From: Paracoccus sp. MA
GTDB lineage: Bacteria > Pseudomonadota > Alphaproteobacteria > Rhodobacterales > Rhodobacteraceae
NCBI RefSeq assembly: GCF_020990385.1
Contig: NZ_CP087598.1
Coordinates: 2,113,001-2,177,000 of the forward strand
DNA length: 64,000 nt
Reading direction: 5' to 3'
A program made the translations under genes and the position numbers. Below, piece by piece: positions 1 to 64,000 of this stretch. A model generated the notes under the pieces. It saw nothing but the letters and a program-made list of their open reading frames with translations. It searched no databases and had not been told where the DNA came from. Each line of letters opens with the position of its first letter. The stretch's first letter is position 1.

Positions 1-739
1 CCGCCAGCCAGCGCGGCGTGTCGCGGCCGAACAGCCGCGCGGTCGACTTGACGCCGATCAGCGCGTCGTCTTCGGCATCCTGATGGGCATAGATGGTGTC
101 GTAGAAGATCGTCCAGGCGATGCCCGACAGGTAAGCCAGCACCGGCGCCGGGGCCAGGTTGCCAGTATGCGCCGCCCAGGCCAGCAGCGCGCCCCAGTTG
201 AAGGCCAGGCCCAGAAAGACCTGCGGCCACCAGGTGAACCGCTTGGCGAAGGGATAGATCGCGACCAGCGCCAGCGAGGCCACGCCCAGCGCGATGGCCG
301 CGCCGCCCAGCGTCAGCAGGATGGCGAAGCCGGCCAGCGACTGCGCCACCAGCCAGACCAGCGCGCCCCGGACCGTCACCTGCCCCGAGGGGATGGGACG
401 CGAGCGGGTGCGCGCCACCTTGTCGTCGATGTCGCGGTCGGTGATGTCGTTCCAGGTGCAGCCGGCGCCGCGCATCAGCACCGCGCCCACGCCGCAGGCC
501 ACCGCGATCCACAGGTCGCGCCATTCCGGCCGGTCGGCGATCATCGCCAGCCCGATGCCCCACCAGCAGGGCAGCAGCAGAAGCCAGGTGCCGATCGGCC
601 GGTCGGCGCGGGACAGGCGCAGCCACGGCCTCCAGCCGGGCGGCGCGTAGCGGTCCACCCAGTTGTCGGGCGGCGCGTCGGCAACGGTGCTGTGGTCCTC
701 TGGCCTCGGCCCCTCTGGCGTCTGACGGTCGGTCTGCAT
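1..739 (-). CDS. ubiA: 4-hydroxybenzoate polyprenyltransferase UbiA (partial, C terminus outside window)
   Basis: This enzyme prenylates 4-hydroxybenzoate in ubiquinone biosynthesis at the inner membrane. The reverse-strand frame reads from an ATG at 739 and leaves the window still open, so about 246 residues are visible. The first Asp-rich prenyl-diphosphate/Mg site is present as NDITDRDID near residue 100, and a second as DTIYAHQDAEDD near residue 225. Several hydrophobic helices lie between them. The start codon has no clear ribosome binding site and lies only 16 bp from the divergent rsmE start. The family call is secure; the substrate follows from the ubiquinone-using background. Confidence 0.9.
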   Translation of the reverse strand, partial: MQTDRQTPEGPRPEDHSTVADAPPDNWVDRYAPPGWRPWLRLSRADRPIGTWLLLLPCWWGIGLAMIADRPEWRDLWIAVACGVGAVLMRGAGCTWNDITDRDIDDKVARTRSRPIPSGQVTVRGALVWLVAQSLAGFAILLTLGGAAIALGVASLALVAIYPFAKRFTWWPQVFLGLAFNWGALLAWAAHTGNLAPAPVLAYLSGIAWTIFYDTIYAHQDAEDDALIGVKSTARLFGRDTPRWLA

Positions 740-755
740 TAGGCTGCGCCCCATC

Positions 756-1475
756 ATGGCGAAAATCAGACTGTTCATAGATCACCCGCTGGCCGAGGGA
801 CAAGGCATCGAGCTGAATCCCGACCAGGCGCATTACCTGTCCTCGGTCATGCGGCAGGCCCCGGGGGACGAGATCCTGGTCTTCAACGGGCGGGACGGCG
901 AATGGCTGGCGCGGATCGGGCGCATCGCCAAGCGGGGCGGCGCGCTGGAGGCGCTGCGCCGGACCGCGCCTCAGCTGGACCCGCCCGACCTGTGGCTGGT
1001 CTTTGCCCCGATCAAGAAGGCGCGCACCGATTTCATCGTGGAAAAGGCGGCCGAGATGGGCGCCGCCCGCATCCTGCCGGTGCAGACCGACCACACCAAT
1101 TCCGAACGCATCCGCCAGGACCGCCTGCAGGCCCATGCCGTCGAGGCCGCCGAGCAATGCGGCGGCACCTTCGTCCCCGAGGTCGGCGAACTGGTGCCGC
1201 TGTCGCGGCTGCTGGACGGCTGGGACGCCGGGCGGCGCATCCTCTGGGCCGACGAGGCGCTGGCGGGACCGGCGCAGGTGCTGTCCGCCCTGCCGCGCGG
1301 TCCCTGGGCGATTCTGATCGGCCCCGAGGGCGGCTGGTCCGAATCGGAACGCAAGCGGCTTTCGGCCATGGATTGCGTCACGCGCATCGCGCTTGGGCCG
1401 CGAATCCTGCGCGCCGACACGGCTGCCGTGGCGTCACTGGCGCTGTGGCAGGCGGCGCTGGGTGACTGGCGTTGA
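756..1475 (+). CDS. rsmE: 16S rRNA (uracil-1498-N3)-methyltransferase RsmE
   Basis: RsmE methylates N3 of U1498 in 16S rRNA using S-adenosylmethionine. The 239-residue length is normal for the family. An N-terminal PUA-like region starts RLFIDHPL, and the C-terminal SPOUT knot shows LIGPEGGWSESE near residue 190 and LGPRILRADTA near 215, the AdoMet-binding loops. The gene is divergent from ubiA with almost no intergenic space, so both promoters must lie within the neighbour's coding sequence or the messages have very short leaders. Nothing about the protein itself is odd. Confidence 0.93.
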   Translation: MAKIRLFIDHPLAEGQGIELNPDQAHYLSSVMRQAPGDEILVFNGRDGEWLARIGRIAKRGGALEALRRTAPQLDPPDLWLVFAPIKKARTDFIVEKAAEMGAARILPVQTDHTNSERIRQDRLQAHAVEAAEQCGGTFVPEVGELVPLSRLLDGWDAGRRILWADEALAGPAQVLSALPRGPWAILIGPEGGWSESERKRLSAMDCVTRIALGPRILRADTAAVASLALWQAALGDWR

Positions 1476-1713
1476 GCGAACCGGGCTGAATCGCGCAATC
1501 TTTCCGCAGCAAACCACCCCGCGGCAGGAGAATATTGCGCCGCAGCGTCGGTTAGGAGGTCTTGCCGCAAAAAGTTAAGTATTCCGGCGCCTTATGCACG
1601 CGCTGCATGGCAGAGATGCCGCTTTGTCCGTGGTTTTCGCAAATTGCCCGGCCTATATGCTGATGCATCAACGAAGCGCCCGATGAGCGGGCAATGATCT
1701 CAAGGTGAAAACT

Positions 1714-1908
1714 ATGTCGGCGATTGACACGAACCGCATCCATGGCGGGGCGGGCTCTCTCGGTATTGGCTCGAAATTCTGGGCGGCCCTGTCGGCTTGG
1801 AACGATGCGCGCATCACGAAAAACGCGCTGAGCCGTCTTTCGGATCGCGAGCTGGACGATATCGGTCTGTGCCGCGGCGATATCGAACGGATTGCGCGCG
1901 CCCGCTAA
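1714..1908 (+). CDS. DUF1127 small protein
   Basis: This is a 64-residue protein whose C-terminal half carries the DUF1127 signature: an aromatic and basic helix followed by LSDRELDDIGLCRGDIERIARAR. Short DUF1127 proteins in alphaproteobacteria act in RNA turnover and in phosphate or carbon homeostasis, often through small-RNA partners; that role is family knowledge and is not shown here. I chose the ATG at 1714 because AAGG at 1702-1705 is well spaced for it; a GTG at 1705 in frame would overlap that site. The gene stands alone and is followed by a hairpin at 1989-2007. Confidence 0.8.
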   Translation: MSAIDTNRIHGGAGSLGIGSKFWAALSAWNDARITKNALSRLSDRELDDIGLCRGDIERIARAR

Positions 1909-1988
1909 GCAGCGGTTGAAGACGCGAAAACGGCTGCGCGGAAACCCCGGGGCAGACCTTTTCCCGGCCCGGAGGGGCAAGACGACCA

Positions 1989-2012
1989 GGCGGCCCGCAA
2001 GGCCGCCTTCAG
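1989..2012 (+). terminator. Rho-independent terminator after DUF1127 gene
   Basis: A 7-bp GGCGGCC/GGCCGCC stem (1989-1995 and 2001-2007) with loop CGCAA is followed by a T-containing tail (TTCAGTATTTT). It can end transcription of the small DUF1127 gene ahead of the convergent prmA. The tail is imperfect. Confidence 0.6.
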
Positions 2013-2038
2013 TATTTTCTGCGGGGCGCTTGCCCCGA

Positions 2039-2908
2039 TCAGCCGCGCCTGACGACCAGGGTGGACCATTCGCCGAAGTCGTCGCGCCGCTCCAGCACCA
2101 ACCCGCCCGCGGCATAGGCCGCGATCACCTCGTCCGCCTGGGTGGCGAGGATGCCCGACAGGATCGCCCTGCCGCCCGGCGCGACATGGCGCGCCATGTC
2201 CGGCACCAGGTCGATCAGCGGCTGCTTCAGGATATTGGCGAAGACCAGGTCGAAGGGCGCCGCGCTCTCGATCAGCGGATGGTCGAATCCCACCGCCTCG
2301 ACGCATTCGACGCGGCCGTCCAGCCCGTTGGCGATGACATTGGCGCGTGCCACGTCCACCGCCTGCGGATCGATGTCGCCGGCCAGCACGATCACCGGGA
2401 AGGACCGCGTCGCCGCCATGGCCAGCACCGCGGTGCCGCAGCCGATATCGACGATGCGCTGCGGCTCGACGCCCTCGGCGATCATCCGGTCCAGCGCCAG
2501 CAGGCAGCCCTTGGTCGTGGCGTGATGGCCGGTGCCGAAGGCCATGGCCGCCTCGATCAGCAGCGCCTCGGCGCCCTCGGGCACCTTGTCGGCGTCATGG
2601 CCGCCATGGACGAAGAAGCGTCCGGCCTCGACCGGCGAAAGCTCGCGCCGGACATGGGCCACCCAATCCACCTCGGGCAGTTCCGAGACCGCGAAGGGCT
2701 CGGCGTCCCAGGCCGCGGCCAGCAGCGCCAGCCCCACCTCGTCGGGGGCCTCGGTAAAGTAAAGCCCCACCTCCCAGCGGTTCGAGCCGTCCTCGATCTC
2801 GAAGACGCCGGTGCCTACGGGTTCGGGGGTCAGCTCCTCGCCCGCCTCGGCAAGCGCCTCGGCCGCCTCGCGGCCGATGGTGTGGGTCAGCGCGGTCCAG
2901 GTCGGCAT
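2039..2908 (-). CDS. prmA: Ribosomal protein L11 methyltransferase PrmA
   Basis: PrmA trimethylates ribosomal protein L11 using AdoMet. The 289-residue protein carries the class I methyltransferase glycine loop VDIGCGTAVLAMA near residue 155, preceded by MAFGTGHHATT, a PrmA hallmark. The N terminus (PTWTALTHTI) forms the L11-binding domain. The start at 2908 has GAGGG eight bases upstream, within the end of msrA, whose stop codon directly abuts this ATG. The two genes are therefore probably one transcript, msrA then prmA. Confidence 0.93.
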   Translation of the reverse strand: MPTWTALTHTIGREAAEALAEAGEELTPEPVGTGVFEIEDGSNRWEVGLYFTEAPDEVGLALLAAAWDAEPFAVSELPEVDWVAHVRRELSPVEAGRFFVHGGHDADKVPEGAEALLIEAAMAFGTGHHATTKGCLLALDRMIAEGVEPQRIVDIGCGTAVLAMAATRSFPVIVLAGDIDPQAVDVARANVIANGLDGRVECVEAVGFDHPLIESAAPFDLVFANILKQPLIDLVPDMARHVAPGGRAILSGILATQADEVIAAYAAGGLVLERRDDFGEWSTLVVRRG

Positions 2909-3493
2909 TCAATATCCCTCGGCTGTATCGGTCAGGGGGGCTTTGACACCCGTGCCGCGCAAGCCGCAATAGCCATCGGGATAACGGTCGAGATATTGCT
3001 GGTGATCGTCCTCGGCCCGCCAGAAGGGCCCGGCGGGAATGATCTGCGTGGTGATGTCGGGATAGCCCTGCACCGCCAGCCGGTTGCCGTAATCGGCCTT
3101 GCTGAGTTCCGCCGCCGCCTTCTGGCTGTCGTTGAACACCATGATGAGCGAGCGGTATTGCGAACCCACGTCATTGCCCTGTCGGTTGCCCTGGGTCGGG
3201 TCGTGGTTTTCCCAGAAGATCTGCAACAGCCGCTCATAGCTGACGCGCGAGCTGTCATAGACCACGCGCACCACCTCGGCATGGCCGGTGCCGCCGGCGC
3301 AGACCTGCTTGTAGCTGGGATTTTCGGCGGTGCCGCCGGCAAAGCCGACCTCGGTCAGCCAGACGCCCTCCTGCTGCCAGAACAGCCGCTCGACGCCCCA
3401 GTAACAACCCATGCCGAAGATCGCCTGATCGTAGCCTTTCGGTATTTCGGCATCCAGCGGGCGGCCGAAGATCCTGTGAATGGGGGCATTCAT
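2909..3493 (-). CDS. msrA: Peptide methionine sulfoxide reductase MsrA
   Basis: MsrA reduces methionine-S-sulfoxide in oxidized proteins. The 194-residue product has the catalytic motif GMGCYWGVE with Cys30; most relatives have Phe where this one has Tyr. GGTAENPSYKQVC and the GHAEVVRV substrate-site motif follow. I placed the start at 3493 because AGGA lies eight bases upstream; the reading frame stays open further upstream but that part is the antisense of the divergent peptidase gene. Its stop touches the prmA start codon. Confidence 0.93.
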   Translation of the reverse strand: MNAPIHRIFGRPLDAEIPKGYDQAIFGMGCYWGVERLFWQQEGVWLTEVGFAGGTAENPSYKQVCAGGTGHAEVVRVVYDSSRVSYERLLQIFWENHDPTQGNRQGNDVGSQYRSLIMVFNDSQKAAAELSKADYGNRLAVQGYPDITTQIIPAGPFWRAEDDHQQYLDRYPDGYCGLRGTGVKAPLTDTAEGY

Positions 3494-3632
3494 GGTTGCG
3501 TCCTTTCGCATGTCCTGCCGCCTTAGGTAGGCGCGGCGTCGCCGTCCTGCAACGCCGGAATGCGGCCCCGGGTTGCGGGCGGCGGGGGGCGTCGTGCAGA
3601 CTGCGGGCCGATCCCGCTTGCATGAGGCCCCG

Positions 3633-4616
3633 ATGCGTCCCGGACCGCGAAACCTGATCACCGATGTTTCCGGCCTGCGGGTCGGCAATGCCCGCGACGA
3701 CAGGCTGCGCTCGGGCACGACGGTGCTGCTGGGCGAGGCGGCCTTCGCCTGCGGCGTCAATGTCATGGGCGGCGCCCCCGGCACGCGCGAGACCGAGCTG
3801 CTGGCCCCCGACAAGCTGGTCGGCGGGGTCGATGCGCTGGTGCTGTCGGGCGGCTCGGCCTTCGGGCTTGCCGCCTGCGACGGCGTCTCGGAGGGGTTGC
3901 GCGCCATGGGCAGGGGCTTTCAGGTGGGCCCGGTGCGCGTGCCCATCGTGCCCGGCGCCATCGTCTTCGACCTGCTGAACGGCGGCGACAAGGATTGGCC
4001 CACGAACCCCTATCCCGCGCTTGGGCGCAGGGCGCTGGAGGCTGCCGGGGTCGATTTCGCGCTTGGCAGCGAGGGCGGCGGCACCGGGGCGATGACGCAT
4101 CGCTGGAAGGGCGGGCTCGGCTCGGCCTCGGCGGTGCTGGAGGACGGCATCACCCTGGGCGCGCTGGTGGTGGTGAACGCGCTGGGATCGGTGACGGCGG
4201 GCGCATCCCGGCAGTTCTGGGCCGCGCCCTGGGAGCTCGGCGCGGAATTCGGCGGGCTCGGCCTGTCCGGCCCCTACCCCGCCGCGCATGAGCCGGACCC
4301 CACGAAACGGCTGGGCGAGGCGACGACCATCGCCATCATCGCCACCGACGCGGCGCTGGACAAGGCCGGGCTGACGCGGCTGGCCACCGCGGCGCAGGAC
4401 GGCATGGCCCGCGCCATCGTGCCCAGCCATACGCCTTTCGACGGCGATCTGGTCTTTGCCGTCTCGACCGGCGCCAAGCCCCTGCCCGATCCGGCGCTGA
4501 CGCCCTTCCGGCTGGGCCATGCCGCCGCCTGCACGCTGGCCCGCGCCATCGCGCGCGGCATCCATGCGGCCCGGCCGCGCCCGGGCGATCTGCAGCCCTG
4601 CTGGAGCCGAGGATAA
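3633..4616 (+). CDS. P1 family (S58, DmpA-like) peptidase
   Basis: This 327-residue protein belongs to the DmpA/NylC N-terminal-nucleophile group, whose members cleave themselves into two chains and hydrolyse N-terminal residues or amide oligomers. Visible family features are LITDVSGLRVGNA at the N terminus, MGGAPGTRETELL near residue 50, LSGGSAFGLAA near 75, and GGTGAMTHRWKGGLGSAS near 150. VVVNALGSVTAG near 185 precedes the region where self-cleavage would be expected; I cannot fix the exact nucleophile. The start is the ATG at 3633; an in-frame ATG at 3573 would overlap the msrA promoter region. The substrate is unknown. Confidence 0.85.
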   Translation: MRPGPRNLITDVSGLRVGNARDDRLRSGTTVLLGEAAFACGVNVMGGAPGTRETELLAPDKLVGGVDALVLSGGSAFGLAACDGVSEGLRAMGRGFQVGPVRVPIVPGAIVFDLLNGGDKDWPTNPYPALGRRALEAAGVDFALGSEGGGTGAMTHRWKGGLGSASAVLEDGITLGALVVVNALGSVTAGASRQFWAAPWELGAEFGGLGLSGPYPAAHEPDPTKRLGEATTIAIIATDAALDKAGLTRLATAAQDGMARAIVPSHTPFDGDLVFAVSTGAKPLPDPALTPFRLGHAAACTLARAIARGIHAARPRPGDLQPCWSRG

Positions 4617-4617
4617 A

Positions 4618-4698
4618 GGGGGCTCTGCCCCCGCGGCTCGTCCGCCCCTGGACGGGGCGGGCGAGCCGCTCCCCCGGGATATTTGGACAAGAAAGAAA
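4618..4698 (+). repeat. Composite intergenic repeat, full copy A
   Basis: The unit has three parts: a GGGGGCTCTGCCCCC palindrome, a variable GC hairpin (GGCTCG... with CGAGCC), and a conserved tail CCCCCGGGATATTTGGACAA followed by GAAAGAA. The same arrangement occurs on the other strand at 20674-20755, and the tail alone occurs twice near 8 kb. It lies just past the peptidase stop codon, where such repeats sit in related genomes as I recall. Its function is unknown; the stems could serve as terminators or mRNA 3'-end stabilisers. Confidence 0.85.
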
Positions 4699-4700
4699 AA

Positions 4701-4729
4701 GGGACGGCGCGAGAGAGAAGCGCCGTCCC
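4701..4729. other. Ten-bp GC hairpin upstream of gabD
   Basis: GGGACGGCGC at 4701-4710 pairs perfectly with GCGCCGTCCC at 4720-4729 around a 9-nt purine loop. It follows directly on the composite repeat and has an A-run on its left side, so it resembles a terminator read on the minus strand, where no gene ends. It could instead be part of the gabD leader. Confidence 0.5.
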
Positions 4730-4895
4730 CAGTCACACACGCCAAGAGGGAAAACCTGACGATGAGGGTGCAACGCCGGAAAACCCGATCAGGTTCATCA
4801 CAATTCCTCGAGCCGCGGGACGCGGAAGCTGCGGCTTGCGTTGCCCCGGCAAAAGCGCAAGCCTGCAAGGCGACCGGATTGGAAGGAGCCCCGCC

Positions 4896-6368
4896 ATGAA
4901 CAAGCCCGCGACCGACCTGAAGATGCTGCTGAAAGACCCCTCGCTGCTGGAGACCCGCGCCTATGTCGCCGGCGAATGGGTGGACGCCGATGACGGCAAG
5001 ACCTTCCCGGTGGTGAACCCGGCCCGCGGCGACGTGATCGCCGAGGTCGCCGACCTGTCCCGGACCGAGGTCGCCCGCGCCATCTCGGCCGCGGCCGAGG
5101 CGATGAAGGGCTGGGCCGCCCGCACAGCCAAGGAGCGCGCCCAGATCATGCGCAAATGGTTCGACCTGATGATGGAGAACCAGGACGACCTGGGCCGCAT
5201 CCTGACTGCCGAACAGGGCAAGCCCCTGCCCGAGGCTAAGGGCGAAATCGCCTATGGCGCCAGCTTCATCGAATGGTTCGGCGAGGAGGCCAAGCGCATC
5301 TATGGCGAGACCATTCCCGGCCACCAGCCCGACAAGCGCCTGACGGTGATCCGCCAGCCGATCGGCGTGGTCGGCTCGATCACGCCCTGGAACTTCCCGA
5401 ACGCGATGATCACCCGCAAATGCGGTCCGGCCATCGCCGCGGGCTGCGGCTTCGTCGGCCGCCCCGCTGCCGAGACGCCGCTTTCGGCGCTGGCGCTGGC
5501 GGTGCTGGCCGAACGCGCGGGCGTGCCCAAGGGGCTGTTCAGCATCGTGACCTCGTCGCGGTCCTCGGATATCGGCAAGGAGTTCTGCGAGAACCCGCTG
5601 ATCCGCAAGCTGACCTTCACCGGCTCGACCGAGGTCGGCCGCATCCTGCTGCGCCAGGCCGCCGACCAGGTGCTGAAATGCTCGATGGAGCTGGGTGGCA
5701 ATGCGCCCTTCATCGTCTTCGACGATGCCGATCTGGACGCCGCGGTCGAGGGCGCCATGGCCTCGAAATTCCGCAACAACGGCCAGACCTGCGTCTGCGC
5801 CAACCGCATCTATGTGCAGGCCGGGGTCTATGACGAATTCGCCAGGCGGCTGGCGGCGGCGGTGGACAAGCTGCGCGTCGGCGACGGGCTGGAGGAAGGC
5901 GTGACCACCGGCCCGCTGATCAACCGGGACGCGGTCGAAAAGGTCCAGGAACATATCCAGGACGCGGTGGAGGGCGGCGCCACCGTCGTCACCGGCGGCA
6001 AGCCGCGCGACGGGCTGTTCTTCGACCCGACGGTCGTGACCGGCATCACCGACAGGATGAAGGTGGCGACCGAGGAGACCTTCGGCCCGCTGGCGCCGCT
6101 TTTCAAGTTCGAGACCGAGGAAGAGGCCGTCGAGCGCGCCAATGCGACGATCTTCGGCCTCGCCTCGTATTTCTATGCCCGCGACATCGGCCGGATCACC
6201 CGCGTGCAGGAGGCGCTGGAATACGGCATCGTCGGCGTGAACACCGGCATCATCTCGACCGAGGTGGCGCCCTTCGGCGGCGTCAAGCAATCCGGCCTCG
6301 GCCGCGAGGGCTCGCGCCACGGCATCGAGGACTACCTTGAGATGAAATACATCTGCCTGTCGATCTGA
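4896..6368 (+). CDS. gabD: NAD(P)-dependent succinate-semialdehyde dehydrogenase
   Basis: The enzyme oxidises succinate semialdehyde to succinate, the last step of GABA breakdown. The 490-residue protein shows the aldehyde dehydrogenase set in order: TPWNFPNAMITRK near residue 165, the cofactor loop FTGSTEVGR near 245, general base MELGGNAPF near 267, and catalytic Cys in NNGQTCVCANR near 300. SKQ/KQSGLGREGSRHGIEDYLE at the C terminus and the two adjacent cysteines are typical of GabD. The ATG at 4896 has a strong GGAAGGAG site; in-frame sequence upstream is not needed. No partner transaminase is next to it. Confidence 0.88.
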   Translation: MNKPATDLKMLLKDPSLLETRAYVAGEWVDADDGKTFPVVNPARGDVIAEVADLSRTEVARAISAAAEAMKGWAARTAKERAQIMRKWFDLMMENQDDLGRILTAEQGKPLPEAKGEIAYGASFIEWFGEEAKRIYGETIPGHQPDKRLTVIRQPIGVVGSITPWNFPNAMITRKCGPAIAAGCGFVGRPAAETPLSALALAVLAERAGVPKGLFSIVTSSRSSDIGKEFCENPLIRKLTFTGSTEVGRILLRQAADQVLKCSMELGGNAPFIVFDDADLDAAVEGAMASKFRNNGQTCVCANRIYVQAGVYDEFARRLAAAVDKLRVGDGLEEGVTTGPLINRDAVEKVQEHIQDAVEGGATVVTGGKPRDGLFFDPTVVTGITDRMKVATEETFGPLAPLFKFETEEEAVERANATIFGLASYFYARDIGRITRVQEALEYGIVGVNTGIISTEVAPFGGVKQSGLGREGSRHGIEDYLEMKYICLSI

Positions 6369-6384
6369 CCGGCCAGAAAGAAAC

Positions 6385-6407
6385 CCCGGAGCCAGGCTCC
6401 GGGTTTT
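6385..6407. terminator. Bidirectional terminator between gabD and trcR
   Basis: CCCGGAG (6385-6391) pairs with CTCCGGG (6397-6403) over a short loop, followed by TTTT on the plus strand and preceded by AAA, giving a U-run in both directions. It serves gabD and the convergent trcR. Confidence 0.8.
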
Positions 6408-6412
6408 CGCGA

Positions 6413-7165
6413 TCAGCGGCGGTCGTCCTCGTCCTCGTCGTCATCCGCCTCGGGCAGGTTGAAGAAGCTGTCCGCATCCAGGTTGTCGTCCTGCTCGGGC
6501 TTGTCATCGTTCTTGCTGAGGCTGAAATTCTCCAGCCCGGCGATCGAGCTGGGCAGGCGCGGTTCGTCCGACATGGCCAGCGAGGTCTCGGTCGAGAGCA
6601 GCTTGCGGCGCTCGTCGTCGGTCATCGCCCCGCCCTCGGCGGCCTTGCGCTTGGCGGCCTTCTGCACGGCGGCGTCCAGTTCGGACTGCCGGCACAGCCC
6701 CAGCGCCACCGGGTCGATGGGCTGGATGTTCTGGATGTTCCAATGCGTCCGGTCGCGGATCGAGGCGATGGTCGGCTTGGTGGTGCCGACCAGCTTGGCG
6801 ATCTGCGCATCGGCCAGCTCGGGGTGGAACTTGACCAGCCACAGGATGGCGGCGGGCCGGTCCTGGCGCTTGGAAAGCGGGGTGTAGCGCGGGCCGCGGC
6901 GCTTCTCCTCGCCCTCGGCGGCGGGGTTGTGCTTGAGCTTCAGCTTGTAGAGCGGGTTCTTCTGGCCCTTCTCGATCTCGGCGGCGTCGAGCTGGTTCGA
7001 GGCGACCGGGTCGAAACCCTTGACGCCGGCGGCCACGTCGCCATCGGCGATGCCCTGCACCTCAAGCTCGTGCATGCCGCAGAAATCGGCGATCTGCTTG
7101 AAGCTCAGCGTCGTGTTGTCGACCAGCCAGACGGCGGTGGCCTTGGCCATCAGCGGCTTGTTCAT
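6413..7165 (-). CDS. trcR: Cell-cycle regulator TrcR (DUF1013)
   Basis: This 250-residue protein matches the DUF1013/TrcR family, a conserved alphaproteobacterial regulator linked to cell-cycle transcription. The N-terminal half has a helix-turn-helix-like segment (TLSFKQIADFCGMHELEVQGIADG) and a second one around QIAKLVGTTKPTIASIRDRTHWN. The C terminus is highly acidic (PEADDDEDEDDRR), as in relatives. The start at 7165 has AAGGAG eight bases upstream; a second in-frame ATG five codons later is less well placed. The gene is monocistronic and convergent with gabD. Confidence 0.9.
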   Translation of the reverse strand: MNKPLMAKATAVWLVDNTTLSFKQIADFCGMHELEVQGIADGDVAAGVKGFDPVASNQLDAAEIEKGQKNPLYKLKLKHNPAAEGEEKRRGPRYTPLSKRQDRPAAILWLVKFHPELADAQIAKLVGTTKPTIASIRDRTHWNIQNIQPIDPVALGLCRQSELDAAVQKAAKRKAAEGGAMTDDERRKLLSTETSLAMSDEPRLPSSIAGLENFSLSKNDDKPEQDDNLDADSFFNLPEADDDEDEDDRR

Positions 7166-7325
7166 GACCTTCTCCTTAACAATATCTCTTCCGGCCGGGG
7201 AAAACGGCTTTCGGCGGCTGCCATTCCATTTTCGGGGGATTGACGGGCTATATAGGGCCAGAAAAGGTCAAAATAAAGCCTGAATTTCATGGCGCGGCGC
7301 CGGGCCCGGCGCTAGGTTCGCGAGC

Positions 7326-7955
7326 ATGAAAGCCCTTGCCCTGATTGCCGCGCTGCTGATTGCCCCCGCCGCCCTGGCCCAGGACGCCGCCGGACGTTTC
7401 GACTATTACGTCCTGTCGCTGAGCTGGTCGCCCAGCTGGTGCCGGGCGGAAGGCGATGCGGAAGGCGCCGATCAATGCGAGAGCGGACGGCGCACCGGTT
7501 TCATCGTCCATGGCCTCTGGCCGCAATACGAGCGCGGCTGGCCCGAGGATTGCCCGACCGATGCCCACGACCCCACGCGGCGCGAGACCCGGGCCATGGC
7601 GGATGTGATGGGCTCGGGCGGGCTGGCCTGGTATCAATGGAAAAAGCACGGCCGCTGCTCGGGCCTGCCGGCGGGGGACTATTTCGCGCTGACCCGCAAG
7701 GCCGCCGACGCGATCGCGATTCCCGAGCCGCTGCGCCGGCTCGACCGCGACGCCACCCTGCCCGCGACGGTCGTCGAGGACGCCTTCATCGAGGCGAACC
7801 CCGGTCTTGCCCGTGACGGAATCACCGTCACCTGCCGCAGCCGCGCCCTGCAGGAGGTCCGCATCTGCCTGACCCGCGAACTCGAGCCCCGGGCCTGCGC
7901 CCCGGACATCCGGCGCGATTGCCCGGGCAGTTTCCTGATGCCGGCGCCGCGGTGA
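7326..7955 (+). CDS. Secreted ribonuclease T2 family protein
   Basis: RNase T2 enzymes are acid endoribonucleases acting outside the cytoplasm. The 209-residue precursor begins with a signal peptide (MKALALIAALLIAPAALAQD, cleavage after AQ or ALA). Both catalytic segments are present: CAS I as FIVHGLWPQ near residue 60, and CAS II as WYQWKKHGRCSG near residue 103, each with its histidine. There are several cysteines (CRAE, CESG, CPTD, CTRE, CPGS) for disulfides. It probably scavenges RNA in the periplasm. No clear ribosome binding site precedes the ATG. Confidence 0.88.
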   Translation: MKALALIAALLIAPAALAQDAAGRFDYYVLSLSWSPSWCRAEGDAEGADQCESGRRTGFIVHGLWPQYERGWPEDCPTDAHDPTRRETRAMADVMGSGGLAWYQWKKHGRCSGLPAGDYFALTRKAADAIAIPEPLRRLDRDATLPATVVEDAFIEANPGLARDGITVTCRSRALQEVRICLTRELEPRACAPDIRRDCPGSFLMPAPR

Positions 7956-7968
7956 TGGCGCGGCGGCG

Positions 7969-8002
7969 GGCCTCCGGCGGGGATATTTGAACAAGAAAGA
8001 AG
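7969..8002 (+). repeat. Repeat tail, inverted pair left arm
   Basis: This 34-bp segment (GGCCTCCGGCGGGGATATTT, then GAACAAGAAAGAAG) is the conserved tail of the composite repeat. It is perfectly repeated in inverted orientation at 8124-8157. It lies just after the RNase T2 stop codon. Confidence 0.9.
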
Positions 8003-8123
8003 CCGTTAACCGAATCGCAAGGATTTCCTGTCAGTCTGGCTTCACGGTACAGGCGGGGACGCCGATGACCGTCAAGAGAGAAGCCACACCCCGACCTTTG
8101 CTGCGGCGGGCGGGGTGTGTGCG

Positions 8124-8157
8124 CTTCTTTCTTGTTCAAATATCCCCGCCGGAGGCC
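8124..8157 (-). repeat. Repeat tail, inverted pair right arm
   Basis: This is the exact reverse complement of 7969-8002 across all 34 bases, separated from it by 121 bp. It lies just past the stop codon of the quinone oxidoreductase gene, so each convergent gene has its own copy pointing away from its 3' end. Confidence 0.9.
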
Positions 8158-8185
8158 TCGGGCCGCGCCGTTGGCACCGAAGGGC

Positions 8186-9178
8186 TCAATCCTCGGCCGA
8201 GACCTGCAACAGGATCTTGCCGATATGGTTGCTGCTTTCCATATGGCGATGCGCCTCGACCGCCTCGCGCAAGGGAAAGGCGCTGTCGATCAGCGGACGC
8301 ACCGCACCCGCCTCGATCAGCGGCCAGAGCCGCTCCTGCAATTCCCGGGCGATCCGCGCCTTGGCGAGGTCCGATTGCGGGCGCAGCGTCGAGCCGGTCA
8401 CGGTCAGGCGCCGCGCCATGATCTGCGCGAAGTTGATCTCGGCCTTGGGTCCGGCGAGGAAGGCGATCATCGCCAGCCGGCCGTCATCGGCCAGGCACCG
8501 GATGTTGCGGGCGATGTAGTCGCCGCCCACCATGTCCAGGATCAGGTCGGCGCCGCCGGCCTTGCGCAGCACGGCGACGAAATCTTCCTCGCGATAGTTG
8601 ATCGCCGCGGCGCCCAGCCTCTCGCAGGCCGCGCATTTCCCGGCCGAGCCCGCCGTCGCCCAGACCCGTGCCCCCAGCGCCCGGGCGGTCTGGATCGCCA
8701 TGGTCCCGATGCCCGAGGAGCCGCCATGGACCAGGAACCGCTCGCCCGGCTGCAACCCGCCGCGCATGACCACATTGGACCAGACCGTGAAGGCGGTTTC
8801 CGGCAGCGCAGCGGCGGCGCGCAGCGACAAGCCCTGGGGGATCGGCAGGGCGTGCTCGGCCGGGCAGGTGGCGTATTCCGCATAACCGCCGCCCGGCAGC
8901 AATGCGCAGACGCGGTCGCCCGGCTTCCAGCGCGTCACCCCCGGGCCGACGGCCGCCACCTCCCCGGCGCATTCCAGCCCCGGCAGGTCCGAGGCGCCGG
9001 GCGGCGGCGCATAGGAGCCGGCGCGCTGCAGCAGATCGGGGCGGTTCACCCCGGCCCAGGCGACGCGGATCAGGATCTGGCCATGTCCGGCCACCGGCAC
9101 CGGCCGGGTCACCGGCCGCAGCACCTCCGCCCCGCCCGGAGACGAGATCTCGACCGCCTGCATCACATCGGGAATCAC
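8186..9178 (-). CDS. NAD(P)H:quinone oxidoreductase, zinc-independent MDR (PIG3-like)
   Basis: This 330-residue medium-chain reductase resembles the PIG3/QorA quinone reductases, which use NADPH and lack catalytic zinc. The GroES-like half has VAWAGVNRPDLLQR and GLECAGEVAAVG; the Rossmann loop reads VHGGSSGIGTMAIQ near residue 148. The start is the GTG at 9178 with AAGGAGG six bases upstream, overlapping the COQ9 stop as GTGA; an internal ATG at 9163 has no such site. Coupling to a ubiquinone-biosynthesis gene suggests a quinone-related role, which is inference. Confidence 0.85.
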   Translation of the reverse strand: MIPDVMQAVEISSPGGAEVLRPVTRPVPVAGHGQILIRVAWAGVNRPDLLQRAGSYAPPPGASDLPGLECAGEVAAVGPGVTRWKPGDRVCALLPGGGYAEYATCPAEHALPIPQGLSLRAAAALPETAFTVWSNVVMRGGLQPGERFLVHGGSSGIGTMAIQTARALGARVWATAGSAGKCAACERLGAAAINYREEDFVAVLRKAGGADLILDMVGGDYIARNIRCLADDGRLAMIAFLAGPKAEINFAQIMARRLTVTGSTLRPQSDLAKARIARELQERLWPLIEAGAVRPLIDSAFPLREAVEAHRHMESSNHIGKILLQVSAED

Positions 9179-9861
9179 CCATCGCCTCCTTCTGTCCGGG
9201 CGCGCGGGCCTGCGCGCAACTCTCCGGGCAGATTGCGATTTTCTGGCCGCCTGATCCAGCCCGTTGCAAGCCCGGCCAGCGCCGAAACCCCGGGCAGCGC
9301 GCCGAGACGGTCCTTGAGGGTCTCGAATCGCATCGCGCCCTCGATGCGGCGGTCGAGGAACCTGCGCGTCTCTTCGGCCTCGGGCGAATCGTCGCCGAGC
9401 CAGTAGAGCACCGTCGCGCCGTAGACCGCCGACAGCGTCGCGCGCTTGGAATACCAGTTCACGTCTTCGGACCGGTCGCCCAGCCCGTCCCAGATCGCAT
9501 CCGCCGTCTCCCAGACCAGCCGCGCGCCCAGGGCCGCGTTCTGCGGCAGCGCCAGGATCGCCGCCCCGGCCCGCGCCAGCTCGCGGTTGCTGAGCGACAG
9601 GCGATGCATCACCGCCGCCGAGACCCTGTCGCGGAACCGCCCCTCGGGCGGATGCGCGGCCAGCCAGTCGCGCAGCGCGGCATCGCCCCTGCGGTGATAG
9701 GCGGCGGCCAGATCCGCGCCGCCGCGCGGCAGATAGACCCGCGCCAGCGCCGGGTTCATGCCGATGTCGCGGGCGCCCTCGGCAATGGCCTTTTCGCCCA
9801 TGCCTTCGAAGATGACATGCGACAGCGCGGCCTCGACCAGCCGCTCGCGTTCATCCGTCAT
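9175..9861 (-). CDS. COQ9 family ubiquinone-biosynthesis protein
   Basis: COQ9 is a lipid-binding accessory protein that presents quinone intermediates to the COQ7-type hydroxylase. The 228-residue product has a TetR-like N-terminal helical part (LVEAALSHVIFEGMGEKAIAEGARDIGMNP) and the conserved C-terminal core with WETADAIWDGLGDRSEDVNWYSKRATLSAVYG near residues 135-170. It is first in a two-gene transcript with the quinone oxidoreductase, overlapping it by 4 bp. It is divergent from rpsU. Confidence 0.88.
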   Translation of the reverse strand: MTDERERLVEAALSHVIFEGMGEKAIAEGARDIGMNPALARVYLPRGGADLAAAYHRRGDAALRDWLAAHPPEGRFRDRVSAAVMHRLSLSNRELARAGAAILALPQNAALGARLVWETADAIWDGLGDRSEDVNWYSKRATLSAVYGATVLYWLGDDSPEAEETRRFLDRRIEGAMRFETLKDRLGALPGVSALAGLATGWIRRPENRNLPGELRAGPRARTEGGDG

Positions 9862-9985
9862 GGCGCTCTCCTTCCTCCATCACGCGGACCCGGCCCGGAA
9901 AATCTGGACAAAGCCGATTCGCCTTGCTAGAAGGCCGCGTCCTGCAATCAGATCAACTCTAACCTAGGAAGGTGGTGACAACCAC

Positions 9986-10192
9986 ATGCAGGTAAGTGTT
10001 CGCGACAACAACGTCGAACAGGCGCTTCGTGCTCTGAAGAAGAAACTTCAGCGCGAGGGGGTGTTTCGTGAAATGAAGCTCAAGCAGCATTTCGAGAAAC
10101 CCTCGGTCAAGAAGGCCCGTGAAAAGGCCGAGGCCGTCCGCCGCGCCCGCAAGCTGGCGCGCAAGAAAGCGCAACGCGAAGGCGCGCTGTAA
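9986..10192 (+). CDS. rpsU: 30S ribosomal protein S21
   Basis: This 68-residue highly basic protein begins [20 protein letters not shown] and ends in a Lys/Arg/Ala-rich helix, the classic S21 pattern. It binds the 30S platform near the 3' end of 16S rRNA and supports initiation. An AGGAAGGTGG stretch lies upstream of the ATG. It is a single gene with its own strong terminator. Confidence 0.96.
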
Positions 10193-10216
10193 GACGAGCG
10201 ACACGTTCGTTTCAGG

Positions 10217-10245
10217 AAAACCCCCGCGCCCGGCGCGGGGGTTTT
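10217..10245. terminator. Bidirectional terminator of rpsU and lrp-like gene
   Basis: A perfect GC stem (CCCCCGCGCC with GGCGCGGGGG) is flanked by AAAA on the left and TTTT on the right, so it can stop transcription from both rpsU and the convergent Lrp-type gene. Confidence 0.9.
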
Positions 10246-10249
10246 CTAT

Positions 10250-10711
10250 TCACACCGGCAGCGCCGTGGTCTGCGCCACCGTGCGCAGCGAGAACGAGGA
10301 ATGCATCTGCTGGACCCCCGGCAGTTTCGCCAGCCGCTGGCGGTGGATGCGGGCGAAATCGTCGGTATCCTGCGCCACCACCTTCAGCAGGTAATCCGCC
10401 GACCCCGCCATCAGGTGACATTCCAGCACATCCGGAATGGTGCGCACGGCGCGCTCGAAAGCCTCGAGCAGTTCATCGGCCTGGCCCGAAAGGGTGATCT
10501 CGACAAAGACCGTGGTCGGGCGCTCGAGCTTGCGCGCGTCGAGCAGCGCGACATAGCCGCGGATCACCCCCAGTTCCTCCAGCCGCTGCACGCGGCGGTG
10601 GCAGGCGCTGGCCGAGAGCCCGACCTCGGAGGCCAGGTCGGCATTGGTCATGCGTCCGTCGCGCTGCAGGACCGACAGAATGCGGCGATCCGTTGCGTCA
10701 AGCTCGATCAT
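10250..10711 (-). CDS. Lrp/AsnC family transcriptional regulator
   Basis: This 153-residue protein has an N-terminal winged helix-turn-helix (LDATDRRILSVLQRDGRMTNADLA, recognition helix around SACHRRVQRLEELG) and a C-terminal RAM/AsnC ligand domain (VFVEITLSG..., LMAGSADYLLKV). These proteins form octamers that sense amino acids. The start at 10711 (MIELDATD) fits the family. The upstream in-frame extension to 10846 has no family resemblance. The effector and targets are not shown by the context. Confidence 0.88.
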   Translation of the reverse strand: MIELDATDRRILSVLQRDGRMTNADLASEVGLSASACHRRVQRLEELGVIRGYVALLDARKLERPTTVFVEITLSGQADELLEAFERAVRTIPDVLECHLMAGSADYLLKVVAQDTDDFARIHRQRLAKLPGVQQMHSSFSLRTVAQTTALPV

Positions 10712-10864
10712 CGGGGCGATCCCTGTCTCGCGGACGCCCTGCGGCGCCGGTTTCTTCGACAATAGCGCGCCACGGCCGCCCGCATAAGCGAAAATCGCCA
10801 AGGCCCGAAACGACGAGGGCGCGACCCGCAGGCCGCGCCGCCGCACTATCCCGAAGGGGCGATC

Positions 10865-11299
10865 TCAGGCGCGGTTGGCGCGCAGCTCGTCGCGGATCTG
10901 CATCAGCAGCTCTTCCTGCGTCGGGCCGGCGGGCGCGGCCTCGTCCTCTTTCTTGCGGACCGCGGCGCTTTGCACCCTGTTGACCGCCTTGACCAGCAGG
11001 AACACCGCCCAGGCGATGATCAGGAAATTGATGACCGCCGAGAGGAAGGCGCCATAGGCAAAGACCGAGGCGCCGGAATCGCGCGCCACCTGCAGGCTGG
11101 CGCCGGGCGGAACCTCGCCCTTGAGCACGAGGTAATGCCCGCTGAAATCGGTCCCGCCGGTCAACAGGCCGATGATCGGGTTGATCAGGTCGGCCACCAG
11201 CGAATTCACGATGGCCGTGAAGGCTGCACCGATGATGATGCCGACGGCCAGGTCGATGACATTGCCACGGGCGATGAATTCCTTGAATTCCTTGAACAT
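10865..11299 (-). CDS. mscL: Large-conductance mechanosensitive channel MscL
   Basis: MscL forms a pentameric channel that opens under membrane tension to release osmolytes on hypo-osmotic shock. The 144-residue product begins [30 protein letters not shown], the canonical N-terminal amphipathic helix plus TM1. TM2 is [22 protein letters not shown], and a charged C-terminal bundle ends the protein. The start at 11299 is preceded by GGAAAAGGTAAGCCC. It is a single gene, divergent from the GST gene. Confidence 0.95.
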
Positions 11300-11390
11300 G
11301 GGCTTACCTTTTCCAGCCTGTTGCGCGCGTTCCGGCACAGGCTGCCATATCACGATTGCCCCTTGCAACATAGTCAGCACAGGAAACGAC

Positions 11391-12092
11391 ATGACGGCAC
11401 TTTCCGATTTCCCGATCACCCGCCGCTGGCCGCCCCGGCGCCCCGAGGTGATCCAGCTCTATACGCTGAACACGCCGAACGGCATCAAGACCTCGGTCAT
11501 GCTCGAGGAATGCGGGCTGGACTATGACGCCCACCGCATCAGCATCGGCGACCCCGAGGATCAGTTCACCCCCGAATTCCTGTCGCTGAACCCCAACAAC
11601 AAGATCCCGGCGATGATCGACCCGAACGGTCCCGACGGCCGGCCGATCGGCCTGTTCGAGACCGGCGCCATGCTGATCTATCTGGCCGACAAGACCGGCA
11701 AGTTCCTGCCCGCCTCGGGCGCGGCGCGCTATCATACCATCCAGTGGCTGATGTGGCAGATGGGCGGCGTCGGGCCGATGTTCGGCCAGGTCGGCTATTT
11801 CCACCGCTACAAGGGCAGCGAGATCGAGGACCCCCGCCCGCGCACCCGTTATTACAACGAGGCGCGGCGGCTTCTGGGCGTGCTCGACCGGCAATTGCAG
11901 GGCCGCGACTGGATCACCGGCGACTATTCCATCGCCGACATGGCGGTCGGTCCCTGGCTGCGCACGGTGCGGGTGAATTACGAGGCCGAGAAGGAAACGG
12001 GGATGGACGGCTTTGCCAATGTCCAGGCCTATCTGGACCGCTTCCTGGCCCGACCGGCGGTGCAAAGGGGGATCGAGGTCGGCGCTGCTTGA
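11391..12092 (+). CDS. Glutathione S-transferase family protein (YghU-like)
   Basis: This 233-residue protein has a thioredoxin-like N domain ([20 protein letters not shown], then [12 protein letters not shown] and the [15 protein letters not shown] glutathione-binding segment) followed by an all-helical C domain ([16 protein letters not shown]). The [11 protein letters not shown] motif is that of the YghU/Nu-class, whose members are disulfide-bond reductases. The ATG at 11391 has AGGAAA upstream. Sequence earlier in the frame is antisense to mscL and is not coding. Confidence 0.86.
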
Positions 12093-12100
12093 CATCGAAA

Positions 12101-12125
12101 GCGCCCCGCCAGCCGGGCGGGGCGC
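12101..12125 (+). terminator. Hairpin after the GST gene
   Basis: A 10-bp perfect stem (GCGCCCCGCC/GGCGGGGCGC) with a 5-nt loop lies eight bases past the GST stop codon. There is no T-run, so factor-independent termination is uncertain. Confidence 0.45.
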
Positions 12126-12222
12126 ACCGCCGGGCGTAAAATCCCGAAGGCCGGGGAATAATCCGTCCCGCCGTCCGTAAACCTGCCGCAACGGTTGATG
12201 TTGCAGCTCAGAGGACGGACAG

Positions 12223-12525
12223 ATGAAATCCTTGCACAAACTTCTTGCCGCCGCCACGTTCTCGGCGATGTCCTTGCCCGGTATCGCGCAGGCTGACGAT
12301 GACGGACCAAGGCGTTCTCACCCTCCCTCGCTGGAAAACCTGCTGATCCGCAGCCTGACCGGATGGGACGACCGGCCGGTGCAGCCTGGCTGGCGACATC
12401 CTGGTCGGGATCAGGGCGGCGGGTATCGCGCCCATCGCCATTGGGACCGAGACGACGATGATGATGACCGCCGCGGACGCCGCTGGCATGGCCGCGACGA
12501 TGACGACGACGACGATGATGATTGA
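12223..12525 (+). CDS. Small secreted Asp-rich protein
   Basis: This is a 100-residue protein I do not recognise. It starts with a signal peptide (MKSLHKLLAAATFSAMSLPGIAQA, likely cleaved after AQA), continues with a Pro/Arg/Trp-containing middle and a His/Arg/Asp section, and ends in a run of nine aspartates after WHGR. Mature protein would be about 76 residues, with clusters of both acidic and His residues that could bind metal ions. AGAGGACGG upstream is a good ribosome site. It is a lone gene between convergent and parallel neighbours, followed by a strong hairpin. Confidence 0.7.
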   Translation: MKSLHKLLAAATFSAMSLPGIAQADDDGPRRSHPPSLENLLIRSLTGWDDRPVQPGWRHPGRDQGGGYRAHRHWDRDDDDDDRRGRRWHGRDDDDDDDDD

Positions 12526-12532
12526 GGGGAAA

Positions 12533-12583
12533 GGCCGGGGTCCGTCCCCGGCCTGACCCATCCTGACCGGGGGACGCCCCGGG
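12533..12583. terminator. Tandem hairpins between Asp-rich gene and pheT
   Basis: Two GC stems follow one another: GGCCGGGG/CCCCGGCC (12533-12540 and 12546-12553) and CCGGGG/CCCCGG (12567-12572 and 12577-12582). Read on the minus strand, the first is followed by TTTCCCC. They separate two convergent genes and probably end both messages. Confidence 0.6.
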
Positions 12584-12584
12584 T

Positions 12585-14972
12585 CTAGCCCCGCAGCACC
12601 CCGCCGGTGGCCTTGCCGACCTTCTCGACGATCTTCGCGCTGACCGCCTCGATCTCGGCATCGGTCAGGGTCTTTTCCCGCGGCTGCAGACGCGCGGTGA
12701 TGGCGATGGACTTCTTGCCGCCCTCCAGCCCAGTGAACTGGTCGAAGACCGTCACCCGCTCGATCAGCGCCTTGTCGGCGCCGGCAGCCGCGTTCACCAG
12801 CGTCAGTGCCTCGACCTGCGCATCCACGACAAAGGCGAAGTCGCGCTCGACCGCCTGCAGGTCCGACAGCACCAGCGCCGGGCGCGAGGGCGTCCTGACC
12901 TTGGGCAGCGGCACGGCGGCCACGCGCACGGTAAAGCCGACCGCGGCGCCCTTGATGCCGAAATGCCGCAGCACGCGCGGATGGATCTCGCCGAAGGTCG
13001 CAAGCGCATTCGGCCCCAGCGCGATGTTCCCCGCCCGGCCCGGATGCCACCAGCCGTCCAGCTTGCGGTTGATCTGCGCCTTGGCGGGCGCGCCGATGGC
13101 CTGCAGCACCGCCTCGGCATCGGCCTTGGCGTCGTAGATATCCACCTTGCGCCGCGAGGCATAGGGGTCGCGCGGCGCGATAGAGCCGACGAGGATGCCC
13201 GAGAGATGCAGGTCCTGCTCGCCCGGCTCGCCGCCGCTGAACACGGGGCCGCATTCGAACAGCGCCAGGTCGGCAAAGCCGCGTGCCTGGTTGCGCGCCG
13301 CCGCCGCCAGCAGGCCGGGCAGAAGGTCGGGGCGCATATGCGTCATCTCGCTGCTGATCGGATTCTCGATGCGGACGGCATCCGAGCCGCCGCCGAACAG
13401 CGCCGCCGCCTGTGCATCGATGAAACTGTAGGTGACGCATTCGTTATAGCCGAGGCTCGCCGCCATGCGCCGCGCCGCCTGCTCGCGGCGCTGCAAGGGC
13501 GTCAGCACCGGCTGCGGCACCCCTGCCTGCGGGCGCGGCAGCGGCTGGCCTTGCAGCTTGGTCAGCGAGGCGATGCGCGCCACCTCCTCGACCAAATCGG
13601 CGCTGCCCTGCACATCGGGGCGCCAGCTCGGGACGAAAGCCTGATCGCCATCCAGTCGGAAACCCAGCGCGGTCAGCGTGGCGCGCTGCTCGTCCTCGGG
13701 AATGTCCATGCCGACCAGGCTGCTGACCCGCGCCGGCTCCAGCCGGTAGCTGCGGCGGGTGTCGGGCACCGTGCCCGCCGTCACCACCTCGGAGGCCTCG
13801 CCCCCGCAAAGCTCCAGGATCATCCGCGTCGCCAGTTCCAGCCCCGGCCGGGTGAAGGCCGGGTCCACGCCGCGCTCGAAGCGGTAACGGGCGTCGGAAT
13901 TGATCTTCAGCGCCCGGCCCGCCGCGGCGATGGCGATCGGGTCCCAATAGGCGCTTTCCAGGAACACGTTCGCCGTCCCGTCCGAGCAGCCGCTATGCTC
14001 GCCGCCCATGATGCCGGCGATGCTTTCCGGCCCTGCCTCGTCGGCGATGATCATGGTGCCGGGCGCGAAGGCATAGGTCTTGCCGTCCAGCGCCAGCAGT
14101 TCCTCGCCCTCGGCCGAGGCGCGCACGGTCAGGTCCCCCTTGACCTTGTCGGCGTCGAAGACGTGCAGCGGCCGGTTCAGGTCGAAGGTGAAGAGGTTGG
14201 TGATGTCCACCAGCGTGTTGATCGGCCGCAGCCCGATGGCGGTCAGCCGCTTCTGCAGCCAGTCCGGCGAGGGGCCGTTCCTGACGCCGCGGATCACCCG
14301 GCCGCTGAAAAACGGCGCCTTTTCAGCCATTTCCGGCGCGATCACCACCCTGATCGGGCTGGGGAACGTGCCCGGCACGGTGACATCGGCCACGGGCTTC
14401 AGCCGGCCCAGCCCGCGCGCCGCCAGATCGCGGGCGACGCCATGCACGCCAAGCGCATCGGGGCGGTTCGGGGTGATCTTGATCTCGATGACCGGATCGA
14501 CCGCCTCGGGCCGGTTCGCGGCCAGCCAGTCGACAAATTTCTCGCCCACCCCGCCCGAGGGAAGTTCAATGATCCCATTGTGTTCGTCGGAAAGCTCCAG
14601 TTCGCGCTCCGAGGCCATCATGCCATGGCTCTCGACGCCGCGAATCTTGCCGACGCCCAGGGTCACGTCGATGCCGGGAACGTAGTCGCCGGGCTTGGCC
14701 AGCACCACGGTGATGCCGGCGCGGGCATTCGGGGCGCCGCAGACGATCTGCTTCTCGCCCTCGTCGGTCAGCACCTTGCAGACCCGCAGCCGGTCGGCAT
14801 CGGGGTGCTGCACCGCCTCCAGAACCTTGGCGAGCGTGAAGGTCTTCAGCTTCGCGGCCGGATCGGTCACGCCCTCGACCTCAAGGCCGAGATCGGTCAG
14901 CGCCTCGGTGATCTCGTCGAGGCTGGCGGTCGTGTCGAGATGCTCCTTGAGCCAGGAGAGGGTGAATTTCAT
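12585..14972 (-). CDS. pheT: Phenylalanyl-tRNA synthetase beta subunit
   Basis: PheT pairs with PheS as an alpha2-beta2 enzyme that charges tRNA-Phe. The 795-residue length is normal. In order there are the N-terminal B1/EMAP tRNA-binding part (QIVCGAPNARAGI near residue 75), B3/B4 with the editing site (around residues 215-370), B5 (RRSYRLEPARVSSLVGMDI), the catalytic-like domain (RREQAARRMAASLGYNE, MRPDLLPGLLAAAARN), and the FDX-ACB anticodon-binding domain at the C terminus. Its alpha subunit gene lies 1.3 kb upstream with two unrelated genes between them. Confidence 0.96.
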   Translation of the reverse strand: MKFTLSWLKEHLDTTASLDEITEALTDLGLEVEGVTDPAAKLKTFTLAKVLEAVQHPDADRLRVCKVLTDEGEKQIVCGAPNARAGITVVLAKPGDYVPGIDVTLGVGKIRGVESHGMMASERELELSDEHNGIIELPSGGVGEKFVDWLAANRPEAVDPVIEIKITPNRPDALGVHGVARDLAARGLGRLKPVADVTVPGTFPSPIRVVIAPEMAEKAPFFSGRVIRGVRNGPSPDWLQKRLTAIGLRPINTLVDITNLFTFDLNRPLHVFDADKVKGDLTVRASAEGEELLALDGKTYAFAPGTMIIADEAGPESIAGIMGGEHSGCSDGTANVFLESAYWDPIAIAAAGRALKINSDARYRFERGVDPAFTRPGLELATRMILELCGGEASEVVTAGTVPDTRRSYRLEPARVSSLVGMDIPEDEQRATLTALGFRLDGDQAFVPSWRPDVQGSADLVEEVARIASLTKLQGQPLPRPQAGVPQPVLTPLQRREQAARRMAASLGYNECVTYSFIDAQAAALFGGGSDAVRIENPISSEMTHMRPDLLPGLLAAAARNQARGFADLALFECGPVFSGGEPGEQDLHLSGILVGSIAPRDPYASRRKVDIYDAKADAEAVLQAIGAPAKAQINRKLDGWWHPGRAGNIALGPNALATFGEIHPRVLRHFGIKGAAVGFTVRVAAVPLPKVRTPSRPALVLSDLQAVERDFAFVVDAQVEALTLVNAAAGADKALIERVTVFDQFTGLEGGKKSIAITARLQPREKTLTDAEIEAVSAKIVEKVGKATGGVLRG

Positions 14973-15174
14973 GGGCGAGGGCTCCGTCGGTTTGGGCGTC
15001 CCTTAGCGCATGGCGCGGCGGATTGGTAGGGTCGTGCACCGCCCCTGCCCGCCCGAGGCGGGTTTTCCAGCATTTGCCGGGGATCGTGCGGGAAAGGGCA
15101 CGCCGGCCGCCCGGCCTTGTCGGGGCTGCGCGGCGACCTATATGTGAACAGGATTAACATGGGCATGGGAGCCA

Positions 15175-15486
15175 ATGGACACGCAACGGGAACTGCTGAT
15201 CGAACAGAGGGTCGCGAATGACGCGAAATCGCCGCTGGTTGCCTATCTGCTGGCGATCCTGCTTTGGGGCTTCGGGGCGCATCGCATGTATCTGGGCCGC
15301 TGGGCCAGCGGCCTCATCATGCTGGCGCTGTGGGGTCTGGGCTGGCTGACGGCGCCGATCCTGATCGGCTGGCCGCTGGTCGGGCTGGTCTGCCTGTGGG
15401 CGCTGGTCGACCTGTTCCTGATCCCCGGCATGATCCAGGAGGACAAGGACGAGATCCGCCGGCGGCTGGGCTCGGGCCTGCGCTGA
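15175..15486 (+). CDS. TM2 domain membrane protein
   Basis: This 103-residue protein contains a TM2 domain: a charged N terminus, then LVAYLLAILLWGFGAHRMYLGRWASG, a second helix (LIMLALWGLGWLTAPILIG) and a third (LVGLVCLWALVDLFLIPGMI). The GxHRFYLG-type motif (GAHRMYLG) is the family signature. The function of TM2 proteins is unknown. It lies between pheT and pheS on the opposite strand, convergent with a small membrane protein gene. Confidence 0.82.
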   Translation: MDTQRELLIEQRVANDAKSPLVAYLLAILLWGFGAHRMYLGRWASGLIMLALWGLGWLTAPILIGWPLVGLVCLWALVDLFLIPGMIQEDKDEIRRRLGSGLR

Positions 15487-15490
15487 GCTT

Positions 15491-15973
15491 TCAGCCGGTA
15501 AACAGGCCCAAGGTGACGAAGACCGCCGCCGCCGCCAGCCAGGCCGGCTTGTGCCGGTGGCCGAGGATGCCGAAACCCAGGCAAGGCGCGGCAAGGAACC
15601 AGGGCCAGTGCCGCGCCAGCCCCGGCGCGGCCCCGGAGATCCAGCCCGGCGCCATCAGCGCCAGGAAATAGCCGATCAGCGCCAGCACCCCGAAATAACA
15701 GGCGGCGGCCAACCCGACCTCGAGCACGGCGCGCTCGGTCCGCTCGTCGTTCCAGCGATGGGGGCGGGTCAGGTAGCCGCGCGACAGCGTGATGATGGTC
15801 ACCGCCAGGAAGGTTGCCGCAGCAATGCCGAGCACCGGCAACAGATAGGCCTGGGTGATGGCCGAGGCGACCGGCGCCCCTTCAGCCACCCGCCCGGCAT
15901 CGACAAGGCCGAACAGGCTGATCGAGGCCATGAAGGCCGAGGCATAGGCGGTGAGCGTGGTGGGGTTCGACAT
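15491..15973 (-). CDS. Conserved hypothetical membrane protein
   Basis: This is a 160-residue protein of unknown function with four predicted helices: one around residues 8-25, one around 40-62 (AYLLPVLGIAAATFLAVTIITL), one around 86-108, and one around 140-158. The loop between helices 2 and 3 is charged (RGYLTRPHRWNDERTER). It ends 4 bp from the convergent TM2 gene. I recognise no domain. The start at 15973 (MSNPTTLT) follows GGGCCAGC, a weak site. Confidence 0.65.
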   Translation of the reverse strand: MSNPTTLTAYASAFMASISLFGLVDAGRVAEGAPVASAITQAYLLPVLGIAAATFLAVTIITLSRGYLTRPHRWNDERTERAVLEVGLAAACYFGVLALIGYFLALMAPGWISGAAPGLARHWPWFLAAPCLGFGILGHRHKPAWLAAAAVFVTLGLFTG

Positions 15974-16282
15974 GCTGGCCCTTTGCTGCTGGCTTGGTGC
16001 GGTGACTCGCGGTCGGGCGCAAGATAGCGGCGCGCGGCAGAGCTGTCATCTGACAGGGGCGTGGGCTGCGGCTTGCTGCCGAGCCCGGCCGTCGCAGATT
16101 GCGGCTAGGCGGGAACGGAGGACGCAGTGGACACGGTTCCGGTTGTGCCGGGCGTGGCGGCAAGCGGCGCTGCAGCGGCTGGCACGCGATTCGCGGCAGG
16201 GCCGAGAAAGGCCCGCAGATCGGCGCACGGACGCCCTCACCGTTCACGTTAACGCCTCAGACTTGAAGCAATCCCGAGCGGC
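15974..16282. other. 309-bp intergenic stretch upstream of the 160-residue gene
   Basis: I see no convincing gene here. Open frames have arginine-rich, shadow-like composition. It must hold the promoter of the small membrane protein gene and the end of the pheS message. No clear T-tailed hairpin was found. Confidence 0.5.
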
Positions 16283-17374
16283 TTAGCGCGACAGACCGCC
16301 CGCCACGCTGGGCACATCCCCCGCAGCAAAGCCGTAATGCCGCAGCCAGCGCAGATCGCTTTCGAAGAACGCCCGCAGATCGGGAATGCCGTATTTCAGC
16401 ATGGCGATGCGGTCGATGCCCATGCCGAAGGCGAAGCCCTGCCATTCCTCGGGGTCGATGCCGCCCGCCGCCAGCACCTTGGGATGCACCATGCCCGAGC
16501 CCAGGATCTCCAGCCAGCTTTCGCCCTGGCCGATGGTCAGCTTGCCGCCCTCCCACGAGCAGCGGATATCGACCTCGGCCGAGGGCTCGGTGAAGGGGAA
16601 ATGGCTGGCGCGGAAGCGCAGCTCGACCTTGTCCACCTCGAAGAAGGCGCGGCAGAATTCCTCGAGCGTCCATTTCAGGTTCGCCATCGAGATGCCCTTG
16701 CCCAGCGCCAGCCCCTCGACCTGGTGGAACATCGGCGTATGGGTCTGGTCCATATCCATGCGGTAGACCCGGCCCGGGCAGATCACCCGGATCGGCGCGC
16801 CGCTGGCCTGCATGGCGCGGATCTGCACCGGCGAGGTATGGGTGCGCAGCACATGCGGCGGGCGCGGGTCGTCCGCCGCGCGGGCCATGAAGAAAGTGTC
16901 GTGCTCCTGCCGGGCGGGATGCTCGGGCGGGATGTTCAGCGCGTCGAAATTGAACCAGTCGCTTTCGATCTGCGGGCCCTCGGCGACGCGGAAACCCATG
17001 TCGGCGAAGATCGCGGTGACTTCCTCGGTCACCTGGCTGATCGGGTGGATCGTGCCCTGCGGCCGCGGCCGGCCGGGCAGCGTCACGTCCAGCCATTCCT
17101 GCTTCAGCCGCGCGTCCAGCGCCGCATCCTCGAGCCCCTGCTTGCGGGCGCGCAGCGCGGCGTCGATCTCGTCCTTCAGGCGGTTGAGCGCCGCGCCGGT
17201 GGTCTGGCGCTGCTCGGGCGTCATCCGGCCCAGTTCCTTCATCATGCCGCTGATCTCGCCCTTCTTGCCCAGGGCGGCCAGCCGCACCTGTTCCAGCGCC
17301 TCGCCGTCGGCGGCGGTCGCGATGCGGTCGAGATAGGACTGGCGAAGGGCGGTCAGGTCGGACTGGTCGGACAT
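16283..17374 (-). CDS. pheS: Phenylalanyl-tRNA synthetase alpha subunit
   Basis: The alpha subunit carries the catalytic site of PheRS. The 363-residue protein has the N-terminal coiled coil ([21 protein letters not shown]) and the class II core: motif 1 region [23 protein letters not shown] near residue 130, motif 2 around [26 protein letters not shown] near 200, and motif 3 near [22 protein letters not shown] at 325. Length is slightly over typical. It is transcribed toward pheT but is not adjacent to it. Confidence 0.96.
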
Positions 17375-17445
17375 GGGCAGGTTTCCTTGCGGTTCGCGGG
17401 CCGATTAGCACGCGGAGACCGCAGGGAAAAGCCCGGGGGAGGCCC

Positions 17446-17790
17446 TTAGCGGGCGAAGGTCTCGGCCACCCGCTCGGCCGGGCGGCACAGCCGCACGCCG
17501 CCGGGGCCGCAGACGAAGGGCCGCTCGACCAGCAGCGGGTTCTCGACCATGGCGGCCAGGATGTCCTCGTCGCTGGCTTCCGGCAGGCCGCGCGCCTCGG
17601 CATCGGTGCCCTTGACGCGCAGGGCCTGGCGCGGGGTCACGTCGGCGGCGGCGAACAGGCCCAGAAGCTGGCCGCGGGTCCAGCCGTCGCGGGCGTAATC
17701 GACGATCTCGGGCTCGTGCCCGGCGTCGCGGATCATCTGCAGCACCTTGCGCGAGGTCGAGCAGGTCGGCTTGTGATAGATGGTGATCAT
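17446..17790 (-). CDS. ArsC-like arsenate reductase/thioredoxin-fold protein
   Basis: This 114-residue protein has the ArsC glutaredoxin-coupled fold with the nucleophilic Cys in YHKPTCSTSRKVL near residue 10. LVERPFVCGPGGVRLCRP near the C terminus corresponds to the RPI.V region with the substrate Arg. It could reduce arsenate, or be a YffB/Spx-like relative; no other ars genes are present. It lies 3 bp past the symporter's stop codon side and is read in the same direction after P450 and symporter, so it may be the last gene of that transcript. Confidence 0.75.
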   Translation of the reverse strand: MITIYHKPTCSTSRKVLQMIRDAGHEPEIVDYARDGWTRGQLLGLFAAADVTPRQALRVKGTDAEARGLPEASDEDILAAMVENPLLVERPFVCGPGGVRLCRPAERVAETFAR

Positions 17791-17793
17791 GTC

Positions 17794-19203
17794 CTATTTC
17801 CAGATCGAGGCGCTGGCGCCCGGCGCCACTGTGGGATGGTCGGCCAGGCGGAAGGTCGGGTTCAACCCTTCGGCACGCTGGCGCAGATAGTCCCGGGTGA
17901 CATAGGCGATGGTGCCGGAAAGCGCCACGATGGCGATCAGGTTGATCGTCGCCATCAGCCCCATCGAGGCATCGGCGAAGTCGAAGACGGTCTGTACGGT
18001 CTGGATCGCCCCCCAGATCACCATGGCCATGACGCCGATGCGCAGCGCGATCACCGGCACCGGGCTGCCATGGCCCAGGAAGACGATGGCGTTCTCGGCA
18101 TAGGCGTAATTGCCGATAATCGAGGTGAAGGCGAAGAAGAAGATGGCGATGGCGACGAAATAATGCCCGAAGCCGCCGAAATGCTCGCCCAGCGCCGCCT
18201 GGGTCAGGGCGACGCCGGTCAACTCGGCCGAGGGCACGGCGCCCGACAGCAGGATCATGATCGCGGTGGCGGTGCAGACCAGGATGGTGTCGATGAACAC
18301 GCCCAGCGCCTGCACGAAGCCCTGGCTGGAAGGGTGATGCGGATCGGGCACGGCGACGGCGGCGATGTTCGGGGCCGAGCCCATGCCGGCCTCGTTCGAG
18401 AACAGCCCGCGCTTGACGCCGTTCAGCATGGCGGCGGCGATGCCGCCGGCGGCGCCGCCCGCCGCTTCCTGCAGGCCGAAGGCCGAGCCGATGATCTGGC
18501 CGATCACCCCGGGCACCAGGGTGATGTTGGCGACCAGCACCCAGGCCGCCGCCAGCAGATAGGCGCCGGCCATGAAGGGCACGACATATTCCGCCACCCG
18601 GGCGATCTGCGGGATGCCGCCGAAGATGATCACCCCGGTCAGCGCCGCGATGGCGATGCCGACCACGGATTTGTCGATGCCGAAGGCGCCCGCGACCGCC
18701 TCGGCGATGGAATTGGACTGCACGGCGTTGAAGATCAGCCCGAAGGCGATGATCAGCGCCACGGCGAAGATCACCGCCAGCCAGCCCTGCCCCAGCGCCT
18801 TCTTGATGTAGAAGGCCGGGCCGCCGCGATACATGCCGTTCGGCCCGTGCTCCTTGTAAAGCTGGGCCAGGGTCGATTCGGCATAGGCCGTGGCCATGCC
18901 GACCAGCGCCACCATCCACATCCAGAAGACCGCGCCCGGCCCGCCCAGCGTGATCGCCACCGCCACCCCGGCGATATTGCCGGTGCCGACGCGGCTGGCC
19001 AGGCTGACGGTCAGCGCCTGGAAGGGCGAGATGCCGTCCTTGTCGGCCGTCCGCGAGCCAAGCACGCAGCGGAACATCTCGCCGAAATGCCGGATCTGGA
19101 TGAAGCCCAGCCGGATGGTGAAGAAGATCCCCACCGCCAGCAGGCCATAGATCAGGACGTAGCCCCAGAAGATCGTGTTCAGGAAGTCGATGATGCCGGT
19201 CAT
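17794..19203 (-). CDS. Alanine/glycine:cation symporter (AgcS family)
   Basis: Members carry alanine or glycine into the cell with Na+ or H+. The 469-residue protein has about ten hydrophobic helices and the family signature near residue 85 (VSLASRVGTGNIAGVAVAI). GGPAFYIKKALG, NGVKRGLFSNEAGMGSAPN near 270 and the AFTSIIGNYAYAENA stretch near 385 are also typical. I took the ATG at 19203, which has GGGGGA upstream and overlaps the P450 stop codon as ATGA. Coupling to a P450 is unusual for this family. Confidence 0.9.
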   Translation of the reverse strand: MTGIIDFLNTIFWGYVLIYGLLAVGIFFTIRLGFIQIRHFGEMFRCVLGSRTADKDGISPFQALTVSLASRVGTGNIAGVAVAITLGGPGAVFWMWMVALVGMATAYAESTLAQLYKEHGPNGMYRGGPAFYIKKALGQGWLAVIFAVALIIAFGLIFNAVQSNSIAEAVAGAFGIDKSVVGIAIAALTGVIIFGGIPQIARVAEYVVPFMAGAYLLAAAWVLVANITLVPGVIGQIIGSAFGLQEAAGGAAGGIAAAMLNGVKRGLFSNEAGMGSAPNIAAVAVPDPHHPSSQGFVQALGVFIDTILVCTATAIMILLSGAVPSAELTGVALTQAALGEHFGGFGHYFVAIAIFFFAFTSIIGNYAYAENAIVFLGHGSPVPVIALRIGVMAMVIWGAIQTVQTVFDFADASMGLMATINLIAIVALSGTIAYVTRDYLRQRAEGLNPTFRLADHPTVAPGASASIWK

Positions 19204-20621
19204 GGTCGTGTCCCCCGTTCGCCGGGGGATTGTGTAACGGATGCGTGAGCATCGCAACCCGCCTGCCGCGGCGCGACCTGCAGCCAGACCCCGCCATGCG
19301 GGCGCAGGGTCAGGATCATGCGCGGCTGCGGCCGGCGCGCCGTCAGGGCAAAGCGGAAGCGCGAGACCAGCGTGGCGAGGATGATCACCGCCTCTTGCAG
19401 GGCGAAGCTGGCGCCGATGCAGATGCGCGGCCCGGCGCCGAAGGGCAGGAAGGCGAAGCGGTCGCGGGTCACGCCGGGGGCGAAACGCCCGGGGTCGAAG
19501 CGGTCGGGATCGTCCCAGAGCATCCGGTGGCGATGCAGCGCATAGATCGGCAGCATGATCGTGTCGCCCGGCCGCACCTCGCGCCCGCCCAGGCTGTCGT
19601 GGATGCGGGCGGTGCGCGACAGGAAGGCGGCGGGCGGGTAAAGCCGCAGCGCCTCCTCGACCACCTGGCGGATATAGGTCAGGCGCGGCAGGTCGTCTGC
19701 GGTGGCGGCCCGGCCGGCCAGCGCAGCCCGGGCCTCGCGCGCGGCGCGGTCCTGCACCTCGGGGTCGAAGGCCAGCAGGTAAAGCGCCCAGGCCAGCGTC
19801 AAGGCCGTGGTCTCGTGCCCGGCGACAATGAAGGTCAGCAGGTTGTCGCGCAGCTCGGCCGGGGTCATGCGGCGATGCGTCTCGGGGTCCTCGCCGGCGC
19901 GCAGCAGGTCCAGAAGGTCCGGCACCGGGCGCGGACCCGAGCGCGCCCGGGCGCGGATCGCCTCGTCGGCGACGCGCTTCATCCGCCGCAGGTCGCCGCC
20001 GGAGACCAGCCGCCCGGGCCGCGGAATCCAGCCCGGCAGGCCCAGGATGTCCAGGACCGAGATGCGGGCCGCGCCGGCAATATAGGCGTCGATGGCCTGA
20101 TGCACCGCGTCGCGGTCGAAGCCCTCGTCGCCGGAAAAGGTCACGTCCGAGATCACCTCGAAGGTCGCTGCCACGGTCTCGGCAAAGACATCGACCGGGC
20201 CCTGCGCCGCCGCCAGCCGCCGGGCGCTGGCCTCGGCGGCGGCGGTCATCACCGGCGCCAGCGCCTCGACATGGCGCTGGGCGAAGGCCGGCGCAGCGGC
20301 CAGGCGCTGCCAGCGCCAATGCGCGCCCTCGGCCACGAACATGGAATTGCCGATGGCAGGCTCCAGGATCAGCCGGGTGACCAGCGATTTCGGATAATCC
20401 TCGACCCGGTCCTTGAGCACCCGGCGCAGCGCCTCGGGGTCCATGACCATGTGCCAGCGCTTGCCGGTCTTGCCCGAGACCATGGGCTGGCGCACGGCGA
20501 TCTCGGGGATCAGTTCCAGCACGTTGCGCCGCGCGGTCATGGCGCTGGCCAGCACCCCCATCGGCTGGCGATGCAGGGGCACGCGGGCGGGGTAGCGGTC
20601 GGGCGACGGGTCCAGAGACAT
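19200..20621 (-). CDS. Cytochrome P450
   Basis: This 473-residue monooxygenase contains all P450 landmarks: the I-helix AGHETTALT near residue 285, the K-helix ExxR as VVEEALRLYPPAAFLSR near 345, and the heme-thiolate loop FLPFGAGPRICIGASFA near 415. It looks like the CYP fatty-acid/alkane hydroxylase-like bacterial class, but the substrate is unknown. No ferredoxin or reductase gene is adjacent. The start at 20621 is the first Met that gives a normal length. The sequence upstream in frame enters the composite repeat and is not coding. Confidence 0.92.
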   Translation of the reverse strand: MSLDPSPDRYPARVPLHRQPMGVLASAMTARRNVLELIPEIAVRQPMVSGKTGKRWHMVMDPEALRRVLKDRVEDYPKSLVTRLILEPAIGNSMFVAEGAHWRWQRLAAAPAFAQRHVEALAPVMTAAAEASARRLAAAQGPVDVFAETVAATFEVISDVTFSGDEGFDRDAVHQAIDAYIAGAARISVLDILGLPGWIPRPGRLVSGGDLRRMKRVADEAIRARARSGPRPVPDLLDLLRAGEDPETHRRMTPAELRDNLLTFIVAGHETTALTLAWALYLLAFDPEVQDRAAREARAALAGRAATADDLPRLTYIRQVVEEALRLYPPAAFLSRTARIHDSLGGREVRPGDTIMLPIYALHRHRMLWDDPDRFDPGRFAPGVTRDRFAFLPFGAGPRICIGASFALQEAVIILATLVSRFRFALTARRPQPRMILTLRPHGGVWLQVAPRQAGCDAHASVTQSPGERGTRP

Positions 20622-20673
20622 CAGCGGCCAAACCCGCCAAGGCGACCGAGGTTCCCGGCGGCCGATGCCGAAA

Positions 20674-20755
20674 GCTTCTTTCTTGCCCAAATATCCCGGG
20701 GGAACGCCGCACCGGCCCCGCCGAGGGGCCGGTGCGGCGTGGGGGCAGAGCCCCC
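20674..20755 (-). repeat. Composite intergenic repeat, full copy B
   Basis: On the minus strand this reads GGGGGCTCTGCCCCC, then a perfect 16-bp hairpin (20704-20719 with 20725-20740, loop of five), then CCCCCGGGATATTTGGGCAA and GAAAGAAGC. It has the same layout as 4618-4698 with a completely different middle hairpin. It lies between the rplT terminator and the P450 gene. Confidence 0.88.
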
Positions 20756-20778
20756 GGACCCGCGCGCCGCCGGCAACG

Positions 20779-20804
20779 AAAAAACCCGCGCCTCGCGGCG
20801 CGGG
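20779..20804 (-). terminator. Terminator of the rpmI-rplT operon
   Basis: CCCGCGCC (20785-20792) pairs with GGCGCGGG (20797-20804) over a TCGC loop. On the minus strand the stem is followed by TTTTTT, a textbook intrinsic terminator 29 bp past the rplT stop. Confidence 0.92.
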
Positions 20805-20832
20805 TCCTGTCCGTTTCAGCCTTGGCCCGGAA

Positions 20833-21192
20833 TCAGGCGGCGGCTTTCGCCTGCGCGACCACGGCGGCAAAGGCCTCGGGCTCGTGGACGGCCAGATCGG
20901 CCAGGACCTTGCGGTCCACCTCGATCCCGGCTTTCGCCAGCGCGGCGATGAAGCGCGAATAGGTCATCTCGGCATCCACGGCGCGGACGGCGGCGTTGAT
21001 GCGCTGGATCCACAGCGCGCGGAAATTGCGCTTGCGCGTCTTGCGGTCGCGGGTCGCGTATTGGTTGGCCTTGTCGACGGCCTGGGTCGCGGTGCGGAAG
21101 TTGCGCGACCGGTTGCCGTAATAGCCTTTCGCCGCGTCAAGAACCTTCTTGTGGCGGGCGTGGGTGATCTTACCCGATTTGACTCGTGCCAT
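20833..21192 (-). CDS. rplT: 50S ribosomal protein L20
   Basis: L20 binds 23S rRNA early in assembly of the large subunit. The 119-residue protein begins [26 protein letters not shown] and has [26 protein letters not shown], both hallmark segments. It lies 12 bp after rpmI and shares its transcript. In many bacteria L20 represses this operon; I could not identify an operator by eye. Confidence 0.97.
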
Positions 21193-21204
21193 GTCCGGTT
21201 CTCC

Positions 21205-21405
21205 TTAGCGGTTGTAGGGCATGTATTTCTTGACGATCTTCGCGTCCGCGTCGGACAGGATCATGGTCCCGGTCACGTCGCGGATGAATTTCGTCGAGCG
21301 CTTGATCATGCCGTGGCGCTTGCCGGCCGGGCCGGCCTTGACCTTGCCCGTGGCCGTCATCGAGAACCGCTTCTTGGCGGCCGATTTGGTCTTCATCTTC
21401 GGCAT
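21205..21405 (-). CDS. rpmI: 50S ribosomal protein L35
   Basis: This 66-residue basic protein starts [23 protein letters not shown] and has [15 protein letters not shown], the L35 pattern. The start at 21405 is preceded by AAGGAGAG. The in-frame extension upstream is non-coding leader sequence. It is first in the rpmI-rplT pair; infC is not adjacent in this window. Confidence 0.96.
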
Positions 21406-21513
21406 TTTACTCTCCTTGCGGTCAGAGTGAACGCGCGACTCGGCAATGCCATCTCGGCCGGCCGCGCGGGTGGAAGCGTGCCCTATAAGCGGGCACGCAC
21501 GGATTGGCAAGGG

Positions 21514-22002
21514 TTATTGGCCCTGGGCCGGAGCCTCGGCCCCGTCCTCTGCCGCCGGCGCATCCGCAGCCGGGGTGTCGGCGGTGGGATCCTCGACAAC
21601 GGGATCGGCGGCGGCAGGCTCCTCCGCGGCGGGGGCTTCCGGCGCGGGATCGGCCGCAGGGGCCTCGGCGGCAGGCGTCTCCGCCGGGGCTTCCACCGCC
21701 GGGGTCTCGGGCGCGGCCTCGCCGGCCGGGGCTTCCTCGGCCGGGGCCTCGGGCGCGGGCGCCGTGACCGGGTCGGTGCCGGTCGTCACCTCGCCGTTCA
21801 CCAGCCGCTGCCAGCTTTCCTGCAGCGACTGGATGCCGAAGGGCCGCTGATCGAGCCAGCCGCCCGCCAGCAGCAGCACAATGCCCAGCACCAGCAGGAT
21901 CGCGGCACCTCGGGGGGCCTGCGTGCGCGCCACCGACAGGATGGCCAGAAGGACCGAGAGGGCGCAAAGCGCCACGCCGGCCAGCAGCAGGATGTCGATC
22001 AT
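21514..22002 (-). CDS. Membrane-anchored Pro/Ala/Glu-rich protein
   Basis: This is a 162-residue protein of unknown function. Two hydrophobic helices (residues 3-25 and 34-50) are followed by a short soluble part with FGIQSLQESWQRLV. A long low-complexity tail from about residue 78 then repeats P, A, E, T and D (PEAPAEEAPAGEAAPET-like). The tail is strongly acidic and probably extended, perhaps spanning the periplasm, by analogy with TonB-like linkers. It begins 41 bp after pyk in the same direction and could be co-transcribed with it. Confidence 0.65.
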   Translation of the reverse strand: MIDILLLAGVALCALSVLLAILSVARTQAPRGAAILLVLGIVLLLAGGWLDQRPFGIQSLQESWQRLVNGEVTTGTDPVTAPAPEAPAEEAPAGEAAPETPAVEAPAETPAAEAPAADPAPEAPAAEEPAAADPVVEDPTADTPAADAPAAEDGAEAPAQGQ

Positions 22003-22042
22003 CGGATCACCTTTCCGTTGCGGATCTCTTTGAACCCGCGGC

Positions 22043-23488
22043 TTATTCCGGATCGGTGCGGTAGATCAAGCGTTCGTCGCAGGGCGCGATGCGCAGGATG
22101 TTGGTGGTGCCCGGCACGTTGAAGGGCACGCCGGCCATGACGACGATCTGGTTCGACTCGTCGGCAAAGCCGAAATCCCGCGCCGCCTTGGCCGCGTTCA
22201 CCACCGCCTGCTTGAAGCGTTCCAGCGAGGGGGTCTTGACGCAATGCGTGCCCCAGGTCAGGCACAGCCGGCGCAGCGTGCCCTGTTCCGAGGACATGGC
22301 GACGATCGGCACCCGCGGCCGCTCGCGCGCCGTCAGGCTGGCGGTGGTGCCGGATTGAGTAAAGGCGCAGATGCAGGAAATGTCGGTGGTCTCGGCGATC
22401 TCGCGCGCCGCGGCGACGATGGCATCGGCCACGGTCTGGCGCCTGGCGCTGCGCGAGCTTTCGATGATGTCGCGATAGGTCGGGTCGCTCTCGACCGAGC
22501 GCGCGACATTGTCCATGGTCGCCACCGCCTCGACCGGATAGGCGCCGGCCGCGCTTTCGGCCGAGAGCATCACCGCATCGGCACCCTCGTAGATGGCGGT
22601 GGCCACGTCCGAGACCTCTGCGCGGGTCGGCATCGGGCTTTCGATCATCGATTCCAGCATCTGGGTCGCCACGATCACCGGCTTGGCCGCCGCGCGGCAG
22701 GCGCGCACCAGCCGCTTCTGGATCGGCGGCACCGAATGCACCGGCAGCTCGACCCCCAGATCGCCGCGCGCCACCATGATCCCGTCCGAGACCTTCAGGA
22801 TCTCGGAAAACGCGCGCACGGCGGCGGGTTTCTCGATCTTGGACAGGATGGCGGCGCGGCCCTTGGCCAGTTCGCGCGCCTCGATCACGTCCTCGGGGCG
22901 CTGCACGAAGGACAGCGCCAGCCAGTCCACGCCCAGCCCGCAGGCGAATTCCAGGTCGTCGCGGTCCTTGTCCGACAGCGCCGCCAGCGGCAGCACCACG
23001 TCGGGCACGTTCACCCCCTTGCGGTTCGAGATCGCGCCCCCCGCCGTCACCACGCAATCGGCGAAATCCGAGCCGCAGGCCTCGACCCGCAGGCGGATCT
23101 TGCCGTCGTTGACCAGAAGCTCGGCGCCGGGTTCCAGCGCCGCGAAGATCTCGGGATGCGGCAGCTGCACGCGGCTGGCGGTGCCCGGCGCCGGATCGAG
23201 GTCGAAGCGGAAGACCTGCCCGTCCTGCAGATCATGCGGCCCCTCGGCAAAGGTGCCGACGCGCAGCTTCGGGCCCTGCAGGTCGGCCAGCACCGCGATG
23301 GGCCGGCCCGATTCGGCCTCGACCTTGCGGATGATGTCGTAGCGGGCGCGCTGCTCCTCATGCGTGCCGTGGCTCATGTTCAGGCGGAACACGTCCGCGC
23401 CGGCCTCGAAAAGGGCGCGGATGGTGGCGAAATCGCTGGAGGCCGGCCCAAGCGTTGCCACGATCTTGACCTTGCGATGCCGTCTCAT
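22043..23488 (-). CDS. pyk: Pyruvate kinase
   Basis: Pyruvate kinase makes ATP and pyruvate from phosphoenolpyruvate and ADP. The 481-residue protein has TLGPASSDFATIRALFEAGADVFRLNMSHG at the N terminus, the B-domain ELLVNDGKIRLRV, the active-site signature KIEKPAAVRAFSEIL with the catalytic Lys near residue 220, MVARGDLGVELP and ATQMLESMIESPMPTRAEVSDVA. The C domain closes with IVVMAGVPFNVPGTTNILRI. GGAGG lies upstream of the ATG at 23488. Confidence 0.96.
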   Translation of the reverse strand: MRRHRKVKIVATLGPASSDFATIRALFEAGADVFRLNMSHGTHEEQRARYDIIRKVEAESGRPIAVLADLQGPKLRVGTFAEGPHDLQDGQVFRFDLDPAPGTASRVQLPHPEIFAALEPGAELLVNDGKIRLRVEACGSDFADCVVTAGGAISNRKGVNVPDVVLPLAALSDKDRDDLEFACGLGVDWLALSFVQRPEDVIEARELAKGRAAILSKIEKPAAVRAFSEILKVSDGIMVARGDLGVELPVHSVPPIQKRLVRACRAAAKPVIVATQMLESMIESPMPTRAEVSDVATAIYEGADAVMLSAESAAGAYPVEAVATMDNVARSVESDPTYRDIIESSRSARRQTVADAIVAAAREIAETTDISCICAFTQSGTTASLTARERPRVPIVAMSSEQGTLRRLCLTWGTHCVKTPSLERFKQAVVNAAKAARDFGFADESNQIVVMAGVPFNVPGTTNILRIAPCDERLIYRTDPE

Positions 23489-23716
23489 GCGTTCCTCCCG
23501 CGGATGTTTGCGCTACCGTCGCTGCGTTTATGGCCTATTGGCCGGTCTGCGGCAACTGTGCTTGGCCTTGCGATTGGCTTTGTGCCCGAACTCATTGCCG
23601 GTCGGCCCCATCATCATCGGGCAAAGCCGCCCATGCCGCCCTTTCGTGTTCGCCCGACAGCCGACCATTCATGCCTTGAAGATGGCCGATGCATCGGAGG
23701 GACCGCGGCGGCAACC

Positions 23717-24457
23717 TCAGACCCGGTGCCGCGCCAGGAAACCCGCCAGCACCGAGGCCAGGCGGTCGGCCCAGAGCTGCTGGCCGGCCTCGTCCGCGAT
23801 CAGGTCGTTCCTGACCTCGATCAGCACGTTCGGACGGCCATGCGCCAGGGCGTGGCGGTCGATGGAATCCCCATCCAGATGGCCGGAATAAGGTTCGTTC
23901 TCGCCGGTGATCCAGCCCAGGTCGCGGCATTCGCGCACCAGGGCCGGGCCCAGCCGCTTGTCGCGATGCGAATAGAGCACCCCCACCGCCCAGGGCCGGC
24001 GCGGCCGGCCGCGCAGCTGGCGGGTAAAGCTGTGGATGGCGCAGATCGCCCGGTCCGGCCGCCCGGCCGCCAGCCGCGCATAGGCGGCGTGATAGGGACG
24101 GTAGAGCCGCTCGAGCCGCCGCTCGCGCTCGGCCGCGTCCATGCGGCGATTCGCGGGAATCACCGTGCCGTCATAGATGCGCATGAGCAGGGTCGGATCG
24201 TCCTCGCCGCGGTTCGGGTCGATCACCAGCCGAGAGAAATCCGACAGGATCGCCGGCGCGTCCAGGCGCTCGGCCAGCGCGCGCGTCAGCCCGGCGGCGC
24301 CGACGTCATAGGCGATGTGGCGCGCCATGTCCTCTGGCGCGATGCCCAGATCGCCGCCCGCGATCCAGTCCGGCACGCGGTTCGTCGCATGATCGCAGGT
24401 GATCAGCCAGCGCGAGGGCCGGTCCTCTCCGATCGTTGAATAGGGCTGTGCCGTCAT
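23717..24457 (-). CDS. N-formylglutamate amidohydrolase family protein
   Basis: This 246-residue zinc hydrolase resembles HutG-type N-formylglutamate amidohydrolases. LITCDHATNRVP near residue 20 and the HIAYDVGAAGLTRALAERLDAPAI stretch near 50 supply metal-binding residues, followed by RLVIDPNR, CAIHSFTRQLRGRP near 135 and LIEVRNDLI near 210. No other histidine-catabolism gene is near, so another formyl or acyl amide substrate is possible. The ATG at 24457 has a GGAC-type site; the frame upstream enters unrelated sequence. Confidence 0.8.
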   Translation of the reverse strand: MTAQPYSTIGEDRPSRWLITCDHATNRVPDWIAGGDLGIAPEDMARHIAYDVGAAGLTRALAERLDAPAILSDFSRLVIDPNRGEDDPTLLMRIYDGTVIPANRRMDAAERERRLERLYRPYHAAYARLAAGRPDRAICAIHSFTRQLRGRPRRPWAVGVLYSHRDKRLGPALVRECRDLGWITGENEPYSGHLDGDSIDRHALAHGRPNVLIEVRNDLIADEAGQQLWADRLASVLAGFLARHRV

Positions 24458-24601
24458 CCGTCCATCGCCTTTCCGCAGCAAGCTTCGGGTTCCAGACTCA
24501 TTGAGTTTCACAGCCAGAACAAGACGGCTGCAGCAAGGAGGATGGCGGACAGGAAGACCTTTCCGCCTGTCGCAGCGGGTTGCGACCCGGCGCCGCACGC
24601 T

Positions 24602-25029
24602 ATGACAGAGGATCCGGAAACGCTGCGAATCCCTGATCGCCCGGATGTGGGCCTTCGGGGTCTTCTGGTCCATGCCCCGGATGCGCATGTCCTCGACCCT
24701 CGCTGACGATCACAGCGTCAGCCCAACGGAAACGACGGCACTGCCGGCCCGGAAAATCGCGCTCGGCAGCTGGACTGTAACCTACGATGAGGGCCTTGCC
24801 GGGCAGATCGCGGCATTGCGCGCAGAACGCCTGCCGCACGGAACCGGCGGCGTGCTGCTCGGCATCACCGGCAAACCGCCACTCCGTTCACATCGTTACG
24901 GCTCTGCCGGCGCCGCGGGACAGTTCTGGCAGCGTCACCGCCTTTGAGCGGGGCATGTGCGGCCTTGCCGCCACCGTCAAGGAAACAGCTTTAAGGAATG
25001 CCCCGGCGCAGCTTTTGAGAGCGTCGTAG
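24602..25029 (+). pseudogene. Frameshifted remnant of a JAB/Mov34 isopeptidase domain
   Basis: Two frames together encode a piece of a prokaryotic JAB domain. In one (24726-24875) WTVTYDEGLAGQIAALRAER leads to HGTGGVLLG, the strand that carries the domain's glycine motif. In the next frame (24886-25000) the sequence continues as HSVHIVTALPAPRDSSGSV and TAFERGMCGL, matching the following strand and helix. One extra base (or two lost) near 24870-24885 joins them. The metal-binding HxH...SxxD part is absent. In bacteria such domains occur with E1/E2-like enzymes in ubiquitin-like and CBASS systems. An upstream frame from 24602 (MTEDPETLRIPDRPDVGLRG) also looks protein-like but is unassigned. Confidence 0.5.
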
Positions 25030-25154
25030 ATCTGCAAAAGGCCGGGAGCGACGGCGCCGGGTGCCAAGCGTTATTGGTAGCCATGGTCCGTCACCGGTGC
25101 ATGGAGCCATGACTTTGATGGGGCGTAAGACGAGAGGCAGAATGATCGCCTCAT

Positions 25155-25219
25155 GAAAAAAGGCAGGACTCTCTGAAACGCCACACCAAGCGATGGCAGG
25201 GGTCAGGTAGTCCTGCCTT
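25155..25219 (-). terminator. Inverted repeat with T-run, terminator-like
   Basis: AAGGCAGGACT (25160-25170) and AGTCCTGCCTT (25209-25219) pair over a 38-nt loop. On the minus strand the right half is followed by TTTTTT. It lies between the truncated IS3 element and the JAB remnant and could mark the end of a lost transcript or an element boundary. Confidence 0.4.
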
Positions 25220-25254
25220 CAACGAGGGAAAGAAATGCGTGAAAACAGTGGGGC

Positions 25255-25664
25255 CTGGCGACGGATCGAGAGCCGTTCGTGATCGGGATCAATCATCATT
25301 CTCCTCCGATCCAGGCTCAGCGATCGAAGGCTTTGGCCAAAAAATCGCGCTCGACGACGAGCTGGCCGATCTTGGCGTGCAGCTTCGTGACCTCGGCCTC
25401 CCGGCCGACCTGTGCGTCGGAAGCCTTGTCGTCGAACGCCTTGGCCAGGCTCTCGATGGCCTGCCGCTTCCACTGCGTGATCTGGTTGGGATGAAGCTGG
25501 TGTTTCGTGGCTAACTCCGAAATCGTCCGCTCGCCGCGGATCGCCTCAAGCGCGACCTTGGCCTTGAACTCGGCCGTAAACCGTCTGCGTGTCTTCATGC
25601 TGGATCGTCCTTTTCATCGGTCGATCCACCTTATGCCCCTGTCTCAGAAACCGGCACCACCTCA
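25255..25664 (-). mobile_element. Truncated IS3-family insertion sequence
   Basis: The remnant holds a complete orfA and only the first residues of orfB. The likely outer end is at 25664, where the minus strand begins TGAGGTGGTGCCGGTTTCTG, an IS3-type TG terminus. The other end is missing: the orfB frame (MIDPDHERLSIRRQ at 25255-25299) breaks off abruptly at about 25254 in unrelated sequence. The outer end abuts the broken repC frame, so this element probably removed the 5' part of that gene. Confidence 0.75.
25317..25598 (-). CDS. IS3-family transposase OrfA
   Basis: This 93-residue protein is the DNA-binding half of an IS3-family transposase. It starts MKTRRRFTAEFKAKVALEAI, has the helix-turn-helix TISELATKHQLHPNQITQWKRQAIE, and ends in the leucine-zipper-like helix EAEVTKLHAKIGQLVVERDFLAKAF. 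In intact elements a frameshift near its end adds the catalytic OrfB. Here OrfB survives only as about 15 residues, so the element cannot move on its own. Confidence 0.85.
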   Translation of the reverse strand: MKTRRRFTAEFKAKVALEAIRGERTISELATKHQLHPNQITQWKRQAIESLAKAFDDKASDAQVGREAEVTKLHAKIGQLVVERDFLAKAFDR

Positions 25665-26750
25665 GACATCGGCATCGGCCTTGCCCGGCGAGATGCACTC
25701 CTGCGCATGATGCGATCCACATCGGTAAGTGACTGGACCGATCCACACCGCGATCCGGTTTGCTATCGCGCGCAGCAGGATATGGCCGCGGAGATAGGCA
25801 TCACGGACCGTGCCTTGCGCGCCCATGAGCGGCAGTTGGAGGCGCTTGACCTGGTGCTGATCGACACCGCGGCCGATGGGCGACGATCCGGGGCGGAATT
25901 GAGCGGTGGGCGGCGTTTGGGAATTAATTTCCGGCCGCTCATCCTGCGTGTGGGCGAACTGATCGCCTGTGACCGCGACCGCCAGGCCGAGAGCCGGAGG
26001 ATGCAGGCCCTGCGGCTGGAATGCTCGGCGCTGAAGCGTGATGTTCGGCGCGCCATCGAGCGCCTGGTCGAACTGGATCCGCGGCATCCTGCCCTTGGAT
26101 CGTTCCTGCAAGCCTTCGCGGCTTGGCCAAGGCGCTACGCCGGTTTTCGGTCAGTTGCTCTGCTTGAGGGCCACCTGGCGGAAATCCGATTCGTCTATGA
26201 CCAACTGGCCGAGATCCTGTCATGTCGCGCAGATTCTTCCGGCGTGTCGGAATCCGAGATTCCGGCGATACTAAATACAACTCTAAAGAATCCTGAAATC
26301 TGTAGCGGTTCCTCCGCCAATGAACGGCCGGCCCGCAAGCGGGCCGACGACAGTTCCTCTATGGCTGGGCCTCATGGCCCAGCCAATTGCAAAGAAAAAA
26401 GTGTCGGCGGGGCCGGACCGAATGGCAACCCCGATGATGTGAGCTGGATCAGCCCCCAGGTCATCCGGCAGATCGCCGGGCCATGCTTCCTTGAGCGCCT
26501 GGACCATCATTGCTCGGGCGGCGCGATCACCGAACGAGCTATGCGTTCGGCAGCATTCGAACTCGCAGGCTGGCTGGGCATCAACGAAAGTGCGGTCCTG
26601 GAAGCCATGAACGTGTTCGGAGACTTGCGCATGGCCCTTTGCATCCTGATCATCGAAGCGAACATAGGGCACCCAACCCATCCTATCCACAGTCCAGGTG
26701 GGGCGTTGCGAGATGCACCGGCAGGGCATAAGCATCTATATATAGTATAA
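25665..26750 (+). pseudogene. repC: RepC-type plasmid replication initiator, N-terminally truncated
   Basis: The frame is open from the IS3 end and reads LARRDALLRMMRST at its start; the first available ATG is 25707 (347 residues). The N part has the RepC winged helix (PVCYRAQQDMAAEIGITDRALRAHERQLEALDLV), then GRRLGINFRPLILRVGEL. The C part has RMALCILIIEANIGHPTHPI followed by SPGGALRD, the closing motif of RepC proteins, but then ends about 15 residues later than the motif and short of the usual tail. RepC starts replication of repABC-type plasmids and carries the origin within its gene. No repA or repB is adjacent. With both ends damaged it is likely inactive. Confidence 0.7.
26260..26384. 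other. AT-rich patch with two hairpins inside repC (possible origin relic)
   Basis: Within the linker between the two RepC domains the base composition drops sharply (ATACTAAATACAACTCTAAA region, 26268-26300). It is followed by two perfect stems: CGGCCCGC/GCGGGCCG (26329-26346) and GGCTGGGCC/GGCCCAGCC (26363-26384). In repABC plasmids the origin lies in an AT-rich part of repC, so this may be its remains. That reading is inference. Confidence 0.4.
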
Positions 26751-27033
26751 ACAAACGACCTCGGCAGGGAGTTTATCGTTAGAGCAGGTCCCGGACCATT
26801 CACGGCGTTTGACTATATAGACGTCGAATGGGGACAGTACACATCGACATCCAGAGATTGGGTCCCACCAGAAAACAGGGTGCCACAGGACACATCGCTT
26901 ATCACCGAGGGAAGCGACTTGTCCGATACTTTTCTAAAGATGGCTTTCTTTGCCCAATTGGTTGGGCTTTCGCGGATCTTCGCACCACTTCGCATCCGGG
27001 GTCTTCCGACGTCCTCCGATGTCTTCCGCCTTA
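26751..27033. other. AT-richer intergenic remnant between repC and the IS5 element
   Basis: This 283-bp stretch has lower G+C than the chromosome and no convincing gene. A 68-codon open frame from 26828 has no ribosome site and ends at the IS boundary. It is probably plasmid-derived filler or a decayed gene cut by the insertion at 27034. Confidence 0.4.
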
Positions 27034-27884
27034 GGTCGTGTTGACAAAAGGGATTCCTCTGGCAGTCGTCCTATGATTCAAGCTCATCTCTACGTGGGAG
27101 ATGAACTTGGCACGCAACCTGATATCCGACGATGAGTGGACCTTCTTCGAGGGCTTCATTCGTGCCGTCCGGCACCCTAACGGGCGGAAACCTGCGGACC
27201 ATCGTCTTGTTCTGAATGGTATATTCTGGATCGCAAGGACTGGTGCGCCATGGCGCGATCTGCCCGAAGAGTTTGGCAAGTGGTCCTCGGTCTACCGTCA
27301 GTTCCGCCGCTGGACTTTGGCGGGACTGTGGGAGGATATCCTGGATGCGCTGAACCACGCTGGGATCGCGCCAGACAAGCTCCAGATGGTTGATAGCACT
27401 GTGATCCGCGCCCATCATCATGCGGCGGGCGCAAAAGGGGGACTCCGAAAGAGGCTCTTGGCCGTTCGAGAGGTGGCTTCTCGACCAAGATCCATCTCCG
27501 CGTCAACGGCGCAGGCCTCCCGATGAGGACCGAGATCACGCCGGGGCAGGATTCCGACTACACCGGCTATGATATGGTGATGGCCGACAACCTGCCGCAA
27601 CCAGCAGTTCTGGTCGCCGACAGGGGCTATGACTCTGATAAAATTCGGGAAGACATCGAGAGCCGCAACGCCCTGCCCATGATACCGATGCGAAGGAACC
27701 GAAGGGTGCGCAAGGCTGTCGACATGACCATCTACACCCTGCGCAACATGGTCGAGCGCTGCTTCAACAAGCTGAAAAATAGCCGCCGCCTTGCAACCCG
27801 CTACGACAAAACCGCCGAAAGCTTCCTTGGCTTCGTCGACGTCGCCTGCATCAGGCTCTGGCTCCGCCATTTGTCAACATGACC
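27034..27884 (+). mobile_element. IS5-family (IS427-like) insertion sequence, apparently intact
   Basis: The element is 851 bp. Its ends are near-perfect inverted repeats: GGTCGTGTTGACAAAAGG on the left and, read inward from the right, GGTCATGTTGACAAATGG. Both ends are flanked by TA (27032-27033 and 27885-27886), fitting the 2-bp target duplication of this group. It encodes a transposase in two overlapping frames joined by a predicted -1 frameshift. Confidence 0.88.
27101..27882 (+). CDS. IS5/IS427-type transposase, produced by -1 frameshift
   Basis: The first frame (27101-27526) has the DUF4096-like N part (LISDDEWTFFEGFIRAVRHP, APWRDLPEEFGKWSSVYRQFRRW) and the first catalytic Asp in VDSTVIRAHHH. 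At the slippery A AAA GGG GGA (27433-27442) a -1 slip gives GGTPKEALGRSRGGFSTKIH, the family consensus, and continues to 27882. That second frame supplies the second Asp (LVADRGYDSDKIRE) and the Glu (RNMVERCFNKLKNSRRLATR). Reading without the slip ends in a short missense tail. The fused product is about 260 residues and looks functional. Confidence 0.85.
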
Positions 27885-27949
27885 TAGTGCAGATATTCGT
27901 GTCACACAACATCGGTCGCCGCGCCGCGGGCTGAGGCTTCGGCGCCGGC

Positions 27950-30133
27950 TCAGCCGGGCTGGCAGACGAAGGCCTCCAGCGTCTCGGGGTCGATGGGCTT
28001 GAAGAGGATCTGCAGCCCGGCCTGGCCGGCGGCGCGCCGGGTTTCGGGGCTGCGGTCGGCGGTGATGATGCGGGTCGGGCGCAAGCCGAAGCGGCGGTGC
28101 AGCGCCTGCGCCGTCTCGACGCCGCTGGGGCCGTCGCCCAGCTGCTGGTCCAAGAGGTAGATGTCGGGGATGACGCCCATCTCCTCGACCAGGGTCAGCG
28201 CCTCGCTGCCGCTGGCGGCCTCGACCACCTCGACGCCGCGGCGTTCCAGCAGCTGCGCGATGGCGCTGCGCAGGTCTTCGTCATTCTCGACCAGCAGCAC
28301 GATGCGGTCCATGCCCGCCTCGGGCGGGGGCGTGGCGGCGGGGGCCTTGCTGCCGGCGCGGGGCAGGTCATGCGCCAGGGGCAGCTCGACCGAGAAGCGG
28401 GTGCCGCGGCCCGGCACCGAATGCAACCGCAGCCGGTGGTCCAGCAGCGCGCAGGCGCGCTCGACGATGGCCAGGCCCAGCCCCATGCCCTGCGCGGCCG
28501 AGGCGGTGCCCTCGACGCGGTGGAACTCGCGGAAGATCGCCTGCTGGTGCTCGGGCGCGATGCCGGGGCCGGTGTCGTGGACCTCGATGCGCAGGCTGCC
28601 GCCCTGGCGGCGCACGCCGACCAGCACCCGCCCGGCTTGCGTGTAGCGGATGGCATTGCCGATCAGGTTCTGCAGGATGCGCCGCAGATAGGCCGCGTCG
28701 CTTTCCACCGCCAGTTGGCAGGGCATGATGCGCAGTCCCAGGCCCTTGGCGGCGGCCAGCGGCGCGAATTCGTCGGTCAGCTGCGCCAGCAGCAGCTCCA
28801 TCGACAGGGGCGCGATCTCGATCTCGGTGCCGCCGGATTCCAGCCGCGACAGGTCCAGCAGCGCTCCCAGGATGCCCTCGACGCTGAGAAGCGCGTTATG
28901 CGCCTTTTCCAGCGTGGCGCGCAGGGCGCTGTCGCCGGCATCGTCGCGGGCCGAGGCGACGAAGAGCTTGGCGGCCGAGAGCGGCTGCAGCAGGTCGTGG
29001 CTGGCCGCCGCGACGAAGCGCACGCGGGCGGAATTCGCGCGCTCGGCATTGGCCAGCGCCGCGGCCAACTCCTCGGTCCGGGCGGTGACGCGGGCTTCCA
29101 GCGTGGCCTTGGCCCGCAGCATGGAATGGATCGCCAGCCGTTCGCGCGTGACATCGGTAAAGGACATCACGAAGCCGCGCTCGGGCATCTCGCGGCCATG
29201 CACGTCCAGGATGACCCCCGAGGCGTGCCAGAGCTCGAAGGACAGGGGCAGGCGCGCGCCGCGCATCCGCACCCATTCGCGCAGCTGCGAGGCCGAGAAG
29301 CCTTCGTTGAAGCGGGCCTGATACAGCATCCGCACTGCCAGCCGCTCGAAGCTCAGCCCGCGATGCATCAGCGCCGCGGGGATCTCCAGCAGGTCCGCGA
29401 GCCGCTGGTTCCAGCCGATCAGCGCGCCATAGGCGTCGAAGATGCCGACGCCCTGGTTGATATGCTCCAGCGTCGCGCGGATCATCCGCGCCTGGTTGTC
29501 CAGCAGCTTGCCATGCTCGATACGCTCGGTGCGGATGATGCGGGTCACGTCGGTATGCAGGACCACCGTGCCGCCGTCGAGCGTGCGCTGCTCGCTGACC
29601 TGGATCCATCGGTCGCCGGTCAGGCCGATGTTGAAATGCTGCGGCTGCTCGTGGCGCCGCATCCGCTGGGCGATCCAGCCGTCGGCGGTCAGCCCCTCGG
29701 GCAGCAGCACCTGCCGCGACCGGCCCAGCAGCTCGACATAGGCCGCGAAGCCGATGCCGGGGACAAGCGCCGGGCGCACATCCGGCAGGTCGGCGCAGAA
29801 GCGGCTGTTGCACAGCACCAGCCGGTCCTCGGCGTCGAACAGCGCGAAGCCTTCCTCGATCGCCTCGATGGCCTGCGACAGGTCGCGGCGGGCGCGCTCG
29901 GCGGTGGCATTGGCGGCATTCAGCCGCTCCAGCGTCGCCTCGAGATCGCAGGTGCGCTGGCGGACGCGCTCCTCCAGCAGGGCGGCGCGGCGGAATTCCT
30001 CGAAGGCGGCGTTGTTCTCGTCCCGGCGCTCCTCGGAATGGCGCATCAGCACCTCGGCGATGACCAGCAGCTTCTCCAGGTTCTGCCCGGCATCGTCGTT
30101 ACGGTCGATGAGCCAGTCCGAGATGCGCGCCAT
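27950..30133 (-). CDS. Soluble hybrid histidine kinase with two PAS domains and a receiver
   Basis: The 727-residue protein has no membrane helix. In order: an N-terminal coiled coil (residues 30-90), PAS domain 1 (about 90-205, AIEEGFALFDAEDRLVLCN), PAS 2 (about 220-335, HINQGVGIFDAYGALIGWN), a second coiled coil, the HisKA box FVAAASHDLLQPLSAAKLF with the phospho-His near residue 390, the ATPase domain (NLIGNAIRYTQAGRVLVG, HDTGPGIAP, QGMGLGLAIVERA), and a C-terminal receiver with the acceptor Asp in YLLDQQLG. It overlaps the FIST gene by 4 bp. The layout resembles the kinases that control PQQ ethanol oxidation in Pseudomonas. Confidence 0.9.
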   Translation of the reverse strand: MARISDWLIDRNDDAGQNLEKLLVIAEVLMRHSEERRDENNAAFEEFRRAALLEERVRQRTCDLEATLERLNAANATAERARRDLSQAIEAIEEGFALFDAEDRLVLCNSRFCADLPDVRPALVPGIGFAAYVELLGRSRQVLLPEGLTADGWIAQRMRRHEQPQHFNIGLTGDRWIQVSEQRTLDGGTVVLHTDVTRIIRTERIEHGKLLDNQARMIRATLEHINQGVGIFDAYGALIGWNQRLADLLEIPAALMHRGLSFERLAVRMLYQARFNEGFSASQLREWVRMRGARLPLSFELWHASGVILDVHGREMPERGFVMSFTDVTRERLAIHSMLRAKATLEARVTARTEELAAALANAERANSARVRFVAAASHDLLQPLSAAKLFVASARDDAGDSALRATLEKAHNALLSVEGILGALLDLSRLESGGTEIEIAPLSMELLLAQLTDEFAPLAAAKGLGLRIMPCQLAVESDAAYLRRILQNLIGNAIRYTQAGRVLVGVRRQGGSLRIEVHDTGPGIAPEHQQAIFREFHRVEGTASAAQGMGLGLAIVERACALLDHRLRLHSVPGRGTRFSVELPLAHDLPRAGSKAPAATPPPEAGMDRIVLLVENDEDLRSAIAQLLERRGVEVVEAASGSEALTLVEEMGVIPDIYLLDQQLGDGPSGVETAQALHRRFGLRPTRIITADRSPETRRAAGQAGLQILFKPIDPETLEAFVCQPG

Positions 30134-31287
30134 CAGCCGGGCTCCGCCAGTTGCGTCCCCGGCGGGTAGATCGCGCAGCCGGTCAGGGTGTGGTTGACAT
30201 GCAGCGGGCCGAATTGCTCGCCATAGGTGGAAAAGCCCCAGACGCGATGCCGGCGCAGCACTTCCGAAACGGCACCGCCCAGCTGCTTCTGCTCGGCCTC
30301 GATGCGGCGCAGCACGCAGTCGAAGCCCAGCACCGCCACCGGCGGCACCGGCCCGGCCAGCTGCGACAGCCGCCGGTCCAGATGCGCGGGCAGGTCCTCG
30401 GGCTCGGTCAGCGCCAGCACCACGCCCGCGTCGATGGCCGAAAAGAACAGCAACTCGCCCGAAGGCAGCACGCGTTGCACCGCCCGCACGTGATAGCGGC
30501 CGCCGACCCGCACGGCGAGCGGATGCGCGGCAAAGGTCAGGTAGTCGATCAGCGCCGGATCCTTGCCCAGGATGCGGGCGTATTCACGCGCCGCCGGCTC
30601 GGCATTGATGCGCTGCACGATGCGGGCGGCGGGGTCGGCCCGGGTTACCACCATGCGCCGCTCGGTCGGGTGCAGGTGGTCCATGTTCAGCGCCCGCACC
30701 GGGCAAAGCCCGCGCAGCACCGACAGCACCGCCGCGTTGCGCAGCGCCCGGCCGCGATGCAGGACCAGCGTTTCCCGGAATCGCAGCCCGTCCCCGGCCG
30801 ATCCGCCGATCAGCGGCACATGGCCCGAGCCGGCCGCCAGTGCCGAGGCCAGGTCGTCCTCGCAAAGCGACAGCCCGTCGACCAGCAGCAGGGCGAATTC
30901 ATGCGGCAGATGCGCCTGCGCACCCGCGAGATCCTGGCGCAGTTGCAGGAAGGCCGCCGCCGCGGCGCTGCGCGACAGGCGGTCGAGGTCGGTCAGCTCC
31001 AGCACCTCAGCTGCGAAAAGTCGCGAGGGGAATCCCAGCGCCAGCACCGCGCCTTCGTCATAGCCCGCCTCCGAGATCTCGCCGGCGGTGGTACAGCCGA
31101 CGACATGGGCGGCGGGCAGGCGCGCCGCGGTCTCGGCAGCGATGCGCGCGACGTCGGCCCGGGGCGAGACAAAGAGCATGACCAGCGCGAAGGGCCCGGG
31201 ACCAAGGCCCCGCGCCAGCCGGCCGGTCACGTCGGCGTCCTGCGCCGGCGCGCTGGCCCGCGCGATGCAATCCTGCGCTGCGCTCAC
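30133..31287 (-). CDS. FIST domain sensory protein
   Basis: This 384-residue protein matches the FIST N plus FIST C domains, a ligand-sensing module thought to bind small molecules such as amino acids. The N domain shows VVGCTTAGEISEAGYDEGAVLALGF near residue 45, and the C domain has VRALNMDHLHPTERRMVV and LPSGELLFFSAIDAGVVLALTEP. No signal peptide is seen. Placed between a response regulator and a histidine kinase with overlapping genes, it probably feeds a signal into that kinase; this is inference from context. Confidence 0.83.
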   Translation of the reverse strand: MSAAQDCIARASAPAQDADVTGRLARGLGPGPFALVMLFVSPRADVARIAAETAARLPAAHVVGCTTAGEISEAGYDEGAVLALGFPSRLFAAEVLELTDLDRLSRSAAAAAFLQLRQDLAGAQAHLPHEFALLLVDGLSLCEDDLASALAAGSGHVPLIGGSAGDGLRFRETLVLHRGRALRNAAVLSVLRGLCPVRALNMDHLHPTERRMVVTRADPAARIVQRINAEPAAREYARILGKDPALIDYLTFAAHPLAVRVGGRYHVRAVQRVLPSGELLFFSAIDAGVVLALTEPEDLPAHLDRRLSQLAGPVPPVAVLGFDCVLRRIEAEQKQLGGAVSEVLRRHRVWGFSTYGEQFGPLHVNHTLTGCAIYPPGTQLAEPG

Positions 31288-31326
31288 CCCGGCCTCCCTT
31301 CCGCTGTCGCGCCTCCTCCGTCAGGC

Positions 31327-32067
31327 TTAGCGGTTCACTCCCTCGCTGTCATGGCCTGCGATCTCGGCCCTCGCCTCGGCGGTCATGGCGTTGAAGCTGA
31401 TGTCCTGGGCGAACAGCACCGCCTGGGTGCGGGTCTGCACCCGCAGCTTGCGCATGATGGCGGTGACATGCGCCTTGACCGTGGTCTCGGCGATCGACAG
31501 CTCATGCGCGATCTGCTTGTTCAGCAGCCCGGTGCTGATCAGCTGCAGGATCCGCGCCTGCTGCCGGGTCAGCGAGGCGAGCCGCGCCAGCGCCTCCTCG
31601 GCCAGGCTGGGGGTGGCATTGTCCAGCGCCAGCCGGCTGGCATGCACCTCGCCGCGGGCGATGGCGGCGAAGGCCTCGCGGAAGGCCTCGCGCGGGGCGT
31701 GCTTGGGCACATAGGCGCTGACCCCGGCCAGCAGCGCGCCGCGCACCACCCGGCGCTCGTCCATGGAGGAGACCACGATGATCGGCCGCTCGGCCGCCGC
31801 CTGGCGCATGCGCACCACGCCTTCCAGCCCGTTCACGTCGGGCAGGTGCAGGTCCAGCACGATCACGTCGGGCACCGGCTCGCGCGCCATGCGGTCCAGC
31901 GCCTCGGCCAGGCTGCCCACGGCCTCGACCCGGGCGATGCCCACCGGGCCGGTCAGCGTCATCGACAGCGCGTCGCAGAACAGCGGGTGATCGTCCACGA
32001 TCAGCGCCGTGTTCAGCGGCCGGATCGGCGGCGGGGGTTGCTGGGCTTGTTCCATGGTTCTGCTCAT
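31327..32067 (-). CDS. LuxR/NarL-type response regulator (ErbR/AgmR-like)
   Basis: This 246-residue protein has a receiver domain (ALIVDDHPLFCDALSM, phospho-acceptor Asp in DVIVLDLHLPDVNG near residue 72, switch residues VVSSMDE and YVPK) and a C-terminal LuxR helix-turn-helix (LTRQQARILQLISTGLLNKQIAHELSIAETTVKAHVTAIMRKL). In Pseudomonas the relative ErbR/AgmR activates exaA; here the gene lies four genes downstream of exaA, so a matching role is likely. It heads the RR-FIST-kinase set, which is tightly packed. Confidence 0.87.
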   Translation of the reverse strand: MSRTMEQAQQPPPPIRPLNTALIVDDHPLFCDALSMTLTGPVGIARVEAVGSLAEALDRMAREPVPDVIVLDLHLPDVNGLEGVVRMRQAAAERPIIVVSSMDERRVVRGALLAGVSAYVPKHAPREAFREAFAAIARGEVHASRLALDNATPSLAEEALARLASLTRQQARILQLISTGLLNKQIAHELSIAETTVKAHVTAIMRKLRVQTRTQAVLFAQDISFNAMTAEARAEIAGHDSEGVNR

Positions 32068-32096
32068 CTGGCTGCCTCGGCTGGAATGGGTCGAGT

Positions 32097-32540
32097 CTAG
32101 GGGCGGGCGGCGGGGCCGTGAAGCGCGGGATGCCGTCGCCCCGGGTCCTCCAGCCGGATCAGCCAGCCGCCCGAGGCATTGACCTGGATGCCGTAGCGCC
32201 CCGGCCTCTCGATCAGGAACGAGCCCGAGCCGGCCCCAGCCTGATGCAGATTCTGGATCACCGCGCCCGATGCGTCCAGCAGATAGACCACCATGATAGC
32301 ATCCATGCTTTCGAAGACCAGCCGCGCCGGCCCGTCCAGGTCGAAGCGCGGCAGCACCCGGTTGCCGGCGCCGCGATGCTCCAGCGCCGGCTTCCGCGCG
32401 GCGAGCCGGTCATAGCAGGCCAGCCGCAGGGCCGCGTCCGGCTCGGCCCGGCAGGCGCGAAGCGCGGCGGCCAGGTCGAGCCCCGGCGCCGGCGTGGCCG
32501 CCAGCGCTGCCGAGGCCAGGATCACCAGTCCACGGGGCAT
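32097..32540 (-). CDS. Secreted hypothetical protein in the ethanol-oxidation cluster
   Basis: This is a 147-residue protein with a short signal peptide (MPRGLVILASAALAATPAPG). The mature N part has LRACRAEPDAALRLACYDRLAA, a two-Cys helical motif seen in small periplasmic proteins of the type VI-associated or DUF-like CRAI...LACYD family. The C part is beta-rich with LLDASGAVIQNL and PGRYGIQVNASGGWLIRLED. I recognise no function. It overlaps the pentapeptide gene by 19 bp, so the two are probably translated together. Confidence 0.65.
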   Translation of the reverse strand: MPRGLVILASAALAATPAPGLDLAAALRACRAEPDAALRLACYDRLAARKPALEHRGAGNRVLPRFDLDGPARLVFESMDAIMVVYLLDASGAVIQNLHQAGAGSGSFLIERPGRYGIQVNASGGWLIRLEDPGRRHPALHGPAARP

Positions 32541-33142
32541 CCCGTGCAGTGCTCCATATGCACCCCCTCCCAGATGGCATAGGGGGCGTGGTTGCCCTCC
32601 AGCAGCGCCTCGGCGAAATCGGCGTTGTAGAACTTGCTCTCCATCAAGTTCGCGCCGATCAGCTTCGCGCCGACGAATTTCGACTTGGGCGCCATGGCCG
32701 CTTCGAGCGTGGCGGCGGTCAGGTTCGCGCCCGACAGGTCGGCGCCGGCCAGCCGGGTATAGTCCAGGTTGGCGCCGGTCAGGTCGGCGTCCCGCATGAC
32801 CACGCCCTGCAGCTGGGCCATCTGCAGGTTGGCGCCGCGCAGGTCGGCGCCGGTCAGGTCGGCGCCCTTCAGCTCGGCCCCGAACAGGTTGGCGCGCATC
32901 AGGTTCGCGCCCTTCAGGTCGATGCCGTTCAGCTTCAGCCCGCGCAGGTCGGCGTGGCGGAGGTCGGCGCCGGGGCAGGCGGCGCCGGCGCGGATCTCGC
33001 AGGTGCCGATGACCAGCGGCCCTTCTCGCGGGGGCGGCTCGTCGACGATAACCGGCCAGCCGCCGCCGGTCTGTTCGGAATTGGCCGCATGGACCCCGGA
33101 GGCGAGGGCCAGGGCGGCTAGGATGGTCAGGCTTCTGAGCAT
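32522..33142 (-). CDS. Secreted pentapeptide-repeat protein
   Basis: The 206-residue precursor has a signal peptide (MLRSLTILAALALASGVHA). From about residue 55 to 175 it runs through A(D/N)LxX repeats such as ADLRHADLRGLKLNGIDLKG and GANLMRANLFGAELKGADLT, enough for a right-handed quadrilateral helix of roughly six coils. The C terminus has two cysteines (HCTGCPVDW), possibly a disulfide. Pentapeptide proteins are also found next to exaA-type genes in Pseudomonas, but their part in alcohol oxidation is not established. It lies 67 bp downstream of exaA. Confidence 0.85.
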   Translation of the reverse strand: MLRSLTILAALALASGVHAANSEQTGGGWPVIVDEPPPREGPLVIGTCEIRAGAACPGADLRHADLRGLKLNGIDLKGANLMRANLFGAELKGADLTGADLRGANLQMAQLQGVVMRDADLTGANLDYTRLAGADLSGANLTAATLEAAMAPKSKFVGAKLIGANLMESKFYNADFAEALLEGNHAPYAIWEGVHMEHCTGCPVDW

Positions 33143-33209
33143 GGGATTTTCCCTCGGTTCGGGGTGTGGGGACGGGCAGGGACGACCTGCCCGGCCGGTC
33201 AGTTGCCTG

Positions 33210-35060
33210 TCACTTCGAGGCAGTCAGCAGCTCGTCCGGGATCTCGAAGACCCAGAACGAACCGCCTTGGCTGACCTGGGTGGTCAGCGTCGCCATGTCG
33301 CCGCCCCAGAGTGGCACCGCGCCGCCATATCCCGAGGCGATGCCCAGGTATTGCTTGCCGTTCATTTCCCAGGTGATCGGGGACGACACGATCCCCGAGC
33401 CGGTGTTGAACTTCCACAGCTCCTCGCCCGTTTCGGCGTTGAAGCCCTTCACGAAACCGTCCGAGGTGCCGGTGAAGACCAGGTTGCCGGCCGTGGCCAG
33501 CGTGCCGGCCCATAGCGGGAATTCCTCCTTGTGCTCCCATTTCTTCTCGCCGGTGGTCGGGTCGAAGGCGCGCAGCGTGCCGATATGGTCGTCGTAAAGC
33601 CGCTTGATGCGGAAGCCCTGGCCCAGATAGGCGGCGCCGGCCTGATAGGTGACGTTCTCGGTCCAGTAATCCTCGGTCCAGTGGTTCGCCGGCACATAGA
33701 ACAGCCCGGTCTTCTGGCTGTAGGACATCGGGTTCCAGTTCTTGCCGCCCAGGAAGGGGGGCGAGACCTCGATGCTGGCGCCCTTGGTCTCGCCCTCGGC
33801 GGGCAGGGGCGGGCGCTGGCCCTCGTTCTCGATCGGGCGGCCGGTCTTCAGGTCGATGCCCTTGGCCCAGGTGATGCCGTCGACGAAGGGGAAGGCGTTG
33901 AGCAGCGCCGTCGGCCGGTTGATCTCGCCGCCGCGCTTCGACAGCGCCTCGATGTCGGTGACATAGAAGAAGCCGTTGCGGTCGGCATGGGCGCCGGCGC
34001 GATGGGTCTTGCCGTCCTTGTCCTTGTAGTCGAACAGGATGATCTCGTTGTTGCCGGAAAAGTCCCAGGCGTCGTTCGGTGTGTGCTGGTAGAAGCCGAC
34101 CAGCTCGCCGTTCGAGGGATCGACATAGGCCTGGCCCGAGGTATACAGGCTGTCGCCCGGCGTGCGCGCCCAGGTGTTCCAGGGGGCGGGGTTGCCGGCG
34201 CCGACGACGATGGTGTTGGTCTCGGGGTCGTAGCTGGCCGATTGCCAGGGCGCGCCGCCGCCGTGGCTCCAGGCCTCGACCTTGCTGCCGTCGGGATTGT
34301 TCGGCCAGCTCGGCGCGGCTGGATCGCCGGTGACGGTGCCCTCCGCGCCAGCCAGCGTGCCCTTGTGCCCCTCGACAAAGGGCCGCATCCAGATCTCCTC
34401 GCCGGTTTCGACATCGCGGGCATAGAGCTTGCCGACCACGCCGAACTCGTCGCCCGAGCTGCCGTGGATCAGCATGACGCGGCCGGTCTCCTTGTCCTTC
34501 ACGATGGTCGGCGCGCCGGTCATCGTGTAGCCGATCTTGTGGTCCTCGAACTTCTTGCGCCAGACGACCTTGCCGGTGTCCTTGTTCAGCGCATAGATGC
34601 TGGCGTCCAGCGTGCCGAAAAAGACCTTGTCGCCATAGATCGCCGCGCCGCGGTTCACCACGTCGCAGCAGGGGCGGATGTCCTCGGGCAGGCGGGCCTC
34701 GAACTTCCACAGCCGCTTGCCGGTCCTGGCGTCCAGCGCCCACATCCGGGAATAGGACCCGGTGACGTAGATCACCCCGTCATGCACCAGCGCCTGGGTT
34801 TCCTGGCCGCGCTGCTTTTCGTCGCCAAAGGAAAACGACCAGGCCGGGCGCAGGTGCTTGACCGTCTCGGCATTGATCTGGTCGAGCGCGGAATAGCGCT
34901 GCGCACCCACCCCCAGCCCATACATCAGCACGTCGTCGGTGGTCTCGGCGTCGTTCAGGATGTCCTCCCAGGTGACGGGGCTGGTCTCGGCATGGGCCAT
35001 CGCCGCGACGCAGGCGAGGGCCAGAACACTGGCCGAGGTCAGTTTCAGAAAGCGATTCAT
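33210..35060 (-). CDS. exaA: PQQ-dependent ethanol dehydrogenase (ExaA-type quinoprotein)
   Basis: The enzyme oxidises ethanol and other primary alcohols in the periplasm using PQQ and passes electrons to cytochrome c550. The 616-residue precursor starts with a signal peptide (ending AAMAHAE). It is an eight-bladed propeller with the vicinal disulfide IRPCCDVVNRG near residue 130. The catalytic Asp is in TPNDAWDFSGNNEIILFDYK near residue 335. Two residues after it is Ser; XoxF lanthanide enzymes have Asp there and MxaF has Ala, so this looks like a calcium-type ExaA/PedE enzyme. HADRNGFFYV and the ITWAKGIDLKTGRPIE stretch also follow ExaA. Confidence 0.87.
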   Translation of the reverse strand: MNRFLKLTSASVLALACVAAMAHAETSPVTWEDILNDAETTDDVLMYGLGVGAQRYSALDQINAETVKHLRPAWSFSFGDEKQRGQETQALVHDGVIYVTGSYSRMWALDARTGKRLWKFEARLPEDIRPCCDVVNRGAAIYGDKVFFGTLDASIYALNKDTGKVVWRKKFEDHKIGYTMTGAPTIVKDKETGRVMLIHGSSGDEFGVVGKLYARDVETGEEIWMRPFVEGHKGTLAGAEGTVTGDPAAPSWPNNPDGSKVEAWSHGGGAPWQSASYDPETNTIVVGAGNPAPWNTWARTPGDSLYTSGQAYVDPSNGELVGFYQHTPNDAWDFSGNNEIILFDYKDKDGKTHRAGAHADRNGFFYVTDIEALSKRGGEINRPTALLNAFPFVDGITWAKGIDLKTGRPIENEGQRPPLPAEGETKGASIEVSPPFLGGKNWNPMSYSQKTGLFYVPANHWTEDYWTENVTYQAGAAYLGQGFRIKRLYDDHIGTLRAFDPTTGEKKWEHKEEFPLWAGTLATAGNLVFTGTSDGFVKGFNAETGEELWKFNTGSGIVSSPITWEMNGKQYLGIASGYGGAVPLWGGDMATLTTQVSQGGSFWVFEIPDELLTASK

Positions 35061-35123
35061 GCAGTCTCCTCCATATACATGAACGACGGGTTGCCCGCGT
35101 CTGATGCCTTGTCGGTCCTTGCT

Positions 35124-36068
35124 TCAGGCGCCGCCGACGACCGGCAGCGCCAGGGTTTCATGGTCGCCGAAGCGGCGGACGACCGAGCGCAGGTATTCCT
35201 CGGGATTGGCGCCCAGCCCGGCGAATTCGGGGACGGGGCCAGCGGCCATCGCCTCGATTGGCGTCAGCCCCAGATCGGCGGCCATCGCCAGCCGGTCGCG
35301 CGTCGCCCGCAGATAGGCGCGGGTCTGCGCGATGCCTTCGCCCGCGCGGTGGAAGCGGCCATGCCCCGGCACCACCCCGGCGGGGCCGAGCCCTTCCAGC
35401 CGGTCCAGCGCCGCCAGCCAGGTCGCGAAATCCGCGTCTGGCAGGCTGGTCGCGCGGTCCAGGAACACCAGATCCCCGGCGACCAGCACGCCGGTCGCCT
35501 CATCGAGGATGGCCAAATCGGCGGCGGTGTGGCCGGCCAGCGGGATCATCCGCAGGGTCCGGCCGCCGATGGCGCGCGGGCCGGCCTCGACCTCGCCGGT
35601 CGCGGGCATGGTCCGGGTCCCCGAGATCCAGCTGCCGAGGATCGAATACAGCGTCTCGGCATAATCCTGGGCATATTCGCGGCAGGTCGCGGATGTCGCC
35701 GCCAGCGCCAGAACCGGCCGGTCGGCCAGCGGCGCGTTGCCAAACCAGTGGTCCGGGTGATGGTGGGTGTTGATCGTCGCGACGAGCCCGCCCAGCCGCT
35801 GGTCGGCAAAGGCGCGGATCTCGGCCCCCATGGCGGCGGTCGAGCCGCTGTCGACGACCAGCGCGCCCTGATCGGTCGCCAGCAGCGCCACGTTGACGAT
35901 GTCGCCGCCGTTCTCGCGGGTGAAGACCTCGCGCCGGCCCTCGATCATCCATATTCCGTCTGCAACTTCGACTGGCTGCAGGCCATATCTGCGCGGCTGC
36001 GCGAAGATGGGCAAGGGCAGCGTCAGGACGGCGGCCCCGGCCAGCAGCGCCCGGCGGGAAAGGCTCAT
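35124..36068 (-). CDS. Quinoprotein relay system zinc metallohydrolase (SoxH-like MBL fold)
   Basis: This 314-residue exported protein begins with a twin-arginine-like signal (MSLSRRALLAGAAVLTLPLP). The metallo-beta-lactamase site is intact: NTHHHPDHWFGN near residue 95, IPLAGHTAADLAIL near 180 and VPGHGRF near 235. Such hydrolases recur beside PQQ dehydrogenases together with SoxYZ-like carriers, and are proposed to work in electron relay or product removal; the reaction is unknown. The start at 36068 overlaps the stop of the SoxYZ-like gene by 4 bp. The frame upstream is shared shadow. Confidence 0.82.
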   Translation of the reverse strand: MSLSRRALLAGAAVLTLPLPIFAQPRRYGLQPVEVADGIWMIEGRREVFTRENGGDIVNVALLATDQGALVVDSGSTAAMGAEIRAFADQRLGGLVATINTHHHPDHWFGNAPLADRPVLALAATSATCREYAQDYAETLYSILGSWISGTRTMPATGEVEAGPRAIGGRTLRMIPLAGHTAADLAILDEATGVLVAGDLVFLDRATSLPDADFATWLAALDRLEGLGPAGVVPGHGRFHRAGEGIAQTRAYLRATRDRLAMAADLGLTPIEAMAAGPVPEFAGLGANPEEYLRSVVRRFGDHETLALPVVGGA

Positions 36069-36856
36069 GGCGCGTCCTCCACCCGGCCCGCGAAGGCATA
36101 GCCCAGGTTGTCGCGCGCCCGGATCGCGACCGGCCCGCGCGCCAGGTCGGGCGGCAGCAGGAAAGTCAGCGCCGGGTTCTCCTCCAGCGGCTCGTGCAGC
36201 TCCAGCGCGGCGATCTCGGCCCCGGCGGCGTCGAGCAGAGCCAGTTCGGTCAGGTGATGCGCCGGGATGCCGTCCGCCAGGCCGGTGTCCTGCGGATGGC
36301 GCAGCCGTAGCCGCAGTCGCCCGGTTTCGGCCCAGAGCCGGGCGCGCAATTCGCCGAAGCCCTGCTGCCAGTCGGGTCGGTGGTGCGCAGCGGCGGGCGC
36401 GCTGCATCCGCCGCCAAGCGCGCTGACATAGGCCGCGCCGACCAGCCATTCGCCCGCCCCCGTCTCGGCCCCGGTCTCGGCCGAGGCGCGCAGGGCGCCG
36501 CCGACCTCGTATTTCACGCCGAAGCCCAGCAGGGGCAGGGCGCGGCCGGGGCGAAAGACGATGGCCTTGGGAAAGGGGCTGTAGTCGATGGTGACGACGA
36601 TGCGCCGGATCGGCTGCGCGACGGCGGTGGCGTCGATCAGGAAGGGCACATGGCGGGAATCCTCGGCCGCGCGCGGCGCCAGGACGGCGACGGCCGGATC
36701 GTTGCGCCAGGCCGCGGGGTCGCCCAGGAATTCCTGCCGGTGCGACGGCCACATGCCGCTGTCGAACGCATCGCCCCCCACGGCGGCCGGCCCGGTCCTG
36801 CCGGTCAGCAGCGGGGGCGAGGCGGCGCCGGGCAACCTGTCCGTCAGCAGCGCCAT
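36065..36856 (-). CDS. Quinoprotein dehydrogenase-associated SoxYZ-like carrier
   Basis: This 263-residue protein fuses a SoxY-like N part with a SoxZ-like C part. The SoxY-like section ends in VSALGGGCSAPAA near residue 155, where the Cys of the carrier arm would sit, although it is internal here. The SoxZ-like section has a beta sandwich and ends RDNLGYAFAG. I see no signal peptide, which is odd for a Sox-like carrier; an exported N terminus may have been lost or the start may lie elsewhere. It sits between cytochrome c550 (4 bp away) and the metallohydrolase. Confidence 0.8.
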   Translation of the reverse strand: MALLTDRLPGAASPPLLTGRTGPAAVGGDAFDSGMWPSHRQEFLGDPAAWRNDPAVAVLAPRAAEDSRHVPFLIDATAVAQPIRRIVVTIDYSPFPKAIVFRPGRALPLLGFGVKYEVGGALRASAETGAETGAGEWLVGAAYVSALGGGCSAPAAAHHRPDWQQGFGELRARLWAETGRLRLRLRHPQDTGLADGIPAHHLTELALLDAAGAEIAALELHEPLEENPALTFLLPPDLARGPVAIRARDNLGYAFAGRVEDAP

Positions 36857-36860
36857 GGCC

Positions 36861-37547
36861 CTAGTTCCTCAGCACGCCATGGATCAGCTCGGCGGCCGCC
36901 GGCGCATGCGAGGCGCCGCTGCGCAGCATGTGCGCCGCCTGGTCCAGCACGGTCACGGCGCGCGGCGCGCCCGAAAGCGCCTCGAAGCCGCTGCCGGCGC
37001 TTTCCAGCTCGGCGGCCAGCGCCTGGGCCTGATCGGCCCCGGCATCGAGCGGCAGCGCCTTGACCTTGTCGTAAAGCGCCGCGATCTCGGTGCTTTTCTC
37101 CGCCAGCGCGTCGGCATCGGGGCGGGTCTCGATATAGGTGCGGATCGCCCAGATCGCCTGCTGGTTCAGGATGCCCTCGAAGGGCGGCATCTTCACCGCG
37201 CCGTTCTGCTCATAGCCGTGCAGGATGCGGTCCAGATACCATTCGTCGCCGAAGGCGCTGGCCTCGAGGAAGCGCAGGTCCGGCGCCAGCCCGCCCGAGA
37301 TCGCCTCGAGCCCGTGGCAGCGCGCGCAATTGCTGTTGAAGCCCTTGGCACCGATCTCGACGGCCTTGAACAGCACCGCGCCGTCCGCCTCGCGCCAGGG
37401 GTTTTCGCTGGCCATCTCGGCCGGAAGTTCGGGCAGGCCGGCGGTGTCGACCGCCTGCGGGGCGGTGTCGCCATGGCCAAGCGCCATCGATGCCCAGAGA
37501 GCGAGTGAGACGGCAAGAGGAAAGGTCTTGCTTATCCTGCGGGTCAT
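36861..37547 (-). CDS. Cytochrome c550 of the quinoprotein ethanol oxidation chain (PedF/ExaB-like)
   Basis: The 228-residue precursor has a signal peptide (ending ASMALGHG) and one heme site, NSNCARCHG near residue 78. The likely axial Met is in AVKMPPFEGILN near 122, followed by AIWAIRTYIETRPDADA. PedF-type cytochromes have this single-heme form with a long helical C terminus, here rich in Ala and Glu. It would take electrons from ExaA. I set the start at 37547 (MTRRISKTFP), giving a proper signal sequence. It is probably the first gene of the nine-gene minus-strand run. Confidence 0.85.
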   Translation of the reverse strand: MTRRISKTFPLAVSLALWASMALGHGDTAPQAVDTAGLPELPAEMASENPWREADGAVLFKAVEIGAKGFNSNCARCHGLEAISGGLAPDLRFLEASAFGDEWYLDRILHGYEQNGAVKMPPFEGILNQQAIWAIRTYIETRPDADALAEKSTEIAALYDKVKALPLDAGADQAQALAAELESAGSGFEALSGAPRAVTVLDQAAHMLRSGASHAPAAAELIHGVLRN

Positions 37548-37629
37548 GTTCCAAAGTCCTTCGCGCGTATCCGTTGTGCGTTGCGTCCTGGTCAAATTTC
37601 CTTGAGATCGAGAAAGGGTAAATTGTGCC

Positions 37630-38238
37630 ATGGTCGTATTGCGCACCCTCCGCAGGGCCCGGAGCCTGCGGTCCCGCCCCGGAATCGGGGCATTTCTCCT
37701 GCTTCTGGCGGGGGTTTTCCCCTTGGCCGTCGCGGCCGAGCAGCCAGTGCTGTTCGACGAAAGCGGCTATCGCCTGGACGGCTATCGCGCCCCGGTTCCC
37801 GAAGCGGTGCCGGGGGCGAGGACGCTCGACCTTGCGCAGGTGCGGGCGCTGATCGGCCAGGGCTGGATCCCGGTCGACGTGATGGGCGCCCGGGTTTTCG
37901 GGATCGGCGCCGACGGCACATGGATCCTGCCCGAGCGGCACCGCTCGATCCCCGGCGCGCGTTGGCTGCCGGTGGTCGGCTGGGGCCGGCTGGAGCCATG
38001 GCAGAGCGATTATCTGGATGCGAGCCTGGAGCGGATCACCGGCGGCGACCGCAAGGCGGGGCTGATCCTGTTCTGCAAGTCGGATTGCTGGCTCAGCTGG
38101 AACGCCGCCAGGCGCATCGCCGGGCGCGGCTATGTCAACCTGGGCTGGTTCCCCGGCGGGGTCGATGCCTGGGCGGATGCCGGCCTGCCGCTGGTCGAGA
38201 TCCGGCCCGAGCCGCATCGCGGCAGCTGGTCGCGCTGA
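37630..38238 (+). CDS. PQQ-dependent catabolism-associated CXXCW motif protein
   Basis: This 202-residue exported protein (signal MVVLRTLRRARSLRSR..., hydrophobic core LLLLAGVFPLAVAAE) carries the namesake motif LILFCKSDCWLSWNAARRI near residue 150, then GYVNLGWFPGGVDAWADAG, a rhodanese-like C-terminal section. Family members occur only in genomes that oxidise alcohols with PQQ enzymes; their activity is unknown. It is divergent from the cytochrome c550 gene with 82 bp between starts, which must hold both promoters. Confidence 0.86.
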   Translation: MVVLRTLRRARSLRSRPGIGAFLLLLAGVFPLAVAAEQPVLFDESGYRLDGYRAPVPEAVPGARTLDLAQVRALIGQGWIPVDVMGARVFGIGADGTWILPERHRSIPGARWLPVVGWGRLEPWQSDYLDASLERITGGDRKAGLILFCKSDCWLSWNAARRIAGRGYVNLGWFPGGVDAWADAGLPLVEIRPEPHRGSWSR

Positions 38239-38259
38239 TCGCCGCCGCCCGGCGGGGGG

Positions 38260-38690
38260 TCAGCCATGCGCGACGGTCACGGTCTTGAGGCGGGTGAAGC
38301 CGTAGAGCGCCTCGAAACCCTTCTCGCGGCCATGGCCGGATTTGCCGACCCCGCCGAAGGGCAGCTCGATGCCGCCGCCGGCGCCGTAATTGTTCACGAA
38401 GACTTGGCCGCTGCGGATCTTGCGCGCCAGCCGCAGCTGGCGCGCGCCGTCGCGGGTCCAGATGCCGGCGACCAGCCCGTATTCGGTACCGTTGGCGATG
38501 CGGACCGCCTCGGCCTCGTCCTGGAAGGGGATCAGCACCTGCACGGGGCCGAAGATCTCCTGCTGGGCCAGCGCATGGCCGGGATCGACCTCGGAAAACA
38601 GCGTCGGCAGCACGAAATGCCCGCCCGGCGCGGCATCGGGATGCAGCTTGCCCTCGGCCGCCAGGGTCAGCTCGGCCTTGCCGCGGTCGA
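38260..38690 (-). pseudogene. Aldehyde dehydrogenase, C-terminal fragment
   Basis: Only the last 140 or so residues survive. They begin near IDRGKAELTLAAEG and include GGHFVLPTLFSEV, EIFGPVQVLIPFQDEAEAV, GLVAGIWTRD and FGGVGKSGHGREKGFEALYG, the usual ALDH C terminus. The catalytic Cys and Glu and the NAD site are missing. At about 38685 the frame runs into plasmid parB sequence on the other strand, so the fragment marks a breakpoint. Its place beside exaA suggests the intact gene once oxidised acetaldehyde. Confidence 0.8.
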
Positions 38691-39340
38691 TGAAGCCTAT
38701 GAGGCCGAGGGCGGGCGCGTCACCACCGACCTCTTTGCCGACCAGTCCTATTTCGAGGACGAGGCCCTGCTGCACGAACTGTTCACGGCCAAGCTGGAAG
38801 CTCACGCCGGCACCATCATTGCCGATGGCTGGAAATGGGCCGAGCCGATCCGGGACAGCTATGTCGGCTATTACGAGATCGAGCAACGCAAGCTGGATCG
38901 CATCTATGCGCAGGAAGGAGCCGCGCGAGATGTATGGCAAGGACCTGGCCAAGTCCTTCCGGACCTTCCGTCAGAAGGGGCAGGATCACACGCGCGGCGA
39001 GTTGATCCGTTGCCTTGCCGCCCTGTTTCGGGGCGGCGACGAGCAGCTTTCCGCCCTGATCGACAAGGCCATAGCCCCGCAAATCCGCGAAGTCTGGACC
39101 CCGACCGCCGCCAATTTCTTCAGCCGCGTCGGCGGGCCTTACCTGAACGAACTCTGGCGCGACCTGCTGGACCTGCCGGAAGATCACCCGACCGCAACAA
39201 CCTTCGCCAAGCTGAAAAAGGCCGAGAAGGCCGCGAAGCTGGAAACCCTGTTCAGTGACGATGCCACCCGCAAGGCCCATGGCGTCACCGAGGCGCAGGC
39301 CGCGCGGATCGACGCTTGGCGGCCCGAAGGTATGGAGTGA
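38685..39340 (+). pseudogene. parB: Plasmid ParB-like protein, truncated and internally deleted
   Basis: Two blocks of a plasmid-type ParB/RepB-nuclease protein remain. The first (38685-38925) reads VDEAYEAEGGRVTTDLF, FEDEALLHELFTAKLEA, ADGWKWAEP and QRKLDRIYAQEG. The second, in another frame from an ATG at 38930 (136 residues), reads DLAKSFRTFRQ, LIDKAIAPQIREVWTPTA, NFFSRVGGPYLNELW and ends ARIDAWRPEGME. In intact relatives about 200 residues lie between these blocks, and an N-terminal ParB domain precedes them; both are missing here. By chance or selection the second block has an AAGGAG site before its ATG. Confidence 0.72.
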
Positions 39341-39387
39341 CCGAGGCGCGGGGCGCGCAAGCGCCCCGCTCATCGAGGGTGAGAAAC

Positions 39388-39822
39388 ATGCGCTTTATCA
39401 GGTATCCCCGCCATCCCTTCACCGATAGCAGCCGCAAGCGCGCTGCACTGCGCCGCAAGCAGCGTCTCGAACGCGATGCCCTGCCCCTCTTCGCCGAACA
39501 GATCGCGGAGGAACAGCCCGGCGAGGATGAGGTTATGCAGGACCGTGCCATCCGGTGGGCGGAAAGCCAGCAGCGAACCCGTGATGCCCGCGCCGCCCGC
39601 TGGCGCGAGGCCCGGCGCAGGCTTGCCGCCCTGACCGACAAGGAGCGCGCGGTCCTGCTGGCCGCATGGAACCGCGCGCCCTACCCCGCCGACCCGACAT
39701 ATCTGCTGGATTTCCTGCACGGCTATTCTGTCGGGTGCTTCACGCTGGACACAATCCCCTTCGACCAGGTGCCGCGCAACAAGCACGGGCACCGGATGCA
39801 AGAGCATCAGGAAAGGACGTAA
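39388..39822 (+). CDS. Plasmid-type hypothetical protein (144 aa)
   Basis: This is a soluble, strongly charged protein of 144 residues. An Arg/Lys-rich N half (DSSRKRAALRRKQRLERDAL, RDARAARWREARRRLAALTDKERA) leads to VLLAAWNRAPYPADPTYLLDFLHGYSVGCFTLD. The second half suggests a small globular domain. I recognise it only as the sort of gene found downstream of plasmid parB in Rhodobacterales. The ATG at 39388 follows GAGGGTGAGAAAC. It precedes the zinc-finger gene by 3 bp. Confidence 0.6.
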   Translation: MRFIRYPRHPFTDSSRKRAALRRKQRLERDALPLFAEQIAEEQPGEDEVMQDRAIRWAESQQRTRDARAARWREARRRLAALTDKERAVLLAAWNRAPYPADPTYLLDFLHGYSVGCFTLDTIPFDQVPRNKHGHRMQEHQERT

Positions 39823-39825
39823 GAC

Positions 39826-40059
39826 ATGGCCGATTTCACCGCCTTCCGACACCCTGTCCTTGCCGTTGCCTGCCCGGCCTGTGGCGCGGCCGCCGGCACC
39901 TGGTGCCGCCGGCCGAGCGGCCACCGCGCGGCCGATCTGCACCGCGCGCGCGGCATCGAGGCCGACCGGGTTTTCATCGACCAGCACGGCCCGGACGCCT
40001 CGATCATTCGCATTGCGTCTGGCTGGCAGGTCGATCCCCGAGGGCGAGCCAGAGATTGA
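39826..40059 (+). CDS. Small zinc-finger protein
   Basis: This 77-residue protein has a CPACGAAAGTWCRRPSGHRAADLHRARG block, that is CxxC...C...H/H, matching short zinc-ribbon-like proteins of phages and plasmids. The C half (ADRVFIDQHGPDASIIRI) is unassigned. It lies 3 bp after the 144-residue gene and 2 bp before the next, so the three are probably one operon. A DNA-binding role is likely but not shown. Confidence 0.65.
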   Translation: MADFTAFRHPVLAVACPACGAAAGTWCRRPSGHRAADLHRARGIEADRVFIDQHGPDASIIRIASGWQVDPRGRARD

Positions 40060-40061
40060 AC

Positions 40062-40391
40062 ATGCCTGCACAACCATGGAGACGCCTTGACTGGACCCTG
40101 CCCGAGTGGATCGCCCATGCGTGGAAGCTGGAACGCACGTTGCGGTGCAGCCGGCAGCACTACGACGCCTGCACCCGCCATGTGCAGCGGTTTCCCGGCC
40201 AACTGGTCGCGGTCGAGCTGGATAGGGCTGTCCTGCTATCCCTGCGCCAGCTCATGCTTGATGGACACCCTAACCGCTTCGGGCGGCCGGGCCGAGGCAA
40301 TCGCGTCGGGGACTGGACGACCCGCGCCTTGATGGACGTGAATAATCAGCTTGCCCGGCTCGATCGCATCGAGCGCCGCAACACGCTCTGA
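40062..40391 (+). CDS. Plasmid-type hypothetical protein (109 aa)
   Basis: This 109-residue soluble protein begins MPAQPWRRLDWTLPEWIAHA and continues with a basic and aromatic section (RQHYDACTRHVQRFPGQLVAV) and a helical C terminus (ALMDVNNQLARLDRIERR). No domain is recognised. It closes the three-gene set that starts at 39388 and is followed by an intrinsic terminator at 40417. Confidence 0.55.
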   Translation: MPAQPWRRLDWTLPEWIAHAWKLERTLRCSRQHYDACTRHVQRFPGQLVAVELDRAVLLSLRQLMLDGHPNRFGRPGRGNRVGDWTTRALMDVNNQLARLDRIERRNTL

Positions 40392-40415
40392 AATATCCTT
40401 GTGGTGAGGATGACT

Positions 40416-40535
40416 GGCCGCCCCCTTGGGGCGGCTCTTTTCTTTGCCCTGTTCCTAGTGTTCGCCGGCGGCGTCGCCCTGGCAAGCCAGAACGCCGGCG
40501 ACGGCGCGGCGCTAAGGCCGCGCCGGGCCCGCTGC
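40416..40535 (+). repeat. 120-bp direct repeat, copy 1 (contains a terminator)
   Basis: This segment recurs at 41546-41664 with only a handful of differences and one T deletion. It begins with a terminator hairpin (GCCGCCCC/GGGGCGGC, 40417-40435, then TCTTTTCTTT) and continues through TGCCCTGTTCCTAGTGTTCG to the GGGCCCGCTGC end. Confidence 0.9.
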
Positions 40536-40613
40536 ATGGCCAGAAGCAGGGCATTGCCGTGTTGCATTTGGTTCGAAATATGGTATCAATTTTAGCATGA
40601 AAAGAGGCTTGAT

Positions 40614-40910
40614 ATGACGGATTCTGAAAAAGGTGCGCTAGCAAAGCTCGCGCTGTTTGCTCTGGGAGCATTCGCCATCCTTCGCCTGACGTATACAGAC
40701 GGCTGGAGGTTTGACACGGTCCTGGGGTCAGCGGCGAATGCGGCGTTGATCGTGGGCGTCCTCGCCCAGATCGCACTGGAAATGCTGGTGCGCTTCGCTC
40801 CGGATAGCTGGCTTCCGGACGATTTGCTCGCCGAATTGCCGAGATGGCAAACAGGGGTGGTCTTGCTGTCCTTGATCGCTGCCTCGGTCAGCCTGCTCAT
40901 CGCTCAATGA
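40614..40910 (+). CDS. Small membrane protein (98 aa)
   Basis: This protein has three hydrophobic helices: residues 8-24 (AKLALFALGAFAILRLTY), 40-60 (ANAALIVGVLAQIALEMLV) and 78-96 (TGVVLLSLIAASVSLLIA). Charged ends suggest an N-in topology. I recognise no family. AGAGG lies seven bases before the ATG. It stands between the two copies of the 120-bp repeat with the StbDE-like pair. Confidence 0.6.
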   Translation: MTDSEKGALAKLALFALGAFAILRLTYTDGWRFDTVLGSAANAALIVGVLAQIALEMLVRFAPDSWLPDDLLAELPRWQTGVVLLSLIAASVSLLIAQ

Positions 40911-40931
40911 ATGACCTTGTGGAGATTGAAT

Positions 40932-41177
40932 ATGCAACGTGTTGAAGCCCAGATTGCGGTCAGTGTCTCTGATCTGAAGAAAAGCCCGACCGCAATCATG
41001 GATCAGGCGCAAGGCGAGGCCGTCGCCGTGCTGAACCACAATCGCGTCATGGCTTATATGGTCCCGGCCGATGTTTACGAGGCGATGATGGAGCGGCTGG
41101 ACGACCTGGCGCTTGTCGATGTCATTAAGGCCCGGGCGGATGAAACGCCGATCAGCGTGGGCCTCGATGACCTTTGA
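40932..41177 (+). CDS. Antitoxin, Phd/YefM (StbD-like)
   Basis: This 81-residue protein has the Phd/YefM fold start QIAVSVSDLKKSPTAIMDQAQGEAVAVLNHNRVMAYMVP, followed by an acidic C tail (LVDVIKARADETPISVGLDDL) that would wrap the toxin. Its stop codon overlaps the toxin start, giving tight co-translation. Antitoxins of this type also repress their own promoter. It is typical of plasmid stability modules. Confidence 0.83.
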   Translation: MQRVEAQIAVSVSDLKKSPTAIMDQAQGEAVAVLNHNRVMAYMVPADVYEAMMERLDDLALVDVIKARADETPISVGLDDL

Positions 41178-41469
41178 GCTTAAGTTCCTGCCATCCGCAC
41201 TGAAGGAGTGGAAAAAGCTCGGTGCCACGCTTCGGGAGCAGTTTCGGAAGAAGCTGGCCGAACGTCTGGAGCAGCCCCGTGTTCCTGCTGATGCGCTGCA
41301 TGGTCTGGAAGATCATTACAAGATCAAGCTCCGCAGCGCCGGCTACCGACTCGTCTATCGCGTAGAGGATGCAGAAATTACCGTCACAGTGGTCGCAGTT
41401 GGTCGTCGCGAACGAAGCGAGGTGTATAAAGCTGCAAGCGCACGGCGCGATGATCGACCCAAAAGCTGA
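41167..41469 (+). CDS. RelE/StbE-type mRNA interferase toxin
   Basis: This 100-residue protein matches the RelE/ParE fold: MTFELKFLPSALKEWKKLG at the N terminus, LRSAGYRLVYRVEDAEITVTVVAVGRRER in the middle strands, and a basic C tail. StbE/RelE toxins cleave mRNA on the ribosome. The start at 41167 lies within the antitoxin's last codons. Downstream is copy 2 of the 120-bp repeat with its terminator. Confidence 0.83.
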   Translation: MTFELKFLPSALKEWKKLGATLREQFRKKLAERLEQPRVPADALHGLEDHYKIKLRSAGYRLVYRVEDAEITVTVVAVGRRERSEVYKAASARRDDRPKS

Positions 41470-41930
41470 CGTCCATTCTGGACCTTGAGAAGCGGCAGAT
41501 AGTTTCGGGAGGATCCACGCAGGATCATCAGACCAGGCGCAGCGTGGCCGCCCCCTCGGGGCGGCTCTTTCTTTGCCCTGTTCCTGGTGTTCGCCGGCGC
41601 CGTCGCCCTGGCAAGCCAGAACGCCGGCAACGGCGCGGCGCTAAGGCCGCGCCGGGCCCGCTGCGCGGCAGAACCGTCGCGCCATCGGTCGCGTCCGGCT
41701 GCTAACCCGGCCAGCGTCAGGCGCCGGCCGGGGCCGGACCTATCCACCACCACACGGATCTTGTCATTCTACCACACTGGTCAAGGACGGCGGCCGCGCG
41801 AGCGCGGCCTTGCAAGCGGCCCGTGCCGGGCCGTCCCTGACTCAGCGTGTTCGCATGCCTGCGACCGTTCGGGGCGGCTAGAGCCTCGCAATCTTCGGTC
41901 TCATCGCTTACATTTCACAAGGAGCATCCA
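41470..41930. other. 461-bp non-coding stretch with repeat copy 2
   Basis: No convincing gene. It contains copy 2 of the direct repeat (41546-41664) and, further right, a GC-rich stretch with several small palindromes (for example CGGCCGCGCGAGCGCGGCC at 41792-41810). These could be remains of a plasmid regulatory or transfer region; I see no definite oriT. Confidence 0.5.
41546..41664 (+). repeat. 120-bp direct repeat, copy 2 (contains a terminator)
   Basis: This is the second copy of 40416-40535. Its terminator stem is 41547-41554 with 41558-41565, followed by TCTTTCTTT. It follows the StbE-like toxin gene. Both copies end genes read on the plus strand, and the membrane gene plus the toxin-antitoxin pair lie between them. 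Confidence 0.9.
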
Positions 41931-42125
41931 ATGAGCGACGCCGACATGACCACCGCCGAACAGTCCCTTGCCGATGATAAGATGCGGGCCGAGATCGCCA
42001 AGCTGATCGCGGAAACCTCGAAGATCAATGCCGAGGCCCGCTGGTATCCGCTGGCCGTCGCCACCGGCCTCGTCGGCGCCATCGCTGGCCTGACAGCCTT
42101 CATCATCAAGCTTTTCGGTCTCTGA
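41931..42125 (+). CDS. Small membrane-anchored protein (64 aa)
   Basis: This 64-residue protein has an acidic helical N part (MTTAEQSLADDKMRAEIAKLIAETSKINAEA) and one C-terminal membrane helix (LAVATGLVGAIAGLTAFIIKLF). A strong AAGGAG site precedes the ATG at 41931. The pattern of a coiled helix plus TM anchor is common in plasmid and phage accessory proteins. The function is unknown. A terminator follows at 42131. Confidence 0.65.
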   Translation: MSDADMTTAEQSLADDKMRAEIAKLIAETSKINAEARWYPLAVATGLVGAIAGLTAFIIKLFGL

Positions 42126-42300
42126 CCAATGCGGCCCCTTCGGGGGCCGCTTTAACTTCAACCGGCCGCAGCCTGGTCGTTCTCTTCCCCGCCAGTAATG
42201 CGGAATCGGCCGCGACCGAGGCGGCGCGGAACGGCCGCGGATCATCGTGCAGATCGGCCCAGGCATGGCCCGTCCAGAACGTCGCAACGTAGAGCTTCAT
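42106..42300 (-). CDS. Small hypothetical protein (64 aa)
   Basis: This protein begins MKLYVATFWTGHAWADLHDDPRPFRAASVAAD and has an Arg-rich C end. GAGGGATCAGCC before the ATG at 42300 is a usable ribosome site, and the gene lies 10 bp after vapC in the same direction, so co-transcription with vapBC is likely. It overlaps the end of the convergent 64-residue gene by 20 bp, which lowers confidence that both are real. Confidence 0.45.
   Translation of the reverse strand: MKLYVATFWTGHAWADLHDDPRPFRAASVAADSALLAGKRTTRLRPVEVKAAPEGAALVRDRKA
42131..42150 (+). terminator. Terminator after the 64-residue membrane gene
   Basis: GCGGCCCC pairs with GGGGCCGC over a TTCG loop, followed by TTTAA. It ends the 41931 message. 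Confidence 0.65.
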
Positions 42301-42310
42301 GGCTGATCCC

Positions 42311-42736
42311 TCACGCCATATCGGTTTCCGAAAAATCCCCGCCCTTGTAAAGCAAGGGCAAACGGTAGGCTTTGGCGCAGGCGTAGGACAGGGCGTCGCC
42401 CATGTTCAGCTGCGCCGGGTGGCCGACCTGCTTGCCGTAGATCGACAACGCCCGGATCGCTTCCTTCCCCATCCCCGTGGTGACGTGCATCTCTTGCGCC
42501 TCCGCCGCCTCGATGAACCCGTCCACCAGCTCGGCCGCCGCGGCAAAGTCCTCGGCTGCCGCCGGGCCCTTGCCGCGAGCCTGCACCCTCGCCCGGACCA
42601 GGGCGAGCGTCGCTTCCATCCGCACGACCGGCGAGAACCGCAGCGTGCCGCGCGAGGCCTCCATCGCTTTCAGCAACCCGGGCGCTTCCGGCTCGTTCAG
42701 CAGCACCGCAACCACCGCGCTTGCGTCCAGGAACAT
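42311..42736 (-). CDS. vapC: VapC-type PIN domain ribonuclease toxin
   Basis: This 141-residue toxin has the PIN acidic residues: Asp in MFLDASAVVAVLLNEPEAP, Glu in RMEATLALVRARV near residue 40, and Asp in LNMGDALSYACAKAYRLPLLYKGGDFSETD near 110-135. VapC enzymes cut tRNA or rRNA and are held by VapB. The start at 42736 overlaps the vapB stop as ATGA. Confidence 0.88.
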   Translation of the reverse strand: MFLDASAVVAVLLNEPEAPGLLKAMEASRGTLRFSPVVRMEATLALVRARVQARGKGPAAAEDFAAAAELVDGFIEAAEAQEMHVTTGMGKEAIRALSIYGKQVGHPAQLNMGDALSYACAKAYRLPLLYKGGDFSETDMA

Positions 42737-42981
42737 CAGTCCTCGCTCCATTGCTCGTCAAAGAACGGCTTCAGGTCTTCGCCCATGCTGACGAAACCCG
42801 CCTCGGCCGCGCGGCGCTGGATCTTCCCAACCCGATCCACAAGCCGTTCCTCGGCGGCAAGCGCCTCGATTTGCGCGGCAAGCGCCTTGCGCACCGCCTC
42901 GGATTTGTTTTTTACGCCGGTCATGGCACAGTATTTGGCGACTAGCGCGTCGATCTCATCGCCCTTGATAAGTATTGCCAT
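42736..42981 (-). CDS. vapB: VapB-type antitoxin
   Basis: This 81-residue protein begins MAILIKGDEIDALVAKYCAM and has KNKSEAVRKALAAQIEALAAEER, the pattern of the type II VapB ribbon-helix proteins (PSK operon Rv0623-like). Its acidic, Phe/Trp-ending tail (FFDEQWSED) fits toxin binding. ATG at 42981 has AGGA eight bases upstream; a GTG at 42996 is less likely. The AT-rich sequence just upstream probably holds its own operator. Confidence 0.85.
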   Translation of the reverse strand: MAILIKGDEIDALVAKYCAMTGVKNKSEAVRKALAAQIEALAAEERLVDRVGKIQRRAAEAGFVSMGEDLKPFFDEQWSED

Positions 42982-42997
42982 TTGTCTATCCTGCACA

Positions 42998-43036
42998 GTA
43001 TATCTTATATATATAATTAGGTATATACTTTTGCAA
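42998..43036 (-). promoter_or_regulatory. AT-rich promoter/operator of vapBC
   Basis: On the minus strand this reads AGTATATAC, then an AT-only spacer, then GATATACT, an imperfect inverted repeat just before vapB. Its near absence of G+C in a GC-rich genome, and its position, fit a promoter bound by the VapBC complex. Confidence 0.6.
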
Positions 43037-43126
43037 GGAGGATGAATTTCGATACATGGCCGCCGTCGATCCCAGAGGCGGCGTCGCTGCAGGCATCGGT
43101 GTCGACGAGGCTGCGCCAGTCGCTCT

Positions 43127-43279
43127 TCATGTCCCGAACAAATGAGGATCGGTGAGATTATGGAATTTTATCAAAAAGATCCCAATCGCCAGCCCCAGGG
43201 TGACCAGGACCAGCGGGGCGGTCAGCAAAAGCAGGACCAGAACCGTGAAAATCGGGGCCAGCGCGGCTGACCCGATCAT
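43127..43279 (-). CDS. Possible 50-residue single-helix membrane protein
   Basis: The frame from 43279 reads MIGSAALAPIFTVLVLLLLTA, then VLVTLGLAIGIFLIKFHNL, two close hydrophobic stretches. There is no good ribosome site and no recognised family. A longer start at 43360 is possible. Given the small size I rate it as tentative. Confidence 0.3.
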   Translation of the reverse strand: MIGSAALAPIFTVLVLLLLTAPLVLVTLGLAIGIFLIKFHNLTDPHLFGT

Positions 43280-43382
43280 GCGGTGACCGCCAAGGTCACC
43301 GCACCGGGACAGTTGCTCAGCACGGAATCCGCAACGCCCTGCCATCCCCCGCGTCGGCAACCAGCACCCGGCGGCTGAACCG

Positions 43383-44432
43383 GGCTCTGTTGCATAACTC
43401 AGGTGATGGGCGCGGTTACCCCCTCCCCGGACAGACTTATCCTACAGCTTCCGTGACCGGGATGCCGAGCGCGGTGTAGCCGTTCAGGACGGCGATGCGG
43501 ATCTGGAACTCGGCGACCTGACGGTCGAAGTCCCTTGCCATGAGCCGCTGGCCCAGCAGTTTGACACAATGCATCTTCGTCTCGATGCGGCTCCGGCGGT
43601 GGTATCCACTCCATCGTCGCCACAGGGTGCGGCCGAGATACCTGGACGCCCGGAGGGCCTCGTTGCGCGCGACGGCTCCAGCGGTGATGGTCTTCCAGGT
43701 CTTCGCGTTCCTGCGCGGTGGGATGACGGCATGGGCTCCGCGATCTGCAATCGCATCGTGGCACTTGCGCGTGTCGTAGGCGCCATCTGCCGTGACGCTA
43801 CCGATTTCCTGGTCCTCCGGGATCTGGTCGAGAAGGTCAGGTAGGATCGGCGCATCGCCGACGTTGCTCCCGGTGATCTCGACAGCCCGGATCTCTAGCG
43901 TTTCCTCGTCGATCCCAAGGTGGATCTTGCGCCAGACCCGCCGTTTGGGGCCACCATGCTTGCGAGCGTGCCACTCGCCTTCGCCCTCGACCTTGATTCC
44001 TGTGCTGTCGATCAGCAGGTGCAGCGGCCCTTTGGAGCCGCGATACGGGATGTTCACAGCCAAGGTCTTCTGGCGGCGGGACAGTGTGCTGAAGTCAGGC
44101 ACCGTCCCGTCGAGGCCAACCAGACGCAGCAGGCTCTCGACGAACCCGGTCGTCTGCCGGAGCGCCATGCCGAATAGCACCTTCATCGTCAGGCAGCTCT
44201 GAATGGCAGTATCGCTGTAGGTCTGCTGGCGGCCACGCCTCCCCGTCGGCACGGCATCCCAGCTCATCTCGGGGTCGAACCAGATCGTCAGCGAGCCCCG
44301 GCGCTTGAGCGCTTCATTGTAGGCTGGCCAGTTTCTGGTCCTGTAGGTTGGCGGTGTGGGTCTGCTCATACATCACAGCTACCACCCTGGATTCACGATC
44401 TGAATCCCTGACGGGATTTGTGCAACAGAGCC
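43383..44432 (-). mobile_element. IS5-family (IS903-like) insertion sequence
   Basis: The 1050-bp element has inverted ends: GGCTCTGTTGCATAACTC at the left and, read inward from the right, GGCTCTGTTGCACAAATC. One transposase gene fills it. The 9-bp flanks (GCTGAACCG and GAGGTGAAA) do not match, so there is no target duplication; the element may have recombined with another copy or had a flank deleted. Confidence 0.88.
43437..44369 (-). CDS. IS903-type transposase
   Basis: This 310-residue DDE transposase shows RTRNWPAYNEALKRRGSLTIW at its N terminus, the first Asp in HLLIDSTGIKVEGEGEW near residue 120, the second in SVTADGAYDTRKCH near 195, and the Glu in HRRSRIETKMHCVKLLGQRL near 260. The reading frame is uninterrupted and complete, so it could be active. 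Confidence 0.92.
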   Translation of the reverse strand: MSRPTPPTYRTRNWPAYNEALKRRGSLTIWFDPEMSWDAVPTGRRGRQQTYSDTAIQSCLTMKVLFGMALRQTTGFVESLLRLVGLDGTVPDFSTLSRRQKTLAVNIPYRGSKGPLHLLIDSTGIKVEGEGEWHARKHGGPKRRVWRKIHLGIDEETLEIRAVEITGSNVGDAPILPDLLDQIPEDQEIGSVTADGAYDTRKCHDAIADRGAHAVIPPRRNAKTWKTITAGAVARNEALRASRYLGRTLWRRWSGYHRRSRIETKMHCVKLLGQRLMARDFDRQVAEFQIRIAVLNGYTALGIPVTEAVG

Positions 44433-44840
44433 GAGGTGAAAGATCGATTCCGCATCGTTGACCGCGAGATTGCTGACCTCTGCACTTAGATGCCTTAGTA
44501 ACTTACGTGCAGCTCTAAATCATCACTCGACGGAGTCAGCTTCTGCGTTCATGGATTCGTTGAACCGTACGGTCTCCACGGCCCAAAAGAGGTCGTTCGT
44601 ACTGGCCGCAGCCCGCCCTTATCACCGATCTGAGAGCAGAGGCGCCGCGCAGCAGACGAACCAGCGCCCATTATGAGCGCTTGATTGCGCTGCTGTATCG
44701 CGAGGCACCCTACCGCCGTCAACGCCGATAGTAGTACTCAATCGAGCTCCCTGAGCACTCGCAGGGTTCGCGCAGCACTATGCTGATAGATTCCAATGCC
44801 TTGGGGAAAGACGGGCCTCTTCAAGAGGCAACTTCCGCGA
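44433..44840. other. Intergenic remnant between the IS903-like element and tRNA-Pro
   Basis: No clear gene. One frame (about 44558-44731) looks protein-like, with YWPQPALITDLRAEAPRSRR and HYERLIALLYREAPYRRQRR before a stop, but it lacks a start and ribosome site. It may be the C-terminal scrap of a gene. Composition is less GC-rich than the surroundings. Confidence 0.45.
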
Positions 44841-44842
44841 TC

Positions 44843-44864
44843 AAAAAGGCAGAACTATCTGCCT
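44843..44864 (-). terminator. Terminator of tRNA-Pro
   Basis: On the minus strand the AGGCAGA/TCTGCCT stem (44858-44864 with 44847-44853) is followed by TTTTT, 17 bases beyond the tRNA 3' end. The native chromosome therefore extends at least to here. Confidence 0.85.
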
Positions 44865-44880
44865 CTGATCAAGCGAAAAC

Positions 44881-44957
44881 TGGTCGGAGCGAGAGGATTC
44901 GAACCTCCGACCCCCTGCTCCCGAAGCAGGTGCGCTACCAGGCTGCGCTACGCTCCG
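44881..44957 (-). tRNA. tRNA-Pro (anticodon CGG), CCA encoded
   Basis: The minus strand gives a 77-nt cloverleaf. Acceptor CGGAGCG pairs with CGCTCCG, the D arm follows GTAGCGCAGCCTGGTAGCGC, the anticodon loop is TTCGGGA between CCTGC and GCAGG, and the T loop is GGTTCGAATCC. ACCA is encoded at 44881-44884. Its 3' end faces the accessory region, the usual orientation for an integration site, but I found no second copy of its 3' end as an att repeat. Confidence 0.95.
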
Positions 44958-45033
44958 ACCGTGTGGGGCAGGTAGCCCCTGGGACGGCGGAATGCAAGGG
45001 GGAATCTTGCGGTTCAGCCCCAGAAAAACCGCC

Positions 45034-45987
45034 TCAGCCCCGCTCGCGCAGCAGGCGCTGCAGCAGGCTCCAGCGCGGCGCGGTCACCGCATCGCTGCCA
45101 AAGCGCGCCCGCGTCGCCGGGCGCAGCCGCGACGCGCCCAGCCGCTCGCGCATCAGGATGTAGAGGCCCGAGCCCATGATCAGCCCCGCCCCCAGCACCG
45201 TCGGCCCGTCCGGGCGCTCTCCGAACAGGAACCAGCCATAGGCCACCGCCCAGAGCATCTGCGAATATTGCATCGGCGCGACATTGGCCGCCTCGCCGGC
45301 CTGATAGGCCAGGATCAGCAGGAAGCCCGCCGCAAGGCCCAGGGCCGCGATCACCCCGGTCAGCGCCAGGTCCCCCAGCTCCATCGGGCGATAGGCGAAG
45401 CCCAGCGAGGCGCCGGTCAGCAGGAAATTCCCGATCATCGGCCAAAGCAGCAGGATCACCGTCCGCTCGGACCGGCCCAGCTTGCGCACGGCGATGGCGG
45501 AAAGCGCCGTCGCCGTCGCCCCCATCAAGGCCGCCAGATGGCCGAGGCCCAGGGGGGTCGCGCCGGGTCGCAGCACGATCAGCACCCCGCAAAGCCCGGC
45601 GCAGACCGCCAGCCAGCGGTGCAGCCCGACCTTTTCGCCCAGAAGCGGCACCGACAGCACAGTGACGATCAGCGGCGCGGCGAAAAGGATGGAATAGACC
45701 TGCGCCAGGGGCAGCACGGAAAAGGCGTAGAACCCCCCGACCCCCGAGGCGACGATGCAAAGCGAACGCAGCCCGACCCAGAACGGGTTGCGCGGCCGCA
45801 ATGTGCCATGCGTCGGATCGCGCAGCAGCAGCACCGCCAGCGGCGGAAAGGACAGCAGCGCCGAGAAGAACAGGATCTGCAGCGCCGGGTAGCTCTCGCC
45901 CAGCAGCTTGATGATCACGTCATGGGTGGAATAGAGCCCCATGGACAGAAGGGCGAGCAGCGCGCCCTTGATATTGCCCGCCGTCAT
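45034..45987 (-). CDS. EamA/DMT family transporter
   Basis: This 317-residue protein has ten predicted helices in two EamA repeats: KGALLALLSMGLYSTHDVIIKLLGESYPALQILFF at the first and GHLAALMGATATALSAIAVRKLG at the second. VSVPLLGEKVGLHRWLAV and FLFGERPDGPTVLGAGLIMG are the two EKv-type ends. The family exports amino acids, nucleosides or drugs; the substrate cannot be told. The C terminus is a basic tail (SRLRPATRARFG). Confidence 0.86.
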   Translation of the reverse strand: MTAGNIKGALLALLSMGLYSTHDVIIKLLGESYPALQILFFSALLSFPPLAVLLLRDPTHGTLRPRNPFWVGLRSLCIVASGVGGFYAFSVLPLAQVYSILFAAPLIVTVLSVPLLGEKVGLHRWLAVCAGLCGVLIVLRPGATPLGLGHLAALMGATATALSAIAVRKLGRSERTVILLLWPMIGNFLLTGASLGFAYRPMELGDLALTGVIAALGLAAGFLLILAYQAGEAANVAPMQYSQMLWAVAYGWFLFGERPDGPTVLGAGLIMGSGLYILMRERLGASRLRPATRARFGSDAVTAPRWSLLQRLLRERG

Positions 45988-46047
45988 GCGCCCCTCCGAC
46001 GCTCCGCGATGGGGCCGCGCCTGCCCGGGACAGGCGCGGCCGGCCGA

Positions 46048-47166
46048 TTACAGCGCCGAAAGCGCCGCGACGATATGGTCGCCCATCTCGGCGGTCGAGA
46101 CCGGCTTGCCGCCCTCGGCACCCATCAGGTCGCCGGTGCGCAGGCCGTCGGCCAGCACCTTCTCGACGGCCTTTTCCAGCAGGTCGGCCTCGGCGCCCAG
46201 ATCGAAGGAATAGCGCAGGCACATGGCGAAGCTCAGGATGCAGGCGATCGGGTTGGCCTTGCCCTGCCCGGCGATGTCGGGGGCCGAACCGTGCACCGGC
46301 TCGTAAAGCGCCTTGGGCCGGCCGTTCGCCATCGGCGCGCCAAGGCTGGCCGAGGGCAGCATGCCCAGGCTGCCGGTCAGCATCGCCGCCGCATCCGACA
46401 GGATGTCGCCGAACAGGTTGTCGGTCACGATCACGTCGAACTGGCGCGGATTGCGCACCAGCTGCATGGCGCCGTTGTCGGCATACATGTGCGACAGCTC
46501 GACATCGGGATATTCGTTGTCATGGACCCATTGCACCTCCTCGCGCCAGAGGATGCCGGATTCCATCACATTGGCCTTTTCCATCGAGCAGACGCGGCCA
46601 GCGCGCTTGCGGGCCAGTTCGAAGGCCGAGCGCGCGACGCGGCGGATCTCTCCGCTGGTGTAACGCTGGGTATTCACGCCAACGCGGCCGCCCTCGTTGC
46701 CAGGGGTGTCGTCGTCGGAAATGCCGCGTGGCTCGCCGAAATAGACGCCAGAGGTCAGCTCGCGCACGATCAGGATGTCGAGCCCGGCCACCACCTCGCG
46801 CTTGAGCGAGCTGAAATCCGCCAGCGCGTCGAAGCATTGGGCCGGGCGCAGGTTGGCGAACAGGTCCATCTCCTTGCGCAGGCGCAGCAGGCCGCGCTCG
46901 GGCTTCACCGAGAAGTCGAGGTCGTCGTATTTCGGCCCGCCAACGGCACCCAGCAGCACCGCATCGACCGCCTGCGCCTTTGCCATGGTCTCGTCCGCCA
47001 GGGGCTTGCCGTGCTTGTCATAGGCTGCGCCGCCGACCAGATCCTCGCTGACGTCGAAGGACAGGGCGCGGTTCTTCTCGAACCAGCCGATGACCTTGCG
47101 CACCTCGGCCATGACCTCGGGGCCGATGCCGTCGCCGGGCAGGATCAGCAGGGAATAGGTCGTCAT
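46048..47166 (-). CDS. leuB: 3-isopropylmalate dehydrogenase
   Basis: LeuB oxidises and decarboxylates 3-isopropylmalate in leucine synthesis. The 372-residue protein has [17 protein letters not shown] at the N terminus, [11 protein letters not shown] near residue 75, [23 protein letters not shown] near 140, and the metal/substrate residues in [27 protein letters not shown] near 250. [21 protein letters not shown] follows. I chose the ATG at 47166, which has GAGG nine bases upstream. leuCD are not in the window. Confidence 0.96.
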
Positions 47167-47320
47167 CGCAGGCATCCTCTATGCTTCTGGCACTTGGCGA
47201 CCCGCCTAGCCTTGCGGCTCCGCTGCGTCAAGTTCACGGCGAATTGGGTTGCGCCGGCTGGGCGGATCGGGCGGGATGGGCGGGCAAACCGAACGCCCAG
47301 AACAAGCAAGGGAGCAATCC

Positions 47321-47722
47321 ATGAAGGCACTCGCGGCTCTGGCCGGCACGCTGGTCCTGGTGTCAGGCGCGGCGCTGGCGGACGGCGGCATCACCGTCAG
47401 GCTTCCCGATGTCTCGGGCCTGTCCGAGGCCGAGGCAAAGTCGCTGATCGCGGACCTGGCGAATGTGAACGTCATCACCTCGAACTGCCCGGATTACCCG
47501 ATCACGGACGGGGAATGGACGCTGATCACCGGCACGGGCGATCTGCTGGCGGCGAAACTGGGTCTGGACGCCTCGGCCTATGACCGGACCTATTACGGGC
47601 CGGCCTTCAAGCTTCTGGACGATCCGGGCGCCTGCGACCGCATCGGGCCGACGGCGAAGCCGCTGATCCAGCGGCTGGTCGGCATGGGCGGCGGCACGAC
47701 GCCGCTGACGCAATCGCAATAA
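47321..47722 (+). CDS. Secreted hypothetical protein (133 aa)
   Basis: This protein has a signal peptide (MKALAALAGTLVLVSGAALA) and a mature part of about 113 residues with two cysteines (SNCPDYP and GACDRIG). Conserved-looking blocks include LPDVSGLSEAEAKSLIADLANVNVI and YYGPAFKLLDDPGACD. I recognise no family with a function. AAGGGAG lies upstream of the ATG. A long inverted repeat follows at 47724-47779. Confidence 0.65.
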   Translation: MKALAALAGTLVLVSGAALADGGITVRLPDVSGLSEAEAKSLIADLANVNVITSNCPDYPITDGEWTLITGTGDLLAAKLGLDASAYDRTYYGPAFKLLDDPGACDRIGPTAKPLIQRLVGMGGGTTPLTQSQ

Positions 47723-47723
47723 A

Positions 47724-47779
47724 GCCGCGGCGTGGCCGCGCAATCGCGCGTCGCACCTTGCCCGCGCCCACGCCGCGGC
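47724..47779 (+). terminator. Long hairpin after the secreted 133-residue gene
   Basis: GCCGCGGCGTGG (47724-47735) pairs with CCACGCCGCGGC (47768-47779) over 32 nt. There is no T-run. It ends 13 bp before the next gene's ATG, so it could also affect translation of that gene. Confidence 0.4.
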
Positions 47780-47792
47780 CTAGCCTGCGGCC

Positions 47793-48602
47793 ATGACCGC
47801 CGATCCGACCTTCAGGGGATTCGCGCTGGATGCCGAGACGGCGCTGGCGCTTCTGCAATGGCAGGCCGAGCTGGGCGCGGACGAGCCCTGCCTCGACGCG
47901 CCGCTCGACCGCTATGTCATGCCCGAGCGGGCCGAGCCGCCCCCCGCCCCGCCGCCGGCCGCCGCCCCGGCACCGCGCGACGAGGCCAGGGACGCGGCCG
48001 AGGACCTGGTCGCCCGCGCCGAGGCCATGGCGACCGCCGCGACGTCCCTGGACGAACTTGCCGCCGCGCAGGAAGCCTTCGACGGGATCGAGCTGAAGAA
48101 GGGCGCGCGCAATTTCTGCTTCTGCGACGGCAATCCGGCGGCGCGCGTCATGATCATCGGCGAGGCCCCGGGCGAGGAGGAGGACCGCCAGGGCCGCCCC
48201 TTCGTCGGCCGCGCGGGCCAGCTTCTGGACCTGATGTTCGACGCCATCGGCCTGTCGCGCAAGGCGGTGGATGCGGAACGCGCGCTCTATATCACCAATG
48301 TGCTGACCTGGCGCCCGCCGGGCAACCGCCGCCCCGAGCCGGCCGAGATCGCCATGATGCTGCCCTTCCTGCGCCGTCATGTGGAGCTGGTCCAGCCCCA
48401 GCTGCTGGTGCTGATGGGCAACACGCCCTGCATCGCGGCGCTAAACCAGCAGGGCATCCTGAAGCTGCGCGGCACCTGGACGACCGCCTTCGGCCTGCCG
48501 GCGCTGCCGATGGCGCATCCAGCCTATCTGCTGCGCACGCCGCTGGCCAAGCGCGATGCCTGGGCCGACCTGCTGTCGCTGGCAGCCCGGCTCGACGGCT
48601 AG
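47793..48602 (+). CDS. Uracil-DNA glycosylase, family 4-like
   Basis: The 269-residue protein has the UDG active-site motif [27 protein letters not shown] near residue 125, [20 protein letters not shown] near 168, and the second motif [16 protein letters not shown] near 245. It removes uracil from DNA to start base excision repair. Family 4 enzymes carry a 4Fe-4S cluster; here the expected CxxC before motif 1 is replaced by [13 protein letters not shown], with only a CxC at that position, so cluster binding is doubtful. The N-terminal 70 residues are Pro/Ala-rich. Its stop overlaps that of the convergent gene. Confidence 0.85.
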
Positions 48603-49381
48603 TCGGCCACCTCGCGGCAGCCCTCGAACTCGACCGCGTCGTCGGGGCCGATCAGCGTCACCCGCAGCGCCTCCGGATCCAGCGGAAACGGCTTGCCCGA
48701 GGCGGCGACGAAATCCGCCTGCGCCATCAGCCGCCCGCCCGCCTCGCGGGTTTCCGGGGCCGAGACCCAGATCTCGTCATCGGCCAGCTCCATCGCCACC
48801 TCGTCGCCGCGGGCGCTTTCCGCCGCGGGCAGGGTGGCGGTGACCTGCATGCCGTCCTTGATCCGGGCGATGCGGCATTCCGGCTGCCGGTCCGAGGCTT
48901 CGGGCTGGCGGGCGATGGCCGCCTCGATCCGCGGATCGGGCGTTGGGCCGGGCGGTCCGGCCTGCAAGGCCACCTGCACCGGCACGCAGATGTCCAGGCA
49001 GATGCCGAAATCGACCACGGCCCTCGGCTCGACCGGCGCGCCGGGGCGGGCGGGGGCGATCTCGATCGGCAGGACCAGTTCCTCGTGATAGCCCAGCGTC
49101 CGCTCGCCGCCCGATTCGATCACCTCGGGGCGCGGCCAGAGCAGCCGCACCTCGCCCAGGTTCCGCGAGGCGCCCCAGTCGAAGCGCGGCGGCACGCCGG
49201 CATCGCCGGGGCTGCGCCAATAGGTCTTCCAGCCCGGCTCCAGCCGCAGGTGCAGCGCGGTCATGCGCTCGCCCTCGGCGGTGATCCAGCCGGGCAGAAG
49301 CTCGGCCGAGACCAGCCCGGGCGGCAGGTCCTGCGCCAAAGCCGGCGCGGCGGTCAGGAATAGCAGGGCAAGGGTCTTCAT
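48599..49381 (-). CDS. DsbD N-domain-like protein
   Basis: This exported protein (signal MKTLALLFLTAAPALAQD, 260 residues) resembles the N-terminal periplasmic domain of DsbD, which passes electrons to thiol-disulfide partners. GWKTYWRSPGDAGVPPRFDW near residue 50 and the VVDFGICLDICVPVQV block with two cysteines near 128 are its features. The membrane part of DsbD is absent, so it is a free-standing domain, as in other Rhodobacteraceae. Partners are not in the window. Confidence 0.8.
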   Translation of the reverse strand: MKTLALLFLTAAPALAQDLPPGLVSAELLPGWITAEGERMTALHLRLEPGWKTYWRSPGDAGVPPRFDWGASRNLGEVRLLWPRPEVIESGGERTLGYHEELVLPIEIAPARPGAPVEPRAVVDFGICLDICVPVQVALQAGPPGPTPDPRIEAAIARQPEASDRQPECRIARIKDGMQVTATLPAAESARGDEVAMELADDEIWVSAPETREAGGRLMAQADFVAASGKPFPLDPEALRVTLIGPDDAVEFEGCREVAD

Positions 49382-49489
49382 GGCGCCGTTCTAGTCGCCC
49401 CCCGCCCCCGGCGTGAAGTCACAATAGCGACAATCCCTTGCTAAAACAGCCGGCAGGACCGATCTTTAGGGAAAAGGACGGAGCAGATC

Positions 49490-50062
49490 ATGGACCAGTC
49501 GAGCAACCTGACCGGCAAGATGCTGATCGCCATGCCGGGCATGCGCGACCCGCGCTTCGAACAGTCGGTGATCCTGGTCTGCGCCCATTCCGAGGACGGC
49601 GCCATGGGGCTGGTGGTCAACCGGCCACTGCCCGAGATCGGCTTTTCCGACCTGCTGGCGCAGCTTGGCATCCATGCGGACGCGAATGCGCTGGACATTC
49701 CCGTGCGCTTCGGCGGCCCGGTCGAGCCGGGGCGCGGCTTCGTGCTGCATCGCGTGCCCCGCGACATCCAGCTTGACGAAAACCGGATGCGCATCGCCGA
49801 TGACCTCGCCATGTCCACCACCCGCGACATTCTCGAGGATTACGCGCATGGCCACGGGCCGCAGCCGGCGATGCTGGCGCTCGGCTATGCCGGCTGGGGG
49901 CCGGGTCAGCTTGATTCGGAAATCCGCGACAACGGCTGGCTGACCTCGGACCGCGGCGACGAGATCATCTTCGGCCCCGACAATTCCGGAAAATGGCGCG
50001 CGGCGCTGAAATCGCTGGGCATCGACCCCTTGATGCTGTCGCCCAGCGCCGGCCATGCCTGA
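49490..50062 (+). CDS. YqgE/AlgH family protein
   Basis: The 190-residue protein matches the DUF179 family: LTGKMLIAMPGMRDPRFEQSVILVCAHSEDGAMGLVVNRPL at the N terminus, RFGGPVEPGRGFVLH near residue 78, and the ALGYAGWGPGQLDSEIRDNGWL block near 130. The function is unknown; some members are called transcriptional regulators. The start at 49490 follows GACGGAGCAGATC. Confidence 0.9.
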   Translation: MDQSSNLTGKMLIAMPGMRDPRFEQSVILVCAHSEDGAMGLVVNRPLPEIGFSDLLAQLGIHADANALDIPVRFGGPVEPGRGFVLHRVPRDIQLDENRMRIADDLAMSTTRDILEDYAHGHGPQPAMLALGYAGWGPGQLDSEIRDNGWLTSDRGDEIIFGPDNSGKWRAALKSLGIDPLMLSPSAGHA

Positions 50063-50065
50063 CGC

Positions 50066-51016
50066 CTAGCGCGGCGCGGCGGCGCGGCGCAGCCGGTCAT
50101 TGATCGCGGCGCCCAGCCCCCGTTCCGGCACCGGCGCCACGGCGATGGGCCGCCCCAGCTCGTCGGCGCGGCGCAGCAGGTCGAACAGCCGCGCCGCGGC
50201 CTCGGTCAGATCGCCCGTCTCGCTCAGCGTCATCTCGCCCGCCACCGGGCCGAAGCCGATCAGCACCTCGCCCGGCCGCGCGGCCCCGGCATGCAGCCGC
50301 AGGCTGGCGCGCGGCGCGTAATGGCTGGTCAGCTGCCCCGGCGCGGTGGGCACGTCGGGATCGGCCTCGGGCCGGGCCAGCGGCCGGCCCAGAACCGCCT
50401 CGATCTCTTCCGCCGCGACGCCGCCGGGGCGCAGCAGCGCGGGCTGGCCCCCGACCCAGCCGACGATGGTGGATTCCACCCCGACCGGACAGGCGCCGGC
50501 ATCCAGCACCGCCGCGATGCGCCCCCCCAGCCCGGTCTCGGGATCCGCGACATGGGCGGCCGAGGTCGGGCTGATCCGCCCCGACGGATTGGCCGAGGGC
50601 GCCGCCAACGGCCCGCCGAAAGCGCGCAGCACCTCCTGCGCCGCCGGATGCGCCGGCACGCGGATCGCCACCGTGTCCAGCCCCGCCGTCACCAGCGAGG
50701 CGATGCCGGCCCCCGGCCGCAGCGGCAGCACCAGCGTCAGCGCGCCGGGCCAGAAGGTCCGCGCCAGCGCCAGCGCCGCATCATCGAAGACCGCGATGCG
50801 CTCGGCCGCGGCAAGGTCCGGCAGATGCACGATCAGCGGGTTGAAGCTGGGCCGGCCCTTGGCCTCGTAGATGCGCGCGACGGCGCGGGCGTCGCGCGCG
50901 TCGCCGGCCAGGCCGTAGACCGTCTCGGTCGGGATGGCGACCAGCTCGCCCTGCGCCAGCAGGTCGGCGGCGGCGCGCACGCCCCGGGGATCGTGGCCTA
51001 GGATCAGGGTCTGCAT
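50066..51016 (-). CDS. tsaC: Threonylcarbamoyl-AMP synthase (TsaC/Sua5)
   Basis: This enzyme makes threonylcarbamoyl-AMP for the t6A modification of tRNA. The 316-residue protein has the YrdC core: GELVAIPTETVYGLAGDA near residue 30, IYEAKGRPSFNPLIVHL, LVTAGLDTVAIRVPAHP, and GGPLAAPSANPSGRISPT near 135. A C-terminal Sua5 domain (TAPGQLTSHYAPRASLRL) follows, making it the long Sua5 form. It is convergent with the yqgE gene and divergent from the acyl-CoA dehydrogenase. Confidence 0.92.
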   Translation of the reverse strand: MQTLILGHDPRGVRAAADLLAQGELVAIPTETVYGLAGDARDARAVARIYEAKGRPSFNPLIVHLPDLAAAERIAVFDDAALALARTFWPGALTLVLPLRPGAGIASLVTAGLDTVAIRVPAHPAAQEVLRAFGGPLAAPSANPSGRISPTSAAHVADPETGLGGRIAAVLDAGACPVGVESTIVGWVGGQPALLRPGGVAAEEIEAVLGRPLARPEADPDVPTAPGQLTSHYAPRASLRLHAGAARPGEVLIGFGPVAGEMTLSETGDLTEAAARLFDLLRRADELGRPIAVAPVPERGLGAAINDRLRRAAAPR

Positions 51017-51129
51017 TCGTTACGTCGGGTTGTGGTTGATGGACGCGGGGCGGCAAATATGATCGAAACCAAGGCATCAGTTACGCGCCGCAGCCGGATT
51101 TGCCAAGGCGCCAGAGGGAGAGAGTGCGG

Positions 51130-52821
51130 ATGGCCTATCAAGCCCCCGTCGATCAGATCGCGTTCATCCTGAACCGGGTCGTGTCGTTTCCGGACCTGTC
51201 CGGCACCGACCGCTTCGCCGAGGCGACGGCCGAGACCATGTCCGCCATCCTGACCGAGGCCGGCAAGCTGGCGACCGAAGTCGTCGCGCCGGTGAACCGC
51301 GCCGGCGACCTGACCCCCGCGCGGCTGGAGAACGGCAAGCTGCGCTCATCCCCCGGCTATGCCGAGGCCTTCCGCGCCTTGGCCGAGGGCGGCTGGATCG
51401 GGCTTGCCGCCGACCCCGAACATGGCGGCATGGGCCTGCCCCAGGCGCTGAACATGGCGGTGAACGAGATGATCGCCTCGGGCTGCCTGGCGCTGCAGCT
51501 GAATCCGCTGCTGACCCAGGGCCAGATCGAGGCGCTGGAGCATCACGGCAGCGACGAGCTCAAGGCGCTGTATCTGCCCAAGCTGATCTCGGGCGAATGG
51601 TCGGGCACCATGAACCTGACCGAACCGCAGGCGGGCTCGGACGTGGGCGCGCTGACCACCAGGGCCGAGCGGGCCGGGGACGGCAGCTATCGCATCACCG
51701 GGCAGAAGATCTTCATCACCTGGGGCGACAGCGACGTGACGGAAAACGTCTGCCATCTGGTGCTGGCGCGCCTGCCCGACGGGGCCGCGGGCACCCGCGG
51801 CATCAGCCTGTTCATGGTGCCCAAGTTCATCCCCGACGAGGCGGGCAAGCCCGGCCTCGCCAACGACCTTCGCGTCGTCAGCCTGGAGCACAAGCTGGGC
51901 ATCCACGGCAGCCCGACCTGCGTCATGAGCTTCGAGGGCGCGAAGGGCTGGATCGTCGGCGAAGAGCACAAGGGCATGGCCGCCATGTTCACCATGATGA
52001 ACTGCGCCCGGCTGGGCGTCGGCGTGCAGGGCGTGGCCCAGGCCGAGGCGGCGCTGCAGCAGGCCGTGGCCTATGCCGCCGAGCGGGTGCAGATGGGCCC
52101 GATCATCCGCCATCCCGACGTGCGCCGGATGCTGGCGGAATCGCGGGCCGAGGTCTTTGCGGCGCGCGCCATCTGCCTGGGCTGCGCGGTGGCGCTGGAC
52201 ATGGCGCGGGCCACCGGTTCGGACGAATGGGCCGCGCGCGCAGCCTTCCTGACCCCGATCGCCAAGGCGCATGGCACCGATATCGGCATCCGCGTCGCCG
52301 ATACCGCCGTGCAGGTGCATGGCGGCATGGGCTATATCGAGGAAACCGGCGCCGCCCAGTATCTGCGCGACGTGCGCATCACCGCGATCTACGAGGGGAC
52401 GAACGGCATCCAGGCCATGGACCTGGTCGGGCGCAAGCTCTCGGACGGCGGCGCGGCGGCCATGGCGCTGCTGGACGAGATCCTCGACGGCGCCAAGGCC
52501 GCGCAATCGGCCGAGCCCGAGCTGGCCAACCAGCTCTGGCAAGCCGCCGAGACCCTGCGCGAGGCCACGCATGAGTTGCTGGAGCTGGGCATGGACGACC
52601 GTTTCGCCGGCGCGGTGCCCTATCTGTCGGCCTTTGCCCGGGTGCTGGGGGCGCATTACCACCTGCGCGCCGCGACCGGCGGCGGCAGCAAGGCGCTGGC
52701 GCGGATCTACATCACCCGCATCCTGCCGCATTTCGCCGCCGATCTGGCGGCTGCGCGGGCCGGGCTGGCCGATCTGGCGGCGCTTGACGATGCCGCGCTG
52801 CTGGGTCAAATGGCCGGGTGA
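51130..52821 (+). CDS. Acyl-CoA dehydrogenase (DmdC-like, long form)
   Basis: The 563-residue flavoprotein oxidises an acyl-CoA to the enoyl-CoA and hands electrons to ETF. It has the N part of the long DmdC-like type (YQAPVDQIAFILNRVV), then SGTMNLTEPQAGSDVGALTTRAE near residue 165, KIFITWGDSD, the QVHGGMGYIEETGAAQYLRDVRI block near 405 and the IYEGTNGIQAMDL stretch with the catalytic Glu region. A C-terminal helical extension follows. The acyl chain is unknown. It is coupled by a GTGA overlap to the MBL hydrolase; ETF-QO for its electrons is also in this window. Confidence 0.88.
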   Translation: MAYQAPVDQIAFILNRVVSFPDLSGTDRFAEATAETMSAILTEAGKLATEVVAPVNRAGDLTPARLENGKLRSSPGYAEAFRALAEGGWIGLAADPEHGGMGLPQALNMAVNEMIASGCLALQLNPLLTQGQIEALEHHGSDELKALYLPKLISGEWSGTMNLTEPQAGSDVGALTTRAERAGDGSYRITGQKIFITWGDSDVTENVCHLVLARLPDGAAGTRGISLFMVPKFIPDEAGKPGLANDLRVVSLEHKLGIHGSPTCVMSFEGAKGWIVGEEHKGMAAMFTMMNCARLGVGVQGVAQAEAALQQAVAYAAERVQMGPIIRHPDVRRMLAESRAEVFAARAICLGCAVALDMARATGSDEWAARAAFLTPIAKAHGTDIGIRVADTAVQVHGGMGYIEETGAAQYLRDVRITAIYEGTNGIQAMDLVGRKLSDGGAAAMALLDEILDGAKAAQSAEPELANQLWQAAETLREATHELLELGMDDRFAGAVPYLSAFARVLGAHYHLRAATGGGSKALARIYITRILPHFAADLAAARAGLADLAALDDAALLGQMAG

Positions 52822-53840
52822 TACGCAGCGAGACCCATAACCCGCCGGCCGAGGGCGAGGCGCATGAGATCGCCCCCGGCGTGTTCTGGTTCCAGCTTCC
52901 GCTGCCGTTCAAGCCCGATACGGTCAATGTCTACGCCCTTCGCGACGCGGATGGCTGGACGCTGGTGGACAGCGGGCTGGACACCCGCCGCACCCGCGGC
53001 ATCTGGCAGGGCATCCTGCAGGGCCCGCTGGCCGGGGCGCCGGTCAGCCGGCTGATCGCCACCCATCACCATATCGACCACATGGGCCTTGCCGGCTGGT
53101 TTCAGGCGCAGGGGGCCGAACTCTGGACCTCGCGCTCGGCCTGGCTGACGGCGCGGATGGGCATCCTCGACGTGCAGGAACGCCCGACCCCGCAGGCGAT
53201 CGCCTTCTGGCGCGGGGCCGGCATGCCGCCCGAGCTGATCGAGGAGCGCAGCCACGAGCGTCCTTTCAACAGCGCCGATGTCTGCGCCCCGCTGCCGCCC
53301 GGCTATCGCCGGCTGTGGGAGGGGCAGCAGGTCACATTCGGCGAGCGGCGCTGGATCGTACGCATGGGCCATGGCCATGCGCCGGAACATGTGACGCTGT
53401 GGTCTCTGGACGACGATCTGGTGATCGGCGGCGACCAGATGCTGGCGACGATCTCGCCCAATCTCGGCGTCTATCCGACCGAGCCCGAGGCCGATACCGT
53501 GGGCGACTGGCTGGAAAGCTGCGCGCGGCTGGCGGAATTCGCCCGGCCCGAGCAGCTGGTGCTGCCCGGTCACAAGCTGCCCTATCGCGGCCTGCCGACC
53601 CGGCTGCGGCAACTGGCCGAGAACCAGCGCGCGGCGCTGGACCGCCTGCTGGACGGGCTGCGCCAGCAACCGCACAGCGTGGTGGACTGCTTCCCGCTGC
53701 TCTATCGCCGGCAGATCGCCAAGCCCGAATTCGGCCTGGCGCTGGCCGAGGCGGTCGGGCATATCAACCACCTGCGCGCGACCGGCCGGGTGTGGCCCAT
53801 GGGCAAGACCGGGTCCGGCGCGGTGCTTTGGGGGGCGTGA
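52818..53840 (+). CDS. MBL-fold metallo-hydrolase
   Basis: This 340-residue protein has a metallo-beta-lactamase fold. Motifs are ATHHHIDHMGLAGW near residue 77, VRMGHGHAPEHVTLWSLDDDLVIGGDQML near 180-205 and VLPGHKLPYRGL near 250, with a winged-helix-like C part. The start is the GTG at 52818, which overlaps the acyl-CoA dehydrogenase stop. It could be a thioesterase-like or lactonase-like hydrolase acting on the dehydrogenase's pathway; the reaction is not known. Confidence 0.83.
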   Translation: MIRSETHNPPAEGEAHEIAPGVFWFQLPLPFKPDTVNVYALRDADGWTLVDSGLDTRRTRGIWQGILQGPLAGAPVSRLIATHHHIDHMGLAGWFQAQGAELWTSRSAWLTARMGILDVQERPTPQAIAFWRGAGMPPELIEERSHERPFNSADVCAPLPPGYRRLWEGQQVTFGERRWIVRMGHGHAPEHVTLWSLDDDLVIGGDQMLATISPNLGVYPTEPEADTVGDWLESCARLAEFARPEQLVLPGHKLPYRGLPTRLRQLAENQRAALDRLLDGLRQQPHSVVDCFPLLYRRQIAKPEFGLALAEAVGHINHLRATGRVWPMGKTGSGAVLWGA

Positions 53841-54053
<213 letters not shown>

Positions 54054-54076
54054 TCCTGACCGGGGAAAGACCAGAA

Positions 54077-54724
54077 ATGCAAAGGCGTGCCTTCCTTGCG
54101 CTGGCGCTGCCGGCCGCGCTTGCGGCTTGCGGGGCAGACAACAAATGGGCCAGCGACGAGGCCATCCGGCGCGCGCGCTATGTCTCGGACGAGCCGCCCT
54201 CGATCACGCTGTTCAGCGTCATCGGCATCCCGCGCGGCGAGGGCGGGCATTCCGCGCTGATGATCAACGGCAGCCAGCGGGTGATCTACGACCCCGCCGG
54301 CAGCTGGGAACATCCGGCGATCCCGGAACGGCACGACGTGCTTTACGGCATCACGCCGAACTTCAAGAACTTCTACATCGATTATCACGCGCGCTCGACC
54401 TATTGGGTGGCCGAGGACACGGTCCGCGTGCCGCTGGCCGTCGCCGATGCCGCGATCCGCTCGGTCGAGCGGCAGGGCGCCTCGAACAAGAGCTTCTGCG
54501 CCGTCAACACCGGCAAGGCGCTGAGCCGCGTGCCGGGCTTCGAGGCCGCGCCGACCGGCTTCTCGGTGCTCAAGCTGCGCGACTGGTTCCTGACCCTGCC
54601 GGGCGTGACCTCCAAGAAGCACATGGACGGCGATCCCGCCAACAACCACGACGTGCTCCTGCGCCAGAAAAGCGGCACCATCGCCGGCTATGGCGCCGAC
54701 GGCCGCCTTCACGTGATGAGATAA
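54077..54724 (+). CDS. Conserved lipoprotein of unknown function
   Basis: This 215-residue protein starts with a lipobox-bearing signal (MQRRAFLALALPAALAACGAD, Cys about residue 18). The mature part has SITLFSVIGIPRGEGGHSALMINGSQRVIYDPAGSWEH, a beta-rich block, then DVLYGITPNFKNFYIDYHARSTYW and NHDVLLRQKSGTIAG. The GHSAL...VIYDP pattern recalls NlpC/P60-like or DUF4105-like folds with a possible Cys/His pair, which I cannot confirm. It ends 16 bp inside the convergent azlD. Confidence 0.7.
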   Translation: MQRRAFLALALPAALAACGADNKWASDEAIRRARYVSDEPPSITLFSVIGIPRGEGGHSALMINGSQRVIYDPAGSWEHPAIPERHDVLYGITPNFKNFYIDYHARSTYWVAEDTVRVPLAVADAAIRSVERQGASNKSFCAVNTGKALSRVPGFEAAPTGFSVLKLRDWFLTLPGVTSKKHMDGDPANNHDVLLRQKSGTIAGYGADGRLHVMR

Positions 54725-55041
54725 AGCGCCGTGTAAAGCGTGGCCATCCCCGACAGGATGGCCGCCAGCACGTTGCGCGTCGCGACCCCCACCGCCACGG
54801 CGACGACCGCCGCGATCATCCGCGCCGGATCGGGCGCGCCATGCGTCGCCGCCGGCCAGACCACCAGCGGCGCCACGATGGCCGGCAGCACCCCGACAGC
54901 GGTATAGCGCAGCAACCGCTGCGCCCAGAGCGGCATCGGCCGGCCGCCGAGCACGCCCAGGAAGGACCAGCGCAAGCCATAGGTCCCCAGCGCCAGGACA
55001 AGGATGATCAGCCAGATGGTGGCATTGCTGTAGCCGGTCAC
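54709..55041 (-). CDS. azlD: AzlD family branched-chain amino acid transport subunit
   Basis: This 110-residue protein has three to four hydrophobic helices (TIWLIILVLALGTYGLRWSFLG, YTAVGVLPAIVAPLVVW, IAAVVAVAVGVATRNVLAAIL). The ALGTYGLRW and GVLPAIVAPL motifs mark AzlD, which pairs with AzlC to export branched-chain amino acids. The start is a GTG at 55041 overlapping the azlC stop as GTGA. Confidence 0.88.
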   Translation of the reverse strand: MTGYSNATIWLIILVLALGTYGLRWSFLGVLGGRPMPLWAQRLLRYTAVGVLPAIVAPLVVWPAATHGAPDPARMIAAVVAVAVGVATRNVLAAILSGMATLYTALYLIT

Positions 55042-55814
55042 GGGCGGGCTCCGTTTCTGCGTTCCATCAGCGCCTCGACCCCGGCGCCGGTCAGCATGGC
55101 CAGCGGCGCGGCCACGAACAGCCCCAGCCCCGAGGGCAGGAAGGCGAAGGCCAGCGAGCCCAGCACCGCGACCAGCGCCGCCGCGACATGGGCCGGGCTG
55201 CGCAGCATCGGCGCGATCAGCGCCAGGAAGGTGATCGGCATGGCGAAATCCAGTGCCCAGTCCTCGGGGATGGCCTTGCCCAGCCAGACGCCCAGCAGCG
55301 TGGCCAGCAGCCAGAACGGACAAGTCGCCAGCACCGCGCCCAGGAAATAGCCGATGCGCTGCTCAAGGCTCAGCCGGGGATGCTTTTCATAATGCTGGAT
55401 CGCCAGCGCATAGCTCTGGTCGATCAGCACATAGGCGATCCAGGCCCGGTCGCGCGGCCTTGCCCCGCCCAGCCAGGGCACCAGCGAGGCCGAATACATC
55501 GCCATGCGCAAATTGACCGCGATGGCCGAGACGATGACCACCAGCGCCGGCGCGTGATCGGTCATCAGCTGCACCGCGGTGAATTGCGAGGCCCCGGCCA
55601 GCACCAGCACGGTGAAGCCCAGGATCTGCGGCAGGTCCAGCCCCGCATCGCTGGCGACCACGCCGAACAGCATGCCGAAGGGCAGAAGCACAAGGATGAA
55701 GGGCAGCGCCTGCAGGAAGCCATGGCGCAGGCATTGCGCCGGGCTGCGCTGCAGGGCGCGGCTCTGCTCGGGGGTCAGGCGGGAAGGGGCCGCAAGATCG
55801 GCTTGCGCGGACAT
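55038..55814 (-). CDS. azlC: AzlC family branched-chain amino acid transport protein
   Basis: This 258-residue membrane protein has the AzlC pattern: LRHGFLQALPFILVLLPFGMLFGVVASDAGLDL near residue 30, LVLAGASQFTAVQLM near 73, and LRMAMYSASLVPWLG near 105. The family works with AzlD in amino acid efflux. The C terminus is a helical basic end. It is divergent from the GNAT gene. Confidence 0.9.
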   Translation of the reverse strand: MSAQADLAAPSRLTPEQSRALQRSPAQCLRHGFLQALPFILVLLPFGMLFGVVASDAGLDLPQILGFTVLVLAGASQFTAVQLMTDHAPALVVIVSAIAVNLRMAMYSASLVPWLGGARPRDRAWIAYVLIDQSYALAIQHYEKHPRLSLEQRIGYFLGAVLATCPFWLLATLLGVWLGKAIPEDWALDFAMPITFLALIAPMLRSPAHVAAALVAVLGSLAFAFLPSGLGLFVAAPLAMLTGAGVEALMERRNGARP

Positions 55815-55912
55815 GGTGAAAACGGCTCATGTTCGGGATATGGCTGGCGGCACATTGGCCAAAACCGCGGCCCGATACAAGAACCTCCATACAAGAACCT
55901 GAAGGGACCGCC

Positions 55913-56500
55913 ATGCCCGGACCGCAGATCCCGCCCCGCATCCTGCGCGGCATCCCGCCCGAGCTGCAGGGCGCGGCGGCGGCGCTTTACTGGCGCCATT
56001 TCGGCGCGCAGGTCCTGCCGCTGCCGGTGGCGGCGCGGCAGGGGGTGGCGCTGATCCGCGCCGCGATGCGGGCCGAGCGGGCGCTGGTGGCGCTGGCGCC
56101 CTCGGGACGGCTGGTCGGGATCGTCGGGCTGCGCGGGGCGGGCGGCGGCTTTCTCGACCCCAGCGCCGAGGGCTTCGTCGCGGTCTGGGGCCCGGCGCGC
56201 GGGCGGCTGCGGCATCTGGCGGCGGGGCTCTACCGTCCCGGTGCGGCGACCTCGGATCTGGTGCTGGACGGCATCGCCGTGCTGCCGCAATGGCGGCGGC
56301 AGGGCATCGCCCGCGCCCTGATCCGGTGCGCCGCCGCCCATGCAAGCGCACTGGGCCATCCGGCCCTGCGCGCCGAGGTGCAGGCGGGCAACCGTGACGG
56401 GCTGGCGGCATGGCAGGCGATGGGCTTCCGCCCGCTGGCGCGGCAAAGGCTGGGCTGGCCCTGGTCGGCGCCGGCCCATGTGCTGCGGCTGCCGCTTTAG
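55913..56500 (+). CDS. GNAT family N-acetyltransferase
   Basis: The 195-residue protein has the acetyl-CoA loop VLPQWRRQGIARALIRCAA near residue 120 and the following DGLAAWQAMGFRPLARQR region. Upstream strands (RALVALAPSGRLVGIVGLRGAGGGF) fit the fold. The substrate is not indicated. GAAGGGA precedes the ATG. The leader contains a 10-base tandem (ACAAGAACCT) repeated 14 bases apart. Confidence 0.8.
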   Translation: MPGPQIPPRILRGIPPELQGAAAALYWRHFGAQVLPLPVAARQGVALIRAAMRAERALVALAPSGRLVGIVGLRGAGGGFLDPSAEGFVAVWGPARGRLRHLAAGLYRPGAATSDLVLDGIAVLPQWRRQGIARALIRCAAAHASALGHPALRAEVQAGNRDGLAAWQAMGFRPLARQRLGWPWSAPAHVLRLPL

Positions 56501-56549
56501 CCACGCCGCCCGCCTGGGGCGCAAGGCGACCCGCGCGCGCCCCCGGGCT

Positions 56550-57497
56550 TCAGGACCCCTCCGCCGCCTCGGCCTCTGCCCCGGCCTGGCCCAGCATGCC
56601 GGTCACCTGCGCCAGCAAGGTGAAGGCCCGGCCCGAGCGGGTCTCGGCCAGCACGGCCAGCAATTGCGGATCGCCGTCCTGCGCCTTGCGGCTCAGCAGC
56701 CGGTCGAAATGGCGCAGGAAATGATGGGCCACGTCGCGGAAGACCTCGTCTGCGCGCAGCATCGTCCCCGCGGTGGCCAGCGCGGCCTCGTCGCGGATCA
56801 CCGCCAGCGCCGCCACAGCCTCGCCGCGGGCGCCCTCGGCGAAGCGGCGCCACAGCGCGGGATCGGCCTCGGCCAGCGCCAGCTCGTCCATATAGACCCC
56901 CTGCCCGGCCAGCAGCGTGACCACGTCCTGCGCCGCCCGGATCAGCCGGGCCATGCCCGGATCCGCCAGCGCCAGGCGCAGGCAGCGAATCGCCTCGCGA
57001 TCCTCGGGACCGTCGGGGAAGTTCAGCGCATAGAACAGCTCGGTCGGGGTCAGCTCGGCCGCCGCCGGCGAATCAAGCTCCAGCGTGGCCTGGCGCGTGT
57101 CCGCCGCCGGCCGCGGCGGCGCGGGAATGGCATTGCGCCGCGCCGCCGGGGCGGGTGCGGGCGCGGCTGCGACGGGGCGCGGCTCGGCCATGGGCTCGGC
57201 CGCAGCGTCCTCGTCCTGCATCCGGGCCAGCATGGCGCGCAGCTCCTCGGCCTCCTGCCGCAGCGCCAGCAAGCTGCGCGCCGCCCAGACCGCCAGCCAG
57301 ATCAGCGCCAGCGGCAGGAACAGGCCGACCAGCCAGAGCAGCCAGCCCGCCGCCCCGGTCCCTTCCGACTCGGGACCGAAAAGCGCGAACAGCCCGGCCA
57401 GCGCCAGCCAGGCCAGGCTGGACGCCGCGCCGACGGCCAGCACGCGGCCGCGTGCCTGTTCGATGGCCAGCCTGCGCAGCGGATCAAGCGAGTTCAT
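56550..57497 (-). CDS. Conserved membrane protein with soluble C domain
   Basis: This 315-residue protein has two helices (residues 20-40 and 48-68), a coiled segment with LLALRQEAEELRAMLARMQDED, a Pro/Ala-rich linker to about residue 140, and a helical C domain (LTPTELFYALNFPDGPEDREAIRCLRLAL, DVAHHFLRHFDRLLSR). I recognise no function; similar proteins occur in Rhodobacteraceae upstream or downstream of greA. It starts 18 bp after the greA stop and is probably in the same transcript. Confidence 0.7.
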   Translation of the reverse strand: MNSLDPLRRLAIEQARGRVLAVGAASSLAWLALAGLFALFGPESEGTGAAGWLLWLVGLFLPLALIWLAVWAARSLLALRQEAEELRAMLARMQDEDAAAEPMAEPRPVAAAPAPAPAARRNAIPAPPRPAADTRQATLELDSPAAAELTPTELFYALNFPDGPEDREAIRCLRLALADPGMARLIRAAQDVVTLLAGQGVYMDELALAEADPALWRRFAEGARGEAVAALAVIRDEAALATAGTMLRADEVFRDVAHHFLRHFDRLLSRKAQDGDPQLLAVLAETRSGRAFTLLAQVTGMLGQAGAEAEAAEGS

Positions 57498-57514
57498 GCG
57501 CCCGGCCCCATCCT

Positions 57515-57985
57515 TCAGACATAGCGGATCGAGATGATCTCATAGGATTTCCCGCCGCCCGGCGTGACGACCTCGACGCTGTCGCCCTCGTCCTTGCCGA
57601 TCAGGGCGCGGGCCAGGGGCGAGCGGATGTTCAGCAGCCCGCGCTCCAGATCCGCCTCGGCCTCCCCGACGATCTGATAGGTGCGCTCCTCTTCGCTGTC
57701 CTCGTCGAGCAGGGTGACGGTGGCGCCGAACTTGATCGAGCCGTTCAGCCGGCTCGGGTCGATGACTTCGGCGCGGGACAGAATCATCTCCAGCTCCTTG
57801 ATGCGGCCTTCGACGAAGCTCTGCTTCTCGCGCGCGGCGTGGTATTCGGCGTTTTCCGACAGGTCGCCGTGCTCGCGCGCCTCGGCGATGGCGCGGATCA
57901 CCGCCGGACGCTGGACCGAGCGCAGCTCGCGCAATTCCTCGTCCAGCTGGTCATAGCCCGCGCGGGTCATCGGTATCTTTTCCAT
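57515..57985 (-). CDS. greA: Transcription elongation factor GreA
   Basis: GreA rescues stalled RNA polymerase by stimulating transcript cleavage. The 156-residue protein has the N-terminal coiled coil ([60 protein letters not shown]) with the acidic tip residues, and a C-terminal FKBP-like domain ([35 protein letters not shown]). I set the start at 57985. The long open frame upstream is leader sequence with a strong hairpin. Confidence 0.95.
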
Positions 57986-58043
57986 TCCAGTCCTTCCGGT
58001 CGCAACGGTGCGACGCCAGTCAACGCGAAACAAGGTGTTGGAA

Positions 58044-58068
58044 CGCCCCCGACCTTGGGCCGGGGGCG
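58044..58068. other. Strong hairpin in the greA leader
   Basis: CGCCCCCG (58044-58051) pairs with CGGGGGCG (58061-58068), 60 bp from the greA start. No gene ends here on either strand, since greA and ETF-QO diverge. It could be a leader structure of greA. Confidence 0.55.
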
Positions 58069-58259
58069 TCCGCTGAAATCCGAAAGGCATCGTGGCCGGT
58101 TCCGGGCCCTGTTTCAAGCCCCGGCGGAGGCCATCCGCGAGACCTCGCGCAGAAAGGTCGCAGAATTGCAATTGTTCGTCGCGTTCCGATTGCCCGCAAG
58201 AATGTTACGCGTTAGGTGTTCGGCGCAGAGTCAAGAGCCAGGGGATTGGAGGCCGAGCC

Positions 58260-59906
58260 ATGTCTGAGATCGAACGCGAATCCATGGATTACGACGTGGT
58301 GATCGTCGGCGGCGGGCCTGCGGGCCTGTCGGCGGCGATCCGGCTCAAGCAGGTGAACCCCGCGCTTTCCGTGGTGCTGCTGGAGAAGGGTTCCGAGATC
58401 GGCGCGCATATCCTCTCGGGCGCGGTGCTGGACACCGCCGGCCTCGACAAGCTGATCCCGGACTGGAAGGACAAGGGCGCCCCGGTCACCACCGAGGTGA
58501 AGGAGGACAATTTCTACATCCTCGGCCCGCATGGCCAGGTCCGCGTCCCGAACTGGCCGATGCCGCCCCTGATGAACAATCACGGCAAATACATCGTCTC
58601 GATGGGCAATGTCTGCCGCTGGCTCGCCGAGCAGGCCGAGGCGCTGGAGGTCGAGATCTTCCCCGGCATGGCCTGCTCGCAGCTGGTCTACGAGGGCGAC
58701 CGCGTCGTCGGCGTCGTCGCCGGCGAGATGGGGCTCAACGCCGACGGCACCCCCGGCCCGGGCTACGAGCCCGGCATGGAGCTGCGCGGCAAATACGTGC
58801 TGATCGCCGAGGGCGTGCGCGGGTCGCTGGCGAAGGAGCTGATCGGCAAATACGACCTCTCGGCCGGCCATGAGCCGCAGAAATTCGGCCTCGGCATGAA
58901 GGAGATCTGGGAGATCGACCCGGCCAAGGCCAGGCCCGGCACGGTGACGCATACGATGGGCTGGCCCTTGGGCAAGAACGCCGGCGGCGGCAGCTTCATC
59001 TATCACCTTGAGGGCAACCAGGTGCTGGTCGGCTTCGTCGTGCACCTGAACTATGCCAACCCCTATCTCTATCCCTATATGGAGTTCCAGCGCTTCAAGC
59101 ACCATCCGCTGGTCGCGGAGCTGCTGGAGGGCGGCAAGCGCGTCGCCTATGGCGCAAGGGCGATCTCCGAGGGCGGCTGGCAGTCGATCCCGAAGCTGAC
59201 CGTGCCGGGGGCGGCGCTGCTGGGCTGCTCGGCCGGGCTGGTGAACGTGCCGCGCATCAAGGGCAACCACAACGCCATGCTGTCCGGCATCGCCGCGGCC
59301 GAGGCGGCGGCGGCGGCCATCGCGGCGGGGCGCGCGGGTGACGAGCTGGCCGAATACGAGGCCGACCTGCGCTCGGGCCCCATCGCCCGCGACCTGAAGC
59401 CGGTCCGGAACGTCAAGCCACTCTGGTCGAAGCTGGGGCTCTGGGCCAGCCTGGCGCTCGGCGGCTTCGACATGTGGGTGGCGAACCTCACCGGCTGGAA
59501 CCCGCTGGGGACGTGGAAGCACGGCAAGACCGATGCGCAGGCCACCGGCAAGGCGGCGGATTTCCAGCCCATCGACTACCCGAAGCCCGACGGCAAGCTG
59601 TCCTTCGACCGGCTGACCAACGTGGCGTTCAGCTTCACCAATCACGAGGAAAGCCAGCCCTGCCACCTGAAGCTGAAGGACCCCGCGATCCCGATCCAGG
59701 TGAACCTGCCGGTCTATGCCGAGCCAGCGACGCGCTACTGCCCGGCCGGGGTCTATGAGGTGCTGGAGGGCGAGGGCGGCCCGCGCTTCCAGATCAACTT
59801 CCAGAACTGCGTGCATTGCAAGACCTGCGACATCAAGGACCCCAGCCAGAACATCAACTGGACAACGCCACAGGGCGGCGACGGGCCGAACTACCCGAAT
59901 ATGTGA
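58260..59906 (+). CDS. Electron transfer flavoprotein-ubiquinone oxidoreductase
   Basis: ETF-QO moves electrons from ETF to ubiquinone, linking fatty-acid and amino-acid oxidation to respiration. The 548-residue protein has the FAD dinucleotide motif VIVGGGPAGLSAAIRL near residue 15, ISEGGWQSIPKLTVPGAALLGCSAG near 310, and the C-terminal 4Fe-4S cysteines in RYCPAGVYEV and NCVHCKTCDIKDPSQNINW near 490-535. The ATG at 58260 has GGAGG upstream. It serves dehydrogenases such as the one at 51130. Confidence 0.95.
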   Translation: MSEIERESMDYDVVIVGGGPAGLSAAIRLKQVNPALSVVLLEKGSEIGAHILSGAVLDTAGLDKLIPDWKDKGAPVTTEVKEDNFYILGPHGQVRVPNWPMPPLMNNHGKYIVSMGNVCRWLAEQAEALEVEIFPGMACSQLVYEGDRVVGVVAGEMGLNADGTPGPGYEPGMELRGKYVLIAEGVRGSLAKELIGKYDLSAGHEPQKFGLGMKEIWEIDPAKARPGTVTHTMGWPLGKNAGGGSFIYHLEGNQVLVGFVVHLNYANPYLYPYMEFQRFKHHPLVAELLEGGKRVAYGARAISEGGWQSIPKLTVPGAALLGCSAGLVNVPRIKGNHNAMLSGIAAAEAAAAAIAAGRAGDELAEYEADLRSGPIARDLKPVRNVKPLWSKLGLWASLALGGFDMWVANLTGWNPLGTWKHGKTDAQATGKAADFQPIDYPKPDGKLSFDRLTNVAFSFTNHEESQPCHLKLKDPAIPIQVNLPVYAEPATRYCPAGVYEVLEGEGGPRFQINFQNCVHCKTCDIKDPSQNINWTTPQGGDGPNYPNM

Positions 59907-60001
59907 TCGCAGAGGCGTGCGCCGCGCCGGTCGCGGCGTTGCCCATCCGCGCTGCGGCGGCTAGGGTCGCTGGCGCAATCGCCGAGACATGGGCCCAAGC
60001 C

Positions 60002-61852
60002 GTGACCACAAGACTGATCCCCATGGCGCTGATCGCGCTGATCGCCCTGCCGCTGCCGCAGGGCGCCCTCGCCGCGCCCATGCTGGCCCAGGCCGAACAG
60101 CCCGCGCCCCCGAACGGCGAGCGGCCGGCGCACCGCCCGGCCGCGCCGGCGCCCGAGCTGCGCGGTCTTTCCGGCCCCTATCTGGCCGCGCGCATGGCGG
60201 CGATCCAGAACGACTATGCCCGCGCCGCGCATTACTATCTGCAGGCGCTGGCCCAGGATGACAGCGACGGCTATCTGCAGGACAGCGCCATGGTCGCGCT
60301 GATCTCGGCCGGAGAGATGGAGCGTGCCACCGCCCTGGCCGGCACCATGTCCGACCAGGGCCGCGCCACCGAGCTGGCCCGGCTGGTGCAGCGCGCCGAG
60401 ATGGCTCGCGCCGGTCGCTGGGACGCGCTGCTGGCCGCCATCGACGCCGCCCCCCCGCCCGAGGACGAGGCCGGCGCGCCCGGCGGCGGCATGCTGGTCG
60501 ACGGCATGATGCGGGCCTGGGCACTGCTGGGCGCCGGCCGGGCGGGCGCGTCGCTTTCCGCCTTCAAGAAACTGGCCGAGCTGCGCGGCGCCGGGCCGAT
60601 GGTGAACTATCACCTGGCGCTGGCCAAGGCACGGGTCGGCGATTTCGAGGGCGCCGAGCTGCTGCTGGCCGATCCGGCCACAGGGGCGCATATCCTGGGC
60701 GTCGTGGCCCGCGCGCAGGTGCTGTCGCAGCTTGAGCGCAACAGGGATGCCATCGCCATGCTCGAAGCCACGCCGGGCTTCACGGAAGAGCCGCATCTGG
60801 TCGCCCTGCGCGACCGCATGGCCCGGGGCGAGACGCTGCCCTTCGATTCGATCCGCACGCCCTCGGACGGCATCGCGCAGGTCTTCCTGACCTTCGGCTC
60901 GGTTCTGGCGACCAGCGACGAACCCGACCCGCTGGCGCTGATCCATGCCCGGCTGGCCGAATATCTCGCCCCCGACCTGGGCGAGGCGCGGCTGCTGGCG
61001 GCGCAGCTCCTGCAGGGTTTCGGCCAGTTCGACCTTGCCGAGCGCGAATTCGAGAAGCTGCGCGAACTGGGCGACATGCGCCCCGTCGCCGAGCTGACCC
61101 GCATCGACGCGCTGGCCCGGGCCGAGCGGCTGGCCGATGCCGAAAAGGCCGCGCTGGCGCTGACCGCCGCCCATCCCGAGCTGGCGCAGGGCTGGATCGC
61201 GCTTGGCGACCTCTTGCGCCAGCAGGACAAGTTCGGCCAGGCGGTCCCGGCCTATGACAAGGCGCTGAGCCTCATCGGCGAGGACAATCCCGAGGCGCGC
61301 TGGTTCCCGCTCTATGCCCGCGGCATCGCGCTGGAACGCGCGGGCCAGTTCCCCAAGGCCGAGGCCGACTTCCGCGCCGCGCTGAAGATCCGCCCCGATT
61401 CCGCGCAGGTGCTGAACTATCTGGGCTACAGCCTGGTGGACCGCAACGAAAAGCTGGACGAGGCCCTGAAGCTGATCCAGCGCGCGGTCGAACTGCGGCC
61501 GGATGACGGCTATATCCTCGATTCGCTGGCCTGGGCCTATTTCCGCCTCGGCCGCTATCAGGAAGCCGTGGCGCCGATGGAGCGGGCCGTCGCAGCCATG
61601 GCCAGCGATTCGCTGGTCAACGACCATATGGGCGACATCTACTGGATGGTCGGCCGCAAGCGCGAGGCCGAGATCCAATGGCACCGCGCCCTGTCGCTGA
61701 AGCCGGAAACCGAGGCCGAGGCCAGCCGCATCCGCGCCAAGCTCGAGCGCGGGCTGGATGCGGTGCTGGAGGAGGAAAAGGCCAATGGCGGCAAGCTGCC
61801 CGAACCGCGCGCCCCCGAAACCCGCTCGCCGGACCCTGCCCGGGCCGACTGA
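60002..61852 (+). CDS. Exported TPR repeat protein
   Basis: The 616-residue protein starts at a GTG (60002) that gives a signal peptide (MTTRLIPMALIALIALPLPQGALA); an ATG seven codons later is an alternative. The mature protein is helical with several TPR units, clearest at FGQAVPAYDKALSLIGED, AGQFPKAEADFRAALKIRPDS and LGRYQEAVAPMERAVAAM from residue 400 on. LNYLGYSLVDRN and LDSLAWAYFRLG are also TPR-like. Such proteins lie just before ispE in Rhodobacteraceae. The function is unknown, probably a periplasmic scaffold. Confidence 0.8.
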   Translation: MTTRLIPMALIALIALPLPQGALAAPMLAQAEQPAPPNGERPAHRPAAPAPELRGLSGPYLAARMAAIQNDYARAAHYYLQALAQDDSDGYLQDSAMVALISAGEMERATALAGTMSDQGRATELARLVQRAEMARAGRWDALLAAIDAAPPPEDEAGAPGGGMLVDGMMRAWALLGAGRAGASLSAFKKLAELRGAGPMVNYHLALAKARVGDFEGAELLLADPATGAHILGVVARAQVLSQLERNRDAIAMLEATPGFTEEPHLVALRDRMARGETLPFDSIRTPSDGIAQVFLTFGSVLATSDEPDPLALIHARLAEYLAPDLGEARLLAAQLLQGFGQFDLAEREFEKLRELGDMRPVAELTRIDALARAERLADAEKAALALTAAHPELAQGWIALGDLLRQQDKFGQAVPAYDKALSLIGEDNPEARWFPLYARGIALERAGQFPKAEADFRAALKIRPDSAQVLNYLGYSLVDRNEKLDEALKLIQRAVELRPDDGYILDSLAWAYFRLGRYQEAVAPMERAVAAMASDSLVNDHMGDIYWMVGRKREAEIQWHRALSLKPETEAEASRIRAKLERGLDAVLEEEKANGGKLPEPRAPETRSPDPARAD

Positions 61853-61855
61853 ACC

Positions 61856-62677
61856 ATGCCCCTGCCCCGGCGCGAGGCGGCCCCCGCCAAGCTGAACCTG
61901 ACCCTGCATGTCACCGGCCGCCGCCCGGACGGCTATCACCTGCTCGATTCGCTGGTGGTGTTCCTGGAGCTGGGCGACGTGGTGACGGTCGCGCCGGGCC
62001 CCCTGTCGCTCAGCCTGACCGGCCCCTTCGCCCAGGGCCTCGCGGCCGAGCCCGACAACCTTTGCCTGCGCGCCGCGCGTCTGGCCGGGCGCGAGGCGCG
62101 GATCACCCTGGAAAAGAACCTGCCGGTGGCCTCGGGCCTCGGCGGCGGTTCGGCCGATGCGGCGGCGGTGCTGCGCGCGCTGGAGGCCGGGCCCGCGCGG
62201 CTGGAAACGCTGGGCGCCGACCTGCCCGCCTGCCTTGCCAGCCGGCCGGTGCGGATGCGGGGCCTGGGCGAGATCCTGACGCCGCTGCCGCCCCTGCCGG
62301 CGCTTCATGTGCTGCTGGTCAATCCGGGGCGCGGCCTGCCGACCCCCGCCGTGTTCAGGGCGCTGGCACGGCGCCACAATCCGCCCATGCCCGAACCGCT
62401 GCCGGATTTTCCCGACGCCGGCGCGCTGATCGCCTTCCTGCAGGATTGCCGCAACGATCTCGAGGCGCCGGCCATCGCCCTGATGCCGGCAATCTCGGAC
62501 TGCCTCGCCGCGATCCGGGCCGAAGGCGCGGCGCTTGCCCGCATGTCCGGCTCGGGCGCGACCTGCTTCGGGCTTTTCGCCAGCGCGGCCGCGGCCGAGG
62601 CCGCCCGCGCCCGCATCGCCGCGGCAAATCCCGGCTGGTGGGTGGCCGCATCTGGACTTGCGCCGGCAAAGCTCTAA
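61856..62677 (+). CDS. ispE: 4-diphosphocytidyl-2-C-methyl-D-erythritol kinase
   Basis: IspE phosphorylates CDP-methylerythritol in the MEP isoprenoid pathway. The 273-residue protein has [30 protein letters not shown] at the N terminus, the GHMP ATP loop [20 protein letters not shown] near residue 92, and [14 protein letters not shown] near 225. It begins 3 bp after the TPR gene's stop and is probably co-transcribed with it. Confidence 0.94.
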
Positions 62678-62706
62678 CCTGCCGTAAAAATCCGAGAGGG
62701 GAAACC

Positions 62707-63441
62707 ATGCTGCGCCTCGGCGTCAACATCGACCACGTCGCCACCATCCGCAACGCCCGCGGCACGCCCTGGCCCGACCCGGTGCGCGCGGCGGAACTGG
62801 CCGAAGAGGCCGGCGCCGACGGCATTACCGCGCATCTGCGCGAGGATCGGCGCCATATCTCGGACGCGGATATCGACCGGCTGATGGCTGCGCTGCAACT
62901 GCCGCTGAACCTGGAAATGGCCGCGACGGCGGAAATGCAGGCCATCGCCCTGCGCCACCGCCCGCATGCCGTCTGCATCGTCCCCGAAAAGCGCGAGGAG
63001 CGCACCACCGAGGGCGGGCTCGACGTCGCCGGCAACGAAAGCTACCTGGCCGATTTCATCGCCCCCCTGCGCGAGGCGGGCTGCCGGGTGTCGCTGTTCA
63101 TCGGCCACGAGCAGGAGCAGATCGAGGCCGCCGCCCGCATCGGCGCCGCGGTGGTGGAACTGCATACCGGCGCCTATTGCGATTTCGACACCGAGGGGCG
63201 GCTGGCCGAACGCGACCTGGAACTGGAAGCCCTGCGCAAGGGCGCGGCACAGGCGCATCTTCTGGGGCTCGAGGTCCATGCCGGGCATGGCCTGACCTTC
63301 GACACGGTCGGCCCTGTCGCCGCCATCCCCGAACTGCGCGAGCTGAACATCGGCCATTTCCTGATTGCCGAATCGGTCTTTCTCGGCCTCGGCCCGGCGA
63401 TCCGCGAGATGCGCCGCCGCATGGACGCGGCCCGCCCCTGA
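62707..63441 (+). CDS. pdxJ: Pyridoxine 5'-phosphate synthase
   Basis: PdxJ condenses 1-deoxyxylulose 5-phosphate and aminoacetone phosphate to pyridoxine phosphate. The 244-residue protein begins MLRLGVNIDHVATIRNARGT and has ADGITAHLREDRRHISD, AVCIVPEKREERTTEGGLDV and VELHTGAYCDF, then LEVHAGHGLTFDTV and ELNIGHFLIAESVF. All active-site segments are present. GAGAGGGGAAACC precedes the ATG. Confidence 0.96.
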   Translation: MLRLGVNIDHVATIRNARGTPWPDPVRAAELAEEAGADGITAHLREDRRHISDADIDRLMAALQLPLNLEMAATAEMQAIALRHRPHAVCIVPEKREERTTEGGLDVAGNESYLADFIAPLREAGCRVSLFIGHEQEQIEAAARIGAAVVELHTGAYCDFDTEGRLAERDLELEALRKGAAQAHLLGLEVHAGHGLTFDTVGPVAAIPELRELNIGHFLIAESVFLGLGPAIREMRRRMDAARP

Positions 63442-63442
63442 T

Positions 63443-63467
63443 TTCTTCGTTGCCCAAATACCCATGT
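63443..63467 (-). repeat. Degenerate repeat tail after pdxJ
   Basis: On the minus strand this reads CATGGGTATTTGGGCAACGA then AGAAA, a diverged copy of the conserved repeat tail. It lies two bases after the pdxJ stop codon, as the other copies lie next to gene ends. Confidence 0.55.
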
Positions 63468-63489
63468 CACCACAGGACCAACCAGGCGC

Positions 63490-63906
63490 ATGATTCTCGG
63501 CATAGGCTCGGACCTCTGCAACATCGACCGCATCGCCGGGGTGCTGGACCGCCACGGCGACCGCTTCCGGCAGCGGGTCTTCACCGAGACCGAGCTGGCG
63601 CTGGCCCGCCGCCGCCGGCAGGAAGCCGCGACCCTGGCCAAACGCTGGGCCGCCAAGGAGGCCTGTTCCAAGGCGCTGGGAACCGGGCTCGCCATGGGCA
63701 TCAGCTGGCGGGACATGGCGGTCAGGAACCTTTCGACCGGCCAGCCCACCATGCAGCTGACGGGCTGGGCGGCCGAGCGGCTGGCGGCGATGACGCCCTC
63801 CGGCCATCGCGCGCATGTGCATGTGACGCTGACCGACGACCACCCCTGGGCGCAGGCCTTCGTGGTGATCGAGGCGCTTCCCGACAGCGTGAAGACGACG
63901 GCATGA
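63490..63906 (+). CDS. acpS: Holo-[acyl-carrier-protein] synthase
   Basis: AcpS attaches the 4'-phosphopantetheine arm to acyl carrier protein. The 138-residue protein starts [35 protein letters not shown] with the Mg-binding Asp, and has [19 protein letters not shown] near residue 55 and [21 protein letters not shown] near the C terminus. It follows pdxJ by 48 bp. Confidence 0.95.
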
Positions 63907-63981
63907 GGACGGGCACGGCTTGACTTTGCCGTCCCCCGCACCCCATGAACGCGCGACTTGCCGATGAAGGGAATGGCATCC

Positions 63982-64000
63982 ATGGCGAAAAGCGTAGCCC
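63982..64000 (+). CDS. Start of a gene cut by the window edge (possibly lepB)
   Basis: An ATG at 63982 with AAGGGA nine bases upstream opens MAKSVA before the sequence ends. In Rhodobacteraceae pdxJ-acpS is usually followed by signal peptidase I (lepB); six codons cannot confirm it. Confidence 0.35.

Follow-up and report, generated by a model that had tools for sequence, protein, structure and literature searches.

A remnant of a plasmid carrying alcohol-oxidation genes now appears to reside in the main chromosome of Paracoccus sp. MA, a conclusion that is well supported by comparison of its sequence with the plasmids and chromosomes of other Paracoccus strains. The window is a 64,000-nucleotide stretch of contig NZ_CP087598.1, and coordinates without a replicon name refer to it. 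An initial annotation had described an exa cluster accompanied by remnants of plasmid genes, toxin–antitoxin pairs and insertion elements near a tRNA-Pro gene, and all of these were recovered, as follows.

23717-24485, − strand: N-formylglutamate amidohydrolase gene with its upstream stretch (Pfam FGase)
24486-24594, − strand: 3′ fragment of an IS5-family transposase gene (77-78% to pPAN1 and pTAV1 stretches)
24614-24708, − strand: site-specific integrase fragment (78-81% to plasmid stretches)
25147-25186, + strand: displaced copy of the native tRNA-Pro 3′ flank (26-40-bp matches, 85-96%, in 5 of 14 relatives)
25252-25665, − strand: IS3-family remnant (orfA; HTH_Tnp_1), ending where RepC begins
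25669-26712, + strand: solitary RepC initiator fragment, cut at both ends
26943-27034, + strand: segment also present on pPAN1 (7272-7181, 97.8%), to the left of the alcohol genes
27035-27884, + strand: IS5-family element in plasmid-derived DNA, transposase in two frames
27912-38697, − strand: captured exa/ped fragment, whose ends coincide in comparisons with genome G020 (98.5%) and P. sp. TOH p1 (92.7%)
33210-35060, − strand: PQQ alcohol dehydrogenase gene (exaA)
37630-38238, + strand: CXXCW protein, within the exa/ped fragment
38260-38697, − strand: C-terminal part of an aldehyde dehydrogenase (Aldedh profile positions 323-461 only)
38684-39340, + strand: ParB-domain protein in two pieces, joined by a 511-bp deletion at 38915-38918
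39388-40056, + strand: pair of small backbone genes, for proteins of 144 and 77 aa that are 87-88% identical to those of pFER2
40614-41466, + strand: small gene and Phd/YefM-RelE/ParE toxin–antitoxin pair (Pfam; 98-100% protein identity to pFER2)
42311-42996, − strand: VapBC-type toxin–antitoxin pair (PIN and PSK_trans_fac; 84-89% protein identity to pFER2)
43376-44436, − strand: ISPme2-like IS5 element, 99.7% identical to one in P. ferrooxidans and located past 43045, where homology to the plasmid backbone ends
44881-44957, − strand: tRNA-Pro(cgg) (ARAGORN), left edge of a 46-kb conserved core block

The exa/ped alcohol-oxidation cluster

The exa/ped fragment encodes a PAS hybrid kinase, FIST, a LuxR-type regulator, a small gene product, a pentapeptide protein, the PQQ alcohol dehydrogenase, a relay metallohydrolase, a SoxYZ-like carrier, the PedF cytochrome, the CXXCW protein and the 3′ part of an aldehyde dehydrogenase gene. 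Four families score above the curated cut-offs for a PQQ ethanol dehydrogenase (exa/ped) cluster: PQQ_enz_alc_DH (763 bits, cut-off 480), PedF (176 bits, cut-off 122), CXXCW (178 bits, cut-off 128) and the quinoprotein-relay metallohydrolase (346 bits, cut-off 300). The cluster has no intact aldehyde dehydrogenase. Indeed about 141 aa of this protein are left, the intact relative having 488 aa, and the rest is gone at the junction, including the GQTC motif (at residue 289 in the uncut TOH protein), which holds the catalytic Cys; uncut clusters with the same ends are found in G020 and on TOH p1. The reading frames for the alcohol dehydrogenase, cytochrome, carrier and sensor are all full-length, and pqqC, which encodes PqqC, is present in the genome; periplasmic alcohol oxidation by the cluster is therefore probably retained, with other dehydrogenases taking over aldehyde oxidation. 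ExaA matches at E ≤ 1e-250 were found in 20 of 125 genus genomes (own genome counted), and no close ExaA besides the chromosomal copy was detected in this genome.

The aldehyde dehydrogenase–ParB scar

At the right end of the cluster its aldehyde dehydrogenase gene breaks off and passes directly into the ParB-domain gene, and this scar is letter-identical on plasmid pPAN1 (pHG42; NZ_CP044424) of P. pantotrophus DSM 2944, with zero mismatches across 38649-38883. When the 125 genus genomes were searched with a 401-bp junction query, five candidates being scored per genome, the full query was matched only in the own genome and in G059:C2, the coordinates of which are those of pPAN1. Since the identical scar is found on pPAN1, it formed on a plasmid, and it is there, not after integration, that the alcohol cluster broke ParB. 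Of the 606 aa of the intact ParB-domain protein, two pieces are left, of 76 (220-295) and 141 residues (466-606); the 511-bp internal deletion was measured against pTAV1. In the coordinates of the pTAV1 locus (L009) this deletion runs 15234->15746, whereas that of pPAN1 runs 15637->17002, and the two are independent. The same scar followed by different ParB deletions indicates that the window and pPAN1 segments are sisters, presumably descended from one ancestral plasmid.

Like the window, pPAN1 carries the exa/ped fragment and has Phd/RelE and VapBC in the same order; it is 98.8% identical in DNA to 27885-38918 over 11 kb (93.7-99.1% in the regulator-to-exaA part, 99.5-100% in the other genes). 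Unlike the window, it is a free plasmid with repABC and a relaxase, and it lacks both a DNA match to the solitary RepC and the IS5 element at 27035. The previously proposed damaged plasmid ParB on the right was borne out as a broken ParB-domain gene, but its partition or maintenance role was not: the intact 606-aa gene (ParB_N 27.6 and 27.5 bits, cut-off 26.3) follows DUF3768 in pTAV1 and pFER2 without an adjacent ParA, and the repAB or ParA-like gene is located elsewhere on these plasmids.

The RepC initiator and the plasmid backbone

The RepC fragment is 93.2% identical in DNA over 1044 bp to positions 46009-47052 of plasmid unnamed2 of P. pantotrophus ACCC10489 (NZ_CP058692), the closest RepC found. 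An RP-C domain was detected (46.6 bits, cut-off 24.4), and about 36 aa at the N end and 31 aa at the C end are missing in comparison with a 415-aa relative, in agreement with the damaged RepC-type initiator noted earlier to the left of the cluster; the DNA likeness is confined to 25669-26712, with none upstream of 25669. Against the RepABC_RepC equivalog the fragment scored 58.4 bits (cut-off 150), and the intact ACCC10489 relative is also below (76.4). A RepABC replicon was ruled out on this score and on the IS3 remnant lying upstream, where repA and repB would be expected, and the initiator is classed as a solitary RepC. The RP-C initiator of this subtype is thus present as a fragment only, and an intact initiator with the other backbone genes of a solitary-RepC plasmid was not found in the window.

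Three plasmids of the same kind were compared. On pFER2 of P. ferrooxidans (CP038200), the genes for RepC, the 606-aa ParB-domain protein, the small proteins, Phd/RelE and VapBC have the order and relative strands of the window, as determined by tblastn of pFER2 proteins, with RepC 7.6 kb from the ParB-VapBC block; since a plasmid is circular, only strand and closeness make the position of RepC relative to this block informative. Ten of 21 pFER2 proteins matched the window at E ≤ 1e-4, and the 11 without a match include ParA, ssb, nrdH, DUF3768, DUF1738 and DUF4942 (type IV secretion genes were outside the query). Unlike the window, pFER2 has no exa cluster match, its RepC protein is only 53-57% identical, and ssb, ParA-like and type IV secretion genes are present. 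Plasmid pTAV1 of P. versutus UW1 (NZ_CP035285) shares the solitary RepC and the same toxin–antitoxin block, with RepC, ParB, Phd/RelE and VapBC in matching order and on the same relative strands, and its 606-aa ParB-domain gene is intact; unlike the window, it has no exa cluster match and also has repABC, and its RepC lies 66 kb from ParB going forward and 35 kb the other way. The VapBC side of ACCC10489 unnamed2 is 92.9% identical to the window; unlike the window, it has transport genes in place of the ParB pieces, which are unmatched, and repABC is also present. RepC was seen beside an exa cluster on none of the plasmids examined.

The tRNA-Pro border and the chromosomal translocation

The tRNA-Pro gene marks the left edge of a conserved core block that runs to tRNA-Lys at C2 2204254, and homology with 14 relatives begins at, or at most 60 bp from, its 3′ end. 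The 26-base core of the native flank, which lies 36-38 bp from the tRNA gene in 5 of 14 relatives, is found in the window at 25158, 19.7 kb from the tRNA gene, which the insertion therefore separates from its native flank. Because of this displaced flank, it is suggested that the plasmid landed beside tRNA-Pro. With up to two mismatches allowed, the window contains a single occurrence of the 25-base tRNA 3′ end, at 44881, and there is no direct repeat at the far border; no integrase family was matched among the 30 window ORFs scanned (26 inside the segment), so that site-specific integration at tRNA-Pro is not proven.

It had been proposed that the amidohydrolase gene would adjoin tRNA-Pro in relatives without the segment. 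This expectation failed: in all 20 relatives compared, its 5′ side faces that of pyk head to head at a distance of 2-163 bp. In the window the amidohydrolase gene is inverted relative to pyk by comparison with these relatives, and its right edge is a rearrangement edge. EamA, the neighbour of tRNA-Pro, is on the same contig as the amidohydrolase gene in 7/20 relatives, 130-818 kb away, on another replicon in one (G039), and on another draft contig in six; the remaining six have no EamA match above 38% identity. As the amidohydrolase gene and tRNA-Pro are not neighbours in relatives where this is observable, a simple insertion between the two was rejected; the remnant lies at a chromosomal translocation junction.

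Insertion elements and unassigned stretches

The three insertion elements listed previously correspond to the IS3 remnant, 67-83% identical to IS3 elements among the matches listed, and the two IS5 elements; the IS5 3′ and integrase fragments are additional to them. The former fragment also matches plasmid copies annotated as IS5 family transposase (77-78%), and the latter is annotated as 'site-specific integrase' in two of the three matches listed. The IS5 element at 27035-27884, with TA at both edges, is missing from pPAN1 at the same point and has 100% copies at C2 2219937 and 1923473 (537 kb examined). Recombination between inverted identical IS5 copies as the cause of the present order found no support for the window copy, the flanks of which are contiguous in pPAN1.

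No source was found for 23580-23716 among the loci compared, for 24708-25146 and 26713-26942 among the best 40 of 263 matches, or for 44437-44612 among the best 20 of 425 matches; at E ≤ 1e-8, 26700-26942 matched none of the other 124 genomes of the genus. The stretch 44613-44865 is 71% like one lying 10 kb from tRNA-Pro in G073, near which there is a second weak copy of the tRNA-side flank of the window.

Origin of the locus and rival explanations

We consider the following account highly probable as a whole. The stretch 25669-43045 would be the degenerate remnant of a solitary-RepC backbone plasmid of the pTAV1, pFER2 and ACCC10489 unnamed2 kind, on whose lineage illegitimate recombination would have captured a 10.8-kb exa/ped fragment such as occurs on second chromosomes or large plasmids in Paracoccus. 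This capture, to which the scar shared with pPAN1 bears witness, would have removed most of the aldehyde dehydrogenase gene and the front of the ParB-domain gene. A sister of pPAN1 would then have entered the main chromosome, probably beside tRNA-Pro to judge from the displaced flank; the ends of the initiator and other backbone genes may have been lost before or after entry, and insertion elements would have been gained by the entered remnant. Translocation of the 46-kb tRNA-Pro to tRNA-Lys block, observed as synteny, would also have joined the region to the amidohydrolase locus. The suggestion that an integrated plasmid lost its functions therefore stands as to plasmid origin, but neither for ParB as a partition gene nor for its breakage after integration.

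It has to be asked whether one plasmid supplied all the pieces. RepC and the exa-ParB-toxin–antitoxin piece might have come from two plasmids and been joined by IS-mediated deletions, which would accord with the scar on pPAN1 being without this RepC, with the 230 bp without traced origin between RepC and the pPAN1-like DNA, and with RepC abutting the IS3 remnant; this is nonetheless unlikely, as pFER2 and pTAV1 show the same backbone family with matching strands, and the RepC and VapBC ends are equally identical (93.2 and 92.9%) to the single plasmid ACCC10489 unnamed2. RepC and ParB thus belong to one plasmid type. A genomic island integrated into tRNA-Pro by a tyrosine integrase, with the plasmid genes as cargo, is less likely still: the tRNA-Pro edge and displaced flank would fit it, and tRNA-Pro and tRNA-Met are reported to harbour prophages in P. 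aminophilus (PMC3925955), but the only integrase trace is a 95-bp fragment, and the duplicate of the tRNA 3′ end is missing at the far side.

That the exa cluster is a native chromosomal locus with plasmid fragments inserted independently on both sides, as the initial annotation had offered in the alternative, is barely credible. Nothing was found in its favour except the location on the main chromosome, and it is contradicted by the occurrence of the scar joining cluster to ParB on pPAN1. In close relatives with the replicon named, ExaA is plasmid-borne (TOH p1, pPAN1) or, in P. kondratievae, located on a second chromosome, and proximity of ExaA to the amidohydrolase gene was seen in no further genome of the genus: in the other 19 ExaA genomes that gene is 527 kb away (G009) or on another contig (18, which for draft genomes does not exclude nearness). 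In none of the 19 was exa seen at the same site without rep/par fragments.

The core block and the meaning of the locus

The 46-kb core block might itself be a movable chromosome module, with its tRNA borders as insertion hotspots and plasmid DNA at the tRNA-Pro border aiding relocation, a proposal that we regard as doubtful. In P. kondratievae BJQ0001 the block is on the second chromosome, where its tRNA-Lys side meets second-chromosome DNA and its tRNA-Pro side a 20.7-kb stretch 99.2% identical to plasmid pKON1; this stretch is part of pKON1, not the whole plasmid, with IS5-type matches at both its pKON1 ends. No resumed second-chromosome synteny was found within the 176 kb examined, in a comparison, limited to matches of at least 1500 bp, with parts of three second chromosomes (60, 80 and 80 kb). 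In unmoved genomes the best plasmid record covers 24% (G059), 4% (G053) and 11% (G073) of the outer flank, and two moved cases against three unmoved are too few to judge plasmid-assisted movement. If the proposal were true, the block would have moved to another place on the main chromosome in Paracoccus sp. MA and to the second chromosome in P. kondratievae BJQ0001.

Among the literature matches listed, in which older work on pTAV1 is largely visible only as references, no paper deals with this locus, and the word 'ethanol' does not occur in the main text of PMC6940293. Plasmid-to-chromosome capture is a process that is already known, and the present case is well traced: the scar orders the steps, in that capture took place on a plasmid and two descendants, one still free and the other chromosomal, decayed separately afterwards. 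The locus also reveals that a core block, which in at least one other Paracoccus species is located on another replicon, is flanked by breakpoints at tRNA genes.

Layout of the segment

The genome comprises 4.47 Mb in three contigs, and the window lies in C2 (2,389,614 bp), which its size and its pyk and leuB-type genes mark as the main chromosome. The plasmid-like segment is bordered by an N-formylglutamate amidohydrolase gene on one side and by tRNA-Pro on the other, with the following features from left to right (window coordinates).

24486-24708, IS5 fragment and integrase fragment
25147-25186, putatively displaced tRNA-Pro flank
25252-25665, IS3 remnant
25669-26712, RepC fragment
right of the RepC fragment, 230 bp, then 92 bp common to the window and pPAN1 (plasmid of Paracoccus pantotrophus DSM 2944)
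27035-27884, IS5 copy
27912-38697, exa/ped (PQQ alcohol dehydrogenase) cluster
38684-39340, ParB-domain gene, in two pieces
right of the ParB pieces, in order, small genes, Phd/RelE pair, VapBC pair and ISPme2-like IS5

At two more places in C2 (537 kb examined) and ~1.3 kb from tRNA-Pro in P. kondratievae there are copies 100% identical to the IS5 at 27035-27884, which suggests recent spread. A second RP-C initiator (365 aa) in the main chromosome (L091 5902-8353; C2 1665902-1668353) adjoins a Mob_Pre-like gene, and the two are possibly another integrated small plasmid.

A scar shared with pPAN1

The aldehyde dehydrogenase of the exa/ped cluster retains ~141 of 488 residues before running into ParB. 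At this scar the two parent sequences overlap by 14 aligned bases (38684-38697), within which identity is short only. Across 38649-38883, scar included, the window and pPAN1 show zero mismatches. When five candidates were scored in each of 125 genus genomes, the full 401-bp junction query matched only its own genome and G059:C2:96110-96510 (pPAN1 coordinates). Uncut clusters with both outer ends as in the window are found in genome G020 (98.5% over 10,786 bp), where the aldehyde dehydrogenase frame stays open beyond the scar position and includes GQTC, and on plasmid p1 of P. sp. TOH (92.7%), where the aldehyde dehydrogenase is annotated as intact. Given an identical scar in window and pPAN1 alongside these uncut clusters, the capture of exa/ped was most likely a single event that took place on a plasmid.

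The window ParB lacks 511 bp that are mostly retained in pPAN1, whilst the pPAN1 ParB lacks a different stretch that is present in the window; these deletions argue that the two are sisters, not parent and child. Seven of the eleven exa/ped genes are 99.5-100% identical to pPAN1, and those between 31327 and 35060 are less so (regulator 98.5%, small gene 93.7%, pentapeptide gene 95.7%, exaA 99.1%). On these same four genes G020 reaches 97.9-98.9%, and the mosaic suggests a later exchange with a G020-like cluster in one lineage.

Full-length frames remain for the PQQ alcohol dehydrogenase, PedF, the carrier, the metallohydrolase, the CXXCW protein and the FIST/kinase/regulator genes. The genome holds one pqqC match and one close copy of ExaA, the next best being 41% identical. 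The cluster probably serves to oxidise ethanol-type alcohols in the periplasm, and other dehydrogenases would then oxidise the aldehydes.

The plasmid family

On unnamed2, a plasmid of P. pantotrophus ACCC10489, a solitary RepC shares 93.2% DNA identity with the window RepC fragment; the RepC of pTAV1 (P. versutus UW1) shares 87.5% over 743 bp, and that of pFER2 (P. ferrooxidans) 53-57% in protein. pPAN1 has no match to the fragment. The fragment scores 58 bits, far short of the RepABC_RepC equivalog cut-off of 150, and its intact ACCC10489 relative likewise falls below it (76 bits). Ten of 21 queried pFER2 proteins have a match in the window, in the order RepC, ParB, two small genes, small gene, antitoxin, RelE, small gene, VapC, VapB, with strands in agreement; the other 11, ParA, ssb and DUF1738 among them, have none there. 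pTAV1 likewise carries RepC, an intact ParB gene and the same toxin-antitoxin block as the window, strands again agreeing. The possibility, raised in the initial annotation, that repC and parB came from unrelated plasmid types was checked and is contradicted by pTAV1 and pFER2, which carry both with strands as in the window. By homology, RepC and the ParB/toxin-antitoxin block thus belong to one plasmid family; on circular plasmids the position of RepC relative to that block is informative by strand and closeness only.

There is no justification for the proposal that the ParB fragment marks the loss of partition. Intact 606-aa relatives match ParB_N and HTH_ParB only weakly, and ParA is absent beside the 606-aa ParB gene in pTAV1 and pFER2; there, DUF3768 precedes this gene, ssb and nrdH lie farther upstream, and repA/repB or a ParA-like gene is found elsewhere on the plasmid. 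F-like plasmids carry similar ParB-domain genes in their leading region.

A 130-bp direct repeat (93.8%; 40416-40545 and 41546-41673) flanks a small gene and the Phd/RelE pair. It occurs in 3 of 72,556 plasmid records (pFER2, pTAV1, pPAN1), twice in each. Between the pFER2 copies there is a methyltransferase as well, as might be expected of an exchangeable cassette.

The chromosomal site

In 20/20 relatives fetched, pyk and the amidohydrolase gene stand head to head, with aligned pieces 2-163 bp apart, so the amidohydrolase gene is inverted in the window. A tRNA-Met block lies directly on its far side in G076 and G116, and beyond inserts of ~12 kb in G118, ~5 kb in G026 and ~16 kb in G059. Here that block starts at C2 2222124, and pyk to tRNA-Met spans 85 kb: the inverted gene, the plasmid segment, a 46.4-kb block and 17.8 kb.

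C2 2157881-2204266 (window 44881 to L068 7266), core block, tRNA-Pro to tRNA-Lys

This block is kept in all five genomes compared (G059, G053, G073, G082, G039) at other locations; in P. kondratievae BJQ0001 (G039) it is part of the second chromosome. The 17.8 kb from tRNA-Lys to tRNA-Met (L068 7255-20000, L069 1-5123) largely resembles metal-ATPase/PepSY/ApbE modules of Rhodobacterales plasmids. Near the relocated tRNA-Pro of P. kondratievae, 20.7 kb (C2 1087346-1108067; L097, L225) is 99.2% identical to pKON1; in pKON1 the stretch is bounded on either side by IS5-type matches, and its annotated genes include those of a type III secretion apparatus.

Five of 14 relatives carry a 26-base core of the tRNA-Pro 3' flank (<=5 substitutions), separated from the tRNA by 36-38 bp. 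In the window it lies at 25158, 19.7 kb away, and tRNA-Pro adjoins another flank type, common to G073 and G118; by this comparison an insertion seems to have displaced the native flank, which would make the core at 25158 a relic of entry beside tRNA-Pro. Across 3.8 Mb of loci, some overlapping, the core gave two more weak matches (5 mismatches) away from tRNA-Pro, and five shuffled versions gave zero. No tRNA 3'-end duplicate was found in the window, and no integrase family among the 30 window ORFs scanned. Window 44613-44865 is 71% like a G073 stretch (L093 4713-4954), 10 kb from the G073 tRNA-Pro, where the tRNA-side flank recurs as a second, weak copy; this stretch may mark where an element at tRNA-Pro has its far border.

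Significance

That catabolic plasmids integrate and decay is already known; among the papers listed by a literature search covering few subscription journals, none is on this locus. What is new is a scar common to a chromosome and a living plasmid, and the link of a plasmid remnant to breakpoints at tRNA genes.
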